Source: Sulfitobacter noctilucae (GTDB taxonomy: Bacteria; Pseudomonadota; Alphaproteobacteria; Rhodobacterales; Rhodobacteraceae). From it: 64,000 nucleotides of DNA. The position numbers and the translations under genes were made by a program. Positions 1-64,000 of the stretch are shown here, in pieces (positions within the stretch are counted from its first letter, which is position 1; every line of letters starts with the position of its first letter). The notes under the pieces were generated by a model. The model was not told the DNA's origin. It worked only from the letters and a program-made list of their open reading frames with translations, and searched no databases. The stretch spans positions 1,612,001 through 1,676,000 of the forward strand of contig NZ_JASC01000014.1 in the NCBI RefSeq assembly GCF_000622365.1. The letters are read 5' to 3'.

Positions 1-2
1 TG

Positions 3-89
3 GCTAAGCTCTGGCAGGACCGGCGCGAAGCGGGGCTTCAGGGTCGTGCCGCCCGCTTGGCCCGCAACCCTGATCCGCACAGCAGCTAG
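3..89 (+). CDS. C-terminal end of an unidentified gene (partial)
   Basis: The window opens inside an open frame that ends in TAG at 87-89 and gives 28 residues ending NPDPHSS. It is rich in Arg, Ala and Leu, like the amphipathic C-terminal tails of many glycosyltransferases. Its stop lies 2 bases from the convergent stop of the flippase gene, which fits the tight packing of this locus. The fragment is too short to identify, and the only support is its position and open frame. Confidence 0.3.
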   Translation, partial: AKLWQDRREAGLQGRAARLARNPDPHSS

Positions 90-91
90 GG

Positions 92-1441
92 CTAGACGAC
101 CGTCGCCATGACCCGCCAGATTGCATCCTGATGCAGCCAAAGCGCCAGCGCAGCCGCCCCACCCCCTAAGACAAAGAAAAATGCATCGTGCCGCGCATCC
201 CAAACACCATGGGTCCGCGCCAGCCAGATCAACAGCAGATGCGACAGCACCATCGACAGGCTCATCCCTGCAATCGCACCCAAAAGGCCGGCATAAATCA
301 CACCCACCAACAACAAGCCTACCTGAAGGCTCGAGCGGATGGCGTTGTAGATAAAGAACCGCCGGCTGTCGCCCGCCGCCAGTGCCGCCTGATCATAGGT
401 CATGCCGATCACCTGCGGGATCAGCCCCATAGCCAGCACCACCACGATTCCGCCAGCATCGGCATAGCGATCATCGTACAACAGATGGACCAGCCATGGC
501 CCCGACAGGCCCATGAGCACCATCAAGCCGATAACACCGCTGCTTAACGCATAGCGCATCCGCGCGATCCGTGCCCGCGCGGTCTGTTCGCGGTAGATTG
601 GGATCATCACCCGCCCCGTCACCGCCACCCCCAACAATAGCGGAAAGCTCGCAAGGAAGTAGCCGATGTTATAAACGCCCAAGGCTTCGAGTGACAGGAA
701 CTTCCCCAAGACCACCTTGTCGCCCTGGCTCGCAAAGAACCAAAATACCGTGGACAGAAAGATCCACTTCCCGAAAGTGATCAACTCGCCCAAAGCGCGG
801 CGTTCCCAGCGCCAGTGGTTACGATCACCCGGCAGGAACATGTGTGTCAGCACCAGTTTGGCCAGTGCCCCTACCACACCACCAACAACAAGTGCGGCTA
901 CAGATTGCCAGATCACCGCCAGCACGATCATCACCGCGATGCCGATTACTTGGCTCAGGATATCGAGCGCCGTTAGACGCCCCATCAGCAAATGCCGATG
1001 TGCGGTTTCGATCCGCGTGGGGTTAAAGCCGGCGACCAGCAACGACAGCGCCGCGAAGGGCAGATAGGTGGCAAGCTCTGGCTGGCCATAGAAGCCCGCG
1101 AGTGGATAGGCCGCGATAAAGGCAACCACCCACAATCCGATGCCGCGCAACACCTGAATGCTCCATGCGGTGTTCAGGAAATCAGGATCGTCGCCGCGTT
1201 TGGATTGGGCAATGGAAGGCGCGATGCCCACATCCGAAAACAACGTCAGCCCTACCGTAACCACGCTGATCAGCGCCATCAGGCCGAAGGCTTCGGGAAA
1301 AAGCAGCCGGGTCAGGATCAGGTTCGACGCCAGCCGGATCGCCTGACTGGCCCCGTAGCCTAGAATGATCCAAGATACCGATCGCGCAACGCGGGCCGTC
1401 AGGCGGTTGTCCCGCAATGCCGAAGAAACCCGCGCAAACAC
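92..1441 (-). CDS. Wzx/WzxC-type oligosaccharide flippase
   Basis: A 449-residue polytopic membrane protein with the usual length and hydrophobic pattern of the polysaccharide biosynthesis (MOP superfamily) flippases, which move lipid-linked oligosaccharide units across the inner membrane. The N-terminus (SWIILGYGASQAIRLASN, then LTRLLFPEAFGLMALISV) is characteristic of the lipopolysaccharide biosynthesis / WzxC group. The start is GTG at 1441, with GAGG ten bases upstream. It is divergent from the GT4 gene at 1561. Together with the polymerase-like protein at 20050 it suggests a Wzx/Wzy-type export route; no Wza or Wzc is in the window. Confidence 0.9.
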   Translation of the reverse strand: MFARVSSALRDNRLTARVARSVSWIILGYGASQAIRLASNLILTRLLFPEAFGLMALISVVTVGLTLFSDVGIAPSIAQSKRGDDPDFLNTAWSIQVLRGIGLWVVAFIAAYPLAGFYGQPELATYLPFAALSLLVAGFNPTRIETAHRHLLMGRLTALDILSQVIGIAVMIVLAVIWQSVAALVVGGVVGALAKLVLTHMFLPGDRNHWRWERRALGELITFGKWIFLSTVFWFFASQGDKVVLGKFLSLEALGVYNIGYFLASFPLLLGVAVTGRVMIPIYREQTARARIARMRYALSSGVIGLMVLMGLSGPWLVHLLYDDRYADAGGIVVVLAMGLIPQVIGMTYDQAALAAGDSRRFFIYNAIRSSLQVGLLLVGVIYAGLLGAIAGMSLSMVLSHLLLIWLARTHGVWDARHDAFFFVLGGGAAALALWLHQDAIWRVMATVV

Positions 1442-1490
1442 TTGCTTTTCGCCTCACTAATGCCGTTTGTGCCTGATAATGTATGAACGC

Positions 1491-1523
1491 GCGCCGGTCC
1501 ATGCCCAAGGGCCGGACCGGCGC
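1491..1523. repeat. Long perfect inverted repeat in the flippase/GT4 divergent spacer
   Basis: GCGCCGGTCC at 1491-1500 is repeated exactly in inverse at 1514-1523. The spacer carries an inner GCCC-AA-GGGC stem, so almost the whole 33 bases can fold into one hairpin. No T-run follows, so it does not look like an intrinsic terminator. It lies between two divergently transcribed polysaccharide genes and would sit in the 5' leader of the GT4 mRNA or in an operator. Confidence 0.6.
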
Positions 1524-1560
1524 AAGTTGATGAACGTCAAGACATTTGGAACACGCCCCC

Positions 1561-2748
1561 GTGAAGATTGCCTATATCCTGAACACCTATCCCCAGCCCT
1601 CGCAAAGCTTTATCCGTCGCGAGATACAGGCCCTTGAGGCGCAGGGGCACGAAGTGCTGCGCTTTGCCATGCGCCGCTCGGACACACCGTTGGTAGATGT
1701 GCAGGACCGGGCCGAAGCGGACAAGACCGAATATGTGCTGGCCGAGGGCAAAGGTACGCTGGTAACCGCCGCGCTTCAGGCGCTGAAGGCCGATCCGGCG
1801 AAACTCTACGAAGCGGCCAAGGCGGCCATCGCCATGGGACGCGCCTCCGAGACCAGCGTGCTGCGGCATCTGGTTTATCTGACCGAGGCAGCCTTTGTCG
1901 CCGCCCGCTGCCGTGCAGAAGGTGTGGTACATGCCCATGCGCATTTCGGCACCAACGCCGCCGCGGTCGCCATGCTGGCGTCTATGCTGAGCGGACCCAA
2001 GTTCAGCTTTACCGTCCACGGCCCCGAAGAATTCGACGCGCCGCGAGCCTTATCGCTGGGGACCAAGATGCACCACGCGGCCTTTACCGTCGGCATCAGC
2101 CAATTTGGCCGCTCGCAGCTGTGCCGCTGGGCTGACCCGGACGACTGGGACCGGATTGCCGTGGTGCGCTGCGGCATTGAACCCGAAAAATTCAGCACGC
2201 CTGCGCCCCTGCCCGATGGCCCCCGCCGCCTCGTCGCGATTGGACGGCTGGTAGAGCAAAAAGGCCAGCTTGCCTTGGTCCGCGCCATGGGCGAGACCGA
2301 AGAAGACATGCACCTGACCCTGATCGGCGACGGCGAGATGCGCCCCCAGATTGAAAGTCTGATCGCCAAGCTGGGTCTGGCTGAGCGGATCACCCTGACC
2401 GGTTGGGTCGACGAGAACCGCATCAAGGCCGAATTGGACGCAGCTCATGCGCTTGTGATGCCCAGCTTTGCCGAAGGTCTGCCGATGGTGGTCATGGAAG
2501 CCATGGCCGCTGCCCGCCCGGTGATCGCGACCTATATCGCGGGTACGCCTGAATTGGTGCAGGAGGGCAAATCCGGATGGATGGTGCCCGCAGGCGACGT
2601 GCACGCTCTTGCCGCCGCGCTGGACCGCATGGCGGCGACACCCCTTAGCAATTTCCGAAAGATGGGCGACGCGGCCCGTAGCCGTGTTCTGGAGCGGCAT
2701 GACGTGCATAAAGAGGCTGAGAAACTTGCTCAGCTTATGCGCGAATAG
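1561..2748 (+). CDS. Glycosyltransferase family 4
   Basis: About 395 residues with a two-lobed GT-B layout. The N-terminal acceptor lobe begins KIAYILNTYPQPSQSF, and HAHFGTNAA and FTVHGPEEFD lie in its middle. The C-terminal donor lobe contains VAIGRLVEQKGQ and the retaining-GT4 EX7E region (PSFAEGLPMVVMEAMAAARP). It probably transfers a sugar to a growing oligosaccharide at the cytoplasmic membrane. I prefer the GTG at 1561, because family members start right at this beta strand; a TTG at 1546 would add five residues. Neither has a strong ribosome-binding site. Donor and acceptor cannot be told from the sequence. Confidence 0.88.
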   Translation: MKIAYILNTYPQPSQSFIRREIQALEAQGHEVLRFAMRRSDTPLVDVQDRAEADKTEYVLAEGKGTLVTAALQALKADPAKLYEAAKAAIAMGRASETSVLRHLVYLTEAAFVAARCRAEGVVHAHAHFGTNAAAVAMLASMLSGPKFSFTVHGPEEFDAPRALSLGTKMHHAAFTVGISQFGRSQLCRWADPDDWDRIAVVRCGIEPEKFSTPAPLPDGPRRLVAIGRLVEQKGQLALVRAMGETEEDMHLTLIGDGEMRPQIESLIAKLGLAERITLTGWVDENRIKAELDAAHALVMPSFAEGLPMVVMEAMAAARPVIATYIAGTPELVQEGKSGWMVPAGDVHALAAALDRMAATPLSNFRKMGDAARSRVLERHDVHKEAEKLAQLMRE

Positions 2749-2751
2749 TGT

Positions 2752-2780
2752 GGCTTGACCAGCCGAACTAAAGCCTTTTT
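2752..2780 (+). terminator. Possible weak terminator after the GT4 gene
   Basis: GGCTT at 2752-2756 pairs with AAGCC at 2771-2775, followed directly by five T residues. The loop is long (14 bases) and the stem short, so it would be weak. It overlaps the end of the convergent GT2 gene. Confidence 0.35.
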
Positions 2781-3612
2781 ATCTCCCGCGCACCCAACGA
2801 TTACTACTGCGCAGGATCGGCAATTTGATCGCCAGACGCACTGTCACAAAAACGGCAAAGGCCACCGGATCACGCAGCGCACGCCGCCAGACCGGCTCTG
2901 TCCGGTCATGGGGGTCATCATTGTCCATGAGCGCGGGGTAAAGCCGTGCAATCTCGGCCACGCCCGCATCCTGACGGCGGCGCACCTGCACCAAGCGTGT
3001 GAATCCTTCGATCATCGGCCAATCGTATATCGCAGGCACGCGCAGCCGTTCGGCGGGCGTGAACTGAAGCCGCGCAAAGGTGTCGTCCGAAATGATATCA
3101 GGCCAGTCGCCCCATCGCGCGCGCCCTGCCCGGTTCATTGCAAAGACCCCGAAACCCGGCACGCCATGCACCATGAAGGGCGTCGTCAGCCAGAACCGCG
3201 TGTAATGCCGCGTCAGCGCATCCCCTCCCGGCACCGTCACATGGGGCCGCCCGCTCGCATATCGCGGTCGCGGCGTGTCAAGCGCCGCCGTGATCTGAGT
3301 TACCACCTGAGGTGACACAATAACGTCGGCGTCAAGATAGATCAGCACGTCACCCTGCGCGGCCGCCTCCCCCGCATTCCACGCGCCCAGCTTGCCGCCG
3401 TCTGAAAGGTCAAGCACCGTCAAACCCCAGCCCGCCGCCTTGGCCTGCGAAGCAAATCCCTGCGCAATCGCTGCCGTGTCATCTGTGCAACCGTTCGCAA
3501 TCACGATCACTTCTGCCCCATCCGCCACCGGATCAGAGGCCAAAAGCGCATCTAGGCATGCAGGCAAATAGGTGGCCTCATTGTGGGCCGGAATCAAAAC
3601 GGTGGTTTTCAC
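2779..3612 (-). CDS. Glycosyltransferase family 2
   Basis: A 277-residue GT-A enzyme. It begins TTVLIPAHNEATYLPACLDA, has ANGCTDDT for nucleotide binding, and YLDADV supplies the metal-binding DXD-type motif near residue 95; the acceptor part follows. A C-terminal hydrophobic segment (VAFAVFVTVRLAIKLPI) may tether it to the membrane. The start is GTG at 3612 and overlaps the TGA of the upstream SGNH/glycoside hydrolase gene by 4 bases, so it is the last gene of the coupled PKS-NRPS operon. Its position suggests it glycosylates the operon product or a polysaccharide carrying it; that is inference. Confidence 0.87.
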   Translation of the reverse strand: MKTTVLIPAHNEATYLPACLDALLASDPVADGAEVIVIANGCTDDTAAIAQGFASQAKAAGWGLTVLDLSDGGKLGAWNAGEAAAQGDVLIYLDADVIVSPQVVTQITAALDTPRPRYASGRPHVTVPGGDALTRHYTRFWLTTPFMVHGVPGFGVFAMNRAGRARWGDWPDIISDDTFARLQFTPAERLRVPAIYDWPMIEGFTRLVQVRRRQDAGVAEIARLYPALMDNDDPHDRTEPVWRRALRDPVAFAVFVTVRLAIKLPILRSSNRWVRGR

Positions 3613-6131
3613 TGAAACGCCACCAAAGCATCCCAGCGCGGATTGGCATCATCCAGATGGCGTAACGCGCCCCAAGAGCCCCATTTGGTCGGGCTATAGA
3701 CATCGTTGAAAGCGTTGAACAATTGCCCGCCCACCGCCTGCCAGCCTTCCAGCAGAGTGCCATACAATTCGCCCATCTCGGTCGAGTAGTTGAAGTGATG
3801 CAGGAAAGCGGTCAGCTCCGCGTTGTCGACCCGAGGACCAATGCCAACCGCATGGGTGCCGCCTTCGTACATAATCAGGTCCAGCCCTGCTTCCCGCGCA
3901 ACTTTCGCATGATGCGGCCAGACACGCCCCAGCAGATCACTGAGCGTATCGGCCGTGTTGCCACTGATGGCACCATCCAGCACCTCACGCGCAGCCAGAC
4001 TTGTAGCATGATCAAAACGATGTGCGGCAACATAGGCTTCGAGCGCCGCGCCCTCCAACCCGTCGGCCCGTGCCTGCGCGATCGCCTTATCCCGACCCTC
4101 GGCAATCCAGGCATCAACCATCGGCGCACGGTCTTCGAGACCCAGCACCCCCGCGAAATAGCCCGTCACCGCATAAGCATCAAAAGCCGTGACCGGAGGC
4201 GGCATTCCTTCGCCAACTGCCAGCGGCGCGTTCAGTACTTCGGTTTCTAGGCCCAACCAACCTGTCTGGCTTGAGATCACATTGATCAGACGCTCCTTTT
4301 GCCCGGCAAAAACCTCGGACCAGATGCGTGCCACTTCTGCCGCCCGCATCCCGTAGAATTGCATCCACTTTTCCTTTTCTCCCCAGCGCTCCATTCCCAT
4401 CGCCTCGGCCCAGCGGGCCTGCGCGAATTGCCAGTTCCAGACCTCGTTCGAGAATTCCGCATAGACCTTCAGCTTGGGGTCCAGGCCGTCACGCACCGCC
4501 GTGGCAAAGGCCCGCACAAAGCCATCATCCGCAAGATGCGGTATGTTGAACCAGGCATCTTTCTCCAGTTCATTGGCGAGCGCGATCATCACCTCCACCG
4601 GCACACCGGGGGCAAAGCTCACATCATCAGGCTTGGGCCGTTCTGCCCATTGGGACAACTTGGAACCGTTGGTCTCCATCCAGTCCATAAAACGCAGGGC
4701 GCGGAACTGGCCAATCCGCGCAGTCCAATCGGGGTTGAACATTGCACCCTGCTCGAACCGCCGCAGGTTGTCGCCATGAACCACGGTGATGTTGTGAGGC
4801 GGATCGGTCCGGTTGATCCGCTGGATGCGGATGTCCACGCTGCCCGGACCGGGGGTGTAATCAAAACTGACCTCGCCCCGCCCGTAGCGCACGTTTTCCG
4901 CGCGGCCCGTCACTTCGATCACGCCCTTGCCGTCAAAGCTCAGCCGGTAGCGCCCTTTCAGCGATACCGCGTCCTCTGGCATGTCGGTCAGTACCAGCGT
5001 GCCGATGCTGCTGAGTTCGGGAGGCATTTGCAAAGGCCAGCCCTGCGCGTCCAGATACCCGCCTTGCGCCAGTTCATCGCGGGACATGCCACCCCATTGG
5101 CCGGGCTTGTGACCAATCCATTCCCGCGCGGTTTTCATCACGTCAACAAACGGCATCTGCGTGGCCCAATCGGTGACCGGGGCCAGCCCGATCGCCACCG
5201 CGTTTGTCCCTGCAACGGCCCCATCCGGCACCCGCACCACATCGGGCGCAGGTGTGCTGGGCGGGCCAGTGGGGGCTGCGGGTGCGGTGGCTTTGCGCGC
5301 GGCCTGCGCTGGTGGCACGGGCATAACAGCCGCCCCGCCATAGGCCTGCACCGCCTCCCATGCGATCCGCTGTAACTCCCGGGCCAGATCCGGGTCAGGC
5401 GTATCGTAGGATTTGCCATAGGGGTCTTTGAAATCAACAGGCAGGCCCAAGGGGTCCAACCCCGTCAGCACCGCATATTGCACCATGGTGACAAAGTAAT
5501 GGCCCGCATCGTTGAGGTGAATGTCATCGTCAAAAAAGGCACCGATGCCTTCAACCCCCGGCACCTGCCCCGCTACAATCTCGTCATGCAGCCGCGCCAG
5601 CGCCTGCCCGGCGGGGATCAGCGCCACCCTGGCGGTGTCCGAACGGTTCACCGCTGCCACTTCGGCAACGATTTTTTCCCAGACCGGCAAATCCTGATCC
5701 AGCCTTTCGCGCCACGGGATATCGGCCTTGTCATCGTATTCGATCTCTTGGCCCGTGCCGCTTTTCAGGCTGTGCCAAGTTTCCTGCACATAAACCTGTG
5801 CCTGCGGATAGGCGGTGATCGCGAGCCGCGCAAAAGCCTGCGCATAAAAATCCGTCTCGGACCACCTGACATGGTTATCAAGCGGCACCGCCTCGGTCAG
5901 GATCAAATGGCTGATCTTGCCCTCTGGCAGAACCGCGCGGGCATCGACGCCCTCAGCCTTATCGGAATTGTCCCAATTGTATTTCAGCGGCGCTCCGTTG
6001 GTGATCTGCGCCTGCACGGCCGCATCACCGGTGCCGGCCAGCAAAGCCTGCTCCAGCATCGAAGGCCCGGTGGTGCCAAAAAGGCTATGGCCCACCATCA
6101 GGACCGCAAAGACGGTTGAGAGCGGGTTCAT
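3609..6131 (-). CDS. SGNH-like hydrolase fused to a clan-A glycoside-hydrolase-like domain
   Basis: 840 residues. The N-terminal ~240 residues look like an SGNH/GDSL fold: GHS with Ser16, and HLNDAGHYF as the late Asp-x-x-His block. They share GHSL, a YVQETWH-type block and IPAGQ with the next protein upstream. After a Pro/Ala linker (about 285-320), the C-terminal ~500 residues resemble a TIM-barrel glycosidase. FSNEVWN (Glu563) and MYEGGTH (Glu756) are spaced like the acid/base and nucleophile glutamates of clan A. The start is ATG 6131, which gives an ATGA overlap with the upstream gene; an extended start at 6173 lacks support. No clear signal peptide. It may trim or de-acylate the glycan; substrate unknown. 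Confidence 0.6.
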   Translation of the reverse strand: MNPLSTVFAVLMVGHSLFGTTGPSMLEQALLAGTGDAAVQAQITNGAPLKYNWDNSDKAEGVDARAVLPEGKISHLILTEAVPLDNHVRWSETDFYAQAFARLAITAYPQAQVYVQETWHSLKSGTGQEIEYDDKADIPWRERLDQDLPVWEKIVAEVAAVNRSDTARVALIPAGQALARLHDEIVAGQVPGVEGIGAFFDDDIHLNDAGHYFVTMVQYAVLTGLDPLGLPVDFKDPYGKSYDTPDPDLARELQRIAWEAVQAYGGAAVMPVPPAQAARKATAPAAPTGPPSTPAPDVVRVPDGAVAGTNAVAIGLAPVTDWATQMPFVDVMKTAREWIGHKPGQWGGMSRDELAQGGYLDAQGWPLQMPPELSSIGTLVLTDMPEDAVSLKGRYRLSFDGKGVIEVTGRAENVRYGRGEVSFDYTPGPGSVDIRIQRINRTDPPHNITVVHGDNLRRFEQGAMFNPDWTARIGQFRALRFMDWMETNGSKLSQWAERPKPDDVSFAPGVPVEVMIALANELEKDAWFNIPHLADDGFVRAFATAVRDGLDPKLKVYAEFSNEVWNWQFAQARWAEAMGMERWGEKEKWMQFYGMRAAEVARIWSEVFAGQKERLINVISSQTGWLGLETEVLNAPLAVGEGMPPPVTAFDAYAVTGYFAGVLGLEDRAPMVDAWIAEGRDKAIAQARADGLEGAALEAYVAAHRFDHATSLAAREVLDGAISGNTADTLSDLLGRVWPHHAKVAREAGLDLIMYEGGTHAVGIGPRVDNAELTAFLHHFNYSTEMGELYGTLLEGWQAVGGQLFNAFNDVYSPTKWGSWGALRHLDDANPRWDALVAFQ

Positions 6132-7072
6132 ACCGCCACTCCGGTTTCGGGGTGGCGCGCAATGACTTCCCAAACGGTGCGTTGCATCAGGGCTGCCATC
6201 TCCGCGCTGGGGGCGTGGGCCGCGGTGCCATCCGCGCGATTTAACTGATGTGGCAAGCCCATGGGAGAGCGATGGTAAAGCACCGCAAAATGGGTCAGTG
6301 CGACCAGATAGGCCCCTAGATCATTGAAATGGATCGTGTCCACCGTTCCGTCTGCATTGCGCGCCATCAGATCAACAACCGAAGCCACGCCATCCAGACC
6401 GCCCTGCGCTGCAACCGCACGAACAAACGCCGCCTTGACCTGCCCTGCCGGGATCAGATGGATCGGTGCTTTGCCCATCACAAGAGCCGGATATTTCATA
6501 TCGCCCTGCCAATGGTCGCGTAGATCGCGGTCGACCCGCGCCAGCCAGCCTGCGTTGTCATCGGTGTGGTGCCATGTCTCATAAAGATAGATGCGGGTTT
6601 GCGAATTTGCCTCCCACGCGAGCCCCGCCCAACGCGCCAGATAATCAGCACTGTCGTGATAGCGGATGGCGTCGGTGATCTCGACCATCTCGGTCAGCAC
6701 AACGGCATCGTAGTCCCCCGATCCAATCGCCTCTTTCGCGGGGCGGAACCGGTCGTGCGCATTTTCCTCGGCAAAGCCGTTCACCGGCACATCCGGTTCC
6801 CAATGATCGCGCAAGGAGGCTCCCCAGCCCAACTGGCTGTCGTACCTATGCCCCGCCCCCGCCAATTGCGCCAGCATTGCAGGCATGTCGCGGCCGACCA
6901 GCGAATGGCCCAGATGAAAGACATCAAGCACACCCGAGGGTGCCGCCAAAGGCTCCGCATAAAGCGCAGCTGCTGCGTTGATGCCGCGTTGGCGTTTGAA
7001 ATAGGTGTAGGATCCGAAAGCCCCAGCTAGGGCAAGAACCCCCATTGCTGTACGTCTGGTCATCGAAGACAT
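6128..7072 (-). CDS. SGNH-like hydrolase paralog with N-terminal membrane or signal segment
   Basis: 314 residues. The N-terminus (MTRRTAMGVLALAGAFGSYTYF) has a twin Arg and a hydrophobic stretch, so it is exported or membrane-anchored. The remainder parallels the N-terminal domain of the neighbouring fusion protein: LGHSLVG with Ser57, YLYETWHH, LIPAGQVK and IHFNDLGAYL. Ser and the late Asp/His block are the expected SGNH catalytic positions, with GHS in place of GDS. The start at ATG 7072 is chosen for GGAGG eight bases upstream; it lies 16 bases after the PPTase stop. It ends in an ATGA overlap with the fusion gene. Possible roles are an acyl esterase or acyltransferase on a glycan or on the PKS-NRPS product. 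Not assignable to a named family by eye. Confidence 0.6.
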   Translation of the reverse strand: MSSMTRRTAMGVLALAGAFGSYTYFKRQRGINAAAALYAEPLAAPSGVLDVFHLGHSLVGRDMPAMLAQLAGAGHRYDSQLGWGASLRDHWEPDVPVNGFAEENAHDRFRPAKEAIGSGDYDAVVLTEMVEITDAIRYHDSADYLARWAGLAWEANSQTRIYLYETWHHTDDNAGWLARVDRDLRDHWQGDMKYPALVMGKAPIHLIPAGQVKAAFVRAVAAQGGLDGVASVVDLMARNADGTVDTIHFNDLGAYLVALTHFAVLYHRSPMGLPHQLNRADGTAAHAPSAEMAALMQRTVWEVIARHPETGVAV

Positions 7073-7088
7073 GGCCTGAGCCTCCACT

Positions 7089-7775
7089 TTACCCAGCGAT
7101 ATCAGCCCAAGCAGCGGTGACAAGATGATTTGCGACCCCGTCAAACCGACCCGGCAGTTGGTCTCCGACTGTAAAACACCCCGCAGGTTTCACAAATGTC
7201 GCGGTAAAGGCCAAGCGTCGCAGGTCGAGTGCAATGTCGACATGGTCAAAACCAATCAACAGACCCGTCAGCGGATATTGCGCTTTGTAGACCGCCTCTT
7301 TGGTCGAGAAAATCAGCTTGGCCAGCCGCAACTGGTCCGGCCCCGCAATCCGCGCAAGCTCTTGATCCGAACAAATGGACGACAAAAGCCCCGGCTCCAA
7401 ATCGGTAATTTCCTCAAGATCAACGCCCAGCGACATGCCGGCGCAAGTCACCACCGCTGCACAGAGAGACGTACTGTGAGAGATGCTGCCTGCCAGTCCA
7501 TCTGGCCAGAGGGGTGCACGGTCGGCATCTGCCGGCACAGGCTTGGGTGGCAGATCAAGCGATGCCATCGCCTGTCGCACCGCGGCCCGTCCAGCAGCAA
7601 ATTCGCGTTTTCGCGCAGGAAAAGCACGGGTCAGATGTGCCGCTTCGTTCCCGATCAGCGCCGGTTGGGGCGCTCGCGGGTCAGTCACAGCAACGCCCAC
7701 CGGGGCGACCCCGTCAAACAACCGTGCGACCACGGCTTGGGTTTGGATCAGACGATCAGGATGATTGATCTGCAT
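7089..7775 (-). CDS. 4'-phosphopantetheinyl transferase, EntD type
   Basis: 228 residues, the normal size for the EntD/PptT class. It moves phosphopantetheine from CoA onto the carrier-domain serine. Key blocks are present: GSISHS, GVDLEEI (magnesium-binding Asp/Glu) and FSTKEAVYKAQY (catalytic Glu-Lys). Its ATG overlaps the NRPS TAA by one base (TAATG), so it is translated with the megasynthases. Its natural targets are the carrier serines of the NRPS (Ser1443) and the PKS (Ser1808) just upstream. Confidence 0.93.
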   Translation of the reverse strand: MQINHPDRLIQTQAVVARLFDGVAPVGVAVTDPRAPQPALIGNEAAHLTRAFPARKREFAAGRAAVRQAMASLDLPPKPVPADADRAPLWPDGLAGSISHSTSLCAAVVTCAGMSLGVDLEEITDLEPGLLSSICSDQELARIAGPDQLRLAKLIFSTKEAVYKAQYPLTGLLIGFDHVDIALDLRRLAFTATFVKPAGCFTVGDQLPGRFDGVANHLVTAAWADIAG

Positions 7776-10700
7776 TACGCACCTGCCTTGCTGCGTCCGG
7801 CCCGCATCGCGCGGCGTTTTGATATGGTCTCGGACTTGTCCGGTACCTCGGCCACAGGTGCGGCAGGCGCACCGGCCCCGCCCGCTGTGTCGATATGCCC
7901 TGCCAACCCTTCCAATGTAGGAAAGCGGAAGATGTCAGTGATCGAAAGACTATCGGTGCCAAGCGCGGCTTTGATGTCGCGGTGCGCCTGCACGGCCAGC
8001 AGCGAATGGCCCCCAAGTGCAAAAAAGTTATCCTCGCCCCGGATGTCGGTCAGACCCAGCAGACCGCTCCAGACCTGCGCAATGGCCGCCTGCGTACCGC
8101 CAGCAGCAAGGGCTGGCGCAGGTGCCCGTGCTGTGCGGCGGCGTTCGGGCAAAGGCAGCGCCTTGCGGTCGATCTTTTTATTGGGCGTCAATGGCATGGC
8201 GTCGACGGTCACGAAATAGCCGGGCACCATGATATCTGGCAGAACCTCAGCAAGAGCCGCGCGCGTGGCCTCGGCATCAAGGGGGGCACCATCGGTCGTT
8301 GCGTAGCCCACCAATTGGGTGCCGCCAAAGGCCTCAACCGTGGTGACGACGGCCTGCGTAACACCTGAAAGAGCCGCCATGCGCGCTTCGATTTCGCCCA
8401 GCTCGATCCGGTGTCCGCGTATCTTGACCTGCGCATCGGCGCGGCCCGCAAAATGCAGCGTGCCGGAGGCATCCCAGCTGGCCAGATCACCCGTGCGGTA
8501 AAGCTTGCCAGCCCCAAACGGATTGGCGACAAAGCGTTCATCGGTCAGGGTATCGCGCTGCCAATAGCCTTGCGTGACACCATCGCCCCCGATCCACAAT
8601 TCCCCTTCAATGCCAATAGGTTGCGGACGCATCTTGTCATCCAGAATGAAGACCTGCGTGTTTGCAATCGGAATACCCACCGGAGCTGTAGCAGCGGAGG
8701 CATCACGAACCATATGAGTGGTCGACCAGATCGTCGTCTCTGTCGGCCCGTACATGTTCTGCAGGGAGGCACGCGTGGCGTTCTGCAGCGCTACCGCCAG
8801 CGATCCCGGCAGTGCTTCGCCGCCCACCATCAGATGCTTGATCCCGCCCAGCGCCGTGCGGGCATCCTCATTTGTGACCAGCATCTGCGCCATCGACGGG
8901 GTACATTGCAGGTGTGTCACGCCATGGCGCACGATCTGTGCGGCAAGCGAGAAATCATCCGGTGCCAGTACAGCTTCCTGATTGGACAGTTTCAGCACCT
9001 CGGCCAGCGGGGTGAGCCCCTCCATGACCAAAGCGGGATCAATGCCGTAGTCGATCAGGCAAGCCACTTCGGTCACGCCGATTTTCTTCAGTTCCTCGAC
9101 CCTTGCGACGCCATCGGCCACAGTGCCGAACATTCCGCTGTCATTGAAATAACGTTGGAACGCAAATTCAAGGATCGCATCGAGCTCCTCTTCCGACACC
9201 CCTTCAAGGTCCAGATCAAAGGCGTTTGCCGTGCCCTCTGGCCGCTTGAACGCAGGGAAAGCCCAAGCGTATTGCTTAATCAGGGCCGCCGCCGAGCGCA
9301 GGTAGTCTTTCATCGGCCCGCGCGCGATCTTTTCGGACTTCTCACGAGTCTCGGCAAGATAGCTGTGCAGCATCAACGTTACGGTGAAATCCGCCGGATC
9401 ATGCCCCGCGTCGCGCAGGGCTTGGTGGTAAATCTTGATCTTGCCGCCGACTTCCTCGACCGATTGGCCCAGGAGGTGCGTCAGTACATTCGCGCCAATC
9501 TCCCCCGCCTCTTTCCAGGTTTGCGGGTTGCCTGCCGTGGTCACCCAAACAGGCAGTTCGGCAGAGACCGGGCGTGGCTGGGTCACCACGGCGTGCATCG
9601 TGCCATCTGTCTTAGGAAATTCGACCGCATCACCGCGCCACAGTTGGCGCAACTGGTCGATGGCGGTATACATCGCCGGCTTATTTGCAGGCGGCGTGTT
9701 TTCGGGTCGCAGGATAAAGTCGTCAGGCTGCCAGCCGCTGGCGATGGCAAGACCAACACGTCCGTTGGTCAGATTGTCGATCACCGCCCATTCTTCGGCA
9801 ATCCTTGCGGGGTGGTGCAAGGGTGCTACGCAAGACCCCGCCCGAACAGCAAGGTTTTGCGTCACCGCCGCCACGGCAGCTCCGGTCACGGACGGGTTCG
9901 GGTATGGACCACCGAAGGCGTGAAAATGCCGCTCCGGCGTCCAGACAGCATTGAAACCGTTGGCATCGGCAAACTTCGCGCCTTCCAGCAACAGCTCATA
10001 TTTTTTGGGGCCGACCCCATCATCATTGCCCCAATACATCAGATTGAAGTCGATTTTTGCGCCCGTCCGCGCAACCGGCCCGTTCGACACCATCGTGCGG
10101 CTCTCGTCGCCTGCCAGCACCAGCTTGAACCCGCGTGCGAGGGTCCAGAACAGCTCGAGCACCGAAATATCAAAGCTGAGCGAGGTGACAGCCAGCCAGA
10201 CCGAGCCTGCCGCATGGTCGATCCGATCATCCATGCCCGCAAAGAAGTTGGCCACATTGCCATGACTGACCATCACGCCTTTTGGAGTGCCGGTGGAGCC
10301 GGAGGTATAGATCAGATAGGCAAGGTCGTCAGCCGTCGCGGCGGCGGCGGGTGTGTCTGCCGAAGCCGACGCAATGCGCGGATCACTGTCCAGCGCGATG
10401 ACCTGCGCCTGATGTGCCGGTAATTGCCCCGAAATGGCGCTTTGCGTCACGATGATGGGGGCCGCGCTGTCGGTGATGTAATGCGCGATGCGGTCCGCCG
10501 GATATCCGGGATCGAGCGGAACATAAGCTCCGCCCGCTTTGAGAATGCCCAAGGCCCCCACCAGCAAATCAAGTCTGCGCGTGGTATAAAGCCCGATGGG
10601 CGTGCCCGGTGCCGTGCCTGCATCGCGCAAAACATGGGCAAGCCGATTGGCGCGTGCATCCAGTTCGGCATAACTGAGCTCGGTATTTTCGAAAACAACC

Positions 10701-12331
10701 GCCGTCGCCTGAGGCGTGCGGACAACCTGCGCTTCAAAGGCAGCATGGATCGGGAGGCGATCATAGGCCCGCTCGGTCGCATTCCATTCGTGCAGCACGC
10801 GCTGCTCTTCGCTTTCGGGCATGGTCCAAAGCCCGTCGCAGATTCCGGCATCTGTCACACGCGCACAGGCGGCATCAATCCGCGCTGCAAATACCGCGGC
10901 AGCATCGGCGCTAAGCCGGGTACTGTCATAAACCAGATGCGCCTCGTTCGTCAGGCAAACCGTCAGAGCGGCACCGGCGAGCGCGTCATCTGTAAGGGAA
11001 AGCGCCACCTGCGGTACCGGATCATCCGCCAGATCGGGATGGCGCAGAACCAGATCACGGGCCATTCCTGCGCTGTCTGCAATACGCTTCAACTGCGCTT
11101 CGATCTCGGCAACCTTGGTCGCAATCTCGTCAGAGCCTTCGGCGACAATGGTCAGCGGCATCCAATCGGCGCCCAGCGGATGGGAAGAGCCCTTTTGGAT
11201 TGCGATGCGCCCGGTTGATACGCCCGCGCTGTGCAACAAAGACAAAACAGCGGCGGTGGCACCCTGCGTGGTTTCAGTGCCTTTCGGCAGTGCGAGCGGG
11301 AATTTTTTCAGCAGCGCATCAGTTCCGCCCGCTTTGATCATAGGCAGGGTCAGCGGCGCATGCTCAAGCAGTTTGCCAAGCCAGTGAGCCTCGTCGTTTA
11401 CCGGCAAATCAGGAAAGCTCTTGGGTATGACCACATCGCCGAGAGCCACAAACGTCGTCAGATCAACCGCCTGCCCCGCGCAATCGGTCAGCCCCTGAAG
11501 CGTAACGGCATCTGTGGAGGTGCCCAGCGTGATGCTGCCCTCGCTAACCGCCAGCACGACGCCTGCGGCACCTGTAACCTCGGGCGCTATGGCAAGAGAA
11601 CCGACGCCCAAAATCTGGTCGCCCAGCGCGACCTTCGGTAAGCCGAGCGGATTGGCATATGCTCCGAAATCCAAGCCCCGCACCAACGCATCCAGCGCTT
11701 CAGCAGGTGCCGTAAAATCCAGCAATCCGCCGTTTGAAGGTCGTTTATCCCGCGCGAAATAGCTGCGCTGGCTCAGGTCCTGGGCCGTCCGTTCCAACAC
11801 GCCCGCTTCGAGCTGCGCCAGTACTGCGCCGAAACTCTCCATGCCTGCGGCATAGCATTTCGAATTCAGGCTCAATGCCGTTTCGCCAGCGGCGATCGGC
11901 ACCTCGACCTGCGCCAGCAGATCCCCTTCGTCCACGCCGCCTTCAATCATGTGCCAACTGACGCCATGCACCGTTTCGCCGTTTATGATGGCCCAAGCGG
12001 GCGTGTTCAGCCCCGCATAGCGCGGCAAAGGGCCATCGTGGAAGTTGATCGCCCCTTTGGCGGGCAACGCCAGCACATCTGCCGGAATCATCCGCAGGTT
12101 TGCGATGCTAAGCAGCCAGTCCGCCGCCACATCCGCCGCAAGCAGATCACGGGGCGCAGACAGGACAGGCAATCCCTTGCCTTCCGCCCAGTCGCGCACA
12201 GCGGTGTCGCGTGTCACCACCACGCTGATGCTGTGACCGCCTGCAAGCACCATATCACCACAGGCAATGGTCAGTGATTCGTCGCCGATCAGGATGGCTG
12301 TGATGCCTTTGGGATTGAATGTGGCGGTCAT
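7775..12331 (-). CDS. NRPS: formyltransferase / degenerate C / A(Gly) with inserted luciferase-like monooxygenase / PCP
   Basis: 1518 residues. Residues 1-300 are a formyltransferase domain with Asn96-His98-Asp134; the 36-residue His-Asp spacing matches GAR transformylase. Residues ~330-520 resemble only the tail of a condensation domain and contain no HHxxxDG. The adenylation domain starts near 525 (A3 TSGSTGTPKG near 677, A4 FDIS at 720). It is interrupted at ~757-1110 by a luciferase-like flavin monooxygenase of the MupA/Atu3671 type, then resumes (A5 MYGPTE at 1193, A10 NKKIDRK). A PCP follows with GGHSL Ser1443; there is no TE. The specificity code read by hand is D721 I722 L725 Q1142 M1168 G1170 M1193 I1201 W1202 K1386, close to the glycine code DILQLGLIWK. 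ATGA overlap with the GT2 gene; strong GGAGGAG site. Confidence 0.92.
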   Translation of the reverse strand: MTATFNPKGITAILIGDESLTIACGDMVLAGGHSISVVVTRDTAVRDWAEGKGLPVLSAPRDLLAADVAADWLLSIANLRMIPADVLALPAKGAINFHDGPLPRYAGLNTPAWAIINGETVHGVSWHMIEGGVDEGDLLAQVEVPIAAGETALSLNSKCYAAGMESFGAVLAQLEAGVLERTAQDLSQRSYFARDKRPSNGGLLDFTAPAEALDALVRGLDFGAYANPLGLPKVALGDQILGVGSLAIAPEVTGAAGVVLAVSEGSITLGTSTDAVTLQGLTDCAGQAVDLTTFVALGDVVIPKSFPDLPVNDEAHWLGKLLEHAPLTLPMIKAGGTDALLKKFPLALPKGTETTQGATAAVLSLLHSAGVSTGRIAIQKGSSHPLGADWMPLTIVAEGSDEIATKVAEIEAQLKRIADSAGMARDLVLRHPDLADDPVPQVALSLTDDALAGAALTVCLTNEAHLVYDSTRLSADAAAVFAARIDAACARVTDAGICDGLWTMPESEEQRVLHEWNATERAYDRLPIHAAFEAQVVRTPQATAVVFENTELSYAELDARANRLAHVLRDAGTAPGTPIGLYTTRRLDLLVGALGILKAGGAYVPLDPGYPADRIAHYITDSAAPIIVTQSAISGQLPAHQAQVIALDSDPRIASASADTPAAAATADDLAYLIYTSGSTGTPKGVMVSHGNVANFFAGMDDRIDHAAGSVWLAVTSLSFDISVLELFWTLARGFKLVLAGDESRTMVSNGPVARTGAKIDFNLMYWGNDDGVGPKKYELLLEGAKFADANGFNAVWTPERHFHAFGGPYPNPSVTGAAVAAVTQNLAVRAGSCVAPLHHPARIAEEWAVIDNLTNGRVGLAIASGWQPDDFILRPENTPPANKPAMYTAIDQLRQLWRGDAVEFPKTDGTMHAVVTQPRPVSAELPVWVTTAGNPQTWKEAGEIGANVLTHLLGQSVEEVGGKIKIYHQALRDAGHDPADFTVTLMLHSYLAETREKSEKIARGPMKDYLRSAAALIKQYAWAFPAFKRPEGTANAFDLDLEGVSEEELDAILEFAFQRYFNDSGMFGTVADGVARVEELKKIGVTEVACLIDYGIDPALVMEGLTPLAEVLKLSNQEAVLAPDDFSLAAQIVRHGVTHLQCTPSMAQMLVTNEDARTALGGIKHLMVGGEALPGSLAVALQNATRASLQNMYGPTETTIWSTTHMVRDASAATAPVGIPIANTQVFILDDKMRPQPIGIEGELWIGGDGVTQGYWQRDTLTDERFVANPFGAGKLYRTGDLASWDASGTLHFAGRADAQVKIRGHRIELGEIEARMAALSGVTQAVVTTVEAFGGTQLVGYATTDGAPLDAEATRAALAEVLPDIMVPGYFVTVDAMPLTPNKKIDRKALPLPERRRTARAPAPALAAGGTQAAIAQVWSGLLGLTDIRGEDNFFALGGHSLLAVQAHRDIKAALGTDSLSITDIFRFPTLEGLAGHIDTAGGAGAPAAPVAEVPDKSETISKRRAMRAGRSKAGA

Positions 12332-13338
12332 GGTTTCTCCTCCGAAATGCGGACGGCAGGCTGCGCCTTGGGGGTAGCGGGTCGCGATAGGCTAAACCCG
12401 TGGCGCAGCAGATCGCGGTAAAAGCCGGGTGGGTCGTGCCGCTCGCTGCCGCTGAGCATTGAGCGCAGATTGTGGATCGCGCCACCTGCCAGCTTGGCTG
12501 CGAGGGCCGCAGCAGCATAGGCTCGCCCGTGGTTTTTGACAAAGTAATGCTGGCGCGAGGCGAACCAATAATCAGGCACCCGCGCCCAACCCTTCATGCC
12601 GGTGGACACGGAACCGATATGCACAACTTTTGCATCCGGCATATACCAGCACTCCCACCCCGCCGCGGCACCGCGACGGATCAGGTCGGTTTCCTCGAAA
12701 TACAGAAAGAAGGTTTCGTCAAACAGGCCCACTTCATCCAGCATGGCCGCGCGTATCAGCACGCTGGCACCGGCAACCCAATCGACCCGCGTCGTTGCTT
12801 GCGGCAGATCGGGCGCGATAATGGAGCCGCGCAGCAAACGCGAGATCGGACCGGTGCGTGCTGCCGCCTCGAATTCTCCGGCGATGGTTGGGAAGCGGAA
12901 GGCCGTGGTATGTGCCACATCGTCCTCGCCGCGCACATGGCTGCCGACAAGTCCGGCACTCGGCGTTGCCTCAAGATGGGCGACGAGCGCAGGCAAACAG
13001 CCTGCATCGGGAAAGGCATCAGAGTTCAGCAAGTAGAAATAATCAGGCGCGCTGCCGTCCGACATCGTACTGCGCAGACCGATGTTATTGCCAGCGCCGT
13101 AGCCGCCGTTCACCGGAGACAGCATCAGCCGCACGCGGCCTTGCGCATCCCAGCCGCGTTCCGTGACTGCCTGGGCCAAAACCTCCGCCGAGCCATCGGC
13201 AGAGGCGTTGTCCACGATGACCAGTTCGGCCCCGCTCGGCATATCCACCAGGGCGGCCTCTACCGCACGCAGCGTCATCTTGGCCGTGCGGTAATTGAGC
13301 ACAATCACCAGAACCGAAGGGTTGCTTGTCCCGCTCAT
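12328..13338 (-). CDS. Glycosyltransferase family 2, rhamnosyltransferase-like
   Basis: 336 residues of the WbbL-like GT2 group. VLVIVLNYRTAKMTLRAVEA opens the GT-A fold, then DNASADGS, LLNSDAF (metal-binding region) and LYFEETDLIRR (acceptor and catalytic loop), a block typical of rhamnosyl- and related transferases. The gene lies between the PKS and the NRPS and overlaps both by 4 bases (ATGA at each end). Sugar transfer is therefore probably stoichiometrically tied to the assembly line. The acceptor could be the polyketide-peptide or a lipid-linked glycan; sequence does not decide. Confidence 0.88.
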   Translation of the reverse strand: MSGTSNPSVLVIVLNYRTAKMTLRAVEAALVDMPSGAELVIVDNASADGSAEVLAQAVTERGWDAQGRVRLMLSPVNGGYGAGNNIGLRSTMSDGSAPDYFYLLNSDAFPDAGCLPALVAHLEATPSAGLVGSHVRGEDDVAHTTAFRFPTIAGEFEAAARTGPISRLLRGSIIAPDLPQATTRVDWVAGASVLIRAAMLDEVGLFDETFFLYFEETDLIRRGAAAGWECWYMPDAKVVHIGSVSTGMKGWARVPDYWFASRQHYFVKNHGRAYAAAALAAKLAGGAIHNLRSMLSGSERHDPPGFYRDLLRHGFSLSRPATPKAQPAVRISEEKP

Positions 13339-16300
13339 TCCGCAGCCGTCGCCTGACGCCAGTCGGCTCCCATGTCGTCACCGTCCAACCCGCGCGCAAT
13401 CACCTCGGCCAGTTCATGCGACAGCGTCGTGACATTCGGGGCCAGCACCATGCTGACATGATCACCCGGCACTTCAATCACCTCGACCTGCGGGGCGAAT
13501 TTGCGCCAGTCGTTGTCCTCCAGCACATATTCTTTTTCCCGGCTGACAAACTGCCCGCCAGTCACAGCCCAATGCCGGTCAAGCGGTGGGCGGAACAAGG
13601 TCAATGGGCCGTCCCAATTAGGCGTTTGGTAAGACCCTACCGCCTCTAAGAACGCATCGCGCACCGCGAGATTGTTGAACTCGGCCCCTGTGGCGGTGTC
13701 GATCTGATCTTGCGTCCCTGCACGTTTCGCCTTTTCCCAGGCCCAACGGTTGCGCGCCCACTCCAACAGATAACCCGGCCCCTTGCTGCGCAGCTCTGCC
13801 AGCTTGATCAAGGCCTTATCCGCACGGCTAAGGCTCGGGCGCACAGGCAGTGGCGTGTCGAGCAACACAAGAGCCGCCACTTCCTCGCCCGCAGCCCGCA
13901 ACTGCTGGGCCATTTCATAGGCCGTGATGCCGCCGCCCGAATATCCCGCCAACAGATACGGACCATCGGGCTGCACGCGCCGGATCTCGGCAAGGTAGTC
14001 TTGGGCAGCTTCGCTTACATCGCGGTGCGGCGGCGTGTCGCCAATCAGACCACGCGCCTGCACGCCAAACACCCGCCGCGTATCGCTGAGCGGCAGCGCA
14101 AGATGACGCAGGTTCAGCACATTGCCGAACATGCCAGCCACCACAAAAAGCGGAGCTGCATTGCTGCGGTCGCTCTGGTTCAGTGGCACAAGGAATTCAT
14201 GACGCTGAACGGGCACCGCATCAGTATCTTCAGCAGATGCCACATCGGTCTGGCCGGTCTCGGCTGCGATCAAGGCGGCGCATTTTGCGATCGTCGGTGC
14301 CTCGAACAACACCGAGATCGGGAAATCCACTTTGAACTCGCGTTTCACCGTTGCAAATAGGCGCACCGCGATCAGCGAATGGCCCCCCAGATCAAAGAAA
14401 CTGTCCTCAACCCCCACGGGGCTAACGCCCAGCAGGTTCTGCCAGATCTCGGCCAAACGCTCTTCGATACCGTTGCGCGGGGCAACATAGGAGCCGTCCA
14501 GATCAGGCCGTTCAAAGCTTTGCCCCACAGATACAGTGGCCTCTGCGGGCGCATTCGCCTGTGCAATCAGACCGTCAATCGGCAATGAGGATACTATGAC
14601 CTGCGGTCGGTTTATGGCCATCGCGCGGCGCAATGCCTCTAACCCTTCGTCGGCCCGAATACCTTGCGACACCAGATAGGCCAGCCGTTCTTCGGCGGGG
14701 CTGCGGGAGGTTTCTGTCTCGGCGGCATCATCAAAGACGACCTCGGCGGCGGTCAGCGGACTCTCCCCCAGCCCTTCGTCCAGCCGTTTCATGGCGAAGT
14801 CCGACACCTCGACCAGCACATTGCCCTGCGGATCGGTGAGTGTCACATCAAAGCGGGCAAATGCGCCCTGCCCCGCATCGCGCACCCGCACGTGGGATCG
14901 CAGCTCGGCAGGCAAAGGCGCGTAGACGCGGATCAACCCGTAGGAGACCGGCACCCAAAGGTGTGCGTCGGTGTAATCAGGCGCAAGGGCGACAGCCCAG
15001 CCGGTGGCCAGATCCATCAAACCGGGGTGAAGCACATGGCTGTCGTCGGCAGCTTCAGGGAGCGCAAGCGTGGCGATGCCCTCGCCCTGGCCCATGCGGG
15101 TTTCGCGCAGCACATGCCAGGCGGGGCCGAAATTGAGATGTTTTTCCTGAGGCGACCGGAGACGCTCACCTTGCGCCGCGGTTTGGGCGGTGCCACAGCG
15201 TGCGGTAATGTCTGCGAGATCCAGCGGTGCCGGACGGGCTTCCGCCGTAGGTGCAAGCGCCGCTTGAGCATGCAGTTGCCAGCCTGATTTGCCCTGTAGG
15301 CTGCAATTACTGCGCAGCTCAGCGACGAAGCCACTTCCTTCGGGCTGCAAAGAAAGTCGCATTTCGCGCGATGTTCCCTCTTCAACCGGCATGGCCCGCA
15401 GGAAATAAAGGTCGCGAATCTCGAACCCCTTGAAACCCTGCGCGGTCGCCGCTTCGGCCAGCGCCTCGATATAGGCAGTGCCCGGCAAGATCGCACGGTT
15501 ATCGCTGGTGCGGTGCTGGTCCAGCACCCAGTCTTTGGCGCCGAGCGGTGCCGTGAACACCGGCTGCCCACCCGCAGCAGCGCCGACCTGTTTCAGCAAG
15601 GCCGCGTCAAGCGCACGGGGCGGCAGCACGTCACTGGCCCCGCCACCAAGGGCATTCGCGGCCATACCTACATCAGCCCAAACGCCCCAGTTCACTGCAA
15701 TCACGCGGGTTTTGTCGTGGCTGCGGGCAGCAGCATAGGCGTTCAGCCAAGCGTTTGCCGCGACATAATCGGTCTGACCCGCCGAACGCGTTGCCGTCGA
15801 GGTTGAAGAGAACAGCACGAGGAAATCAAGTGTGCCATCCGACAAAAGCTGATCCAGCACCCGCAGGCCCTGCACTTTCGGCGATAGAACCGCTTCCATT
15901 TGCGCATCGGATTTGGCCAGCATCGGCGCATCGTCCAGACGGCCTGCGGCATGAATGACGCCCGTCAATCCGCCGTCACGATCAGTCAGGTTGGTGATCA
16001 CACGGCGCATCTGGGCAAGATTGGCGGCGTCCGCTGCGGCGACCTCGATGCGCCCCCCCGATGCCTTTGCAATGTCTTCAAGTCGCAGGGCGGCACGGAT
16101 GCGGCGGGCTGTTTTGTCAGCTGTGCCATTACGGGTCAGATAAGCATGCCACGTCTCGCGGGCGGGCAGCGCCTTGCTGCTCAGCAAGACCACGGTCGCC
16201 TTGTGCTCGCGCAGAATATCGGCGGCCAGCGTTTGGCCGATCCCGCCGAAGCCACCTGTGATCAGGTAGCATCCACCATCGCGGAACGCAGGCAGCGCGC

Positions 16301-19300
16301 CTTCGTCAGGTGCCGCCAGTGGCAGGCTGCGGTAACCCATCTCGAACCGTTTTTCGCCACGGTACGCCGCCACGATATTGGCAGGGGTCGCCATCAGCTC
16401 TTCCAGCAGTCGGTCGGCAAGCATATCGTTACTTGAGCCCACTGGCTTCGCTTTCGCGAACCATCCTGTCTTGGCCGGAGCGGTTTGCTCTGCGGGGGCC
16501 AGATCAATCTGGGCGCAGGTCACACCGGGCAACTCCCGGGCGAAAACACCAACGGGGCCTGCGATCAGCGCCTCTTCGGGATGGGGCAGAGCTTCGTCAC
16601 GGACCTGCGCAGCCCCGGCGGTGAAAGCCACAAGATGCAGCGGATCGTTCAGACCAGTCTCGGACAGCGCTTGGGCAAGCCACGTCAGGCTCCAGAACCC
16701 CTGTTCCAGATTGCGGTCAAACACGGAAGAGCCGGGGCGCGGATCAATGTGATCGTCTGTCAGCCAAAAATGCCCGACGCGGTCTGGCATTTGGCCCCGT
16801 TCTTTCAGATCTGCAATCAGTTGGTCATAGCCACCGCGCCCCTGTTCCGGGGCCAGCGTATAGGTATGATCGTTCAGCCGGGCAAAGGCATCGCCTGCCC
16901 GCACACGGATCACAGTATGACCTGCATCCGTCAGCCGCGACATGACTGGCCCGGCCAGCCCTGCGTCATCTGCAAAGATCAACCAAGTGAGCGGTGCGTC
17001 GGCCAGATCAACGGTCACGTCGATTTCGGTGTCGGCAAAACGGGGCCGCCACGAGGGCGCAGCACCCCAGTCCTCCATATCCGGCAAACGGGTCAACGCG
17101 GGCTGCTCTGCCGACTGGACTGCTTTGCCCGGCTCGATAAAATACTTAGACCGCTGGAACTGGTAAGTCGGCAGCACGACGCGGTTGCGCCGCGCCTCGC
17201 CCCAGATCTGGCTCCAATCGGCGTTGACCCCGCAAGCCCAGAGCCGCGCAATCTGGGTCATGAAATACATATCATCCGCGATGTCCTGATCGGGATGGCG
17301 CAGGGTCGAGAGCACCTGCGCGGGTGCAACGCTCTCGCTCATCTGCGCGAGAGCCGACAATGCCTTGCCCGGTCCGACCTCAAGGTACACCCGCTTGCGC
17401 GCTGCGCTGAGGGTGGTGATACAATCGGCGAAATTAACCGTGTTGCGCAGCTGGCCAACCCAGTAATCGGGATCGGTCGCTTCTTCCACTGTGATCATCT
17501 GGCCCGAGCGGTTCGAGGCAAAGGGCATCTGCGGCGCTTGCAGATCAAGACCGGCAAGGAATGCGCGGTAGCGGTCAAGGATCGAAGCCAGCATCCGGCT
17601 GTGTGCCGCAATGTCGATGGCGATACGCTGGTGATCCAGCCCCGCTGCATCCAGCCGCGCAGCCATCGCGTCAAGCGCCGCTTGCGGGCCGGACACGGCA
17701 ATAAGTTCGGGCGCGTTGACCGAGGCTATGTCCAGATCATCGCCCAACAGCGGCGTGATCGTATCGAGCGGCGCCGAGATCGACAGCATGCCGCCTGCGG
17801 GCACTTCGTCAAAGAGCCTGCCGCGCAAGAGCACCAGATCAATGAGGTTTTCAAATGTCATCACACCGGCAAGACAGGCAGCGACGTTTTCGCCCATGGA
17901 GTGGCCGACCATCGCCGTTGGCTGCACGCCCCATGATATCCAGAGCTTGGCCAGCGCATATTCGACAATCGCGATCAGCGGGAGTTGAACAGAAGGCCTT
18001 TTCAGCCGCTCCGTGGCTTCATCGGACGCCCCTTCGTCGGGCAACCACAGCGCGCGGATGTCATAGTCAAGCTGAGGTGCCAGATGATCCAGCCCCCGGT
18101 CCATCCACTCGGCGAACTCCGGCTCCGTTTCATAGAGATCCCGCGCCATGCCCGCATATTGCGCACCGCCACCCGGGAACATGAAAACCACCTCGGGTTT
18201 GTCGCCCAGCGCCTCGTGGGTAAAGACGCGGCGGCTGTCATGCTGCTCCAGCAGGTCGGCGGCCTCGGTAGCTGTTTCAGCCACCACAACGCGACGTTTG
18301 TCAAAGCCGCGGCGGCCGTTTTTCAATGTATGCGCCACATCGGCCAGTGGCTGATCGGGGTGTGCCCGCAGATGTGCTACGAGGGCAGCGGTATTCGCAT
18401 CGAGAGCGGATTTTGACGCCGCCGAGATCACCAATGGCTGGAACGGCCAGTCGCTTTCCTCTGATACAGCGCGCTCGGGCGCTTCTTGCAAAATCATATG
18501 CGCGTTGGTGCCGCCCACGCCCAGCGCATTGATCGCGGCGCGGCGCGGCTCTGGCCCGGCTTGCCAGTCGGTCAGCCGGTCATTCACCCGAAACGGCGAG
18601 CCGTCGAACGGGATCGCGGGGTTCGGCGATTCATAGCCCAGGGATGGCGGGATTTGCCCGTGGTGCAGCGCCAGCGTGGCCTTGGCCAGCCCCGCCACAC
18701 CAGCAGCGGTGTCCAGATGCCCGATGTTGGTTTTGACTGATCCGATGCGGCAAAAATCAACCGCGCCTGTCTGGGTGCGATAGGCTTCAGTCAGGGCTGC
18801 CACCTCGATCGGGTCACCGAGATAGGTGCCGGTGCCATGGCATTCGATCATGCCGATGCTCTGTGCCGCGACGCCTGCGTCATCCAGCGCCTTGGCGATG
18901 GCCTGTGTCTGGCCCTCAACGGACGGCGCCAGATAGCCCGCTTTTTGCGCACCATCGTTATTGATGGCCGAGCCCTTGATCACGGCCCAGATGTGATCAC
19001 CATCGGCCACCGCATCAGACAACCGCCGCAATGCAACCGCTCCCGCCCCCGATCCGAACACCGTCCCTTGCGCGCGGTGGTCAAAGGCGTGGCAATGGCC
19101 ATCCGGCGACAGGATCTCGTTTTCCTTGAACTGATAGCCACGCCCTTGCGGCAGCTCGATCGTGACACCCCCGGCCAGGGCCATATCAACCTCGCCCGCC
19201 CGCAACGCCTGACAGGCATAGTGGATAGCGACCAGAGATGTGGAACAGGCGGTTTGAAGGTTGATCGACGGCCCCTTCAAATCGAACACATGGCTGACGC

Positions 19301-19799
19301 GGGTCGACAGGAAATCCTTGTCATTGCCAGTGTGGCGCAGCAGGAACATGCCCACATCATCCACCAAATCGGGGTTCGAGCAGATGTTGAAATAGAAATA
19401 GCTGCCCATCCCGCAGCCCGCATAGACGCCGATGGGGCCGGGAATGGTTTCTGGTGGATGGCCCGCCTGTTCCATCGCTTCCCACGCCACTTCGAGAAAC
19501 TTGCGGTGTTGCGGGTCAAGGATTGCAGCGTCTTTGGGAGAAAAGCCAAAGAAATCCGCGTCAAATGTATCAAAGCCATCGAGCGGTGCCGCCGCAGGAA
19601 CATAGTTTTTCGCTGCCATGTTCTGGGCTGTTTCGCCTGCGGCCCGCAATTCTTCCTCTGACAACCGGCGGATCGATTCCACGCCATCGCGCAGGTTTGC
19701 CCAATAGGCATCCACCCCGGCCGCACCGGGGACGTTGACCGAAAGGCCAACGATTGCAATATCTTCGCCCGGAACAGGGCGGTTTGTCGAAGACGTCAT
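13335..19799 (-). CDS. Type I polyketide synthase, KS-AT-KR-DH-ACP-TE
   Basis: 2154 residues. KS: TACSTS with Cys185, HGTGT His321, NIGHLD His361. AT: GHSMGE with Ser634, and AAHS at the specificity loop, malonyl-like but atypical. KR: GGFGGIG near 1180, FSSTST and Tyr1345 in TDYVAAN. DH: DQHRTSDN His1429 and HPGLMD Asp1596. ACP: LGGHSL Ser1808. TE: GYSGGG Ser1954 and PGDH His2114. KR precedes DH, the reverse of ordinary modular PKSs. The start is taken at ATG 19799; a TTG at 19808 would add three residues. It is the first gene of the coupled operon, with an ATGA overlap into the GT2 gene. It should add and reduce one malonyl unit and release the product by TE. Confidence 0.93.
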   Translation of the reverse strand: MTSSTNRPVPGEDIAIVGLSVNVPGAAGVDAYWANLRDGVESIRRLSEEELRAAGETAQNMAAKNYVPAAAPLDGFDTFDADFFGFSPKDAAILDPQHRKFLEVAWEAMEQAGHPPETIPGPIGVYAGCGMGSYFYFNICSNPDLVDDVGMFLLRHTGNDKDFLSTRVSHVFDLKGPSINLQTACSTSLVAIHYACQALRAGEVDMALAGGVTIELPQGRGYQFKENEILSPDGHCHAFDHRAQGTVFGSGAGAVALRRLSDAVADGDHIWAVIKGSAINNDGAQKAGYLAPSVEGQTQAIAKALDDAGVAAQSIGMIECHGTGTYLGDPIEVAALTEAYRTQTGAVDFCRIGSVKTNIGHLDTAAGVAGLAKATLALHHGQIPPSLGYESPNPAIPFDGSPFRVNDRLTDWQAGPEPRRAAINALGVGGTNAHMILQEAPERAVSEESDWPFQPLVISAASKSALDANTAALVAHLRAHPDQPLADVAHTLKNGRRGFDKRRVVVAETATEAADLLEQHDSRRVFTHEALGDKPEVVFMFPGGGAQYAGMARDLYETEPEFAEWMDRGLDHLAPQLDYDIRALWLPDEGASDEATERLKRPSVQLPLIAIVEYALAKLWISWGVQPTAMVGHSMGENVAACLAGVMTFENLIDLVLLRGRLFDEVPAGGMLSISAPLDTITPLLGDDLDIASVNAPELIAVSGPQAALDAMAARLDAAGLDHQRIAIDIAAHSRMLASILDRYRAFLAGLDLQAPQMPFASNRSGQMITVEEATDPDYWVGQLRNTVNFADCITTLSAARKRVYLEVGPGKALSALAQMSESVAPAQVLSTLRHPDQDIADDMYFMTQIARLWACGVNADWSQIWGEARRNRVVLPTYQFQRSKYFIEPGKAVQSAEQPALTRLPDMEDWGAAPSWRPRFADTEIDVTVDLADAPLTWLIFADDAGLAGPVMSRLTDAGHTVIRVRAGDAFARLNDHTYTLAPEQGRGGYDQLIADLKERGQMPDRVGHFWLTDDHIDPRPGSSVFDRNLEQGFWSLTWLAQALSETGLNDPLHLVAFTAGAAQVRDEALPHPEEALIAGPVGVFARELPGVTCAQIDLAPAEQTAPAKTGWFAKAKPVGSSNDMLADRLLEELMATPANIVAAYRGEKRFEMGYRSLPLAAPDEGALPAFRDGGCYLITGGFGGIGQTLAADILREHKATVVLLSSKALPARETWHAYLTRNGTADKTARRIRAALRLEDIAKASGGRIEVAAADAANLAQMRRVITNLTDRDGGLTGVIHAAGRLDDAPMLAKSDAQMEAVLSPKVQGLRVLDQLLSDGTLDFLVLFSSTSTATRSAGQTDYVAANAWLNAYAAARSHDKTRVIAVNWGVWADVGMAANALGGGASDVLPPRALDAALLKQVGAAAGGQPVFTAPLGAKDWVLDQHRTSDNRAILPGTAYIEALAEAATAQGFKGFEIRDLYFLRAMPVEEGTSREMRLSLQPEGSGFVAELRSNCSLQGKSGWQLHAQAALAPTAEARPAPLDLADITARCGTAQTAAQGERLRSPQEKHLNFGPAWHVLRETRMGQGEGIATLALPEAADDSHVLHPGLMDLATGWAVALAPDYTDAHLWVPVSYGLIRVYAPLPAELRSHVRVRDAGQGAFARFDVTLTDPQGNVLVEVSDFAMKRLDEGLGESPLTAAEVVFDDAAETETSRSPAEERLAYLVSQGIRADEGLEALRRAMAINRPQVIVSSLPIDGLIAQANAPAEATVSVGQSFERPDLDGSYVAPRNGIEERLAEIWQNLLGVSPVGVEDSFFDLGGHSLIAVRLFATVKREFKVDFPISVLFEAPTIAKCAALIAAETGQTDVASAEDTDAVPVQRHEFLVPLNQSDRSNAAPLFVVAGMFGNVLNLRHLALPLSDTRRVFGVQARGLIGDTPPHRDVSEAAQDYLAEIRRVQPDGPYLLAGYSGGGITAYEMAQQLRAAGEEVAALVLLDTPLPVRPSLSRADKALIKLAELRSKGPGYLLEWARNRWAWEKAKRAGTQDQIDTATGAEFNNLAVRDAFLEAVGSYQTPNWDGPLTLFRPPLDRHWAVTGGQFVSREKEYVLEDNDWRKFAPQVEVIEVPGDHVSMVLAPNVTTLSHELAEVIARGLDGDDMGADWRQATAAE

Positions 19800-19813
19800 C
19801 TTTTCCAATTCAT

Positions 19814-19850
19814 CCCAAGGCCCGCCGAGAACGGGCCTGAGCCCCTTGGG
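19814..19850 (-). promoter_or_regulatory. Leader hairpin just upstream of the PKS start
   Basis: On the minus strand CCCAA (19850-19846) pairs with TTGGG (19818-19814), and GGCCCG pairs with CGGGCC (19837-19832 with 19824-19819) around the loop TTCTCGG, with a bulge on the 5' side. The stem ends about 14 bases before the PKS ATG and could mask or time ribosome access. No U-run follows it. Regulatory role is inference. Confidence 0.45.
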
Positions 19851-19890
19851 TTATTCCTGTAATATCCGGGTTGGCCTACACACAAATAAG

Positions 19891-19909
19891 GGCATTTTTA
19901 TGCCTTTTT
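19891..19909. terminator. Small hairpin with T-run between the polymerase and PKS units
   Basis: GGCAT (19891-19895), loop TTTT, ATGCC (19900-19904), then TTTTT on the plus strand; on the minus strand the hairpin is followed by CTTATTTG. It may end minus-strand transcripts from the polymerase-like gene at 20050, but the U-tract in that direction is poor. It lies inside the PKS upstream region. Confidence 0.3.
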
Positions 19910-19918
19910 GCTTCACTC

Positions 19919-19938
19919 AATTGGATTTGGGACCAATT
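19919..19938. promoter_or_regulatory. Dyad upstream of the PKS operon, possible operator
   Basis: AATTGG at 19919-19924 and CCAATT at 19933-19938 form a dyad with an 8-base spacer, about 120 bases before the PKS start. The spacing suits a dimeric regulator. No regulator gene is adjacent, so its partner is unknown. Confidence 0.35.
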
Positions 19939-20049
19939 TAAGCAAGGTGCCCGGCTGTGATAAGGGGAATATCATATCTGCGCCCTCACAGCGCGGGCTT
20001 AATCGCCGCATCTGCGCAAAGTCGCCGTTCTGCGACTGGAAACGGACGG

Positions 20050-21507
20050 TCAAAGAACCGTGCGTTTTCCTTTGGGCACCGGACCGCTCGCCATCTTGCC
20101 TTGCGACAGGGCAAAGCGCGGCGTGGCGGCGGTGCGTGGCATCCGCCGCTCCGCATGGCCGAGGATCGCACCGGCGGTAAGCCAGGTAAGCGGCGTCAGG
20201 GTCGCATTCAGCAGCATATCCATCAGGGTGATGCCAAGGATCAGACATAAAGGTGCAGCATAGGGGTTCACCGGCACCTGCGCCTCGCGGCTCAGCGACC
20301 GCCACATCAAAATCAAAGGCAACGCCAGCAGGCCGAATTCGCAAATATAGCCAGCCCAGCCGAAAGTGCCGAAGATGATGATCCAGCGGCCGTCGGGCAC
20401 CGTCAAAATCTGCGCGGTCTCTGGATCACGGACCAGACTACGGCCCCAGCCACTCCAACCGAACAGCGGCTTTTCGGCTGCTCGTGCCAACAGCTGTTCT
20501 TCGTTGTTAAACCGGTACCCCAGAGATTCCGCCCGCGCCGCACTGATCGCTTCGGCTTGTGCAAGGATCGCATCAAGCGGCACCAGTTGAAGGCCGCGCA
20601 GCATGGGATAGGTCACAGCGACGAATGCGAAAGCCACCGCGACCCTGATCTGCCAGCGGGCCGGAATGAAAAGGATCAGCGGTGTCAGCGCGAGCCCGTA
20701 CGCCAAAGAGGCAAGGCTTTTGCACAAGACCAGGAGCACGGCGAGATACAGGGTCAGCAATACCATTTTCCAACGGCCCAACGCCGGAGTCACCCGCGTC
20801 AGCGCCGCCGCTGACATCAGCCCGATACAAACAAAGAGCGCCAGCCAAAGGCCGTGAGGCAGAAAGACGATGGGCCTGAAACCGCCCGCACGCATCATCT
20901 GCTCAAACGAATGTTGGAAGAAGCCATAGATCCAGACGTTCATTTGCGGACTCAAGCGTATCTCGATCAAAGACGGGACCGAATAGATCAAGGCTCCGAC
21001 CATGAACGCCAATAGGATTTCGCGCAGTCCGTCCTCTGTCGACAAAAGCTGCCGCGCGAGCAAAAACGGCACAATCGTCAATATCTGAGAGATCACGACG
21101 GACCCGATGTCGCGTACCGATTGCCCTGGCAATTGATCGACGAGGAAAATGATCGGCTCTGCATTTCGAAGAACTTCGAAATTGATCGGGTCGCCATTGG
21201 TTAGCACCGTCAGGATCGGTGACAAGATCAATCCCATGACAAGCACCTGCGCCACCCGTGACTGCGGCCAAAGCTGCACACGCTCTTTCATCGCAAAGAG
21301 CATGATCAGCAGAACCGAAAGGTTGGGGATCGTAATTTTGTCCATCCCCGGCACCAGCGGCAGGTTGAACTCTGTCAGGGGGGGCAAAAACAAGTAACCG
21401 CCCAGGATCGACCAGATCAGCGCCCGTTCCACCTTTTGCGTTCGAAACAGCACAAGGCAGACGACCGGCCAGATTGCCAGCATCAGATATGCAAGTCCGT
21501 TTCCCAT
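20050..21507 (-). CDS. Wzy/WaaL-like O-antigen polymerase or ligase family membrane protein
   Basis: 485 residues with about ten hydrophobic segments and one large extracytoplasmic loop near 300-370, the layout of the O-antigen ligase/polymerase superfamily. The loop block RFNNEEQLLARAAEKPLFGW with SGWGRS resembles the P-x-x-GxGxG region common in these proteins. It would join repeat units (Wzy) or transfer a glycan to an acceptor (WaaL) on the periplasmic face. ATG start at 21507. It is divergent from the WecG-type gene and transcribed toward the PKS operon with a 250-base gap, so the two may be separate units. Polymerase is slightly favoured because flippase and glycosyltransferases are nearby; no lipid A core genes are seen. 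Confidence 0.75.
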   Translation of the reverse strand: MGNGLAYLMLAIWPVVCLVLFRTQKVERALIWSILGGYLFLPPLTEFNLPLVPGMDKITIPNLSVLLIMLFAMKERVQLWPQSRVAQVLVMGLILSPILTVLTNGDPINFEVLRNAEPIIFLVDQLPGQSVRDIGSVVISQILTIVPFLLARQLLSTEDGLREILLAFMVGALIYSVPSLIEIRLSPQMNVWIYGFFQHSFEQMMRAGGFRPIVFLPHGLWLALFVCIGLMSAAALTRVTPALGRWKMVLLTLYLAVLLVLCKSLASLAYGLALTPLILFIPARWQIRVAVAFAFVAVTYPMLRGLQLVPLDAILAQAEAISAARAESLGYRFNNEEQLLARAAEKPLFGWSGWGRSLVRDPETAQILTVPDGRWIIIFGTFGWAGYICEFGLLALPLILMWRSLSREAQVPVNPYAAPLCLILGITLMDMLLNATLTPLTWLTAGAILGHAERRMPRTAATPRFALSQGKMASGPVPKGKRTVL

Positions 21508-21637
21508 AGTGGCCAGTGTTCACTCCGTCGCTTTGCGCGGAAATTAGCACTTGGCCTGTTGCCTGTCATCCCGATAGGTTCACCGATATATCCAGCGTCG
21601 GGATCAGAAAGCGCGGCTAATAGTATGATTTTGTTTT

Positions 21638-21649
21638 GTTTTGCAAAAC
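21638..21649. promoter_or_regulatory. 12-base palindrome in the polymerase/WecG divergent spacer
   Basis: GTTTTGCAAAAC is a perfect palindrome in the 194-base spacer between divergent polysaccharide genes, 53 bases before the WecG-type ATG. It may be a regulator-binding site shared by both promoters. A single copy only, so weak evidence. Confidence 0.3.
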
Positions 21650-21701
21650 GGCAGCACACAAACTGCAGCCGAATAGTCACAATACCTCACCGAGGTGGCT
21701 G

Positions 21702-22451
21702 ATGAATTTTGGCGCCACTACCCATGCGGTGGAGGTCAATGTCCCGACGAAAGAGGCATTGTTTCAAAGCCTAAGATCGCGGCTTGCGGTCCGGCAAGGA
21801 TTTGCGCTGGCCACGCTGAACCTTGATCATCTGACCAAATTGCCGACAGACTCGGCGTTTCTGGCAGCCTACCGCGCCCATGACTTTGTGGTGGCCGATG
21901 GGCGGCCCGTGGTCTGGCTATCGCATTTGGCGGGCAAGCCGCTTGAATTGATGCCGGGGTCAGATTTGATCCTTCCGCTTTGCGCCCTTTGCGCCGAGTT
22001 GGGCGTGTCCATTGCACTTGTCGGCAGTTCTGATGCAGCGCTTGAAGGTGCCAGTGACGCACTTAAAACGCGTGTGCCAGGGCTGACCGTCAGCTATTTG
22101 CGCGCGCCGCCCTACGGCTTTGACCCGACTGGCACCTTGGCAGATGAGATTTTCGCAGAACTCGAGGCCAGTCGCGCGGGGTTATGCTTCATCGCTCTAG
22201 GCGCACCAAAGCAGGAGATTTTCGCGGCAAAAGCCAGGCTCAAAGCGCCTTCCGTCGGTTTCGCCTCTATCGGCGCGGGCCTCGATTTCCTGTCAGGCGA
22301 TCAACAGCGTGCACCGCTCTGGATGCGCAAGCTGGCGTTGGAGTGGCTTTGGCGCGCGTTACAACAGCCCCGCCGTATGGCGCCGCGCTATGCCAAATGC
22401 TTTGCCATCCTGCCGGGATTGGCCTTGCAGGCATGGAAGCAGCGATCCTAG
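21702..22451 (+). CDS. WecG/TagA/CpsF family glycosyltransferase
   Basis: 249 residues, the usual length for this GT26 family, which adds N-acetylmannosaminuronate or a related sugar to a polyprenyl-linked acceptor at the membrane. Family-like blocks are LATLNLDHLTKL, VVADGRPVVWLSHLAG, the GSS block (ALVGSSDAAL), CFIALGAPKQEIFAAKA, GFASIGAGLDFLSG and the C-terminal LALEWLWRALQQPRR. The start at ATG 21702 is decided by GAGGTGG five bases upstream; an upstream TTG at 21636 lacks such a site. Convergent with the GT2 gene, with one base between stops. Confidence 0.93.
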   Translation: MNFGATTHAVEVNVPTKEALFQSLRSRLAVRQGFALATLNLDHLTKLPTDSAFLAAYRAHDFVVADGRPVVWLSHLAGKPLELMPGSDLILPLCALCAELGVSIALVGSSDAALEGASDALKTRVPGLTVSYLRAPPYGFDPTGTLADEIFAELEASRAGLCFIALGAPKQEIFAAKARLKAPSVGFASIGAGLDFLSGDQQRAPLWMRKLALEWLWRALQQPRRMAPRYAKCFAILPGLALQAWKQRS

Positions 22452-22452
22452 G

Positions 22453-23394
22453 CTACTTGTATTCGATGATTGCGCTTTTGCGCCCCGTCAGCCGCTTGGC
22501 GTAATAGCGCAAGACGCCCAAGGCTTCGGGCAGTTTGCCCAACATCGTGAACGCCGCCCAGTGCAGCCCCCCGCGTCGCGCCAGCCGGAACAATTGCAGC
22601 GGATAGACGAGGATCAACAGCGCCCAGGGACTTGCAAACAGGGCTCCTACAAGGATCACGAGGGGCAAGGCGGCACCCCAGATCAGCGCCCGTCGGGTTT
22701 CGCCCACCCAATGGCGTTCGGGTGGACGCCCATGCAAAGCTGCGCCTTCCGCAAAGGCATGGCCCGCCCTGACTGCACGTTGCCACCATTGCCCGAACCG
22801 CGTGATGTCCGCGTCATGCCATGTCATCTCGGCATCCAGCCGCCAAACCTGCCAACCTCCCAGCCGCAAACGAACGCATAACTCAGGTTCTTCCCCGGCG
22901 ATCAGCGTATCCCGGTAGCCGCCGACCGCTTGCACTGCTGACAGCCGCATCAGCGCGTCCCCCCCGCAGGCTTTGGCCTGCCCGACCGGCGTGTCCCATT
23001 CAGCGTCGATCAAGTGGTTGTAGACCGACGCATCGGGGAAACGTTCGCGCCGCCGCCCACAGGCCACGGCGGCCTTGGGTGTATCGCGCAAGAAAGCTGC
23101 CGCCGTTTCGATCCAGCCAGCGCGCAGAACACAATCACCATCCAGAAACTGCACGAATTCAACACCTTCGGAGAGCGCCTTCATCCCCGCATTACGGGCC
23201 CTTGCAGCGGTGAAGCCCTGGCTCAAATCCAGCGGCACCACCATCGCGCCCGCCTGTTTTGCCGCTACGACCGACCCATCTGTCGACCCCGAATCCACAT
23301 AGATGATCTCACCTACCTGGCATTGCAACGCCTCCAGACAGGCCACCAGCCGCGCCCCTTCGTTGCGCCCGATGACGACAGCCGCGATGCTCAT
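22453..23394 (-). CDS. Glycosyltransferase family 2 with C-terminal membrane segments
   Basis: 313 residues. The GT-A core has AAVVIGRNEGARL, VDSGSTDGS, FLDGDC (metal site) and GEEPELCVRLR (catalytic/acceptor block). The C-terminal ~80 residues carry two hydrophobic segments (LIWGAALPLVILVGALFA and WALLILVYPLQLF) that would anchor it to the inner membrane. Its ATG overlaps the stop of the upstream GT gene (ATGA). It probably adds a sugar during exopolysaccharide assembly; donor unknown. Confidence 0.88.
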   Translation of the reverse strand: MSIAAVVIGRNEGARLVACLEALQCQVGEIIYVDSGSTDGSVVAAKQAGAMVVPLDLSQGFTAARARNAGMKALSEGVEFVQFLDGDCVLRAGWIETAAAFLRDTPKAAVACGRRRERFPDASVYNHLIDAEWDTPVGQAKACGGDALMRLSAVQAVGGYRDTLIAGEEPELCVRLRLGGWQVWRLDAEMTWHDADITRFGQWWQRAVRAGHAFAEGAALHGRPPERHWVGETRRALIWGAALPLVILVGALFASPWALLILVYPLQLFRLARRGGLHWAAFTMLGKLPEALGVLRYYAKRLTGRKSAIIEYK

Positions 23395-24434
23395 GCTCGC
23401 TCCTGCGCGAGATAATCGCTGTAGCGGTCGGAGCCGAGGATGAAACCGGTACGTTTGAGCAACTCCACCCGGTTCCAGCGCCGCGCATCCAGTGAAAAGA
23501 GAGACACATCCGGCCGCTGGGACAGAACCGCCGCGCGTGCCGCGTCCTCCCCATGTGCCAGATCGCCAGTACCCAGCGATGCAGCGTCCCGCGCCGCCGT
23601 ATCGCCAGCGAATTTGTAGTGTTTGATGACGCCTGTAATCTCGGCGCAGGTGACGCCCACCGACAGATGCGGATGCGGCGCAGGCGAGACCCCCGGCCCG
23701 TTATAGATCAGCGGATGTTTCGTCAGACAGCAATTTTCGCCAAAGACCTTGCCCCGCACACCGCCAAAGTAGAACTGCACCGCAGGGTCCGGCACGATAT
23801 TGCCCTTCAGCAGGGCAGCAAAGGGAATGTCCGGGCTGTGATAGGCATATTTGCGGACGGCGCTGATATCGAAATAGGCGAAATCTTCCAACGACTGCGT
23901 GAAGGAAAAGCTGGCAACAGCGGATAATGGGGCCTTGGGAAACATCTCAAGCATCTGAGCAACCAGCGCGGTCGCCCCCTGTCCTTCAAGATATCGGATC
24001 AGTCCCGGCAGACCGATCTCACGACGGCCTTCGAAATCGAACACCTCGTCCATATCGACGTAGAGACACCAACGATTACGTCCGTAGGTTTGCGCGGGGT
24101 ACTGCCGGATCAGATCCTCGTATCCGGCCAGCGGCAAAGCGCAGTGGTCTAGGATCGTATCGGGTTCGGCCATCACCCGCGCCTGAGTATCATCGGTTGA
24201 TCCATTGTCGATAAAGGCGAAATGCGTGACACCCATGGCGCGATAATGAGCCAGAAACGCGTCCATATAGTAGCTTCCGTTGCGCACCAGCACGATGGCA
24301 AGAATGGCATCTTGGGGCAGTGTATCGCCGACCGGCCCATGTACATGCCGCAGCGCTTTCGTAAAGCGCGCCCGCCTGCGGCGTTCAACACCACGTTGCC
24401 ACAAACGGCGCAGGATATGGACGGGACTTTTCAT
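23391..24434 (-). CDS. Glycosyltransferase family 2-like (Glyco_tranf_2_4 type)
   Basis: 347 residues. AILAIVLVRNGSYYMDAFLAHYRAMG and FIDNGSTDDT match the glycosyltransferase family often annotated as Glyco_tranf_2_4 or GT92-like, and YVDMDEVFDF provides the DXD motif. A basic N-terminal segment (RRLWQRGVERRRRARF) may contact the membrane. The start is ATG 24434; an in-frame extension reaches into the cyclase gene and has no better ribosome site. It is followed with a 4-base overlap by another GT2 gene, so the two act together. Confidence 0.8.
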   Translation of the reverse strand: MKSPVHILRRLWQRGVERRRRARFTKALRHVHGPVGDTLPQDAILAIVLVRNGSYYMDAFLAHYRAMGVTHFAFIDNGSTDDTQARVMAEPDTILDHCALPLAGYEDLIRQYPAQTYGRNRWCLYVDMDEVFDFEGRREIGLPGLIRYLEGQGATALVAQMLEMFPKAPLSAVASFSFTQSLEDFAYFDISAVRKYAYHSPDIPFAALLKGNIVPDPAVQFYFGGVRGKVFGENCCLTKHPLIYNGPGVSPAPHPHLSVGVTCAEITGVIKHYKFAGDTAARDAASLGTGDLAHGEDAARAAVLSQRPDVSLFSLDARRWNRVELLKRTGFILGSDRYSDYLAQERA

Positions 24435-24552
24435 GGAGTTGCGATATGCCAGATCGGCGGGCCGGTCCACCGTTGCGCCTTTTATGATCTGCGGATTGCT
24501 GCGCGGCGGGGCAGTTTGGCAACCTTTTGCCAGAGTCGCCCTCATGCGCAGA

Positions 24553-25596
24553 TCAGGCCGGTTGCGCTGGTGCGACTCTCCCCTCCGTGGGCGGAACGAC
24601 GGCATTGGCGGCGTCACGCAGTTCCGGCGAATAAAGCGTCTGGGTGGCGCGGCCTGCGTGCTTTGACGCGTAAAGCGCCACATCCGCATCCGACAAAAGC
24701 TCGTCCATACGCGGGCTTTGGCCGGGTTGGATCCAGACCGTGCCAATGCTGGCGGAAATTTTGCAATCGGACCCTTCAAATGAAATCGGCTCTTCCAGCC
24801 GTTCGATGATCCGCTGCCCCACCTTGCGCAAAATATCGTCGGACCTGACATTGGGCAACACGACGGTAAATTCATCCCCCCCGACCCGCGCCACGAGGTC
24901 ATGGGAACGGGTTTGCTCGATCATTATGCGAGCGGCGTGTTGCAGCACATAATCACCCGCCGCATGGCCCAATGTGTCGTTCACGGTTTTAAAGTAATCC
25001 AAATCGATCTGCATCACTGCAAAGGAATCCCTGTCTCTGAGAAGGCGGTTAAGCACCGTATCCAGTGCCCGGCGGTTCTTGAGCCCCGTCAGCGTGTCGG
25101 TGAACGCCTGTTCTTCTGCAGCGATCTTCGCGCCTTGCAAGCGGCAGTTCAACCGGTAGGACGCCTCCATCGCGGCTGTCTTTGCCTCTACAAGATAAAG
25201 CATTTCGATGGCCAGATCAGTGGCGGCGAAATCCGCATTGGTCAGCGCGAAATCACGCACGGCATCGAGGATCGAGATGCCAAAGCTGAGGTTCACCAAA
25301 AGTGTGCCATCTTCGGCCCCCGTGGGCACCAGGATGCCTTTAAGTGTGGTAAAAGGGGCCTCTCGCAGCTTGAGACGCAACTGGTTTTGGGGAACCCCCT
25401 GTAGGTCCGTGATCGAAGAGAGTTTGCGTGGGCGTTTTACCTCAAAAATTTCCAAAAACCGTCGGCCCACAAGCGTACCCTTGGGTCCGATCTTTTCCAA
25501 TGTTGGCCCGGCGTGCGTAATGTGGCCCGTCCGGCTCAGGGTCAGATGCATTGGGCAAAGCGCATCCAATGCAGCGGTATTTGCGATCACTGTCAT
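24553..25596 (-). CDS. Diguanylate cyclase with N-terminal HNOBA-like domain
   Basis: 347 residues. Residues ~1-160 resemble the heme-NO-binding-associated (HNOBA) PAS-like domain of guanylate cyclases, with FGISILDAVRDFALTNADFA and then a helical linker. The GGDEF domain follows: DTLTGLKNRRAL, then RVGGDEFTVVLP with the active site intact and RSHD five residues before it as an inhibitory I-site. It should make c-di-GMP from GTP. The ATG at 25596 overlaps the H-NOX TGA (ATGA), the standard partner arrangement, so the H-NOX-fold protein probably controls it. A GTG at 25605 would add three residues. Confidence 0.9.
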   Translation of the reverse strand: MTVIANTAALDALCPMHLTLSRTGHITHAGPTLEKIGPKGTLVGRRFLEIFEVKRPRKLSSITDLQGVPQNQLRLKLREAPFTTLKGILVPTGAEDGTLLVNLSFGISILDAVRDFALTNADFAATDLAIEMLYLVEAKTAAMEASYRLNCRLQGAKIAAEEQAFTDTLTGLKNRRALDTVLNRLLRDRDSFAVMQIDLDYFKTVNDTLGHAAGDYVLQHAARIMIEQTRSHDLVARVGGDEFTVVLPNVRSDDILRKVGQRIIERLEEPISFEGSDCKISASIGTVWIQPGQSPRMDELLSDADVALYASKHAGRATQTLYSPELRDAANAVVPPTEGRVAPAQPA

Positions 25597-26180
25597 CCGA
25601 CACACGCCCCCAGCTCAAAGCTGCGCCCTTCGGCGAAATCATTCTCGATCAGTGTGATCGAAAGAGTTTCGACCCCGCTGGCCGCGCCGGTGTGATCCAG
25701 CAAAGCAAGCGCGCCGTAGTCGTCTGCCATTGCCCGCAAGACACCCATCATGACATAGCCATAGCCCGTCACCTGCGCTTCACAGAGCAGGCTGAAATGC
25801 CCTTCGCCATGTACCCTGAGTTCCAGCTTCGGTAATCGCAGATCGGACAGCGCCATGCGCACACGGTCGTCCAGATCATCGAGGGAATGCAGGAAATCGA
25901 CAAAATCGACCCCGCCAAACCGCAGCAAACGGCGCACAGCTTCAAACCCCGGATGGCACACCAGAAAGGAACCGAGATCTTCCATCAGGTCCGCGCGTGG
26001 CCGGCGCAGAACCTCGGCGGCAGCGTCCAGGAGAGTTGGCGTGTAGGTCCTTTCATAGCGCAGCATGCCCTCGAACTCGGTAAAGTCCAGCCCGGCAGCA
26101 CGGGTGACAGCCTCCCATTGGGCCACGCCATAGGTATGACTGACGAACAGCTGTATGCTTCGATTGACTAGCCCATGCAT
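25593..26180 (-). CDS. H-NOX-fold (heme NO-binding) protein lacking the usual heme ligands
   Basis: 195 residues, the normal size for a stand-alone H-NOX. The start MHGLVNRSIQLFV and the later GYGYVMMGVLRAMADDYG fit the fold. However, the proximal-His position in the LDxxH block reads SLDDLDD, giving Asp104 in place of His. The YxSxR heme-propionate block aligns to EAQVT. It is therefore either a heme-free sensor or one with other ligands. It is coupled to the HNOBA-GGDEF gene by an ATGA overlap, so it should regulate c-di-GMP synthesis. GGAG lies nine bases before the ATG. The ligand alignment was made by eye. Confidence 0.82.
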   Translation of the reverse strand: MHGLVNRSIQLFVSHTYGVAQWEAVTRAAGLDFTEFEGMLRYERTYTPTLLDAAAEVLRRPRADLMEDLGSFLVCHPGFEAVRRLLRFGGVDFVDFLHSLDDLDDRVRMALSDLRLPKLELRVHGEGHFSLLCEAQVTGYGYVMMGVLRAMADDYGALALLDHTGAASGVETLSITLIENDFAEGRSFELGACVG

Positions 26181-26370
26181 GGCCGCCCACTCCTTTTATT
26201 CCCCGCTGTCCTTATCGGGAAAACGCATTAAAAAATCACCAATGCATTGAGTTTTAGGTATTTTCAGGAAGCCGAAGGGTACTGCCCGGGCAATTGTCAT
26301 ATCTCATTCGCGGTCAGACACTGCTCGTTTCGAACACGCGCCCGGCAGCCATGCAGGACGGGGTCAAGCG

Positions 26371-27933
26371 TCAGAAATCTGTCGGGGCGCCGCCTTCGGA
26401 TTTGCGCCGCGCCACGAAATCGGCCAGTTCCTCGCGGATGCCCTCATCTATCGCTGGCGGCTCGAAACTGCTGACGATTTCTTTGAACATGTGATGTGCA
26501 CGTTCAGCTGTCCAGATGCCGCCCGCGACTTCCCATCCCTCGTAGTTGCGCCAATCAGACAGGAAAGGCTGGTAAAATGCGGTGGTATAGCGGTCCTGCG
26601 TGTGTTGGATGCCGAAAAAGTGACCCTGATTGCCCACCGATTTAATCGCATCCAGTGCAATTTCGTCCGGTCCGGTCGCGCAGATTTCGGGCTGCATATA
26701 GCGCTGAATTTGCTGCAATATTTCGCAATCCATAATGAACTTTTCCGGGCTCGCGATCAGCCCGCCCTCCAGCCAGCCCGCCGCGTGATAGACCATGTTA
26801 GAGCCCGATTGCACGGCGGCCCAAAGCGAGTTGGACGTTTCCCACATTGCCTGTCCGTCAGGGACATTGGCCGCACACACGCCCGAGGACCGCAGCGGCA
26901 GATTGTAAAAGCGCGCCATCTGGCCCGTCATCTGGGTCGCGCGCATATATTCGGGTGTACCAAAGGCAGGTGCGCCCGACTTCATGTCCACATTGGAGGT
27001 GAATGTGCCGATTGCCACCGGACAACCCGGCCGGATGATCTGCGCCAGCACCACAGCGCACAGCGCCTCGGCCAATGATTGCGCCACGGCCCCCGACATG
27101 GTCACCGGTGCCATCGCGCCAGCTAACGTAAACGGCGTCACCACCAGCCCCTGCCCGCGCCGCGCCATGCGCATCCAGCCGTCCATCATCGGGAAGTCAT
27201 GTTTCAGCGGTGAGGTCGAATTGATGTTGGTATACATATGCGGTGTGGCGTCGAATTCTTCTTGGGTCAGCCCACCCGCGATGCGCACCATTTCCATCAC
27301 GTCCTCGACCCGTTCGGCACCCAGCGAATAGGCATGCATTACTTTGTCGGTCAGGGTCAGCTTGTCATAGATCACATCCAGATGCCGGACCGAGGCGTGA
27401 ATATCACAAGGCTCCACCGGATAGCCGCCTGCAAAATGGATACAATTAAAGTACTGTGTCAGCATCAACAGGTCGCGGCATTGCGCCCGTGTGCCTGCCA
27501 CCTTTTTGCCGATGGACATGTCCCAATAGTTCGGTGGCGAAGACACGTTGCCGAACAACATATTTTTGCCGCCAACCGTAATCTTGCGATCCGGATTGCG
27601 CGGCGTCAGCGTAAATTCGGACGGGGCCTTGCCGATCCATTCCATGACAAAGTCGCGGCCCATGCGCACGTTCTCACCGTTCACGGTGCAGCCCGCTTTG
27701 CGCAGGATCTCCAGCGCTTCCGGGTTCAGAAATTCGATCCCGATCTCTTCAAGAATACGCATTGCGCCATCGTGGATGGCCTCAACCCCTTCGGGACCCA
27801 ACGGCTCTACGGGGCGGTCGATGTTCACCGGGGGATTCCACGGCATTTGCTCGATCACCGCAGTGCCGCGCCGGGTCTTGGCACCCGCCCGTCCGCCGCC
27901 GCGCGTTCTGCGTATGGGGGCTGGCTCTGTCAT
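26371..27933 (-). CDS. MttB-family (trimethylamine methyltransferase-like) methyltransferase, non-pyrrolysine
   Basis: 520 residues, full length for the MttB superfamily, which transfers a methyl group from a tertiary or quaternary amine to a corrinoid protein. Blocks such as PLKHDFPMMDGWMRMARRGQ, TPFTLAGAMAPVTMSGAV and GTFTSNVDMKSGAPAFGTPE are typical. The frame is open with no in-frame TAG, so no pyrrolysine is used and the substrate is more likely glycine betaine or another quaternary amine than trimethylamine. The N-terminal ~30 residues are basic and look disordered. No corrinoid protein or reactivase is adjacent. AAGGAT precedes the ATG. It lies 82 bases downstream of the HAD phosphatase gene. 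Confidence 0.88.
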   Translation of the reverse strand: MTEPAPIRRTRGGGRAGAKTRRGTAVIEQMPWNPPVNIDRPVEPLGPEGVEAIHDGAMRILEEIGIEFLNPEALEILRKAGCTVNGENVRMGRDFVMEWIGKAPSEFTLTPRNPDRKITVGGKNMLFGNVSSPPNYWDMSIGKKVAGTRAQCRDLLMLTQYFNCIHFAGGYPVEPCDIHASVRHLDVIYDKLTLTDKVMHAYSLGAERVEDVMEMVRIAGGLTQEEFDATPHMYTNINSTSPLKHDFPMMDGWMRMARRGQGLVVTPFTLAGAMAPVTMSGAVAQSLAEALCAVVLAQIIRPGCPVAIGTFTSNVDMKSGAPAFGTPEYMRATQMTGQMARFYNLPLRSSGVCAANVPDGQAMWETSNSLWAAVQSGSNMVYHAAGWLEGGLIASPEKFIMDCEILQQIQRYMQPEICATGPDEIALDAIKSVGNQGHFFGIQHTQDRYTTAFYQPFLSDWRNYEGWEVAGGIWTAERAHHMFKEIVSSFEPPAIDEGIREELADFVARRKSEGGAPTDF

Positions 27934-28015
27934 CTTGCTATCCTTCCGATGTTGTCCTCAGAAGGCCTCAAGCGCAGGCCACCGGCCTTTCCGTTGGCGA
28001 CAGCTTTTGTCGTTT

Positions 28016-28717
28016 TTACCCTGTCCGCGTGTCGAGCCATGCTGGCAGGTGACCGATATCCGGCAGAACCGTATCGGCGAAAGGGGCAAGGTCGCTGTGT
28101 TGTGCCAGCCCGGTCAGCACCGCGACGGATGTCATGCCGGCGGCCGCCCCTGCCCGCAGATCATGGGTGCTATCGCCAACCATCACACAGGACGCAGGAT
28201 CAAGCCCTTGGGCTTCGGCAAAAGCCAAAAGCTGTCCGGGCTGTGGCTTGCCACCAAACCCCGAATCGTAACCGGCGATGAAGTCGAAAAGAGCTGACAC
28301 ACCGGCCTGGTCCAGATGCGCCTGCGCAGGCTTTTCCGCATCATTCGTTGCCACACCCAGTGCGAGACCGCGACGGCGCAGTTCGTCCAGCAAGGGCACC
28401 AGAGGAACAACTGTCTGTTGCGGGGCCTTTTCTGCTTCCTCGTTCAATAGCTGCGTCAAACTTGCGGGGCTCATGTGCGGGAACTGCCCGTGAAGCGCTT
28501 GCGTCACCTCGTCCGGCGTGCCCGCGATCACCACGCTGGTGGGGGCAAAGACGCTTTTCTCAAAATCGAACGCGATGGCTCTGCCCGCCACCGTCGCACG
28601 CTGCACATCACCGTCGCACAACCGCAGCAAACAGGCATGCGCCCAGGCACCCCATGTCCGTTTGAAGTCGAAAAGAGTCCCATCCTTATCGAAAATGATG
28701 CCTTTGATTCCGTTCAT
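28016..28717 (-). CDS. HAD-superfamily phosphatase, phosphoglycolate phosphatase-like
   Basis: 233 residues. The HAD signatures are in order: motif I FDKDGTLFDF (nucleophile Asp), motif II VATND, motif III Lys in GGKPQPGQ, and motif IV MVGDSTHDLRAG. The helical cap between I and II makes it a subfamily IA enzyme such as Gph. The probable substrate is a small phosphorylated metabolite; it cannot be named from sequence. The start at ATG 28717 overlaps the DUF3572 TGA; a TTG at 28723 would add two residues. Confidence 0.85.
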   Translation of the reverse strand: MNGIKGIIFDKDGTLFDFKRTWGAWAHACLLRLCDGDVQRATVAGRAIAFDFEKSVFAPTSVVIAGTPDEVTQALHGQFPHMSPASLTQLLNEEAEKAPQQTVVPLVPLLDELRRRGLALGVATNDAEKPAQAHLDQAGVSALFDFIAGYDSGFGGKPQPGQLLAFAEAQGLDPASCVMVGDSTHDLRAGAAAGMTSVAVLTGLAQHSDLAPFADTVLPDIGHLPAWLDTRTG

Positions 28718-28998
28718 GTCCAATTCACCTGCTCGCCCCCTGGCAAGGCCGCACGGGCCTGCATGATCCGGTCGTAAGGGATTGTTTCATCGTCACAAAA
28801 ACCGATCACCCAAGCGTCGTCCATCATCAGAAAATCAAGCACAGCACCCAGAAATACCGGATCGGTCGCACGGGCGCGCACCTCGGCTTCCGAGGCCCCC
28901 GTGCTGCCCAGAAAGACCGGCAAAAGATCATCATTGGCCGCCAGCCAGGCCAATGCCTGAAGCGCCAGCGTTTCGGCGGAATCCCGCGATATGGTCAT
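28714..28998 (-). CDS. DUF3572 protein
   Basis: 94 residues matching the small alphaproteobacterial DUF3572 family (LALQALAWLAANDDLLPVFLGSTG, then VLDFLMMDDAWVIGFC). Helical and acidic, no membrane segment. Function unknown. The ATG at 28998 is preferred over an upstream start at 29052, because the conserved part begins right after it. It overlaps the HAD gene by 4 bases and is divergent from the PleD-like gene. Confidence 0.8.
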   Translation of the reverse strand: MTISRDSAETLALQALAWLAANDDLLPVFLGSTGASEAEVRARATDPVFLGAVLDFLMMDDAWVIGFCDDETIPYDRIMQARAALPGGEQVNWT

Positions 28999-29101
28999 GT
29001 AGTTGGTCCGTTTGTCTGAATCTGGAAACGCTTTATTAACCAATACCGACAAATATCTACGTATGAAATATGATTATCGGACATGCGCGGAAGGGTAAGG
29101 A

Positions 29102-30505
29102 ATGCAGGGTAAGATCCTTATCGTCGATCCAATCGCGACAAATCGAATTGTGCTGAAGGTCAAGTTAAAAAAGGCCTTCTATGATGTCGAATATGCTGCC
29201 GACATGCAGGGCGCGATCACGGCTGCACGGGCCGATCTACCCGATCTTGTGATCTGTGCGCTCGCGCTGCCTGATGGCGGTGCCGCTGATCTGTGCCGTC
29301 ACCTCGCGCAAAATCCGCTGACCGCGCATATTCCGATCATCGCCATCGGATGTCAGACAAATGCAGATGCCCGCCTCGCCACGCTTGAGGCAGGCGTTCA
29401 CGAGGTGTTGCGCCAACCCGTGAATGAAACACTACTGCTCGGCCGGGTGCGCAGTCTGATCCGCGCGCACAACGCGGCTGCAGAATGGCAGATGCGCGAA
29501 GACACCTGCCGCGCGATGGGCCTTGCCGAACCCGAAACCGCGTTTGACGGGCAAGGTCATTGTGTGCTGGTCAGTCCCGACCGAAGTCTGATCCAGAAAT
29601 ATGCCGCGCAATTGCGTCCGGTACTGCGCACAAAGCTCACGCAATCCAGTGGTGCCGCGGTGATGGAGCAGATGACCGTGGACGCCATGCCCGACGTGGT
29701 GGTTGTGATCCTGCCGGAAGACAGCAGCGCCGCCCTGGACGAACTCCGACTGATCTCGGCACTGCGTGCGAATGCGCAGGCGCGTCACACCGGTATCATC
29801 GTCTTGCAAACCAAACATGATCCAGCACTGGGCGCAAACGCGCTTGATCTTGGCGCGGATGATTTGATGACTCATGGGTTTGATCCGGCAGAACTCGCCT
29901 TGCGGGTGCGCGCCGTTATGCGCCGCAAGCAGATGGGCGAACAGTTGCGTGCCACGGTACGAACCGGTTTGCAGGCTGCGGTCTTTGATCCGCTCACGGG
30001 GCTTTATAACCGCCGCTACGCCATGCCTCACCTTGAACGTATCGCGGAACACGCTTGTGCCACCGGGCGCAGTTTTGCGGTGATGGCCGCCGATCTGGAT
30101 CACTTCAAGCAGATCAACGACATATATGGCCACGCCTCCGGCGATGCGGTTTTGACAGAGGTGGCGCGCCGCTTGCGTCGGGCAGTGCGCAACACCGATA
30201 TGGTTGCCCGCACCGGAGGCGAGGAATTCATGATTATCATGCCCGGCACGGCCCTGCCCGAAGCACAGCGTGCCGCCTTGCGTATTTGCAGCGACATCTC
30301 CGCCAGCCCCTTTAACGTGCCAGGCAGTCGGACGCCGGTGAATGTGACCATTAGCATCGGTATGGCAATCGGGGGTGCCGCCAGCACCGCGCCCGAGGAA
30401 TCCGACGGGAGCGGACGTGCGCTGCTTGATGAAGCTGATCGCGCCCTTTACACGGCCAAAGGCCGCGGGCGTAATCAGGTCAAACTGGGCCGCCCCGCCG
30501 CCTGA
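29102..30505 (+). CDS. pleD: PleD-like diguanylate cyclase, REC-REC-GGDEF
   Basis: 467 residues with the PleD layout: receiver 1 (1-120), receiver 2 (~150-275), then GGDEF (DPLTGLYNRRYAM, TGGEEF active site, RNTD I-site five residues before it). It should make c-di-GMP. Receiver 1 is degenerate: position 10 of the acidic pair is Pro, the phospho-acceptor position is Ala53 (ICALALPDG), and the usual Lys is Gln (LRQPVN). Caulobacter PleD is activated by phosphorylation of that first-receiver Asp, so this protein must be controlled another way or be constitutive. AAGGA lies directly before the ATG. Confidence 0.88.
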   Translation: MQGKILIVDPIATNRIVLKVKLKKAFYDVEYAADMQGAITAARADLPDLVICALALPDGGAADLCRHLAQNPLTAHIPIIAIGCQTNADARLATLEAGVHEVLRQPVNETLLLGRVRSLIRAHNAAAEWQMREDTCRAMGLAEPETAFDGQGHCVLVSPDRSLIQKYAAQLRPVLRTKLTQSSGAAVMEQMTVDAMPDVVVVILPEDSSAALDELRLISALRANAQARHTGIIVLQTKHDPALGANALDLGADDLMTHGFDPAELALRVRAVMRRKQMGEQLRATVRTGLQAAVFDPLTGLYNRRYAMPHLERIAEHACATGRSFAVMAADLDHFKQINDIYGHASGDAVLTEVARRLRRAVRNTDMVARTGGEEFMIIMPGTALPEAQRAALRICSDISASPFNVPGSRTPVNVTISIGMAIGGAASTAPEESDGSGRALLDEADRALYTAKGRGRNQVKLGRPAA

Positions 30506-30695
30506 ACGGAAATGGAGCACGACCAATCAGGCCGCGCATTTTTTCTCTTCGGGTGGTTCACAACGTGACAGAAAAACACTCCTATGCGAAACTCGGACCA
30601 CCTTTCAACTGCGCCAAGCTCGCCACGGGCCGGCTGTCGCCCACAATTATCAACCAAGGGTTGCTCGGCGACGGTTCCTTGGCTAGACCCTCGGC

Positions 30696-31622
30696 ATGAT
30701 CAGTGACCGCCCCACCATCGGCATCCTTCTAATGCTTGGCTTTTGCATCGTCGCCCCCATGGGCGATGCTGTTGCAAAACTATTGGGCAGTGTCGTTCCA
30801 ATCGGTCAAGTGGTTCTGGTCCGCTTTGCGGTACAGGCAGTTCTTCTCGTACCGCTCGTGTGGTTCGGCGGACGCATGTGGCGGATGTCGGGACGGGTGA
30901 TGTGGCTGACCCTTTTGCGCACCATCCTCCATATCATCGGTATCGCCGCCATGTTTTTGGCGCTTAGCTATCTGCCGCTTGCAGATGCGGTGGCGATTGT
31001 CTTTGTCATGCCGTTCTTCATGCTGATCCTTGGCAAATATGTCCTGAACGAAGAGGTCGGAACACGCAGATTGGCGGCCTGCGTTGTCGGTTTTATCGGC
31101 ACATTGCTTGTGATCCAGCCCAGCTTTGTCAGCGTCGGGTGGCCCGCGCTACTGCCCGTTTTTGTCGCCGCGAATTTTTCCGTGTTTATGCTGGTCACCC
31201 GCCAGATCGCCAAACAGACCGATCCCATCGGTTTGCAAGCAGTCAGCGGCGTTATGGCTGTGCTGATCATTCTGCCGCTGTTGGCGTTGGGCAGCTTTTG
31301 GAACGTCTCGGCGTTCACCGTGGTCAGCCCTTCGTCTGGCCAATGGGCTTTGCTGATGGGTCTTGGCGCTCTGGGCACCGTGGCGCATCTGCTCATGACA
31401 TGGTCGCTGCGCTTTGCCCCATCGGCCACCCTCGCCCCAATGCAATATCTGGAAATACCCTTTGCAACTGTTCTGGGTTTGGTAATTTTTGACGACTTAC
31501 CGAACCCGCTTGCGGGTCTTGGTATCGCGATTACCATCGCTGCCGGCCTTTACATCATCTTGCGCGAACGGGCCACCGCGCGGCTTCTGGCCGCGAAACT
31601 GCCGCAACCAGCTCCGGCATAA
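30696..31622 (+). CDS. DMT-superfamily (EamA) transporter
   Basis: 308 residues with ten predicted membrane helices in two EamA repeats. The first begins GILLMLGFCIVAPMGDAVAK, the second near residue 155. LALSYLPLADAVAIVFVMPF is a typical end of repeat one. It is probably an inner-membrane metabolite exporter; substrate not predictable. Its last 68 bases overlap the end of the convergent thiamine pyrophosphokinase gene. Confidence 0.88.
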   Translation: MISDRPTIGILLMLGFCIVAPMGDAVAKLLGSVVPIGQVVLVRFAVQAVLLVPLVWFGGRMWRMSGRVMWLTLLRTILHIIGIAAMFLALSYLPLADAVAIVFVMPFFMLILGKYVLNEEVGTRRLAACVVGFIGTLLVIQPSFVSVGWPALLPVFVAANFSVFMLVTRQIAKQTDPIGLQAVSGVMAVLIILPLLALGSFWNVSAFTVVSPSSGQWALLMGLGALGTVAHLLMTWSLRFAPSATLAPMQYLEIPFATVLGLVIFDDLPNPLAGLGIAITIAAGLYIILRERATARLLAAKLPQPAPA

Positions 31623-32253
31623 TCGCACGCGGCAGGATCAGCAGCATCGCAGGTGCATTCATCTGCAATCGCACTGGCCCCACTGCCCGGTTTGAAGTGC
31701 CGATCCGCTGACCGGGTGCAAAGTGCAGATCATCAATTGGCCATTCAAGTCCTTCAGATTGGCCTGTCACCGTCCCCAGCGGAAATAGAGAAACCGCGTC
31801 CCCTGGACGCGTTGGTACTGTGATATCCGGCGGTGCCAGACAGATCACCTCCTCCGCCCCGATCAGAATACAGGGTCGGTCTGGATACCGCATAAGTATA
31901 TGCATCGCAGCCAGCTCATGGTCGATCCGCCCCCCCAGAAACCCAACGCCCAAAATCAAAGGGGCCGCAATCCGTGTCAGCGCCTTTTCGAAATCCGTGC
32001 TTTCCTGTTCGGTCACGCGGTACCGCCGCGCATCCGGTATTTGACCCAGTGCATCTTCTGTGATCGAATCAAAGTCACCAATGACTGCCGCAGGCTCCAC
32101 CTTTGCTGCCAAAGCCAGCCCCGCGCCCCCGTCCGCTGCCACGCAAAGCGGCGCAAGCGTTAACGCTTTGTGCAGGTCGTTCGGCGTAGCCTGTCCTCCA
32201 CCAACCAGCGTGACAGGGTCCGAGCTATGAACAATAGGTTCAAACATCGACAA
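31555..32253 (-). CDS. thiN: Thiamine pyrophosphokinase
   Basis: 232 residues that convert thiamine and ATP to thiamine diphosphate. Family blocks are present: LVGGGQ, VAADGGAGLALA, GDFDSI, QESTDFEKAL and GGRIDHELAAM, and the C-terminal beta domain includes TSNRAVGPVRLQ. The start is TTG 32253, six bases after AAGGA; an ATG at 32247 is also possible but is twelve bases away. Its 3' end overlaps the convergent DMT transporter gene. Confidence 0.9.
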   Translation of the reverse strand: MSMFEPIVHSSDPVTLVGGGQATPNDLHKALTLAPLCVAADGGAGLALAAKVEPAAVIGDFDSITEDALGQIPDARRYRVTEQESTDFEKALTRIAAPLILGVGFLGGRIDHELAAMHILMRYPDRPCILIGAEEVICLAPPDITVPTRPGDAVSLFPLGTVTGQSEGLEWPIDDLHFAPGQRIGTSNRAVGPVRLQMNAPAMLLILPRAIMPELVAAVSRPEAARWPVRAR

Positions 32254-32385
32254 TTACCGTCCTTTTTGGAAACCGACCACATTCTGGCCACAAAATGATA
32301 CGTTGGTTGGCACAGTTTCGGGCCGCTTTAGTCTTGGACATCGTGGTAAACGGTATCTTGCAAAACCGCAGAGGACGAGCATCCG

Positions 32386-34908
32386 ATGATGAATAATAAT
32401 AAAATTCTTACGGTCTCCTACGGCACCTTTTCGTGCACGCTGGAAGGATTCGACGATTCCTTCGGCACGATGAAAGCAATTGCGGAGTATTTCCGGGATC
32501 TGGCTGCCGACGACCGTTATTTTGGCGCAGAGCCACCGCAACCGGATGCAGAAATGTTGGCCCGAATCGCGCAGAAGGAGGTCTCCCGCAGGGTCGAGGC
32601 CCGGCAGCAGGACGGCAAGATCGTTCTCAGCGCCTTGGCGGATCACAGTAAAACGGCGATTGAGACCGAAACGCCCGTGCAAGCCGCCACTGCTGAGGTG
32701 GAGACACCAGAAGTGGCTCCGGAGACGACTACAGAGGAAAAAAGCGTTGTAGCGGAAGCGCCAGTCGAAGAGCAGCCAGTCGCACAAGCGCCGTCTGTTG
32801 CGGTAGCTGAGCCAGAGACCCTCTCGATCGAGACTGCACCCTTGGACTTCGAGACGTTAACACAGCTGGCCGAGGGTCCTGAAATCACTGTCAGCGAAGT
32901 GCCATCTGCCGATCCAGTCGAGATACCAGCAGAAGCCGCCGCTGTAGAGATTTCTGCGGTAGAAGCTGATGACGAAGACCTTGCACAGTCTCCCGAGGCA
33001 GAAGATGCGGCAATCGCATCCGTCGAGACTGCCGATGACGATGAGAAGGATATTGTACCCGGCCAGCCTGATGCCGATGTCGAAGCCTTCTTTGCTGACA
33101 GCCCGCAAGCTGCGGAAGCCGAGGAAGAGAACCTCGTCGAAGCTTCAGACAATGCGCCTATGATCTCCGCTCAGACACCGGCAATCGACAGCATTGCAGC
33201 CAAGCTGCAGCGCATTCGTGCGGTTGTTGCCCAGCAGGAGGCCGCTGAGGAAGACGAAGATTATCTTGAAGATGAGCATGCTGCCGCCTCCGCGCCAAGC
33301 GCGGCTCCGGAAGCGGGCAACGATGTAATCGCGCAGGCCCGTGCCGACATTGAAGAGGCTTTGGACACCGACGACGAAACCGAAGTTGATGCTGAAACGA
33401 CCGCTCAGGCGTTGAAAGAAAACGCTGAGGCCGCGACCGAGACTGCCGATCCGCAGGACGACGATGACATCAATGGTATCCTGAGCCGGTTGGAAAGCGA
33501 GCACGAAGAGGCACCTGCGCAAGACCAGCCTGCGCCCCGTGACGTCGCCCGTCAGGATCCAGCCGAAACACTCGTTGCGTCAGACGCCGGTGATGTCGAG
33601 GAAGACACGTCGGTTGAGGACAGCGTGAGCAATCTGTTCGATGAGGCTGAAGAAAGCCTCGACCAACCCGCCGAAGCAGAGGCTGAAGCGGAAGCCACCG
33701 CTGAGGCCCGGACATCGCTGAGAAAAACTCCACATGCCGCACCCGCGCCTGAGACCCGGGTTGAGGAAAAACCGGCTCAGCCTGCCGCAAAGCGCACAAC
33801 CCGTGTAATCAAAGTCAAACGCGCCGATCTGGAAGCCGCCATCGAAAAAGGCGATCTTGAAGAATATGGTGACGACGAAGCGCTTGATACAGTTCAGTCT
33901 GCAGAGCCTACTCCTGAGCCTGCGAAGAAGCGCGAAAACCCGGGCCTGCGCGATCTGGATGATCTGGCACCGGCACGCGGCCGGACCAAGACCGCGCTTT
34001 CCGCAGAAGACGAAGCAGAGCTGGCGCGCGAGCTGGCCGCCCTGGAAGACGATATTTCGACCGAAAGTGGCAAGGCTGACGATGATCGCGCGTCTGATCA
34101 TTCCGAGGCCGATCTTGTGAATGCGTTGGAGGACGAGGTTCAGGACGACGCCGCTGGTCTTGAGGTCGAAGACGAAGCGCCCGTGTCTCCCCGTCGCCCG
34201 CTTTCATCCACTGCACGCCGCGCCCTTCCTTCCATTGACGAAGACGGCGAAGCGGACATGAACCGTATTCTGGCCGAAACCGACCAGCAAATGGACGAGC
34301 CGGAAAGCGCCACCCGCCGCGATGCCTTTGCACATCTGCGGGCCGCCGTTGCAGCCAAGAAAGCCGATGTCGCCGCAGGTGCGCCCGAGACCAGCGAAGA
34401 AACCAACGACCAGTACCGCAGCGATTTGGCCGAGGTCGTACGCCCGCGCCGTCCCGTCAGCACATCATCCCGCACTGAGCGGCCCGCCGACGCACGGCCC
34501 GCGCCCCTGAAACTGGTGGCCGAACAGCGGATTGATGTTGCGAAGCCCCGCACCGAAGGCCCTGTTCGCCCGCGGCGGGTGGCCGCCACAGCTGAGGTGG
34601 AAAGCGATGTGCCAGAGGGTGAAAGCTTTACCGACTTTGCTGCCGATATGGGTGCCACAACTCTGCCACAGCTTCTTGAAGCGGCTGCTGCCTACATGTC
34701 CTTTGTCGAAGGTCGCGAGCAGTTTTCCCGCCCGCAACTTATGTCAAAGGTCCGTCAGGCAAATGGAGACGAAGGGTTCAGCCGCGAAGATGGTCTGCGT
34801 TCATTCGGCCAGCTTTTACGTACCGGCAAGATTGAAAAGATCAAAGCAGGCCGGTTCACTGTTTCTGATGAAATCGGATACCGCCCGGACCAACGCGCCG
34901 CAGGCTGA
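32386..34908 (+). CDS. Long acidic, largely disordered protein with structured ends
   Basis: 840 residues, no recognised enzyme domain. Residues 1-70 look folded (ILTVSYGTFSCTLEGFDDSF, then MKAIAEYFRDLAADDRYFG), and the last ~95 residues look folded too (FTDFAADMGATTLPQLLEA to the end), perhaps a small winged-helix-like unit. The 670 residues between are dominated by Glu, Asp, Ala, Pro and Thr, with short repeats such as AEAEAEAEA, plus an Arg/Pro-rich stretch near 700. GAGGA precedes tandem ATG codons. A strong terminator follows. A role at the nucleoid, envelope or as a scaffold is possible, but none is shown. Confidence 0.8.
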   Translation: MMNNNKILTVSYGTFSCTLEGFDDSFGTMKAIAEYFRDLAADDRYFGAEPPQPDAEMLARIAQKEVSRRVEARQQDGKIVLSALADHSKTAIETETPVQAATAEVETPEVAPETTTEEKSVVAEAPVEEQPVAQAPSVAVAEPETLSIETAPLDFETLTQLAEGPEITVSEVPSADPVEIPAEAAAVEISAVEADDEDLAQSPEAEDAAIASVETADDDEKDIVPGQPDADVEAFFADSPQAAEAEEENLVEASDNAPMISAQTPAIDSIAAKLQRIRAVVAQQEAAEEDEDYLEDEHAAASAPSAAPEAGNDVIAQARADIEEALDTDDETEVDAETTAQALKENAEAATETADPQDDDDINGILSRLESEHEEAPAQDQPAPRDVARQDPAETLVASDAGDVEEDTSVEDSVSNLFDEAEESLDQPAEAEAEAEATAEARTSLRKTPHAAPAPETRVEEKPAQPAAKRTTRVIKVKRADLEAAIEKGDLEEYGDDEALDTVQSAEPTPEPAKKRENPGLRDLDDLAPARGRTKTALSAEDEAELARELAALEDDISTESGKADDDRASDHSEADLVNALEDEVQDDAAGLEVEDEAPVSPRRPLSSTARRALPSIDEDGEADMNRILAETDQQMDEPESATRRDAFAHLRAAVAAKKADVAAGAPETSEETNDQYRSDLAEVVRPRRPVSTSSRTERPADARPAPLKLVAEQRIDVAKPRTEGPVRPRRVAATAEVESDVPEGESFTDFAADMGATTLPQLLEAAAAYMSFVEGREQFSRPQLMSKVRQANGDEGFSREDGLRSFGQLLRTGKIEKIKAGRFTVSDEIGYRPDQRAAG

Positions 34909-34936
34909 TCCCATCCGTTTTAGTAACCAGTACCAA

Positions 34937-34967
34937 GGGCGGCATCACAAGATGTCGCCCATTTTTT
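34937..34967 (+). terminator. Strong intrinsic terminator after the acidic protein gene
   Basis: GGGCGGCATC (34937-34946) pairs with GATGTCGCCC (34951-34960) over ten positions with one G-U, loop ACAA, followed by ATTTTTT. It lies 28 bases after the stop codon. Confidence 0.88.
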
Positions 34968-35014
34968 CTTTGGTGGTCAATTATCAGGCAAGGCAAAGCA
35001 CCCCGTAGGGTGCG

Positions 35015-35236
35015 TTACTTATCCGCGTCAGGGTCCGCCTGTCCAACGCCCTTGAAAACCGATTTGAACGGCAGAACCCACAGAACGCCCAGAGCAACAT
35101 AGATGAACAGCTCAAGCAGTATCGACGGACGCTCGAACAGGTCGATGACATTCACTGCGACCACAACATAAAGCGGCATTGCGACCAATAGGATTACCAA
35201 TGACCAGCGTCTGCGGGCTTTGTAACTCAGCGCCAT
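35015..35236 (-). CDS. DUF2842 small membrane protein
   Basis: 73 residues with a basic N-terminus (MALSYKARRRW) and two membrane helices (SLVILLVAMPLYVVVAVNVI and LLELFIYVALGVLWVLPF), then a short acidic tail. This fits the DUF2842 family, often beside purA in Rhodobacterales. Function unknown. The start at ATG 35236 is set by AAGGAGA; a longer frame to 35326 would run into purA. Only 14 bases separate it from the purA stop, so it is probably co-transcribed with purA. Confidence 0.82.
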   Translation of the reverse strand: MALSYKARRRWSLVILLVAMPLYVVVAVNVIDLFERPSILLELFIYVALGVLWVLPFKSVFKGVGQADPDADK

Positions 35237-35250
35237 CGGGGTCTCCTTGT

Positions 35251-36543
35251 TCAGTCCGCGAAAGGGTCCGTCACCAAGATGGTGTCCTCGCGCTCGGGTG
35301 AGGTGGAAAGTAGGGCCACAGGGCAATCAATCAACTCTTCCACGCGACGGACATATTTAATGGCTTCGGCAGGCAGGTCCGCCCAGGATCGCGCCCCTTC
35401 GGTAGATTGCGACCAACCGGGCATTTCCTCGTAAATCGGGGTACACCGCGCCTGCTGATCAGCGGCGGTGGGCAGGTAGTCTAGCTTGTTGCCGTCCAGC
35501 TCGTAGCCTGTGCAGATCTTGAGCGTCTCGAATCCGTCCAGCACGTCGAGCTTGGTCAATGCAATGCCGTTGACGCCCGATGTTGCGCAGGTTTGGCGCA
35601 CCAGCACAGCATCAAACCAGCCACACCGCCGCTTGCGGCCCGTGTTGGTGCCAAACTCGTGACCGCGCTCGCCCAGCCGCTGGCCATCTGCATCATGCAG
35701 CTCCGCCGGAAACGGTCCCTCGCCGACCCGCGTGGTATAGGCCTTAACGATGCCCAGAACGAAATCAATAGCGCCCGGCCCCATTCCGGTGCCTGTCGCC
35801 GCCTGCCCTGCAATCACATTGGAAGACGTCACAAAGGGATAGGTGCCAAAGTCGATGTCCAAAAGCGCGCCCTGTGCGCCTTCGAACAAAATACGTTTGC
35901 CCGCTTTGCGCTTTTCATTCAGCACCTTCCAGACAGGTGCGGCATATTCCAGAATTGCCGGTGCAATCTCGCGCAGCTGTGCGATCAGTGCGTCACGGTC
36001 AACTTCCGGCAGGCCCAGCCCGCGGCGCAACGCGTCGTGGTGCACCAAGGCACGGTCCACCCGCAGTTCCAGCGTTTTATCATCGGCCAGATCAGCGACC
36101 CTGATCGAGCGCCGACCGACTTTATCCTCATAGGCCGGCCCAATGCCGCGCCCCGTGGTTCCGATCTTGGCCACGGCTGTCTGGCTCTCGCGGGCGCGGT
36201 CCAGCTCGCCGTGAATGGGCAGGATCAGCGGCGTGTTTTCGGCAATCATCAAGGTGCTCGCGTCAACGGTCACCCCCTGCTTGCGAATGCCTTCGATCTC
36301 TTTCAGCAGATGCCACGGGTCCAGCACAACACCGTTGCCAATAACGGACAACTTGCCACCGCGCACGATGCCCGAAGGCAATGCGGCCAGTTTGAAAACC
36401 TCGCCATCAATGACCAGTGTATGGCCCGCGTTATGCCCGCCCTGAAACCGCGCGATCACATCGGCACGTTCCGAGAGCCAATCCACGATCTTGCCTTTTC
36501 CCTCGTCGCCCCACTGGGCACCGACAACAACGACATTGGCCAT
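35251..36543 (-). CDS. purA: Adenylosuccinate synthetase
   Basis: 430 residues, the standard length. It joins IMP and aspartate using GTP in AMP synthesis. [15 protein letters not shown] at the N-terminus is the phosphate-binding loop with catalytic Asp, then [39 protein letters not shown] and [11 protein letters not shown] are all intact. ATG 36543 with AAGGAAAG upstream is the true start; an in-frame extension adds 15 non-conserved residues. Confidence 0.98.
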
Positions 36544-36728
36544 GATAATCTTTCCTTTGCAAAGGTCCGCGCCCCTCTTAGCCGCCACAGACCCGTCGTT
36601 AAACTGGAAAACGCGGGCCAGCGTGAATTTTGGCGAGAAATCTGGACTGCACAGGCCGTGCGACCGGCTGGGAATGGACTTTTGTGTCCATGCGGGCGAT
36701 ATCGGCCGAAACTCGAACGGAGATCGCG

Positions 36729-37127
36729 ATGACAGGTTTTGTATCCCGCTGGGCCTTTGCCTTTATTCTTCTGGCCGCGACCTTCAATCCGACTGAATAC
36801 AACTACGTGAACTGGGTGATGGACTATGGTCAGGCCAATCTGTCGATTGCGGTCCTGACCGGGTTGGTGCTGTGCATCGGCTATATCATTTATCTCCGCG
36901 CCACGTTGCGCTCCATTGGCGCTTTCGGGATGTTACTGGTGCTGGCGCTGGTGGGTGCCACACTTTGGGTGCTTTATGATCTGCGTGTGCTGCGGCTGGA
37001 CAATGCCAGCTTCAACCTCTGGCTTGCACTAGGCGCACTCAGTTTCGTGCTCGGCGTTGGCCTCAGCTGGAGCCACGTGCGCCGCGCGCTGTCAGGACAG
37101 GCCGATATGGATGATGTTGACGAATAA
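36729..37127 (+). CDS. DUF6524-type small membrane protein
   Basis: 132 residues with four hydrophobic helices: [56 protein letters not shown] and [19 protein letters not shown] short acidic tail follows (DMDDVDE). [11 protein letters not shown] after helix one is a conserved-looking block, and I place it in DUF6524 from memory with moderate certainty. Function unknown. GGAG seven bases before ATG 36729 sets the start. Convergent with the nitrile hydratase operon. Confidence 0.75.
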
Positions 37128-37133
37128 ACGCGG

Positions 37134-37463
37134 TCAGGCGTCTGCCAACGTAACGGGAGCGCCATGCGGGGTCGCCCGATAGGCGGCTTCCCAAGCCGCA
37201 CGCAGCGCCGCCACATCGCCCGGTGCCGCAAGCTCACGCTCTGCTAAAAACCCTTCCAGTGTCTCAAGCCAAGCCGCGAAATAATCGGCGCCGCCGTTCA
37301 GTTCTTTGGCCAACCCGTGCCGCTTCAGCGTGGCTCCGAAACGCTCTGCCCAATCCGACCATTCGAAATGCCCCGCCTCGTTCAAATGCACCGTCAGTGC
37401 AAAAACCTGCGCATGCCACGGTTCTTCAAAGGCATGTTCCTGGACCGTAGGCGCGTCTTTCAC
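37134..37463 (-). CDS. Nitrile hydratase accessory protein (activator)
   Basis: 109 residues resembling both the N-terminal part of the nitrile hydratase beta subunit and the P14K-type activators that load cobalt into the alpha subunit (FEEPWHAQVFALTVHLNEAGHFEWSDWAERFG). GTG 37463 overlaps the beta-subunit TGA (GTGA). Third gene of the alpha-beta-activator operon. Confidence 0.85.
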   Translation of the reverse strand: MKDAPTVQEHAFEEPWHAQVFALTVHLNEAGHFEWSDWAERFGATLKRHGLAKELNGGADYFAAWLETLEGFLAERELAAPGDVAALRAAWEAAYRATPHGAPVTLADA

Positions 37464-38137
37464 GATGCCGCCTTGAGATAGCTTTGCCACATGTCGACAA
37501 TAACCTCGTCGCGGGGGTGTTCGGGATGCGCCCAAAGCTCTGATGCTGCAAAAGCGACGGCATAGAGCGGCTCCGGCGCTTCGCCTGTGCCATGGGCATG
37601 GCTGTCGGGCAGAATATGACTGCCGTGCAGACGCAGCACACGTCCCCGCGCTCCTGCCGCATACCCCGGCAAGCGCGTATGCCCACCGCTGATCTTGGTA
37701 TTTTCAGCAAACTGCTTCGCTACAACGGTATCACCAGGCGCAAAGCTCGGCGCGATGTTCGAGGGCCGCTCCGCTGGACCGCCCTTTGCCAGTACATCAG
37801 CAACTTGATTTGCCCGCAAGACCCGCTCGGCCAGCGGGCTAAGCGCGGGTGCGGCCTTTCCGGCGAGTTCTTCGCGGGTCACGATGCCCGCCTCGACCAA
37901 CAAGGTGGCAAGACCGCCCATCCATTTCTCGTAATAGGAAAAACGCGCGTAATCGGTCGGCTTCAGCCGTTCCCGCGCGTGTCGCGAGCTGTCGATGTTC
38001 CATTGGCCCAGTCCACCTGCGGCCAGCGTCAACGCCAGCGCACGCGGATGCCAGTCGGCGTGAAAGATCACGTCCTCGGCCTCGGGCACCACAGCCCCGT
38101 CGCCAAAGCGGCCCCCCATATCATGCAGGCGGCTCAT
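37460..38137 (-). CDS. nthB: Nitrile hydratase beta subunit
   Basis: 225 residues. The N-terminal helical arm ([20 protein letters not shown]) wraps the alpha subunit. The C-terminal SH3-like barrel contains [31 protein letters not shown] and the end block [18 protein letters not shown]. With the alpha subunit it hydrates nitriles to amides. ATGA overlap with alpha and GTGA overlap with the activator gene. Thiocyanate hydrolase subunits are related but are usually split differently. Confidence 0.92.
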
Positions 38138-38748
38138 GGTGTGCCTGCCAGCGCGGTGCCGATCATGCTGTCGCGGCTGATCAGATCCATCAAGGCGTCT
38201 TCATTCATGCCTTCGGTCCCGTCAGGCCGCTGCGGGATCACCAGATAGCGAATCTCGGCCGTGCTGTCCCAAACCCGAACCGCTGTCTCATCCGGCAAGA
38301 CCACCCCGAAATCAGCCAGCACTTTGCGCGGTTCACGCACGGCACGGGCGCGGTAGGCATCCGATTTATACCAGCCCGGCGGTATCCCCAGCAAAGGCCA
38401 CGGATAACAACTACACAACGTACAGACGACTATATTATGCACCTCGGGCCTGTTCTCCACGGCCACCATATGTTCGCCCTGCCGTCCGTAAAATCCCATC
38501 TCGGATACCACAGCCGTTGCGTCGGCCATCAAGGCGGCATGAAAATCCGGATCAGACCACGCGCGGGCAACCACGCGCGCGCCGTTACGCGGTCCGATCT
38601 TGTTTTCATAGGTGTCGATAATCTCGTCCAGGGCGGCGGGATCAATCAAACCCTTACGGGTGAGCAAGGTTTCCAGTGCCTTGACCCGCAAGGCGGGATC
38701 GGAGGGCAACAGGGCGTGCGGGTCATCGTGACTGTGATCATGTGGCAT
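38134..38748 (-). CDS. nthA: Nitrile hydratase alpha subunit, cobalt type
   Basis: 204 residues. Cys109-Thr-Leu-Cys112-Ser-Cys114 forms the claw-setting metal site; Thr after the first Cys marks cobalt rather than iron enzymes. The flanking [18 protein letters not shown] and [19 protein letters not shown] fit the family. The His/Asp-rich N-terminus ([11 protein letters not shown]) is typical. The start is ATG 38748; an ATG at 38772 would add eight residues. No amidase is adjacent, so the amide would be processed elsewhere. Promoter presumably in 38749-38850. Confidence 0.94.
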
Positions 38749-38851
38749 GAACGGCAGACTGCCCCAGCCCATTGCCCATGTCCATGCCCGCCTTGCGCAA
38801 ACCCTTCAAAAGACATCAAACTTTGAGTGCGATTTTTGGTCAATTTTGTGC

Positions 38852-38970
38852 TATGATCATCTCCATAAGGCGAGTCTGATCCACCTCAATTCCAGGGAAA
38901 ACCTCTTAAACATGGCGTGGTAGAGTACCGCTTTAGAAAAGACCGCCGTCATTAACGGCGGTCTTTGTTT
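38852..38970 (+). ncRNA. Candidate small RNA between nitrile hydratase and secG
   Basis: The 321-base stretch 38749-39069 has no convincing gene. It contains an extended -10 element TGCTATGAT (38849-38857) and, about 85 bases on, a textbook terminator (38941-38970). The predicted transcript of about 105 bases holds a short hairpin near 38915-38932 (GGTA-GAG-TACC core) and C/A-rich single strands (CCACCTCAATTCC) that could pair with ribosome-binding sites. No plus-strand gene upstream needs this terminator. I did not match it to a named RNA family. Confidence 0.45.
38937..38970 (+). terminator. Intrinsic terminator, orphan
   Basis: AAAA then GACCGCCGT (38941-38949), loop CATTA, ACGGCGGTC (38955-38963), then TTTGTTT. 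The nine-base stem is perfect and the flanking A and T runs extend it. It follows no annotated plus-strand CDS, which is the main argument for a small transcript upstream. Confidence 0.85.
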
Positions 38971-39069
38971 GCATGATGCCGCTTTGACCCACCGCAACGC
39001 GCCATTCCTCCTTGCCCCGCCTGACAAAGATGCCTAGATAACCGCAAACAAATTCGAAAGCGGTTCCTT

Positions 39070-39432
39070 ATGGAAAATGTCGTCCTGATCATCCACCTCC
39101 TGTTGGCTCTTGGCCTGATCGCCGTCGTACTGATGCAGCGGTCCGAAGGTGGCGGGCTTGGTATGGGCGGCGGCGGTGGCGGCGCTGTTTCGGGCCGGTC
39201 CGCGGCGACGGCGCTGGGCAAACTGACGTGGCTCTTGGGTATCGCATTCATCGTCACGTCGATCACGCTCACCGTGCTGGTCGCGCAAAAATCTGCAGGT
39301 TCTTCGGTGATTGACCGTTTGGGCGTGACGCCGCCCGCAGCATCGCAAACTGATGACAGCCTGCCTGCTGGCGACAGCCTGCTGCCACCAACCGCTGATG
39401 ACAACGCGCCATTGGTGCCTTTGGCCGATTAA
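39070..39432 (+). CDS. secG: Preprotein translocase subunit SecG
   Basis: 120 residues. Two membrane helices (NVVLIIHLLLALGLIAVVLMQ and LGKLTWLLGIAFIVTSITLTVLV) flank the cytoplasmic loop QRSEGGGLGMGGGGGG, the SecG signature. A Pro/Asp-rich C-terminal tail of about 40 residues is common in alphaproteobacteria. It assists SecYE in protein export. It lies 177 bases before pyrG in the same direction, the order seen in relatives. Confidence 0.95.
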   Translation: MENVVLIIHLLLALGLIAVVLMQRSEGGGLGMGGGGGGAVSGRSAATALGKLTWLLGIAFIVTSITLTVLVAQKSAGSSVIDRLGVTPPAASQTDDSLPAGDSLLPPTADDNAPLVPLAD

Positions 39433-39454
39433 CGAAACAACACAATACTTTGGG

Positions 39455-39495
39455 AAGGCCGCCTGAATTGCAACTGTATGTTGCGAGGTGGCCTT
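39455..39495 (+). promoter_or_regulatory. Long hairpin in the secG-pyrG spacer
   Basis: AAGGCCGCCT (39455-39464) pairs with AGGTGGCCTT (39486-39495) with one G-U, and inside it GCAAC (39470-39474) pairs with GTTGC (39480-39484). No U-run follows, so it is not a plain terminator. It could stabilise the secG 3' end or regulate read-through into pyrG. Confidence 0.5.
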
Positions 39496-39609
39496 GCCTT
39501 GGGGTCTCGAATCCTGCTATCCTTAAATCCCGTGGTGGTGCGGTTTTCGACCAGCGCCCGCAGCGGAGATTCCGCAAAACTTAAGAATGACACGGGGGTC
39601 TTCGGGCAC

Positions 39610-41256
39610 ATGGCGCGATATATTTTCATCACCGGCGGTGTGGTTTCCTCTTTGGGCAAGGGGCTGGCCTCAGCTGCTCTCGGAGCGCTGTTACAGGCGC
39701 GGGGATTTTCCGTGCGGCTGCGCAAGCTTGACCCCTATCTGAACGTAGACCCCGGCACGATGAGCCCGTTTGAACATGGCGAGGTTTTCGTGACCGATGA
39801 TGGTGCCGAGACCGATCTCGACCTTGGCCATTACGAACGGTTTACCGGAGTGCCGGCCCGCATGACCGATTCCGTGTCCTCTGGTCGCATCTACTCCACC
39901 GTGTTGGAAAAAGAGCGGCGCGGCGACTATCTGGGAAAGACCATTCAAGTGGTGCCCCATGTCACCAACGAGATCAAAGATTTCCTGAAAGTCGGCGACG
40001 ATGAGGTCGACTTCATGCTCTGCGAGATCGGCGGCACGGTGGGCGACATCGAAGGCCTCCCCTTCTTTGAAGCCATTCGCCAGTTCAGTCACGATAAACC
40101 GCGTGGCCAGTGCATCTTTATGCATCTCACGCTGCTGCCATACCTTGCCGCAAGCGGTGAGCTGAAAACCAAGCCGACACAGCATTCGGTCAAGGAATTG
40201 CAAAGCATCGGCATCGCGCCGGACATTCTGGTCTGCCGCTCCGAACATCCGATCCCCGAAAAGGAACGCGAGAAAATTGCGCTGTTCTGCAACGTGCGCA
40301 AGGAGCATGTGGTTGCGGCATATGATTTGAAATCCATCTACGAGGCCCCCCTCGCTTATCACGCGCAGGGTCTGGATCAGGCCGTGTTGGACGCCTTCGA
40401 TATCTCCCCCGCACCGCGCCCCGATCTGTCGGTCTGGCATGACGTCTACGACCGCATCCACAACCCCGAAGGCGAAGTGCGCGTGGCGATTGTGGGCAAA
40501 TACACCCAGCTTGAAGATGCCTATAAATCCATCGCAGAGGCGCTGACCCACGGCGGCATGGCCAATCGGGTCAAGGTCAAGGTCGAATGGGTCGATGCCG
40601 AGATCTTTGAAAACAGCGCCGATGTGGCCCCCCATCTTGAGGGGTTCCACGCGATCCTCGTGCCCGGCGGTTTCGGCGAACGGGGCACCGAGGGCAAGAT
40701 CAAGGCTGCGCAATATGCCCGCGAAAACAAGGTGCCTTATCTGGGCATCTGTCTCGGCATGCAAATGGCGGTCATCGAAGCGGCACGCAATGTGGCCGGT
40801 GTGACCACGGCAGGGTCCGAGGAATTTGACCATGAAGCAGGGAAAAAGCGTTTTGAGCCTGTGGTGTATCACCTGAAAGAATGGGTTCAGGGCAATCACA
40901 AGGTCGAGCGCAAGGTGGGCGATGACAAGGGCGGCACCATGCGTCTGGGTGCCTATGACGCGACGCTCACTGCAGGTTCCCGCGTGGCCGAAGCCTATGG
41001 CACCACGGTGATTGATGAACGACACCGCCATCGCTACGAGGTTGATATTGCGTATAAAGATCAACTTGAGGACGCGGGCCTGTGTTTTTCGGGCATGTCA
41101 CCCGATGGCAAGCTGCCCGAGATTGTTGAATGGTCCGACCACCCGTGGTTCATTGGCGTGCAGTTTCACCCCGAGCTGAAATCCAAACCCTTTGCGCCGC
41201 ATCCTCTGTTCAAGGATTTCATACGCGCCGCCAAGGATATGTCGCGGCTGGTCTAG
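39610..41256 (+). CDS. pyrG: CTP synthase
   Basis: 548 residues: N-terminal synthetase domain beginning [18 protein letters not shown], with [20 protein letters not shown] and [11 protein letters not shown], and C-terminal class I glutaminase domain with the nucleophile in GICLGMQ and His/Glu in QFHPELKS. It makes CTP from UTP, ATP and glutamine. The start is ATG 39610, where family homology begins; an in-frame extension to 39478 runs into the spacer hairpin. Ribosome site is weak. Confidence 0.98.
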
Positions 41257-41354
41257 CACCCTGAGCACCCGGTCTGGAATACCCGCATTGCGCGAATACT
41301 TACCATTGGTTAATCTTTCTGCATTTGATCCGCTCAGCAGAAAGCCATTTTCCT

Positions 41355-42224
41355 ATGAAAGTCTTTCAATTCAGCGCCGATAGATACGCACCCGCCGCTC
41401 CGCACGACCCGAAATACGCCAAGGTTGATCAACGCCGATTGGCGCAATTTGTCGGGGCGATTGCGATCCTGCTGCCACTCATTCTGCTGGCGGCTTCGCT
41501 GATCAGCTACGTTATTCCAGCGGACTATCCCTATATCCGAACATGTTTTCGCGACTCGATAAGCCATTATTACTACGCACATTTCTGGGGTGGTCCGTTC
41601 ATCGGCAGCCTTGTCTTCATCGCGACCTACCTCTTTGTCTATCAGGGCGAGGACGCAGCCGGTGCAGAGCGGCGGCTGTCGACCTTCGCAGGTTTTGCCG
41701 CCTTGGGCGTGGCGATCTTCCCGACCTCGCGCCACGGCTGCGACCAGCCCGGCTTTGCGGCCCGCGCCTTTGCGGATTTCGGCTCGTTGAATGACCCTGA
41801 CAAAGTGCTGGTTCTGATCGGCCGCGACAACGTCGATCAATACTTCCAGATGATGCCGCTGGCGGAATGGATTCACTATGGTAGCGCGTTGATCCTGTTT
41901 CTCTTTCTGGCGTGGTTTGCCTTTTTCGTCTTTACCACCGTGGACAAGGATCAAATGAACGCCAATGGCTCGTTGACCGAAGAGAAAATCCTACGCAACC
42001 GGTTCTACTACGCCTGCGGTACCATCATGTTGGCCTCTATCGTGGCGCTCGTCGCCCATTTTATTGCTGTCACCTTTGGCGGGAAAAGTGGCGCCGGATG
42101 GCGCGCCGGCAACTGGACCTTCTGGTGCGAGGCCTTTGCGCTTTGGGCCTTTGGCATATCATGGATGATCAAAGGCCGGTTTTTTGAGAAGCTGAAAGAC
42201 GCGGGCGAGAAACCCTCAAAATAA
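41355..42224 (+). CDS. Conserved multi-pass membrane protein, function unknown
   Basis: 289 residues with about six hydrophobic helices: FVGAIAILLPLILLAASLISYVI, FIGSLVFIATYLFVY, FAGFAALGVAIF, YGSALILFLFLAWFAFFVF, CGTIMLASIVALVAHFIAV and WCEAFALWAFGISWMI. A block SISHYYYAHF after helix one resembles the SISxYYY motif seen in uncharacterised membrane proteins. No catalytic motif recognised. The start ATG 41355 is preferred to a TTG at 41325. Confidence 0.7.
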   Translation: MKVFQFSADRYAPAAPHDPKYAKVDQRRLAQFVGAIAILLPLILLAASLISYVIPADYPYIRTCFRDSISHYYYAHFWGGPFIGSLVFIATYLFVYQGEDAAGAERRLSTFAGFAALGVAIFPTSRHGCDQPGFAARAFADFGSLNDPDKVLVLIGRDNVDQYFQMMPLAEWIHYGSALILFLFLAWFAFFVFTTVDKDQMNANGSLTEEKILRNRFYYACGTIMLASIVALVAHFIAVTFGGKSGAGWRAGNWTFWCEAFALWAFGISWMIKGRFFEKLKDAGEKPSK

Positions 42225-42284
42225 CATAGGCCTCCTCCGCAAAAGGGGCCTTACAAGCCTCCGTCAATCCGATACACCCTGCGT

Positions 42285-43061
42285 ATGTTATCTTACCAAC
42301 ACAGCTATCACGCAGGCAATCTGGCGGATGTACATAAGCACAGCCTGCTGGCGTGGATGCTTGACTATCTGACCACCAAGGACAAGCCACTCAGCTATCT
42401 GGAGACCCATGCAGGCCGTGCGCTTTATGACCTGACGGGCGCAGCTGCGCTTAAAACAGGTGAGGCTGCAAGGGGCATCGAAAAGGTTCAAGACTGGTTC
42501 GCGCCCGCCCATCCATACGCCCGCGTATTGAAAAGTGTGCGCGACAGTGACGGTCCCGCCGCCTACCCCGGCTCGCCCCTGATTGCAGCGCTGATCCTGC
42601 GCGAGACGGACAGCCTGCATCTTGCTGAATTGCACCCGCAGGAACACGCCGCCCTGTACCTTGCATTGTCTCCGTATGCGGCCAAAATCCATCTGCGCGA
42701 CGGGTTCGAGATGGCCCATGCACTGACCCCGCCCATGCCGCGCCGGGGCCTGATGCTGATCGACCCCAGTTTCGAGGTAAAAGAAGACTACGACGCCATT
42801 CCCCGCCATATCGCTAAGGTCACACGCGCGTGGAACATCGGGATCATCGCACTGTGGTATCCGATTTTGACCAGCAAGGCCCATCTGCCGATGCTAAACG
42901 CGCTCAGCAGCGCCCACCCGGACGCTCTGCGGCACGAAGTGCAGTTTCCCCCCGCAAGACCCGGTCACGGGATGGTCGGATCGGGCATGTTTGTTATCAA
43001 TCCGCCTTATGGTCTGGCGGATGAAGCACGAAACCTCAGCCAAAAATATCAGACCCTGTAG
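42285..43061 (+). CDS. rlmJ: 23S rRNA (adenine2030-N6)-methyltransferase RlmJ
   Basis: 258 residues. The N-terminal MLSYQHSYHAGNLADVHKH and YLETHAGRALYDL are strong family marks, with YPGSPLIA and HLAELHPQEH in the SAM-binding fold. The catalytic (D/N)PP(Y/F) motif reads LIDPSFE, that is Ser in place of the second Pro. It would methylate A2030 of 23S rRNA using SAM. It is followed by DUF1330, whose ribosome site overlaps this gene's stop codon. Confidence 0.9.
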   Translation: MLSYQHSYHAGNLADVHKHSLLAWMLDYLTTKDKPLSYLETHAGRALYDLTGAAALKTGEAARGIEKVQDWFAPAHPYARVLKSVRDSDGPAAYPGSPLIAALILRETDSLHLAELHPQEHAALYLALSPYAAKIHLRDGFEMAHALTPPMPRRGLMLIDPSFEVKEDYDAIPRHIAKVTRAWNIGIIALWYPILTSKAHLPMLNALSSAHPDALRHEVQFPPARPGHGMVGSGMFVINPPYGLADEARNLSQKYQTL

Positions 43062-43073
43062 GAGAATACCCCC

Positions 43074-43367
43074 ATGCCAAAAGGATACTGGATCGCGCGG
43101 ATGGACGTGCATGACGCCGAAATCTATGATACCTACCGCGCGGCCAACGCCAAACCCTTTGCAGAGTTCGGGGCGAAGTTTCTGGTGCGCGGTGGCAAGC
43201 AGGATGTCCGCGAAGGCAGTTGGCGGGCCCGCACCGTGGTGATCGAATTCGCATCGCTCGCCGATGCCATCGCCTGTTATGACAGCGATGCCTACCAGAA
43301 AGCCAAAGACATCCGCTTGCCGGTGTCTAAAGGGGACATGGTGATCATTGAAGGATACGACGGCTGA
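43074..43367 (+). CDS. DUF1330 family protein
   Basis: 97 residues in the DUF1330 ferredoxin-like (dimeric alpha-beta barrel) family: GYWIARMDVHDAEIYDTYR, FGAKFLVRGGKQ, VVIEFASLADAIACYDS and AYQKAKDIR. Cytoplasmic and probably dimeric; biochemical role unknown. AGGAGAAT nine bases before the ATG overlaps the end of rlmJ, so the two are co-transcribed. Confidence 0.92.
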   Translation: MPKGYWIARMDVHDAEIYDTYRAANAKPFAEFGAKFLVRGGKQDVREGSWRARTVVIEFASLADAIACYDSDAYQKAKDIRLPVSKGDMVIIEGYDG

Positions 43368-43388
43368 AAAATATGCTAGAAAGGCGTC

Positions 43389-44039
43389 ATGAAACTTATG
43401 GCGGCACTTTTTCTGGCATATCTACCCGCTGCGGCGCTGGCCTGTGACGCGCCGGTTTGCCTGGTTGATCCAGAAAGCCTGAACCTGCCGCAGGTTATCA
43501 CCTTTGACGGCATCCGCAGCAGCGGCGGGCCCGGCCACCAAGTGAACGATGTGCTGCCACTGCCCGGCGCCACCTTTGGCGAGCGGTTCGCGGGGCAGAC
43601 CCTCGAAACGCAAGGCCCGCATGATACGATCACCGGCACGGCCTTTGGTCCGTTGACAATGATGGCAGGTGCCGAGGGTCAGAACCTGTCGGTGGTGCAT
43701 TTCTCCGGTCAGACGGTGCTGAACGGCTACGGGGCGGCGGGTTTTCCGAAGCGCGAGGCACAGGGCGAAGGGGCCATTGCCGTGCTCTTTGACGCGGATC
43801 AATCTGCTCTGGCCTTTGATCTACGCGGCGGAGAGGCCGGCGCGGCATTGGTTGCCTTTTACCGCCGGGATGGCGTGTTGATCGGACAGGTGCCGGTGCA
43901 GCCAACGGGCGAATTCGCGGTGGGTTTCTTGCGACAGCGTGGCATTTCGGACATCGCCGGCTTTGTTTTGACAAATACCGACCCTGAAGGCATCGCCATC
44001 GACACTTTACGCTTTGGAAAGGCACCGGATCTGAGTTAA
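43389..44039 (+). CDS. Exported protein of unknown function
   Basis: 216 residues with a clear Sec signal peptide (MKLMAALFLAYLPAAALA, cleavage probably before Cys19-Asp). The mature part starts with a two-Cys segment (CDAPVC) and is beta-rich, with ITFDGIRSSGGPG near its start and IAGFVLTNTDPEGIAIDTLRF at the end, the look of a small periplasmic jelly-roll domain. No family recognised. A short 21-base gap after DUF1330. Confidence 0.7.
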   Translation: MKLMAALFLAYLPAAALACDAPVCLVDPESLNLPQVITFDGIRSSGGPGHQVNDVLPLPGATFGERFAGQTLETQGPHDTITGTAFGPLTMMAGAEGQNLSVVHFSGQTVLNGYGAAGFPKREAQGEGAIAVLFDADQSALAFDLRGGEAGAALVAFYRRDGVLIGQVPVQPTGEFAVGFLRQRGISDIAGFVLTNTDPEGIAIDTLRFGKAPDLS

Positions 44040-44048
44040 CAGGTTCTC

Positions 44049-44486
44049 ATGTTTGAACGCCTCTTTCCCCGCCGTGCCCCGGAACCGAAACCGCTGCCAC
44101 AGCCCGATGCGCAACTTGCCCTTGGGGCTTTGCTGGTCCGCGTGGCTTTTGCCGACCGCAACTACCGCGCCTCGGAAATCGGTCAGATCGACCGTATTCT
44201 GGCACGCACTTTTGACCTTGGCCCGATTGAGGCGGCGAAACTGCGGGCAACCTGCGAACTGCTGGAGCGAGACGCCCGCCATACCGAAGAATTCACTGCG
44301 ATCCTGCGCGAAGAGGTCGACTATGCCCACCGCCGTGCCTTGGGCGAAGCCATGTGGTCGGTGGCACTGGCCGATGGCTACCGCCATGAAAAGGAAGAAA
44401 TTCAATTGCTTGCGATTGAAACCGCGCTTGGCCTGACCGACACCGACATCGAAGAACTGCGTAAAAAGGCCACCAGCACAGACTGA
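44049..44486 (+). CDS. TerB-like domain protein (first of two)
   Basis: 145 residues, all helical. LALGALLVRVAFADRNYRASEIGQI and GEAMWSVALADGYRHEKEEIQLL match the TerB (tellurite resistance) helical fold with its two acidic repeats, which can bind metal. A membrane or stress link is known for some members, but this one has no ter neighbours. It is closely similar to the next protein, so the pair arose by tandem duplication. Confidence 0.82.
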   Translation: MFERLFPRRAPEPKPLPQPDAQLALGALLVRVAFADRNYRASEIGQIDRILARTFDLGPIEAAKLRATCELLERDARHTEEFTAILREEVDYAHRRALGEAMWSVALADGYRHEKEEIQLLAIETALGLTDTDIEELRKKATSTD

Positions 44487-44523
44487 CTTGGCCTTTTGCA
44501 CACACGCACCTATATCAACTCTC

Positions 44524-44964
44524 ATGTTCGCTGATTTTCTCAAACGCCTCACCGCACCCGAGCCCGCTCCGCTGGCCGACACTGATGCCCGCCTTGCGCT
44601 GACAGCGCTTTTGGTGCGGGTCGCCCGGTCTGACAATGATTATGCTGTGGAAGAGGTGCGCCGAATCGAAGCCATTGCCGCCGCCCGCTACGGCCTTGAC
44701 GCCGAAGGTGCCAACGCCTTGCGCGTAGAGGCCGAAGCGTTGGAGCGCGAAGCCCCCGACACTGTCCGTTTTACCCGCGCCATCAAAGACGCTGTGCCCT
44801 ACCCCGAACGTCTTGGCGTGATCGAAGCACTTTGGCAGGTTGTATTGGCCGATGGCACCAGATCGGATGAGGAAAATGCCGTGCTCCGTCTGGTCGCCAG
44901 CCTGATCGGTGTCTCTGATCCGGACAGCGCGATGGCGCGCCAACGGGTCGAAGACGCAGGCTGA
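44524..44964 (+). CDS. TerB-like domain protein (second of two)
   Basis: 146 residues, paralog of the gene just upstream. LALTALLVRVARSDNDYAVEEVRRI and VIEALWQVVLADGTRSDEENAVLRLVA repeat the TerB blocks in the same places. The start ATG 44524 is where similarity begins; a longer frame to 44488 has no support. Possibly acts as a heterodimer with its neighbour (inference). Confidence 0.82.
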   Translation: MFADFLKRLTAPEPAPLADTDARLALTALLVRVARSDNDYAVEEVRRIEAIAAARYGLDAEGANALRVEAEALEREAPDTVRFTRAIKDAVPYPERLGVIEALWQVVLADGTRSDEENAVLRLVASLIGVSDPDSAMARQRVEDAG

Positions 44965-45016
44965 CCGCCTGATCTTTGTACTGACGCGTGGTCAGCCAGG
45001 GCCGTAGTGTGGTGAA

Positions 45017-45030
45017 TGGATTGCAATCCA
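45017..45030. promoter_or_regulatory. 14-base perfect palindrome upstream of the ABC transporter operon
   Basis: TGGATTGCAATCCA is fully palindromic and lies 54 bases before the start of the ATPase gene, a good place for an operator. No regulator gene is adjacent. Confidence 0.45.
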
Positions 45031-45083
45031 CGCGGCTTTGGCGCCTTATGCTGCATTGAAACAGCAAAAACGGTTTTTCCGAC

Positions 45084-45860
45084 GTGAACGCCCCCTCTCC
45101 GGTCATTCAGATCAACGAGCTCCACAAAGCCTATGGTGCCCTTGAAGTGATCAAGGGTGTGAGCCTGAGTGCGCCCCGCGGCTCTGTGATATCGCTGATT
45201 GGCTCTTCCGGCTCCGGCAAATCGACGCTGCTGCGATGTTGCAATCTGCTGGAAGACAGCCAGCAAGGCGAGATTCTGTTCAAGGGCGAGCCTGTCACGT
45301 GGAAAGGCAGCGGCGATGCCCGCCGGCCGGCAGATCCCAAGCAGGTGCTGCGCATCCGCACGAACCTCAGCATGGTGTTCCAGCAATTCAACCTTTGGGC
45401 GCATATGACGATCCTGCAAAACGTCATGGAAGCCCCCCTGACTGTGTTACGCCGCGACCGGGCCGAGGTCGAGAGTGCCGCCCGCGCCTATCTGGACAAG
45501 GTTGGCATCGGCGACAAATGCGACGTCTACCCGGCCCAACTGTCGGGGGGCCAACAACAACGGGCCGCCATCGCGCGCGCCCTTTGCATGGAACCCGAAG
45601 CACTGCTGTTTGACGAGCCGACATCCGCGCTCGACCCCGAGCTTGAGCAGGAAGTGATCAAGGTGATCAAGGATCTGGCGGCTGAAGGCCGCACCATGAT
45701 TATTGTCACCCATGATATGAAACTGGCCGCTGATGTCTCTGACCACGTTATCTTCCTGCATCAGGGTCTGATCGAAGAAGAAGGGCCACCCGATAGCTTG
45801 TTCGGTGCGCCTAAATCCGAACGCCTGCAAGGGTTCCTTTCGGCCACCTTTGCATCGTAA
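45084..45860 (+). CDS. Polar amino acid / opine / polyamine-type ABC transporter ATP-binding protein
   Basis: 258 residues of the HisP/OccP class. Walker A is [10 protein letters not shown]-loop [12 protein letters not shown], signature [15 protein letters not shown], Walker [14 protein letters not shown] and the H-loop TH of [13 protein letters not shown]. The insertion between Walker A and Q-loop ([17 protein letters not shown]) is typical of the histidine/octopine group. GTG start. It energises the two permeases encoded downstream. Confidence 0.95.
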
Positions 45861-45898
45861 AATATGCTACCAAAACCAATAAACGGGAGTTTTCCACT

Positions 45899-46636
45899 AT
45901 GAAAAAGATCATCCTTTCCAGTGTCGCACTGGCGCTTAGCGCAGGTGTTGCACTGGCCGACGGCCACGCCAAGACCATCCGCATGGGGACCGAGGGCGCA
46001 TACCCTCCCTACAACTTCCTCAACGATGCGGGTGAAGTCGACGGTTATGAGCGCGAGATGGGCGATGAGATGTGCAAACGCGCCGAGCTGACTTGCGAGT
46101 GGGTCACAAACGAATGGGACAGCATCATCCCCAACCTGACCTCGGGCAACTATGACACCATCATCGCGGGCATGTCGATCACCGACGAGCGCGACGAAGT
46201 CATTGATTTCACGCAAAACTACATCCCACCGGCCTCTTCCGCCTATATGGCGAAATCTGCTGATGCAGACCTGACTGGCGGCGTGATTGCCGCGCAGACC
46301 AGCACCATCCAGGCAGGCTATGTCGCGGAATCCGGCGCGACTTTGCTTGAATTTGCGACCTATGACGACACGGTTGCGGCTGTGATGTCCGGTGAAGCGG
46401 ATGCAGTTTTCGCCGATAAGGACGCGCTGGTGCCAACGGTCGAAGCTTCCGGCGGCGAGTTGGTCTTCGCAGGGGACGACGTGCCACTGGGTGGCGGCGT
46501 TGGCATGGGTCTTCGCGAAAGCGATACCGAGCTCAAAGAGAAGTTCAACGCGGCCATCACCTCGATGAAAGAGGACGGCACCATCAACGCAGCCATTGTT
46601 AAATGGTTCGGCGAAGACGCCAAAGTCTTCGAATAA
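45899..46636 (+). CDS. Periplasmic substrate-binding protein of the ABC transporter
   Basis: 245 residues with a Sec signal peptide (KKIILSSVALALSAGVALA). The mature SBP_bac_3 fold shows IRMGTEGAYPPYNFLNDAGE, GYEREMGDEMCKRAEL, WDSIIPNLTSGNYDTIIAGM and RDEVIDFTQNY, as in arginine/ornithine/octopine binding proteins. It delivers a basic amino acid or polyamine-like ligand to the permeases. A terminator-like stem follows, which would keep its mRNA more abundant than that of the permeases. Confidence 0.95.
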   Translation: MKKIILSSVALALSAGVALADGHAKTIRMGTEGAYPPYNFLNDAGEVDGYEREMGDEMCKRAELTCEWVTNEWDSIIPNLTSGNYDTIIAGMSITDERDEVIDFTQNYIPPASSAYMAKSADADLTGGVIAAQTSTIQAGYVAESGATLLEFATYDDTVAAVMSGEADAVFADKDALVPTVEASGGELVFAGDDVPLGGGVGMGLRESDTELKEKFNAAITSMKEDGTINAAIVKWFGEDAKVFE

Positions 46637-46644
46637 GATCAATT

Positions 46645-46674
46645 GGGGCGGGCCGGATCGGCCTGCCCCCTTTT
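46645..46674 (+). terminator. Terminator-like stem between binding-protein and permease genes
   Basis: GGGGCGGGCCG (46645-46655) pairs with CGGCCTGCCCC (46659-46669) with one G-U, loop GAT, then CTTTT. It starts 8 bases after the binding-protein stop. In ABC operons such stems often give partial termination and protect the binding-protein mRNA. Confidence 0.7.
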
Positions 46675-46714
46675 GCCATGCACCTGATCCATCCCCACAC
46701 CCTGCGGCTCCGCG

Positions 46715-47596
46715 ATGTTTGAATATTGCGTTGATCCACCCTCGCTAGAGGGGCTGGTGTGGCTAAGCTGTTATCTGACAACCGGCAAACACATGGCCTT
46801 TTACGGGGCCTTCGGCACTGTGCTGTTGTTGCTGGCCATAACCGCGCCCACGGCGCTTGCCTTTGGCTTCGGCGGCGCGATGGCTGCCCGTGCAAGGCTG
46901 GCCCCCCTGCGCTGGTTTGGCAAAGGCTATATCGCCATCGTGCGCGGCGTACCGGATATCGCGTTTTTCCTGTTCTTTGTTATCGCGCTGGATCAGGGCA
47001 TCGAATACCTGCGCCACCGCTGGAAATGCCCCGAGTGGGATGAACCCATTCGGCAAGGCAGTGACTTCCTTGTCTGTCAGGCGGCCAAGATGCCTTTAGG
47101 TAATTCCGCACAATGGGTGCATGAAGCCTATGGCTTTTCCCTCGCCGTACTGACATTTGCCATTGTTTTCGGGGCCTTCGCCGCCAACGTGCTTTTTGGC
47201 GCGATGCAGGCCGTGCCGCGTGCGCAGATAGAGACTGCGGAAGCCTATGGCATGTCCCCGCGCCAGACCTTCTGGCGCATCACCGTACCTCAGATGTGGG
47301 TCTATGCCCTGCCCGGCCTGTCGAACTTGTGGATGGTGCTGATCAAGGCCACGCCGCTGTTGTTCCTTCTGGGCGTGGAAGACATCGTTTATTGGGCGCG
47401 TGACCTTGGTTCGGCCAAGACTCCGCGTTTCACCGACTACCCGCATGGCGACTGGCGGGTCTATTACTTCCTGGTGCTTTTGATATTCTATCTGGCCTTC
47501 ACGCGGGTCTCTGAGGTGGTGCTGGATCGCGTGATGGCGCGGCTCACCCTTGGCCAGGCCACAACGGCAGGCGAAGCCCAAAGGAAAGGCGCATGA
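46715..47596 (+). CDS. ABC transporter permease (HisQ-like)
   Basis: 293 residues with about six membrane helices. The EAA loop reads ETAEAYGMSPRQTFWRITVPQM, placing it in the polar amino acid permease family. An insertion with four Cys-containing positions around 105-128 (WKCPEWDEP, LVCQAAKMP) enlarges a loop between helices. Its TGA overlaps the ATG of a 30-codon ORF at 47593. Partner of the second permease. Confidence 0.92.
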   Translation: MFEYCVDPPSLEGLVWLSCYLTTGKHMAFYGAFGTVLLLLAITAPTALAFGFGGAMAARARLAPLRWFGKGYIAIVRGVPDIAFFLFFVIALDQGIEYLRHRWKCPEWDEPIRQGSDFLVCQAAKMPLGNSAQWVHEAYGFSLAVLTFAIVFGAFAANVLFGAMQAVPRAQIETAEAYGMSPRQTFWRITVPQMWVYALPGLSNLWMVLIKATPLLFLLGVEDIVYWARDLGSAKTPRFTDYPHGDWRVYYFLVLLIFYLAFTRVSEVVLDRVMARLTLGQATTAGEAQRKGA

Positions 47597-47685
47597 CCAG
47601 TCCTATTCAGTTAACGCTGGCCGAACGCGCATGCGGTGCATACGCTGCCTCGGCCTCGTTGCTCCAGATGGAGCAACGGGCATGA
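47593..47685 (+). CDS. Small ORF between the two permease genes, translationally coupled to both
   Basis: 30 codons starting MTSPIQLTLAERACGAYAAS. Its ATG overlaps the stop of permease 1 (ATGA at 47593-47596) and its TGA overlaps the start of permease 2 (ATGA at 47682-47685). No homology recognised. It could be a true small protein, a translational coupling device that carries ribosomes to permease 2, or chance; the exact overlaps at both ends favour a real coupling role. Confidence 0.5.
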   Translation: MTSPIQLTLAERACGAYAASASLLQMEQRA

Positions 47686-48488
47686 GCTGTTTGCAGACCA
47701 TCCAGGACTACGGCCTGCGGTCCCTGGGCATCGGCGAACGCCTGCTGCCGCGCGACAATTTCACCTTATGTGAACAAGTCATATTGATCGGTTCCGGCAT
47801 GATCTGGAACGTTTACTTTGGTGTTTTTGCTCTGGCTTCCGGCTTTCTGCTGGCCACCCTTCTGGGCGTTGGCAAGGCCAGCACCAATCCGCTGTTCCGC
47901 AAACCAGCTTCATGGTTCATCTTTCTGTTTCGCGGCTCACCGCTCTTTATCCAGTTCTTCTTTGGCTACTTCCTGTTTCTGTCGCTCAAACAACACGCGC
48001 CCATTTTCGACGCTTTCTCTGCCGCATGGTTGGGTGCATTGGTTGTGCTGTTTTTCAACACCGCTGCCTACACCGGTGAGATTTTCTATGGTGCCTTGCA
48101 ATCGGTGCCCAAGGGCGATGTGGAGGCTGCCGACGCCTACGGTCTGACCGGCTGGACCCGCTTTCGCCGAGTGATCTGGCCCACGATGCTGCGGCTGGCC
48201 TGGCCTGCCTATACCAACGAGGCAATTTTCCTGTTCCACGCCACCACGCTGGTGTTTTTCAGCGGCTTTCCCGCGCAGCAGCAAATGGGGGATGCGCTTT
48301 ATTATGCCAGCTATTTTGCGGACAAGACTTTCAACCCGTTCATCCCCTACCCCATCCTAGCAGGTTATTTCATCGCTCTTACGCTTGTCATCATTGGCAT
48401 CTTCGGCACCATCAACCGGCGTCTGAACCGTCACCTGCCCAGAAGCCAGAGGCGAAAAATACGCTTGCGTCCCAATCTGATACGGTAG
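47682..48488 (+). CDS. ABC transporter permease (HisM-like)
   Basis: 268 residues, about five membrane helices. The EAA loop reads EAADAYGLTGWTRFRRVIWPTM, and FIFLFRGSPLFIQFFFGYF is typical of the HisM side. ATG 47682 with GGAG nine bases upstream is preferred; longer frames to 47550 overlap permease 1 in another phase. The C-terminus is basic (RRLNRHLPRSQRRKIRLRP), likely cytoplasmic. Confidence 0.92.
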   Translation: MSCLQTIQDYGLRSLGIGERLLPRDNFTLCEQVILIGSGMIWNVYFGVFALASGFLLATLLGVGKASTNPLFRKPASWFIFLFRGSPLFIQFFFGYFLFLSLKQHAPIFDAFSAAWLGALVVLFFNTAAYTGEIFYGALQSVPKGDVEAADAYGLTGWTRFRRVIWPTMLRLAWPAYTNEAIFLFHATTLVFFSGFPAQQQMGDALYYASYFADKTFNPFIPYPILAGYFIALTLVIIGIFGTINRRLNRHLPRSQRRKIRLRPNLIR

Positions 48489-48496
48489 TATCCAAG

Positions 48497-48508
48497 ATTT
48501 GATCAAAT
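48497..48508. promoter_or_regulatory. 12-base palindrome before the gamma-glutamyl ligase genes
   Basis: ATTTGATCAAAT is perfectly palindromic and sits in the 105-base gap between the transporter genes and the glutamine-synthetase-like genes, 86 bases before the ATG. Possible operator for an internal promoter; sequence differs from the palindrome at 45017. Confidence 0.4.
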
Positions 48509-48593
48509 TATCCGGCGCGTGGGCGGCGGGTGCCTTTGGTGGGCGCATCCGCGTCACACCGAACCGCATGGCCCACCGCCCAACTGGTGTGTT

Positions 48594-49928
48594 ATGAACA
48601 ACTGGCTTCGCAAAAATCCCGCCTTCCGCTCTGTGCGCGTGGCCGCCGCTGATCTGAATGGTCAGCCCCGTGGCAAACGCATCCCAACCCGGTTTGCCGA
48701 TAAGGCACTAGAAGACGGCACCCGCTTTCCTTTCTCCGTTCTGAACCTTGATATCTGGGGCGAAGATATCGAAGACAGTCCGCTGGTGATGGAAAGCGGC
48801 GACAAGGACGGCGTGCTACGCCCGACCGAACGTGGCTTTATGCCCATGCCGTGGCTGGAAACGCCCACCGCTCTGCTACCCATCTGGATGTATCACGACG
48901 ATGGCCGCCCCTTTGCGGGCGATCCGCGGCACGCGCTCAACACCGTTTTGAAACGGTTCAAGGCGCGGGGCCTGACCCCCGTTTGCGCGGTCGAGCTTGA
49001 GTTTTTCCTGATCGACGATTCAGGGCGCAAGCTGCAAGTGCCCCCCTCCCCGCGTTCGGGCAAACGCCGTCAGGCAGGTGACATCCTGTCGATGCGCGCG
49101 CTGGATCAGTTCGACAACTTTTTCACCGAGCTTTATGACGCCTGCGAGGAAATGGACATTCCCGCCGATACCGCCATATCGGAAGCCGGTCTGGGCCAGT
49201 TCGAGATCAACCTGATGCACTGTGATGATGCCCTGCGCGCTGCCGATGATGCATGGCTGTTCAAGATGCTGGTCAAAGGCTTGGCCCGCAAACACGGATT
49301 TGCCGCCAGCTTTATGGCCAAACCCTATCCCGACTATGCAGGATCGGGTTTGCACATGCATTTTTCTGTGCTGGATGCAGAGGGCAATAACGTCTTTGAC
49401 AATGATGGCCCCGAAGGTACCGACATGCTGCGCCATGCGGTGGCGGGCTGTCTCGACGCGATGGCAGGCTCGGGCCTGATCTTTGCGCCTCATGCCAACA
49501 GCTATGACCGGATTGTACCCGAGGCCCATGCGCCGACTTCCGTTTGCTGGGCCTACGAGAACCGCACGTCCTCTATCCGCATCCCGTCGGGCAACCCCAA
49601 GGCACGGCGGATCGAACATCGCGTGGCGGGCGGCGATGTGAACCCCTATCTGATGCTGACAGCGGTGCTGGGCGCGGCCATCAACGGGATTGAGGACGCG
49701 GTAGAGCCGCCTGCCCCGATCAGTGGCAATGCCTATGCCGCCAAGCTGCCACAGATCCCAGGCGACTGGAAAACCGCCATTGATCTGTTTGAAACCGATG
49801 CAGCGGTCGCCCGTATCTTTGCCCCCGACCTTATCCGCAATCTTGTCCTGACCAAGCGGCAGGAATTGCGAGATATGGAAGAGCTTTCGACCGAGGAACA
49901 GGTCGAGATTTATCTCGAAACCGTGTAA
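48594..49928 (+). CDS. Glutamine synthetase family protein, gamma-glutamylpolyamine synthetase-like (first copy)
   Basis: 444 residues. The beta-grasp N-terminus has VAAADLNGQPRGKRIP, then CAVELEFFLID, ISEAGLGQFEINL and GSGLHMHFSVLD for metal and glutamate binding, ending with RTSSIRIPSGNPKARRIEHRVAGGDVNPYL. This is the PuuA-like branch that ligates glutamate to an amine rather than to ammonia. ATG 48594 is preferred to a longer frame at 48519. It lies nine bases before the amidotransferase gene. The neighbouring oxidase supports polyamine or related amine breakdown. Confidence 0.88.
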   Translation: MNNWLRKNPAFRSVRVAAADLNGQPRGKRIPTRFADKALEDGTRFPFSVLNLDIWGEDIEDSPLVMESGDKDGVLRPTERGFMPMPWLETPTALLPIWMYHDDGRPFAGDPRHALNTVLKRFKARGLTPVCAVELEFFLIDDSGRKLQVPPSPRSGKRRQAGDILSMRALDQFDNFFTELYDACEEMDIPADTAISEAGLGQFEINLMHCDDALRAADDAWLFKMLVKGLARKHGFAASFMAKPYPDYAGSGLHMHFSVLDAEGNNVFDNDGPEGTDMLRHAVAGCLDAMAGSGLIFAPHANSYDRIVPEAHAPTSVCWAYENRTSSIRIPSGNPKARRIEHRVAGGDVNPYLMLTAVLGAAINGIEDAVEPPAPISGNAYAAKLPQIPGDWKTAIDLFETDAAVARIFAPDLIRNLVLTKRQELRDMEELSTEEQVEIYLETV

Positions 49929-49937
49929 GGACAGCGC

Positions 49938-50615
49938 ATGAAGATCGGTATTCTGATCACGGGGCATCCCCCCGAAGAACTGGCCGCGAACGGCCGCTAT
50001 GACGCCTATTTCCGCCGCCTGTTGGGAGAAACGACATTCACCTATGAAGCGTGGTCCGTCGTCGACGGTGAGATGCCGGCAAGCGTGGACGCAGCAGACG
50101 GATGGCTGATTACCGGCTCGAAACACGGTGCCTATGAGGATCATCCCTGGATCCCGCCGCTTGAGGATTTCATCCGTGTATGCTGGAGCGCAAAACGCCC
50201 GATGATCGGCGTGTGTTTCGGCCACCAGATCATTGCTCAGGCGATGGGGGGCACGGTAGAAAAGTTTTCCAAAGGTTGGTCCGTGGGGGCTGTGGATTAC
50301 ACCATTGACGGTGAGACCTACGCCATTAACGCTTGGCATCAGGATCAAGTTGTCCAGAAGCCGGAAACGGCACAGGTCATCGGCTCTAGCGATTTCTGCG
50401 CGAATGCAGTTTTAGCCTATGACGACACATTCTGGACCATCCAGCCCCATCCCGAATACGATCATGATTTCATTGATGGCCTGCTGACCTACCGTGGCAA
50501 GGGGGTAGTTCCCGACCCGCTGTTGGATGCAGCAAAGATCAAACTCAATACAGCACTCGACAGCGCAAAGGTCGCAGCGCAGATGACCCAATTTTTCAAG
50601 AAAGAGAGGGCCTGA
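49938..50615 (+). CDS. Class I glutamine amidotransferase-like protein
   Basis: 225 residues with nucleophile Cys in IGVCFGHQI and the His/Glu pair in IQPHPEYDHD, so the catalytic triad is intact. It lacks a synthetase partner domain and resembles the GMP-synthase-type GATase fold. Set between two gamma-glutamyl ligase genes, it probably hydrolyses a gamma-glutamyl amide intermediate (PuuD-like role), although it is not of the PuuD sequence family; that is inference. TGATG overlap with the next gene. Confidence 0.87.
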   Translation: MKIGILITGHPPEELAANGRYDAYFRRLLGETTFTYEAWSVVDGEMPASVDAADGWLITGSKHGAYEDHPWIPPLEDFIRVCWSAKRPMIGVCFGHQIIAQAMGGTVEKFSKGWSVGAVDYTIDGETYAINAWHQDQVVQKPETAQVIGSSDFCANAVLAYDDTFWTIQPHPEYDHDFIDGLLTYRGKGVVPDPLLDAAKIKLNTALDSAKVAAQMTQFFKKERA

Positions 50616-51973
50616 TGGCCGATATGATCAAGCGCCTGCCGGGCGCGGCGCAAGTTTACCTTGAAGGCAAACGCCTTGATGAGGTGGAGTGCATCATCTC
50701 GGACCTGCCCGGCATTGCACGCGGCAAGGCGGTGCCTGCGTCCAAGTTTGAAAAGCAGGAGTATTTCCACCTGCCCGACAGCATATTTTACCAGACCATC
50801 ACCGGCGATTGGGGCGAAGCGGCGGGGGAAGACGGCTTTACCGAGAAGGACATGATCCTCAAGCCCGATATGGAGACCGCAACCGCCGCCCCCTGGACCG
50901 GCGACTGGACCCTGCAAGTGATCCATGATGCCTACGACCGCAACAACAAGCCGGTGGAATTCTCGCCGCGCAATGTGCTGAAACGGGTGGTCCAGCTTTA
51001 CCGGGACAAAGGATGGGAGCCGGTGGTGGCCCCCGAGATGGAATTTTTTCTCGTCGCCCGCAACCTCGACCCGGCCCATGCGATCGAGCCCATGATCGGC
51101 CGCTCTGGCCGACCTGCCGCCGCACGGCAGGCCTATTCCATGACGGCTGTCGATGAATTTGGCCCCGTGATCGACGACATTTATGACTTTGCCGAAGCGC
51201 AGGGATTCGAGATTGATGGCATCACCCAGGAAGGCGGTGCGGGGCAGTTGGAGATCAACCTGCTGCACGGTGATCCGGTGAAACTGGCCGACGAGGTGTT
51301 CTATTTTAAACGCCTGATCCGCGAGGCCGCTTTGCGGCACAATTGTTATGCCACCTTCATGGCCAAGCCGATTGAAGACGAGCCGGGATCGGCCATGCAT
51401 ATCCACCATTCGGTGCTGGATGCAAAAACCGGCGAAAACATCTTTGCCAAGGCGGATGGGTCGGAAACCGATGCCTTCATGTATTACATTGCCGGGATGC
51501 AGAACCACATGCCATCGGCCCTTGCTGTGATCGCGCCCTATGTGAACAGCTACCGCCGCTATGTCAAAGACCATGCCGCGCCCATCAACCTCGAATGGGG
51601 CCGCGACAACCGCACCACGGGCATTCGGATACCGCTCTCCAGCACTCAAGCGCGGCGGGTCGAAAACCGGCTGGCCGGGATGGATTGCAACCCCTATCTT
51701 GCCATCGCTGCCTCTTTGGCCTGCGGGTATTTGGGTCTTATAGACGCTCAGATGCCGAAGGACGAATTCAAGGGCGATGCCTATGATGGCGAAGGCGATA
51801 TCCCGCGGGTTCTGGGCCAGGCGCTGGACCTTTTCGAAGGCGCAAGCGCGCTGCATGAAGTGATGGGGGCGGAGTTCGCCCGTGTCTATGCCATCGTGAA
51901 ACGCGCCGAATATGATGAGTTCTTGCAGGTGATTTCCCCTTGGGAGCGCGAGCACCTTCTGCTGAACGTTTAA
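50615..51973 (+). CDS. puuA: Glutamine synthetase family protein, gamma-glutamylputrescine synthetase-like (second copy)
   Basis: 452 residues. Metal and substrate blocks: VAPEMEFFLVAR, QEGGAGQLEINLLHG, GSAMHIHHSVLDAKTG, INLEWGRDNRTTGIRIP and RVENRLAGMDCNPYLAIAAS. It is close to PuuA-type enzymes in its missing adenylylation loop. It overlaps the amidotransferase stop by one base and is followed by a PuuB-like oxidase, so glutamylation then oxidation of putrescine or a similar amine is the likely route. It is clearly different from the first copy, which suggests distinct substrates or a heteromer. Confidence 0.9.
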   Translation: MADMIKRLPGAAQVYLEGKRLDEVECIISDLPGIARGKAVPASKFEKQEYFHLPDSIFYQTITGDWGEAAGEDGFTEKDMILKPDMETATAAPWTGDWTLQVIHDAYDRNNKPVEFSPRNVLKRVVQLYRDKGWEPVVAPEMEFFLVARNLDPAHAIEPMIGRSGRPAAARQAYSMTAVDEFGPVIDDIYDFAEAQGFEIDGITQEGGAGQLEINLLHGDPVKLADEVFYFKRLIREAALRHNCYATFMAKPIEDEPGSAMHIHHSVLDAKTGENIFAKADGSETDAFMYYIAGMQNHMPSALAVIAPYVNSYRRYVKDHAAPINLEWGRDNRTTGIRIPLSSTQARRVENRLAGMDCNPYLAIAASLACGYLGLIDAQMPKDEFKGDAYDGEGDIPRVLGQALDLFEGASALHEVMGAEFARVYAIVKRAEYDEFLQVISPWEREHLLLNV

Positions 51974-52017
51974 TACGTTGAGCGGTCGGTCTTTGGTATT
52001 TGCAAAAGGGTGAAACC

Positions 52018-53322
52018 ATGAACCTGCTCTATGCCAATGACCTGCGCGGCCAGTATCCAGCCAGCTATTATGCGGCCACAGCCACACCCTTGGAGCGGTT
52101 TGCCCCGCTGAAAGGCGCTGTAAAGGCGGATGTGTGCATTGTCGGCGGCGGCTATACCGGTCTGTCTGCGGCGCTGCATCTGGCGCAGGCGGGACGCGAT
52201 GTGGTGCTTTTGGAGGCGCAGCGGGTCGGCTTTGGCGCGTCCGGGCGCAATGGCGGACAGTTGGGCACCGGCCAGCGGGTCGAGCAGGACGCGCTGGAAC
52301 GTATGGCCGGCGATGCACAGGCCCGGCTGTTGTGGGACATGGGGCTCGATGCTGTGGCGCTGGTAAAGGATCTGATTGCCACGCATGACATCGACTGTGA
52401 CCTTAAACCCGGCGTGGCATGGACGGCCTCCAGCGACAAGGACGTAGGGCATTTGCATCGTTATGCAGATCATCTGCGACAGGCCTATGGATATGAGGAG
52501 ATCGAGACACTGGATCATGCGGGGTTGCAGCAGGTATGCCCCTCGCCTGACTACCGCGGGGGTATTCTGGATGTAGGGTCGGCGCATTTGCATCCGCTGA
52601 ACCTTGCTCTGGGTCTGGCGCGGGCCGCGAAGGACGCGGGCGTGCGCATATACGAGCGCAGCGCCGTGCATCGTATCGACGAGCGCATATCAGCCAAAGT
52701 CGCCACTGACGCAGGGCATGTGATTGCGGAACACGTCATTCTGGGCTGCAATGGTTATCTGGGCAGCCTGAACCGCAAAGTGGCCGCACGGGTGATGCCG
52801 ATCAACAACTTCATCGCCGCAACGGAGCCTTTGGGCGAGCGGATGAATGACGTGCTGCCGCGTGATGTGGCGGTGGCCGACAGCCGCTTTGTCGTGAACT
52901 ACTTTCGCCGGTCCCCGGATGGGCGGCTACTGTTTGGCGGTGGGGAAAGCTATGGCTACAGGTTTCCTGCGGACATCGCCGCCAAAGTGCGCAAACCGAT
53001 GTCCGTGGTGTTTCCGCAATTGAAAGACGTGAAGATCGACTACGCCTGGGGTGGTACGCTGGCGATCACCATGAAGCGCCTGCCCTATCTGGCACGGGTT
53101 GCGCCGAACATTCTGTCAGCATCCGGCTATTCCGGGCATGGTGTTGGCACGGCCACACATGCGGGCAAACTGATGGCCTTGGCGGTGCAAGGCGACAGCG
53201 ACGGGTTTGATGCCATGTCAGTGATCCCGACGCAGCCTTTTCCGGGCGGTGCCGCGCTGCGCAATCCGGTCCTGGCGCTTGCGATGTCCTGGTATGCTTT
53301 GCGTGACCGTCTGGGGGTCTAG
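52018..53322 (+). CDS. puuB: FAD-dependent oxidoreductase, gamma-glutamylputrescine oxidase-like
   Basis: 434 residues of the DAO family. The FAD-binding Rossmann motif is VCIVGGGYTGLSAALHLAQ near residue 40, followed by GFGASGRNGGQLGTGQR. The end block SGYSGHGVGTATHAGKLMA binds FAD. It would oxidise a gamma-glutamyl-amine to an aldehyde with release of ammonia and peroxide. The start at ATG 52018 follows AAGGGTG; a TTG at 52000 would add six residues. Last gene of the transporter-catabolic group, convergent with phaR. Confidence 0.9.
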   Translation: MNLLYANDLRGQYPASYYAATATPLERFAPLKGAVKADVCIVGGGYTGLSAALHLAQAGRDVVLLEAQRVGFGASGRNGGQLGTGQRVEQDALERMAGDAQARLLWDMGLDAVALVKDLIATHDIDCDLKPGVAWTASSDKDVGHLHRYADHLRQAYGYEEIETLDHAGLQQVCPSPDYRGGILDVGSAHLHPLNLALGLARAAKDAGVRIYERSAVHRIDERISAKVATDAGHVIAEHVILGCNGYLGSLNRKVAARVMPINNFIAATEPLGERMNDVLPRDVAVADSRFVVNYFRRSPDGRLLFGGGESYGYRFPADIAAKVRKPMSVVFPQLKDVKIDYAWGGTLAITMKRLPYLARVAPNILSASGYSGHGVGTATHAGKLMALAVQGDSDGFDAMSVIPTQPFPGGAALRNPVLALAMSWYALRDRLGV

Positions 53323-53328
53323 GCCGCC

Positions 53329-53895
53329 CTATTTCAGCTTGGACAGTTTGTTCTGCAAATCGGCCAGCTGCTTTTTGATCGCGTCAAGATCTTCGCTCTC
53401 ATCAGGCTTCGTATTTGTTTCGGGCTGCGGCGAGGTGGATGCGCCGTTGGGCATCCCGCTCCAGCCACCGGTTATGGCCTTCATAAAAGCCTCTTGCTGG
53501 GCTTGCACCGCTTCCATACCGGGCATCTTGGCGATGGGATTAATCGAAGTCATATTCTCGACCATCTTGGACTGGCCGTCGCGCAGCATATCAAAAGACG
53601 CCTGTAAGAACTGCGGCACCACTGACACATTGCCCGACATATAGCTGCGTACCAGATCGGTCAGCACATCAACGGGCAGTACGGATTCACCGCGGCTTTC
53701 ATGCTCGGCAATGATTTGCAAGAGATACTGGCGGGTCAGATCGTCCCCTGATTTCAGATCGACAATCTGGACCTCGCGGCCATCGCGGATAAATCCGGCG
53801 ATATCTTCAAGCGTGACATAGTCACTTGTTTCGGTGTTGTAGAGCCGTCGCGACGCATAGCGTTTGATCAACAGAGCATTGGGTTTATCCGCCAC
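53329..53895 (-). CDS. phaR: PHB synthesis repressor PhaR
   Basis: 188 residues. The N-terminal DNA- and PHB-binding domain is the conserved block IKRYASRRLYNTETSDYVTL with EDIAGFIRDGREVQIVD; the middle is helical and the C-terminus is a short coiled coil (DAIKKQLADLQNKLSKL). PhaR of related bacteria represses phasin genes and is titrated by nascent PHB granules. GTG 53895 is decided by GGGGAGG seven bases upstream. It lies downstream of phaP on the same strand. Likely targets are the repeats at 54630-54673 and 56537-56549. Confidence 0.95.
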   Translation of the reverse strand: MADKPNALLIKRYASRRLYNTETSDYVTLEDIAGFIRDGREVQIVDLKSGDDLTRQYLLQIIAEHESRGESVLPVDVLTDLVRSYMSGNVSVVPQFLQASFDMLRDGQSKMVENMTSINPIAKMPGMEAVQAQQEAFMKAITGGWSGMPNGASTSPQPETNTKPDESEDLDAIKKQLADLQNKLSKLK

Positions 53896-54026
53896 TTCGT
53901 GCCTCCCCGAGCATATATTCAAATCAGTCTAGTGGGTGGTTTAGCAAAAAGAAAGGCTTGCCGCACGCAGGCGCATCATTCGCAAGCGCGGCTGACGGCG
54001 CGATCAACGACCCTGCCCCCAAATGC

Positions 54027-54052
54027 CAAAAAACGGGCCCCGAAGGACCCGT
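54027..54052 (-). terminator. Strong terminator after the phasin gene
   Basis: On the minus strand ACGGGTCC (54052-54045) pairs with GGGCCCGT (54040-54033) with one G-U, UUCG loop, followed by a run of U (54032-54027). It ends the phaP transcript and isolates phaR. Confidence 0.88.
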
Positions 54053-54112
54053 TTTCCGTTTCTCGCACCATTCAGGGAGAAGGCGCGGGACGATATAACC
54101 GAGGGACGGTTA

Positions 54113-54556
54113 TTACTTAGTTGTCGCTTTTTTCGCAGCGGCTGTTGCGTCGTTTGTCGCTTTCTTTACAGCAGCAGTTGCATCTTCCTGCATGTCTTTG
54201 CCTGCGGCCATCATCAGCTCAACTGTGTCCATCTGGACTTTTTTCGCAATCTCGGCGAAAGCGGCCATGTGCTCGGCTGCTGTCTCGGAGTATGCGGAAG
54301 CGAAGTCGGTCATCGCTTTTGCATAGTCAGCTGGCTCGGACTTGGCTTTTGCCATTTCGGCCATCTTTGCGACGGTGTCTTTTGTCCACTTGGAAGAAAT
54401 CTCTGTGGATTTTTCAACGGCTGTCAGGGCAACGCCGGACAGTTTTTCGTTCAGCGTGGCGGATGTTTTGAACGCATCTTCCATCGCTGCTGTGTCGACT
54501 GGGAAAGAACCCATAACGTCTTTGAACATTGCGGTCATGTCAGGTGTCTTTGTCAT
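54113..54556 (-). CDS. phaP: Phasin
   Basis: 147 residues, entirely helical and rich in Ala, Lys, Thr and Met, like PHB granule-coating phasins. MTAMFKDVMGSFPVDTAAMEDAF opens it; the C-terminal tail is Ala/Lys/Thr repeats (ATAAAKKATTK). ATG 54556 follows AAGGAT. It lies downstream of phaC and has its own promoter with an inverted repeat, and a strong terminator after it, which fits high expression on granule formation. Confidence 0.92.
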   Translation of the reverse strand: MTKTPDMTAMFKDVMGSFPVDTAAMEDAFKTSATLNEKLSGVALTAVEKSTEISSKWTKDTVAKMAEMAKAKSEPADYAKAMTDFASAYSETAAEHMAAFAEIAKKVQMDTVELMMAAGKDMQEDATAAVKKATNDATAAAKKATTK

Positions 54557-54622
54557 TTGTCTATCCTTCGTTGGCTTTTTTCGGTGCTTGCAGAGGTTCA
54601 TCCCCTGCTCGCTTGCCTAAAA

Positions 54623-54673
54623 GATATACATGCTGCAGTGCGGCATTTCAAGGATTATTCTGCACTGCAGCAT
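54623..54673 (-). promoter_or_regulatory. phaP promoter overlapped by a 12-base inverted repeat (likely PhaR operator)
   Basis: On the minus strand TTGAAA (54651-54646) and TATATC (54628-54623) are 17 bases apart, a good sigma-70 promoter. ATGCTGCAGTGC (54630-54641) and GCACTGCAGCAT (54662-54673) form a perfect 12-base inverted repeat; one arm fills the promoter spacer. The TGC-rich, CTGCAG-centred sequence resembles sites bound by PhaR in Paracoccus. The repeat also lies 34 bases after the phaC stop and could cap that mRNA. Confidence 0.7.
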
Positions 54674-54706
54674 AATTTTTTGACCTAAGGTAAACCACCA
54701 ACAAAA

Positions 54707-56512
54707 TCAGTGATTTGCCTTCTTTTTAACGTAGTTTCCGGGGGCATCGCCCAAGATCGGGTGGCCGTCATCGCCTGGATTGCGTGCGGGAATCATCTTC
54801 CCTGACCGCTTTTTCAGCCACTTTTCCCAGCGTGGCCACCAAGAGCCTTCAGTAAACTTAGCCCCTTCAAGCCAGTCCTCGTGAGTAAGACCCAGATCGT
54901 CGTTGGTATAGTGACCATATTTACCCTTCGACGGTGGATTAACGATGCCCGCGATATGGCCCGATTGGGTCATGATAAAGGTCTTGTCCTTCGATCCCAT
55001 CTGCTGCACGCCCCGGTAGCTATCCTTCCACGGTGCAATGTGGTCCGTCTCGCAAGCGATGGCGCAAAGCGGTGCATCCAGATCGCCCAGTTCAAGGTGG
55101 TGTCCCATCAGATCGAACTTACCCTCGGCCAGCTCGTTGCGCTGGCACAGGCCGCGTAGATATTGCATCGCCATCTTGGCGGGCAGGTTCGCCCCGTCTC
55201 CGTTCCAATACAGCAGATCGAACGCGGGCGGCGTTTCGCCCATCATATAGCTTTTGACAGCCGGGCCATAGACCAGATCATTGGAGCGCAGGAAAGAGAA
55301 AGTCCGCGCCATGACGATCGAGGGCAAGATGCCCTTATCTGCGGTTTCGGCCTCGATCCCGTCAATGAAGTCATCTGTCAGGAAGGGGCGGAACTCCCCC
55401 TGGTCAGAGAAGTCGGTGAGTGCGGTAAAGAAGGTCGCGGATTTAACAGTGGTGTCATCGCGCTGCTTCAAAAGCGACATGGTCAGCGACAAAGCTGTCC
55501 CCGCGATACAATAGCCCACCGCATTGACCTGTTTCTCGCCGGTGATGGCTTTCACCTCGTTCATCGCGGCCAGATAGCCGTCTTCGATATAGTCTTCCAA
55601 ACCGACATCGCGGTAGGTCGGATCGGGGTTGACCCAGGACACCATGAACAGGGTGTAACCCTGATCGGTGATCCATTTTACAAGGCTGTTCTGTTCTTTC
55701 AGGTCCAGAATGTAGAACTTGTTGATCCAGGGCGGAAAGATCAGCACCGGGGTTTTGTGCACCTCTTTGGTGGTGGGCGCATATTGGATCAGCTCGAACA
55801 TGCGGTTGCGAAACACCACCTTGCCCGGTGCTGTGGCGATGTTCTCGCCCAGCCGGAACGCCTTGTCGTCGGCCAGTTTTACGACCAACTCACCGTCGTT
55901 TGCCTCGAGATCGGCAATTAGGTTCTCCAGGCCCTTGATCAGGCTCTCGCCCTCGGTGTCCACCGCGCGTTGCAGGGCGTCGGGGTTGGTTGCGAGAAAA
56001 TTCGTGGGGCTCATCATATCGGTGATCTGGCGGCTGAAATATGCCAGACGCTGCTTTTCGCGCGGCTCCATATCAGTGACGTCTTCGACGGCCTGATGCA
56101 CCGCGTCCACGTTGATCAGATACTGTTGTTTCACAAAGTTGAAGTACGGGTGCGACTCCCACAGGGGATTGGCAAACCGCCGGTCTTGACCGGTACGGTC
56201 CTCGGGCGCTTCCAGCTTGCCCTTGGCAAAGGCCTGCTGCGCTTCCATGAAGTGGGTCACCGTTTTCGTCCAGTACCCCATCTGGTGTTCCATCAGCTTG
56301 GCGGGATTGGTCAAAGCCTCGGCCATATAGGCCTGTCCGGCCTTTGTGAATAATTCTTGATTCGGGCCATCAAGGGCCTGCTGGTGCGTTTCGCGGCTCG
56401 ACATGACCTGCCCTAAGCGAACTGTCAGCGCTTCGACTTTCTTAAGATTTTCAGCCATCCGCGTCATGGCAGCCTCTGTTTCGGCAACCTGATCCGTGGT
56501 TTTAGTTGTCAT
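54707..56512 (-). CDS. phaC: Class I poly(3-hydroxyalkanoate) synthase
   Basis: 601 residues, normal for class I PhaC. The lipase-like box is GYCIAG with the nucleophile Cys; FPPWINKFYILDL, the Asp region and PSKGKYGHYT at the end place the catalytic Asp and His. The N-terminal ~190 residues are the variable domain with a long helix (AETEAAMTRMAENLKKVEAL). It polymerises 3-hydroxyacyl-CoA at the granule surface. Ala replaces the second Gly of GxCxG, a change I recall from related alphaproteobacterial synthases. Divergent from phaZ with 102 bases between. Confidence 0.96.
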   Translation of the reverse strand: MTTKTTDQVAETEAAMTRMAENLKKVEALTVRLGQVMSSRETHQQALDGPNQELFTKAGQAYMAEALTNPAKLMEHQMGYWTKTVTHFMEAQQAFAKGKLEAPEDRTGQDRRFANPLWESHPYFNFVKQQYLINVDAVHQAVEDVTDMEPREKQRLAYFSRQITDMMSPTNFLATNPDALQRAVDTEGESLIKGLENLIADLEANDGELVVKLADDKAFRLGENIATAPGKVVFRNRMFELIQYAPTTKEVHKTPVLIFPPWINKFYILDLKEQNSLVKWITDQGYTLFMVSWVNPDPTYRDVGLEDYIEDGYLAAMNEVKAITGEKQVNAVGYCIAGTALSLTMSLLKQRDDTTVKSATFFTALTDFSDQGEFRPFLTDDFIDGIEAETADKGILPSIVMARTFSFLRSNDLVYGPAVKSYMMGETPPAFDLLYWNGDGANLPAKMAMQYLRGLCQRNELAEGKFDLMGHHLELGDLDAPLCAIACETDHIAPWKDSYRGVQQMGSKDKTFIMTQSGHIAGIVNPPSKGKYGHYTNDDLGLTHEDWLEGAKFTEGSWWPRWEKWLKKRSGKMIPARNPGDDGHPILGDAPGNYVKKKANH

Positions 56513-56536
56513 CTTAATCTTTTACTCCTATCTTCG

Positions 56537-56549
56537 CACTTGCAGCATA
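56537..56549. promoter_or_regulatory. PhaR-site-like element in the phaC/phaZ divergent promoter
   Basis: GCACTTGCAGCAT differs from the phaP repeat arm GCACTGCAGCAT only by one extra T. It sits in the 102-base divergent spacer, where a repressor could affect both phaC and phaZ. Confidence 0.5.
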
Positions 56550-56614
56550 ACGTCGTCCATTTCAGGGGCTGGAGCGACGTCATTGCCCGAACAGGGCCTA
56601 TAAGGAGACCCCAC

Positions 56615-57907
56615 ATGCGTCATATGGCAACTTACGACTTGATGGAGACCGTTAGGAATACCAATCAGTGGCTCGGTGCGTCAGCGCTTGCTATGGCATC
56701 CTATCCGGCTTTTGCTTTATTTCCAAACCCTGCGTTGAACTGGATGGCCGCTTGGGGCGAAGTGACCGAGCGCAGCTTCTCGCGGATGGTAATGAAGCCT
56801 GACTGGAATATTCCACCTTTCTCCGGTGCCGATGGCCAAGACCGGATTGTGGTCGAAGAAGTTGTTTTGGAAAAAGATTTCGGTGATCTGCTCCATTTCC
56901 GCGTTCAGGGTCGGATGACGCCAAAACGCAAGGTACTGCTGGTGGCTCCGATGTCCGGCCATTATGCAACGCTGCTGCGGTCCACTGTGATCAGCCTACT
57001 GCCGGATTGTGACGTCTATATTACCGATTGGCACAATGCCCGCGACATTCCGGTCAGTGCTGGCAAATTCGATATCGAAGATTACACGATGTATGTTGTC
57101 GATTTCATGCGCGAGCTTGGATCCGATCTACACGTTATCGCAGTGTGCCAGCCGGCCCCGCTGACACTTGCGGCCACGGCCTATCTGGCCGAAGAAGACC
57201 CCGATGCGCAGCCCAAAACGCTCACCCTGATCGGCGGTCCGATTGATCCGTCCGCCGCTCCGACCGAAGTGACCGACTTTGGCCATTCCGTGACGATGGG
57301 CCAGCTTGAGGAAATGATGATCCAGCGCGTTGGCTTCAAATACGCCGGCGTCGGACGTATGGTCTATCCGGGCCTGTTGCAGCTCAGCTCTTTCATCTCG
57401 ATGAATGCTGAAACCCATATGACAGCGTTTCAGAACCAGATCTCTGCTGTTGCAAATGGCGAAGCCCATGAGCATGACAAGCACAACAAATTCTATGACG
57501 AATACCTGTCGGTCATGGATATGCCTGCCGAGTTCTATCTGTCTACGGTCGACCGAATCTTTAAAACCGGCGAGATTGCCAGCAACAGCTTCACCATCAA
57601 TGGCAAGAAGGTCGATATCGGCAAGATCACGACCGTGGCGGTGAAGACGGTGGAAGGTACCAAGGACGACATCTCGGCCCCCGGTCAGTGTATCGCCGCC
57701 CTCGCCCTGTGTACTGGATTGCCTGACAGCAAAAAGGCTAGCCATCTTGAGGAAGGTGCCGGTCACTATGGCATTTTCGCCGGCAAAAGCTGGCGCAACA
57801 ACATTCGCCCTCTCGTGCTTAATTTCATCGACGAGAACGAGAGCGAGACACCGTCGGGCGACCGCAGCAAGAAGCCCGCGGCAAACAAGAACACCAAGGT
57901 TGCGTAG
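56615..57907 (+). CDS. phaZ: Intracellular PHB depolymerase, PhaZa1 type
   Basis: 430 residues. AVCQPAPLTLAAT contains the catalytic Cys of the Ralstonia PhaZa1-like intracellular depolymerases; no lipase Ser box or signal peptide is present. EEGAGHYGIFAGKSWR near the end supplies the catalytic His. It degrades native PHB granules in the cytoplasm. The start at ATG 56615 is set by AAGGAGA. A Lys/Asn-rich tail ends the protein. Pairing with divergent phaC is usual in Rhodobacterales. Confidence 0.94.
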   Translation: MRHMATYDLMETVRNTNQWLGASALAMASYPAFALFPNPALNWMAAWGEVTERSFSRMVMKPDWNIPPFSGADGQDRIVVEEVVLEKDFGDLLHFRVQGRMTPKRKVLLVAPMSGHYATLLRSTVISLLPDCDVYITDWHNARDIPVSAGKFDIEDYTMYVVDFMRELGSDLHVIAVCQPAPLTLAATAYLAEEDPDAQPKTLTLIGGPIDPSAAPTEVTDFGHSVTMGQLEEMMIQRVGFKYAGVGRMVYPGLLQLSSFISMNAETHMTAFQNQISAVANGEAHEHDKHNKFYDEYLSVMDMPAEFYLSTVDRIFKTGEIASNSFTINGKKVDIGKITTVAVKTVEGTKDDISAPGQCIAALALCTGLPDSKKASHLEEGAGHYGIFAGKSWRNNIRPLVLNFIDENESETPSGDRSKKPAANKNTKVA

Positions 57908-57913
57908 GTAGCG

Positions 57914-58492
57914 ATGCCGCAAGATATCCCTCTGACCTGCTCATGTGGCAAGCTTAGGGGTGTCTTGTTGGTCGCCGATCCAGATACCGGCACCCATGCG
58001 GAATGTTACTGCTCCTCTTGCCGCGCTGCCGAAGTCTTTGTAGGCCAGCCCGATCCGGCCCCCGACCCTGTCGGGATATTCCAAACCAGCGCCGATGCCC
58101 TGCGGATCGACGGCGGTCACGACCATCTGTCGGTATTCTCGTTCGGTGAAACCAACCTGCTGCGGTGGTATGCAAGCTGTTGTGGCACGCCAATGTTCAA
58201 TACGATGCGCAATCCCAAGATGGGGTTTGTTGGCATTCGCACCACCTGCCTGGCTGATACAGAGGCGCTTGGCCCCGTGCTGGGCACAGGCTTTATTACT
58301 GCAGACGACGGCAAACAAACACACCGTGGTCTGCGTTTGATCGTCTGGCGCATGTTCAAACGCATCGCGCGCAGTCGTTTAACCGGAAGCTGGGCCAAAT
58401 CGCCCCTATTCGACAAAGCAACGCGAAAGCCGGTCAAGCCGGTGAAAGTTGTTACTGCTGCGGAACGCCGTGCCCTGATCAAAGCCTTCTGA
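57914..58492 (+). CDS. GFA-like zinc-binding protein (DUF6151 type)
   Basis: 192 residues. Cys pairs at CSCGKLRG and CYCSSC, then SCCGTP in the middle, outline the zinc sites of the glutathione-dependent formaldehyde-activating fold; I assign DUF6151 from memory. The C-terminal basic region (KPVKPVKVVTAAERRAL) is outside the fold. Enzymatic role unproven. It follows phaZ by six bases and is likely co-transcribed. Confidence 0.78.
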   Translation: MPQDIPLTCSCGKLRGVLLVADPDTGTHAECYCSSCRAAEVFVGQPDPAPDPVGIFQTSADALRIDGGHDHLSVFSFGETNLLRWYASCCGTPMFNTMRNPKMGFVGIRTTCLADTEALGPVLGTGFITADDGKQTHRGLRLIVWRMFKRIARSRLTGSWAKSPLFDKATRKPVKPVKVVTAAERRALIKAF

Positions 58493-58501
58493 CAGCCTAC
58501 C

Positions 58502-59212
58502 CTACTGCAACACCAACGGCTGCTTCATCCAGTTTCGCAACGCCGCCGTCGTCTCGGCCGGTTGTTCCAGTGTCGGCAAATGACCTGCGTGTTCCAGCAC
58601 CACGAGTTCGGCATAAGGGATAAGCTCTGCCATGAACGTATGGCGCTTGACCGGGCATAGCTGATCATGCTCACCGCACAGGACCAGCGCGGGCGTGCGG
58701 CATTTGCGCAAAATCGCCTGTTGGTCGCGGCGGCGCTGTAAAGCACGGGACTGGCGGATGAAGACCTCGGGGCCAAGTGTCTCGGCCATGTCCATGACCA
58801 ATTCCATCACCGCGCCCCGATGCGGTCCGGGGGCAAGGTAGTCGGGCTTCATCTCATCGCGGACCACCTCAAGCAGCCTGCCTGAGCGGACCTTGACGAT
58901 CTGCGGCTCACGGTTGGCGGCAATCACCGGCGTTTCGGCCAGTGGGTTGGTGTCCATCAGGGCGATACGGGTGATCCTGTCAGGCGCACGGCGCAGCAAC
59001 TCCATCGCGACAATGCCGCCCATGCTCAGCCCCGCCAGCGCAAAGCGTTTAGGCAGCAGATCAAGCAACCCCGATGCGATTTCCTCGATCCGCTCGCCTT
59101 GGGTGACCGGCGCGACCATCACAGCCATATCTGCGGAAAGCTCCGCGATTTGCGGGCCAAACACCCGCGCGTCGCACATCATGCCCGGCAACAGAACCAA
59201 AGGTTCGGCCAT
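58502..59212 (-). CDS. Alpha/beta hydrolase
   Basis: 236 residues. LVLLPGMMCDARVF forms the oxyanion region, GLSMGG holds the nucleophile Ser, LVLCGEHDQLCPV the Asp and EHAGHLPTLEQP the His. Probably a carboxylester or lactone hydrolase; substrate unknown. The start at ATG 59212 follows AAGGGTG; a TTG one codon upstream is also possible. Convergent with the GFA-like gene. Confidence 0.88.
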   Translation of the reverse strand: MAEPLVLLPGMMCDARVFGPQIAELSADMAVMVAPVTQGERIEEIASGLLDLLPKRFALAGLSMGGIVAMELLRRAPDRITRIALMDTNPLAETPVIAANREPQIVKVRSGRLLEVVRDEMKPDYLAPGPHRGAVMELVMDMAETLGPEVFIRQSRALQRRRDQQAILRKCRTPALVLCGEHDQLCPVKRHTFMAELIPYAELVVLEHAGHLPTLEQPAETTAALRNWMKQPLVLQ

Positions 59213-59262
59213 CAAAGCACACCCTTATGAAATCGCATCAAGATTTTCCCGCATCTAGGGTT

Positions 59263-59940
59263 TCAGGACCCGTCGCCGCCCGAGGTTGCGGCAGCATACG
59301 CCACGGAAACCGGCGGTCTCAACCCCCTAAGCGGCGGGAAGTCAGCATATCTGGCCTGTCGCGCGGCGCGGGGTTCATCCGGGCTTTCACCACGCCGCAA
59401 AAGCATCCCGCGCGGGGCCACATAACTCGAGATTGTCCGCCAGGGTTCGGGCCGCCAGACCAGATTGAAGGCCGCGAGTTTTGGAAAGAACCACATTTCG
59501 GAATAGGGCAGATGATCATGCACCCACCAGGCCAGATCACGCCAGTCGCGGCCCTGCCCGTATTGGTCGGCAAACCATGGCACGACAACCGAGGCCCCGG
59601 CGATGGCCTGATCCCCTCCACCCCTGTCCCAGATGTGACATTCCAGCGGATGATCGTTGTGTGCGCAGTTCAGTTTATTCTCATTCCCGTACCGGTTCAG
59701 CGCCGGCGAGCGGTAGCCGGAGCGTACAGCAATCCGGCCAAAGGTTTCCTCCAGCGGGTCCATCAGCGCTGCGCAAAAGGCGCGCCCATTCTCTAACGCC
59801 AAATCGGGGTTCTCCGGCAGATTGGGCACTCCGTGAAAACCGGTAATCTCTGAATACATAAAGTCGCGCATAAAGAAATGCTGCGAGAGCCGCTGCCTGC
59901 CGAATGTCTCAAGGCTCCACGTACTGGCAGGTTTGCGCAT
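59263..59940 (-). CDS. Conserved protein, possibly peptidase M15-like
   Basis: 225 residues. FGRIAVRSGYRSPALN resembles the M15-type (D-Ala-D-Ala carboxypeptidase) core RSGYRSPxxN, and AHNDHPLECHIWDR and YSEMWFFPKLAAFNLVW could carry metal-binding His residues, but the classic His/Asp spacing is not clear. No signal peptide. The last ~40 residues are Pro/Ala/Arg-rich. It overlaps the VOC gene by one base (TGATG). Function uncertain. Confidence 0.6.
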   Translation of the reverse strand: MRKPASTWSLETFGRQRLSQHFFMRDFMYSEITGFHGVPNLPENPDLALENGRAFCAALMDPLEETFGRIAVRSGYRSPALNRYGNENKLNCAHNDHPLECHIWDRGGGDQAIAGASVVVPWFADQYGQGRDWRDLAWWVHDHLPYSEMWFFPKLAAFNLVWRPEPWRTISSYVAPRGMLLRRGESPDEPRAARQARYADFPPLRGLRPPVSVAYAAATSGGDGS

Positions 59941-60368
59941 CAGCCAAAGCCGTTCCAGCGAAACGCGCCATCTTCGGCCAAGGCCGCAAAGGGGTTATGT
60001 GCCACCTCCCAAATGTGACCTTCGGGATCGGCGAAATATCCATGATGCCCGCCCCAAAACACATCCGTCGCGGGCTTTAGGATTTTGCCCCCCGCCGCCT
60101 GCGCGAGCTCCAAGACTGCACCAACATCGACCTTGTCGCGCACGTTATATCCAAGCGTCGCGGCACCCCGGCCCAGTGTTTCGATCGCGACACCGATGTC
60201 CTCTGCCAGTTTGTCGAGCGGATACAAACCCAACGTCTGTCCGATCAAATCGTAGGCAACGACCCCATCCTGCGTGTCGACCCGTTGCCAGCCAAGGGCA
60301 TCGTAAAAAGCTGCCTGTGCCGTTGCATCGCGGACGCCAAGGGTAATCAGAGAAATACGTTGATCCAT
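59940..60368 (-). CDS. VOC (glyoxalase/bleomycin-resistance) family protein
   Basis: 142 residues with paired beta-alpha-beta-beta-beta units: RISLITLGVRDATAQAAFYDALGW opens the first and GYNVRDKVDVGAVLELAQAAGG opens the second. FADPEGHIWEVAHNPF carries the usual metal Glu. Possible dioxygenase, lyase or resistance role, not assignable. ATG 60368 follows AGGA; a TTG at 60389 would overlap the hydrolase gene. Confidence 0.88.
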   Translation of the reverse strand: MDQRISLITLGVRDATAQAAFYDALGWQRVDTQDGVVAYDLIGQTLGLYPLDKLAEDIGVAIETLGRGAATLGYNVRDKVDVGAVLELAQAAGGKILKPATDVFWGGHHGYFADPEGHIWEVAHNPFAALAEDGAFRWNGFG

Positions 60369-60385
60369 TAGGTTCCTAATACCTC

Positions 60386-61138
60386 TCAATCACTTATCGC
60401 CAAAACTTCATCCAGCGCATCAACAATCAGCCCCAAACATGGACCGTCCGAGAACCGGTGATCGGCATCTTTCACCAGCTTCAACTGCATGTCCGGCCCG
60501 GTGGCATGGTCCAGCAACTGTACGGCCGTGGCGACACTTACGGCGGTATCTGCTGTGCCTTGCAAGAACCGCACTGGAAAAGGCAGATCCAGTGGCGTGC
60601 GCAGAACGAGCTGGTTACGCCCGTCTTCGATCATGCGCTGGGTCACGATATAGGGTTCCATATAATCGGAGGGCAAAGCGACCTGCCCTTCGTCCTTCAG
60701 CTCGCGCTTCTGGTCGCCTGTAAACCCGGCCCACCAGCCGTCTTCGGTGAAATCCGGTGCGGCAGCGATTGTGACCAGCCCTGCGATAATGTCGGGCTGT
60801 GCGCGGGCCAACAAAAGCGCCTGCCAGCCGCCCATGGAAGAGCCGACAGGCACAATCGGTCCGCTGGTCAGGGATGCGACCGCAGCCGCGGTATCCTCGG
60901 CCCAGTCACCGATGCAGCCTTGCTCGAACGTACCAGATGATTGCCCATGGCCAGAGTAGTCAAACCGCAGAAAGGCACGGCCTTCCTTGCGCGCCCAATC
61001 TTCTAGAAAAAGCGCTTTGGTGCCTTCCATGTCGGATTTTAGCCCGCCCAGGAAAACCACGCAGGGCCCGCGTCCTTCGGTCAGATGATAGGCCAGCGTG
61101 CGGCCCTGTGGTGTTTCGATGGTTTGTGAGTCAGACAT
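60386..61138 (-). CDS. Alpha/beta hydrolase (acyl-CoA thioesterase/dipeptidyl hydrolase-like)
   Basis: 250 residues. VVFLGGLKSDMEGTKA, FLRFDYSGHGQSSG, the nucleophile in VGSSMGGWQAL, FLQGTADTAV with Asp and DADHRFSDG with His form a full triad. The RFDYSGHGxS block is typical of a broad hydrolase family in Rhodobacterales. Substrate unknown. ATG 61138 with GGAG six bases upstream is the start. Confidence 0.87.
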   Translation of the reverse strand: MSDSQTIETPQGRTLAYHLTEGRGPCVVFLGGLKSDMEGTKALFLEDWARKEGRAFLRFDYSGHGQSSGTFEQGCIGDWAEDTAAAVASLTSGPIVPVGSSMGGWQALLLARAQPDIIAGLVTIAAAPDFTEDGWWAGFTGDQKRELKDEGQVALPSDYMEPYIVTQRMIEDGRNQLVLRTPLDLPFPVRFLQGTADTAVSVATAVQLLDHATGPDMQLKLVKDADHRFSDGPCLGLIVDALDEVLAISD

Positions 61139-61253
61139 GATCGCTCCGGCATTTCGGGCAATCATGCGCGTCTGTGCCTTGCGACACAACTCGGGATTTT
61201 GCGAAAGTATCCGCTTAGGGCAGTTCTGATGTCTGTACTAGAACCGTGAATGC

Positions 61254-61499
61254 TCAGCCACCGACGTAAACGCTTGTTTTTGGACGGTAGAAAATTTTCT
61301 GGTCATGCAGCCGGCCCAGCAGTTCCTCACCGCTGCGCTGGTCTTCCTCGATCACGCGGATCGATTCCATGTCGGCGGGGTTGCCATCGCTCAACGCGCG
61401 GCGCATCCGGCATAGCTCACGACCCCGCGCCCGCAGCGCTTCTTCGATCAGATCAACATCATTAACGGAGAGATTGAACGTGCGGTTATAGCTCGACAT
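61254..61499 (-). CDS. Small conserved hypothetical protein
   Basis: 81 residues, helical. FNLSVNDVDLIEEALRARGREL is followed by RRALSDGNPADMESIRVIEEDQ and ends HDQKIFYRPKTSVYVGG. No domain recognised. AAGGGGA six bases before ATG 61499 sets the start; a longer frame has no support. It is rich in charged residues, cytoplasmic, possibly a small regulator. Stands alone between two gaps of about 110 bases. Confidence 0.72.
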   Translation of the reverse strand: MSSYNRTFNLSVNDVDLIEEALRARGRELCRMRRALSDGNPADMESIRVIEEDQRSGEELLGRLHDQKIFYRPKTSVYVGG

Positions 61500-61605
61500 G
61501 GTGGTCCCCTTGATGGAATCGCCCTTGGCAGGCGTTGCATGTGTCGTATTTAGCGGCTTACCCGTCGCAGTCAACGTATACATGAGCATACCCGATGCGG
61601 AGCGG

Positions 61606-62871
61606 TTAGAAACCGCTTTCCACCTCTGGCAGGCCATAGGCCACCACAGCCGCTGCAATGGCCATCACCGCAAAGACCACAAGCGTCGCCTGAGCCCCGA
61701 CCAACGCGGCACCACCGCCGATGATGCCGGCCACCAGCAAGAGCGTGCCGATGACGGTGTTGCTGACAGCCGCATAGGCGGCGCGTTGGTCTTCGGGGGC
61801 AAGATCCACCAAATACGTCGAGCGTGCTTGCCGCACCCCGTGATAGGCGATCATGAGAACAAAGAGCACTGAGGGCATGGCCCAAACCTCTGCCGCCAGT
61901 CCCGCAGCCCAGAGCGCCACAGCGGTCACCATTGCAATCGCGCCCAGGATGCCTGTCAGCATCAGGACCGTCTTGCTCGATTGATCCGAGAACCGCCCCC
62001 AGATGTAAGAGCTGAGGAATGACGCCACCGCTGAGGCCAGCACCAGAGCGCCCAATTGGTCCAATGTGCCACTGTCGCCCTGTCCCAAAACGACCAGATA
62101 GGGCGGTGCCAGCGCGGTCGAGACGAGCAAGCCGCGCACGATGATGAAACGGCGCAGCGCGGGTGCATCCTTGAGCAAGGCAAAGCCCACGCCAGGGGCG
62201 TCGCTCTCTTTGCTCGGCTTTTCTTCGATGCGCGAGAACAAGAGCGCCGCGAGGCCCCATAGGGCTGCCGCCAGTGCGATGGCCGCAATGATCACACCAC
62301 GGCTTTGCGCCAAGCCCGAGATCAACAAAAGCGCAAAAACCACCACGCCGATGGCTGAAGCCGACCCGGCCAACCCAGTGACAGCGCCCCTTTGGGACTT
62401 TGGCACCGTCTTGCCCAAAATATCCTTGTAGGACACCGAACAGGCCGCGCGGCAAAGCGCCAGCAGTCCGAGCGCACCACAGATCGCCAGCCCCGCTGCC
62501 GCCCCCTGTAGCGTCAGCGCCGCCAGTACAATCAGCGCGGCTGCTGCTCCCTGCCCGGCGCTGCCCAGCACCCAGACCCATTTGCGAACGGACCGCGCAC
62601 GAACCACCGATGCCAGTGGCATCTGTGGCAACAACGCGCCGGCCTCGCGGATGGGAACCAAGGCACCGGCATAGACCGCGGGCGCACCAAGCACCGTCAA
62701 CAGCCAAGCCAGCACCAGTTTCGGGTCAATCAAACCATCGGCGACTTTCGTCATCGACAAGGACACAATGTGACGCAATCCGTTGCGCGATTGCGCGGCA
62801 CCAGGCAGCTCATCCGCGCCGGAAATCGTCTCAAAGGCCTGTTGGGCGGCGGTGGGATCAGGGGTGCTCAT
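61606..62871 (-). CDS. MFS transporter
   Basis: 421 residues with about twelve membrane helices and a cytoplasmic N-terminus of ~50 residues. SVSYKDILGKTVPKSQRGAVTG and VRQARSTYLVDLAPEDQRAAYA are the symmetric loops of an MFS protein whose two halves align. Substrate unknown. Divergent from a second MFS gene, with 99 bases between. Confidence 0.88.
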   Translation of the reverse strand: MSTPDPTAAQQAFETISGADELPGAAQSRNGLRHIVSLSMTKVADGLIDPKLVLAWLLTVLGAPAVYAGALVPIREAGALLPQMPLASVVRARSVRKWVWVLGSAGQGAAAALIVLAALTLQGAAAGLAICGALGLLALCRAACSVSYKDILGKTVPKSQRGAVTGLAGSASAIGVVVFALLLISGLAQSRGVIIAAIALAAALWGLAALLFSRIEEKPSKESDAPGVGFALLKDAPALRRFIIVRGLLVSTALAPPYLVVLGQGDSGTLDQLGALVLASAVASFLSSYIWGRFSDQSSKTVLMLTGILGAIAMVTAVALWAAGLAAEVWAMPSVLFVLMIAYHGVRQARSTYLVDLAPEDQRAAYAAVSNTVIGTLLLVAGIIGGGAALVGAQATLVVFAVMAIAAAVVAYGLPEVESGF

Positions 62872-62970
62872 AGCGGATGGCCTTTCGTTACGTAAGGAAA
62901 CCGGAGATAGTTCAGCTTGCGCCGCCCGCCAGTCTGTTGCCCAGGTCTTTCCCTCTGCTAAACCTGTTTA

Positions 62971-64000
62971 ATGAAGCCCACCCAGCCATATTCCTTTCTG
63001 ATCCCCGTCCTCTCCGCCTGCAATTTTGTCATTGGCATGGGCGCGTTCGTGATCATCGGGCTGTTGGAGCCTCTGGGCGCGGATCTGGGACGGTCGCCTG
63101 CGCAGGCGGGCCAGTTGATGACGATCTACGCAGTCGCCTATGCGATCCTGTCGCCGCTATTGGTGGCGATGACCGGTCGTACCGGACGCAGGCGTGTGAT
63201 GGCTGCGGCCTTCGTGCTCTTTACCCTTGCCGCTGCCCTCGCCGCCGTCGCCCCCGGTTTTGGACTACTGGCACTCAGCCGGATCATCGCCGCCGCTGGT
63301 GCGGGGCTATTTACTCCGATTGCTGCCGCCGTTGCCGCAGCACTTTACCCGCCGGAACAACGCGCCCGTGTGCTGGCCGCGGTATTTTTTGGCCTGACAA
63401 TCGCGCAGGTGGCAGGCGTGCCAGCGGGTAGCTACATTGCGTATTCGCTGGGCTGGCGCTGGGCCTTTGCCGTGGTTGTCGCATTTGGGTTTCCCTGCAT
63501 TTGGCTGATCTGGACGCGGGTACCTGCGGGCCTGACCTTTCAACCTGTTCAGCTGAGCGATCTGGGCCGCACCCTGCGCGATGGCCGTAGCATGTTGGCC
63601 GTGACCTTTACTGGTACCTTTCTAGGATCCATGTATGTGCTCTATACCTATATGGCGCCGCTGCTGAGCCAAAGCATGGGATTTGGCCGCGACGGGATCA
63701 CATTCACCCTGATCATGTTCGGGTTGGGCGCGGTCGGCGGCAATATCATGGGCGGATACCTCGCCGACCGCTTTGGCTGGCGGCGCACGCTGACAGGATT
63801 GTGCCTGAGCCAGATCATCCTGATGCCGATGTATTCGCTCTTGCCCGTTAGCGAACCGCTCTTGGCGGTCCTATCGGTGGTCTGGGCAGTCTGCGGCTGG
63901 TCGTTTATGGCAGGCCAGCAAATGCGGCTGATCACCTTTGCTGGTCCGAATGCGCCGGTGGTGCTGGCCCTGAATGCCGCAGCGATCTATGTGGGTGCGG
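62971..64000 (+). CDS. MFS transporter, DHA1-type (partial, cut by window end)
   Basis: At least 343 residues, continuing past the window. ATG 62971, MKPTQPYSFLIPVLSACNFV. MTGRTGRRRVMAAAFVLFTL is the motif A loop after helix two, and GLTIAQVAGVPAGSYIAYSLG is the drug-proton antiporter type helix five (motif C-like). The symmetry suggests twelve helices. Likely an exporter of small molecules, e.g. AraJ/YdhP-like. Confidence 0.88.
   Translation, partial: MKPTQPYSFLIPVLSACNFVIGMGAFVIIGLLEPLGADLGRSPAQAGQLMTIYAVAYAILSPLLVAMTGRTGRRRVMAAAFVLFTLAAALAAVAPGFGLLALSRIIAAAGAGLFTPIAAAVAAALYPPEQRARVLAAVFFGLTIAQVAGVPAGSYIAYSLGWRWAFAVVVAFGFPCIWLIWTRVPAGLTFQPVQLSDLGRTLRDGRSMLAVTFTGTFLGSMYVLYTYMAPLLSQSMGFGRDGITFTLIMFGLGAVGGNIMGGYLADRFGWRRTLTGLCLSQIILMPMYSLLPVSEPLLAVLSVVWAVCGWSFMAGQQMRLITFAGPNAPVVLALNAAAIYVGA

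Follow-up and report, generated by a model that had tools for sequence, protein, structure and literature searches.

The initiation module LgrA of the linear gramicidin synthetase has the layout F-A-PCP, and the terminal glycine-MOX modules of the myxothiazol and melithiazol assembly lines are known as MtaG and MelG. In the Dlt system, which D-alanylates teichoic acids, a polymer receives an amino-acid-derived acyl group by means of an adenylation domain, a carrier and an extracytoplasmic protein of SGNH fold. PgaB, a protein of poly-N-acetylglucosamine export, combines a polysaccharide deacetylase as its first domain with a glycoside-hydrolase (GH)-like barrel. According to the accessible parts of the respective papers, the myxothiazol and melithiazol modules bear a flavin monooxygenase that interrupts a glycine A domain between A4 and A5 (PMC10204066, PMC12283262), hydroxyglycine breakdown is likewise known from these pathways (PMC10204066), and the code printed for MOX-bearing glycine domains is DILQLGMIWK (PMC12283262). 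Type I PKS genes (RkpA/WcbR) are found in rhizobial and Burkholderia capsular polysaccharide clusters, for which the accessible portion of the source mentions neither NRPS, nor formyltransferase, nor glycine-MOX (PMC3908369).

Here, we analysed a 64,000-nucleotide stretch of Sulfitobacter noctilucae DNA (the window), in which seven minus-strand genes (positions 2779–19799, ORFs and coordinates confirmed) lie inside an apparently Wzx/Wzy-type polysaccharide locus (Table 1). With ATG/GTG starts, their junctions measure -4, -4, -1, +16, -4 and -4 bases, which bears out the preliminary description of overlaps of 1–4 bases at five of six junctions and a 16-base gap at the sixth; its assignment of a TE-ended PKS, a formyl-NRPS, a PPTase and two glycosyltransferases (GTs) also agrees with the Pfam/NCBIfam domains. 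The two genes it called SGNH-like do carry GHS/DxxH motifs and give a weak fold match, but they match no Pfam or NCBIfam family and the larger one has an additional GH-like domain. Of the flanking genes that it named, the flippase scores well over the Pfam cut-off, but the polymerase-like gene stays under that of Wzy_C (20.3 vs. 31.7 bits). We term the 1546..2748 product EpsE-like, not EpsE, because its 236.9 bits fall below the cut-off of 400. The open frame of SGNH2GH, which has an ATG start at 6131, reaches 6173, and that of SGNH1 reaches 7144.

Table 1. Genes of the seven-gene block and of its surroundings in the window.
Feature	Position	Strand	Evidence
Wzx-type oligosaccharide flippase	92..1441	-	PF13440 163.7 bits, PF01943 102.7 bits
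GT4 glycosyltransferase, EpsE-like	1546..2748	+	best NCBIfam NF041876 EPS_EpsE 236.9 bits, cut-off 400
GT2 glycosyltransferase (GTb)	2779..3612	-	PF00535 84.1 bits
SGNH2GH: SGNH-like domain and C-terminal glycoside-hydrolase-like (clan GH-A type) barrel	3609..6131	-	motifs, fold search
SGNH1: SGNH-like hydrolase or transferase, N-terminal hydrophobic segment	6128..7072	-	GHS/DxxH, weak fold matches
4'-phosphopantetheinyl transferase (PPTase)	7089..7775	-	PF17837 85.9 bits, PF01648 44 bits
NRPS starter module (predicted)	7775..12331	-	PF00551, PF00501, PF00296, PF00550; TIGR04020 466 bits
GT2 glycosyltransferase (GTa), between PKS and NRPS	12328..13338	-	PF00535 59.4 bits
Type I PKS, KS-AT-KR-DH-ACP-TE	13335..19799	-	Pfam domains
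Wzy/O-antigen-ligase-like membrane protein	20050..21507	-	PF04932 (Wzy_C) 20.3 bits, cut-off 31.7
WecG/TagA/CpsF-type glycosyltransferase	21636..22451	+	PF03808 153.6 bits
GT2 glycosyltransferase	22453..23394	-	PF00535 57.6 bits
GT2-like glycosyltransferase	23391..24902	-	PF13704 61.6 bits

A scan for promoters yielded 5 sites (shuffle mean 5.4) and one for terminators 20 (shuffle mean 17.6), which offered nothing to build on. The tight spacing of the genes recurs among relatives, more than chance would give: a gap of -25 to +30 bases separates PKS and GTa in 38/39 relatives, GTa and NRPS in 35/39, NRPS and PPTase in 30/34, and SGNH2GH and GTb in 18/18. It is looser for SGNH1-SGNH2GH (12/20) and PPTase-SGNH1 (6/19), pairs for which the rule-chosen start codons of the relatives often give larger overlaps; some of the N-termini chosen in this way are probably wrong, e.g., that of SGNH2GH of L051. 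The earlier view of one operon-like block in a polysaccharide locus is supported.

The NRPS consists of a formyltransferase, a remnant with no condensation motif, an A domain with an inserted luciferase-like monooxygenase (LLM) and a carrier. Its N-terminal formyltransferase domain (PF00551, 66.7 bits) retains an intact N-H motif, and the formyltransferase, LLM and carrier motifs are found in 40/40 sequences. Pfam recognised no condensation domain at E<=0.001, HHxxxD is absent at residues 250–530 from all 26 relatives scanned, and there is no Pfam TE domain, the TE sitting on the PKS. The LLM (TIGR04020, 466 bits), missing from the preliminary description, spans residues 762–1112 between FDISVLELF (from 720) and NMYGPTE (from 1192), i.e., between A4 and A5. 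The specificity code, located via motif anchors set from PheA numbering, reads DILQMGMIWK in the window and DILQ[M/L]GMIWK in 13/13 aligned sequences; four show the exact DILQLGMIWK, and nine, the window included, have M for L at position 299. In a wider set of 26, for seven of which the regex left at least two positions unread, 22 possess a recognised formyltransferase motif and 21 of these start with DILQ and end with MIW; four of the 26 (L071, L072, L100, L103) have Y or F at position 299.

Since this code matches the one printed for glycine-MOX domains, we predict glycine as the substrate. On the strength of its sequence, the NRPS is predicted to be a formylating starter module that would load glycine, formylate it and oxidise the alpha carbon. 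LgrA is its closest solved structure and shares the N-terminal formyltransferase followed by A domain and carrier, but the glycine-MOX code and the LLM are peculiar to the protein described here, whose partner is a PKS rather than further NRPS modules. The monooxygenase between A4 and A5 of a glycine A domain is in turn the feature shared with myxothiazol and melithiazol; their module, however, ends the line and cleaves the chain to an amide, whereas here it comes first and formylated glycine would be the expected substrate.

The main catalytic residues of the PKS (KS, AT, KR Tyr/Asn, DH, ACP, TE) are invariant in 40/40 sequences; the position chosen for the KR Ser holds Ser in 27/40 and Ala in 13/40, and 30/40 retain the first Asp of LDD. 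The AT motif, IAAHS, leaves the choice of extender undecided, and malonyl is assumed. Because the NRPS precedes the PKS in a shared orientation in L080, L083, L089, L095, L101, L102, L063, L221 and L222, we take the NRPS to act first and the PKS last, and the predicted product is a C4 unit of formylglycine and one extender. The "small polyketide-peptide" proposed earlier is narrowed to a single glycine-derived C4 unit because the NRPS is a starter predicted to load, formylate and oxidise glycine; the glycosylation of this product or its attachment to an exopolysaccharide, likewise proposed there, is conjectural. A PKS gene within a polysaccharide cluster resembles, at the level of cluster description, RkpA/WcbR (PMC3908369).

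In SGNH2GH, the GHS and DxxH motifs can be read in the sequence, and SNE (575–577) and YE (769–770) are invariant across 12 aligned sequences, an alignment (A3) that combines forms having the SGNH domain and forms lacking it. The fold search retrieved GH53, GH10, GH5 and PgaB C-terminal barrels with E down to 1.2e-4 and probability 1.00. The protein thus resembles PgaB in having two domains, including a GH-like barrel, yet its first domain is SGNH-like. Among matched SGNH1 genes, GHS is present in 19/20 and DxxH in 20/20, one of them (L064) being actually an SGNH2GH gene. The SGNH1 AlphaFold model (pLDDT 81) gave weak GDSL esterase and CE2/CE3 matches with a probability up to 0.99, none at E<=1e-3, the two best by E being unrelated folds. 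Sequence relatives did not yield a function for these proteins, as solved-structure matches amounted to zero for A2 and to one, at chance level (E 0.73), for A3. The GH-like partner domain suggests a polymer substrate. The adenylation domain, carrier and SGNH-like protein beside polymer genes are also reminiscent of Dlt, although an MBOAT (DltB-like) protein is absent among the locus proteins scanned and the PKS and formyltransferase are additional here.

The order PKS-GT-NRPS, with GTa in the same position, is kept in 39/40 loci, and GTa overlaps the NRPS start in 28 of the 39. Across the family (394 genomes, counts uncorrected for phylogeny), NRPS and SGNH2GH co-occur in 129 genomes, NRPS is found alone in 16, SGNH2GH alone in 7 and neither in 242. 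Within the genus, the PKS, SGNH2GH and EpsE-like genes are present in the identical 47 of 62 genomes, absence being defined as no match at E 1e-100 (NRPS), 1e-150 (PKS), 1e-20 (SGNH2GH) or 1e-40 (EpsE-like). As two changes suffice for this pattern on a pyrG tree of 57 genomes with 13 negatives (drawn without G049, G053, G054 and G055, which lack a pyrG match, and G046, which lacks the locus), genus co-occurrence is weakened as strong proof of joint function.

At a cut-off of E<=1e-6, at least one of Wzx, Wzy, EpsE and WecG is matched in 31 of the 40 18.4-kb loci and in none of three control stretches, nine loci being free of all four exopolysaccharide (EPS) markers; relatives of the Wzy-like 20050..21507 gene occur in 15/40. 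One control stretch, L155, holds an SGNH-GH paralogue. Among named Rhodobacterales loci (>=24 kb, NRPS >=51% identical), 16/17 carry an EPS marker, and 14/17 at 45% match identity; Paracoccus L094, broken up by frame changes, is counted as present, and L102 (41%) and the short L076 and L099 lie outside this set. The nearest named relative is labelled Sulfitobacter (67%). Linkage to EPS genes extends to Ruegeria, Parasedimentitalea, Paracoccus, Aminobacter, Shinella and Rhizobium plasmids with a partly different gene order; in Aminobacter and Shinella the PKS and NRPS are divergent and GTa is not between them. A Salinivenus MAG (phylum Rhodothermota) shows the organization GDSL-PPTase-NRPS-GT2-PKS. 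The Ruegeria locus L102 has none of the four markers and is preceded by two GTs. In L221, from another alphaproteobacterial family, the related pair adjoins a zinc ABC transporter, and the six neighbours scanned include no polysaccharide family; near the related A-LLM protein of an Aliiroseovarius plasmid (L157) no polysaccharide genes are annotated. Linked conservation, whose absence had been set beforehand as grounds against the preliminary description, is present in relatives; since it comprises order, SGNH2GH and EPS markers, a secondary-metabolite cluster placed beside EPS genes by chance is unlikely.

Approximately 2.4 kb before the window, a priming sugar-phosphate transferase (Bac_transf, 191.8 bits, L154:16756-17598) is encoded, so that, with the flippase, two components of a Wzx/Wzy-dependent locus are present. 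A ParA-like kinase also precedes the window, visual inspection points to a Wzc-like frame from L154:18731 onwards, and no Wza was detected among the locus proteins scanned for families. Genes for an AcrB-type pump, an HlyD-type adaptor and an MFS transporter are located ~11–16 kb before the window (L154:3535-9183), and c-di-GMP genes adjoin the locus. The locus proteins scanned include no MBOAT-, siderophore- or receptor-type families and no AT3 or MBOAT for acyl transfer to sugar. Acyltransferase genes occur in one relative, L150. A siderophore of the Atu3671/fabrubactin kind, suggested by the same LLM family name, was rejected, as siderophore transport families are absent from these proteins.

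We propose, with a probability of roughly 45%, that the seven genes form the acyl/ketide branch of a single exopolysaccharide pathway of the Wzx/Wzy-dependent type, and that the product of this branch is linked to a sugar in the repeat unit. The observed basis is gene order, domains, conserved catalytic residues, the glycine-MOX code and linked conservation; it is the substrate, oxidation outcome, extension number, sugar joining, export and SGNH roles that we infer. The PPTase would activate the carriers, whereupon the NRPS would load glycine and formylate its amine, and the built-in flavin monooxygenase would hydroxylate the alpha carbon. The formyl-hydroxyglycyl unit may be kept whole or split into formamide and a two-carbon glyoxylyl thioester, following the precedent of myxothiazol and melithiazol. 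The PKS would then add one extender, with reduction and perhaps dehydration, and its thioesterase would free or transfer a C4 acid or lactone, to be placed on a sugar of the repeat with the assistance of GTa/GTb. SGNH1 and SGNH2GH, assumed to be exported, may trim, transfer or release material beyond the inner membrane. Several observations speak against this reading: a clear acyl-to-sugar transferase was not found among the locus proteins scanned, the PKS thioesterase could merely hydrolyse, the AcrB/HlyD/MFS genes could export a free product, GTa is not between PKS and NRPS in Aminobacter and Shinella, two changes account for the genus pattern, the neighbours scanned in L221 and annotated in L157 include no polysaccharide genes, and L102 and nine of the 40 loci show none of the four EPS markers.

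Alternatively, the line may make a small acid, lactone or aldehyde that is secreted in free form and signals or modulates the EPS/biofilm state, the genes being grouped for co-regulation rather than because the molecule is bound to sugar. A thioesterase normally sets its product free, and the efflux and MFS genes, the L221 pair with no recognised polysaccharide genes, a LuxR-type (GerE) regulator near L222 and the adjoining c-di-GMP genes would fit as well. However, no exporter or receptor type recurs in six annotated relatives (TolC in Aminobacter, a type I secretion pair in Shinella), and the GT fixed between PKS and NRPS, mostly overlapping the NRPS start, speaks against this reading, which we consider rather unlikely. 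That GT would find its place if GTa/GTb sugared the NRPS-PKS product and Wzx/Wzy were a separate system, as might be the case in Salinivenus, where NRPS and PKS are separated by a GT2 and Wzx/Wzy was not seen in the stretch covered (BLAST against a reference set; five proteins Pfam-scanned). Yet genomes of the genus without the PKS also lack the EpsE-like and SGNH-GH genes, SGNH2GH tracks the NRPS across the family and its GH-like part hints at a polymer, so a glycosylated metabolite apart from the polysaccharide seems unlikely. Finally, the NRPS-PKS and EPS genes could travel as one island with no joint function, given that related NRPS genes reside on plasmids and that presence and absence in the genus come down to few events. 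We regard purely historical linkage as unlikely too, since genes of these functional classes stay together in Rhodobacterales, Rhizobiales and a Sphingobium despite a partly different order, and since they are interleaved and overlap at their ends.

In the open-licence literature searched, we recognised no described equivalent of an EPS-linked formyl-NRPS/PKS, in line with the preliminary description, which knew of no system with such a gene set. An antiSMASH "T1PKS-NRPS-like hybrid cluster" of Sulfitobacter faviae, for which the accessible part of the source gives no product (PMC10221251), is a candidate counterpart only. The NRPS is encoded by 145/394 sampled family genomes, and as these represent 144/393 sampled genera, it is probably a common trait among these bacteria. 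Under the exopolysaccharide-branch reading, the EPS of a large group of marine bacteria might itself carry a non-sugar NRPS-PKS unit made from formylated, oxidised glycine, of hydroxyglycine type or an aldehyde-bearing C4, possibly with enough reactivity to cross-link or anchor the matrix, and attached and removed by the dedicated GT and the exported SGNH/GH pair, although we hold this elaboration to be speculative and somewhat unlikely. Were the product bound to the exopolysaccharide, coat decorations would gain a new chemical class, and the retention of the PKS-NRPS in these genomes, usually in one copy, would have an explanation.

Seven minus-strand genes in the 3.9-Mb genome of Sulfitobacter noctilucae (window: contig C14, 1612001-1676000) form a block transcribed in the order PKS, GTa (GT2), NRPS, PPTase, SGNH1 (the smaller SGNH-like protein), SGNH2GH (the larger one, with a glycoside-hydrolase-like barrel) and GTb (GT2). 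With the most likely starts used, its junctions measure -4, -4, -1, +16, -4 and -4 bases. A priming sugar transferase gene ends ~2.4 kb before the window and is followed by a ParA-like kinase gene and a Wzc-like frame (read by eye); no outer-membrane exporter was found among the locus proteins scanned. Taken together, flanks and block look like a nearly complete Wzx/Wzy-type locus. Upstream of it we observed genes for an AcrB-type pump, an HlyD-type adaptor and an MFS transporter (L154, the stretch before the window, 3535-9183). The polysaccharide genes are adjoined by an H-NOX gene and an HNOBA-GGDEF diguanylate cyclase gene, a pair that could act as a nitric-oxide to c-di-GMP switch controlling the locus; since the GGDEF frame and the GT2-like frame 23391-24902 overlap, one start among these genes is probably wrong. 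Further observations in the window are included in the table.

Features of the polysaccharide locus and its surroundings (window positions)
Feature	Position	Strand	Remark
Flippase	92-1441		Flank of seven-gene block
EpsE-like GT4	1546-2748	+	Flank of seven-gene block
Seven-gene block	2779-19799	-	
GTb (GT2)	2779-3612	-	In block
SGNH2GH	3609-6131	-	In block
SGNH1	6128-7072	-	In block
Wzy, weak match	20050-21507		Flank of seven-gene block
WecG-type GT	21636-22451		Flank of seven-gene block
Two further GT2-like genes	22453-24902		Flank of seven-gene block
H-NOX (haem-NO-binding), then HNOBA-GGDEF	24553-26180		Adjoins polysaccharide genes
MTTB-family methyltransferase and nitrile hydratase pair	26371-27933 and 37460-38772		Farther along window
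Response-regulator GGDEF protein	29102-30505		Second c-di-GMP gene near locus

According to Pfam, the NRPS comprises a formyltransferase, AMP-binding in two stretches with a bacterial-luciferase domain between these, and a carrier, with no condensation domain at E<=0.001. The insert corresponds to TIGR04020 of NCBIfam (MupA/Atu3671 luciferase-like monooxygenase, LLM; 466 bits) and is flanked by the FDISVLELF and NMYGPTE motifs, i.e., it lies between A4 and A5. A monooxygenase is likewise inserted at a4-a5 of the glycine module in the myxothiazol and melithiazol clusters, where, as passages of PMC10204066 describe, glycine is hydroxylated and the carbinolamide then splits into an amide and a glyoxyl thioester; for solanimycin B, where the insertion lies at a8-a9, they report that hydroxyglycine is retained. 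LgrA entries are the closest solved structures, and the LLM PuwE (6ket) is also among the matches. The ten-residue adenylation code of the window NRPS is DILQMGMIWK, and DILQ[M/L]GMIWK was found in 13/13 aligned sequences; section 10 of PMC12283262 gives DILQLGMIWK as common to all four glycine domains with a monooxygenase in its adenylation-domain survey. In a wider set of 26 sequences, for seven of which the code was read only in part, 22 carry a recognised formyltransferase motif, 21 of these starting with DILQ and finishing with MIW; four of the set have Y or F at position 299.

In the PKS, KS, AT, KR, DH, ACP and TE were all found by Pfam. Alignment with 39 relatives (excluding L063, whose frame runs to the stretch end) revealed no variation among the 40 proteins at KS Cys/His/His, AT Ser/His, KR Tyr/Asn, DH His/Asp, ACP Ser or TE Ser/Asp/His; at the KR Ser position, as picked, 27 have Ser and 13 have Ala, and 30 retain the first Asp of LDD. 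In more distantly related loci, the NRPS gene lies upstream of the PKS gene on the same strand, either adjoining (L089, L095, L101, L102), with one GT2 between (L080) or with ~1.8 kb between (L083); L063, L221 and L222 also have it upstream on that strand. This arrangement, together with the finding of no C or TE domain in the NRPS, supports an order in which the NRPS acts first and the PKS last. The product is expected to be an oxidised formylated glycine with one extension, i.e., a C4 acid or lactone with the formamide nitrogen kept or lost, extender and single round being assumed.

Neither SGNH-like protein hits a Pfam or NCBIfam family, and PDB sequences gave no convincing match to either. 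In SGNH1, GHS is found in 19/20 and DxxH in 20/20 matched genes; its AlphaFold model (pLDDT 81) gives matches to GDSL and carbohydrate esterases at probabilities of up to 0.99, none reaching E 1e-3, and the two best matches by E are unrelated folds. The C-terminal barrel of SGNH2GH resembles galactanase GH53, xylanase GH10, GH5 mannanase and the PgaB C-terminal domain in fold search (E down to 1.2e-4, target TM-scores 0.35-0.54), the model being poor overall (pLDDT 64, pTM 0.51; 531-820 mostly >70), and in some relatives the match is limited to this barrel part. A second SGNH2GH copy was observed in this genome on contig C4 (control stretch L155, 8694-12194), within a 1166-residue protein with RTX repeats; a D-lyxose isomerase gene adjoins it and a sulfatase gene lies nearby, which fits a secreted polysaccharide-acting enzyme.

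The NRPS is present in 46/62 genomes of the genus, 145/394 of the family and 7/385 drawn from the class, five of these seven belonging to the window's own family. Among 40 loci (18.4-kb stretches), we found matches for PKS in 40, PPTase in 34, SGNH1 in 20 (one, in L064, being the SGNH2GH gene counted again), SGNH2GH in 20 and GTb in 19, with GTa between PKS and NRPS in 39. In seven loci of other genera (L071, L072, L073, L077, L092, L100, L103), GTb and Wzx are located on the opposite side of the PKS, as is SGNH2GH in six; thus, the gene set is kept but its order altered. At least one of Wzx, Wzy, EpsE-like and WecG lies within the stretch in 31/40 loci versus 0/3 control stretches. With wider flanks, a marker occurs in 16/17 named Rhodobacterales loci with an NRPS at least 51% identical (L070 is the exception), or in 14/17 if marker matches must reach 45% identity. 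The divergent pair of Ruegeria sp. HKCCA6707 (L102; NRPS 41% identical) has none of the four markers and two glycosyltransferase genes directly upstream. In G009, G029, G051 and G055, the sole Wzx match (51-52%) is elsewhere in the genome, and the locus Wzx appears to have been replaced.

Within the genus, the same 47 genomes carry PKS, SGNH2GH and the EpsE-like gene and 15 lack all three, a 38% PKS match in G054 not being accepted as orthologous; in G053 (64% complete) all three are present but the NRPS had no match. Only two changes are needed to explain this pattern on a pyrG tree with 57 genomes, so that joint loss or gain is seen on about two occasions rather than on many. Across the 394 family genomes, NRPS and SGNH2GH (E<=1e-60) occur together in 129, NRPS alone in 16, SGNH2GH alone in seven and neither in 242, as raw counts ignoring kinship; of the 129, 94 have the two within 45 kb, five have them farther apart on one contig and 30 have them on separate contigs. 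In G008 (contig C1, ~2405346-2423625), the NRPS match is split into four parts and stop codons occur in the PKS and EpsE-like genes, reflecting either joint decay or poor sequence.

NRPS-PKS pairs amid polysaccharide genes were also found on annotated plasmids of Parasedimentitalea, Ruegeria (two), Paracoccus, Aminobacter and Shinella, on an unannotated Rhizobium grahamii plasmid and in Sphingobium sp. Leaf26, and a Salinivenus MAG (phylum Rhodothermota) encodes consecutively a GDSL lipase, PPTase, NRPS, GT2, PKS and DegT. Against the generality of the polysaccharide link count L221, from another alphaproteobacterial family, where the pair adjoins a zinc transporter gene and none of six neighbours scanned belongs to a polysaccharide family; Acanthopleuribacter (L083) and a Comamonadaceae MAG (L089), with no such family among two and three neighbours scanned, respectively; and an Aliiroseovarius mobilizable plasmid (L157), where a related A-LLM protein precedes a 9.2-kb NRPS/PKS gene with no polysaccharide genes annotated nearby.

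A PKS gene within a capsule cluster has precedent in RkpA/WcbR, as described in PMC3908369. The weak point of a polysaccharide-bound product is that the transfer step joining it to the polysaccharide is missing. The main rival, a free small molecule regulated in common with the polysaccharide genes, finds some backing in the genes for efflux and an MFS transporter that lie 11-16 kb ahead of the window, and we consider it rather unlikely. Tentatively, we favour the reading that the assembly-line product would be bound to the polysaccharide, with a probability of roughly 0.45.
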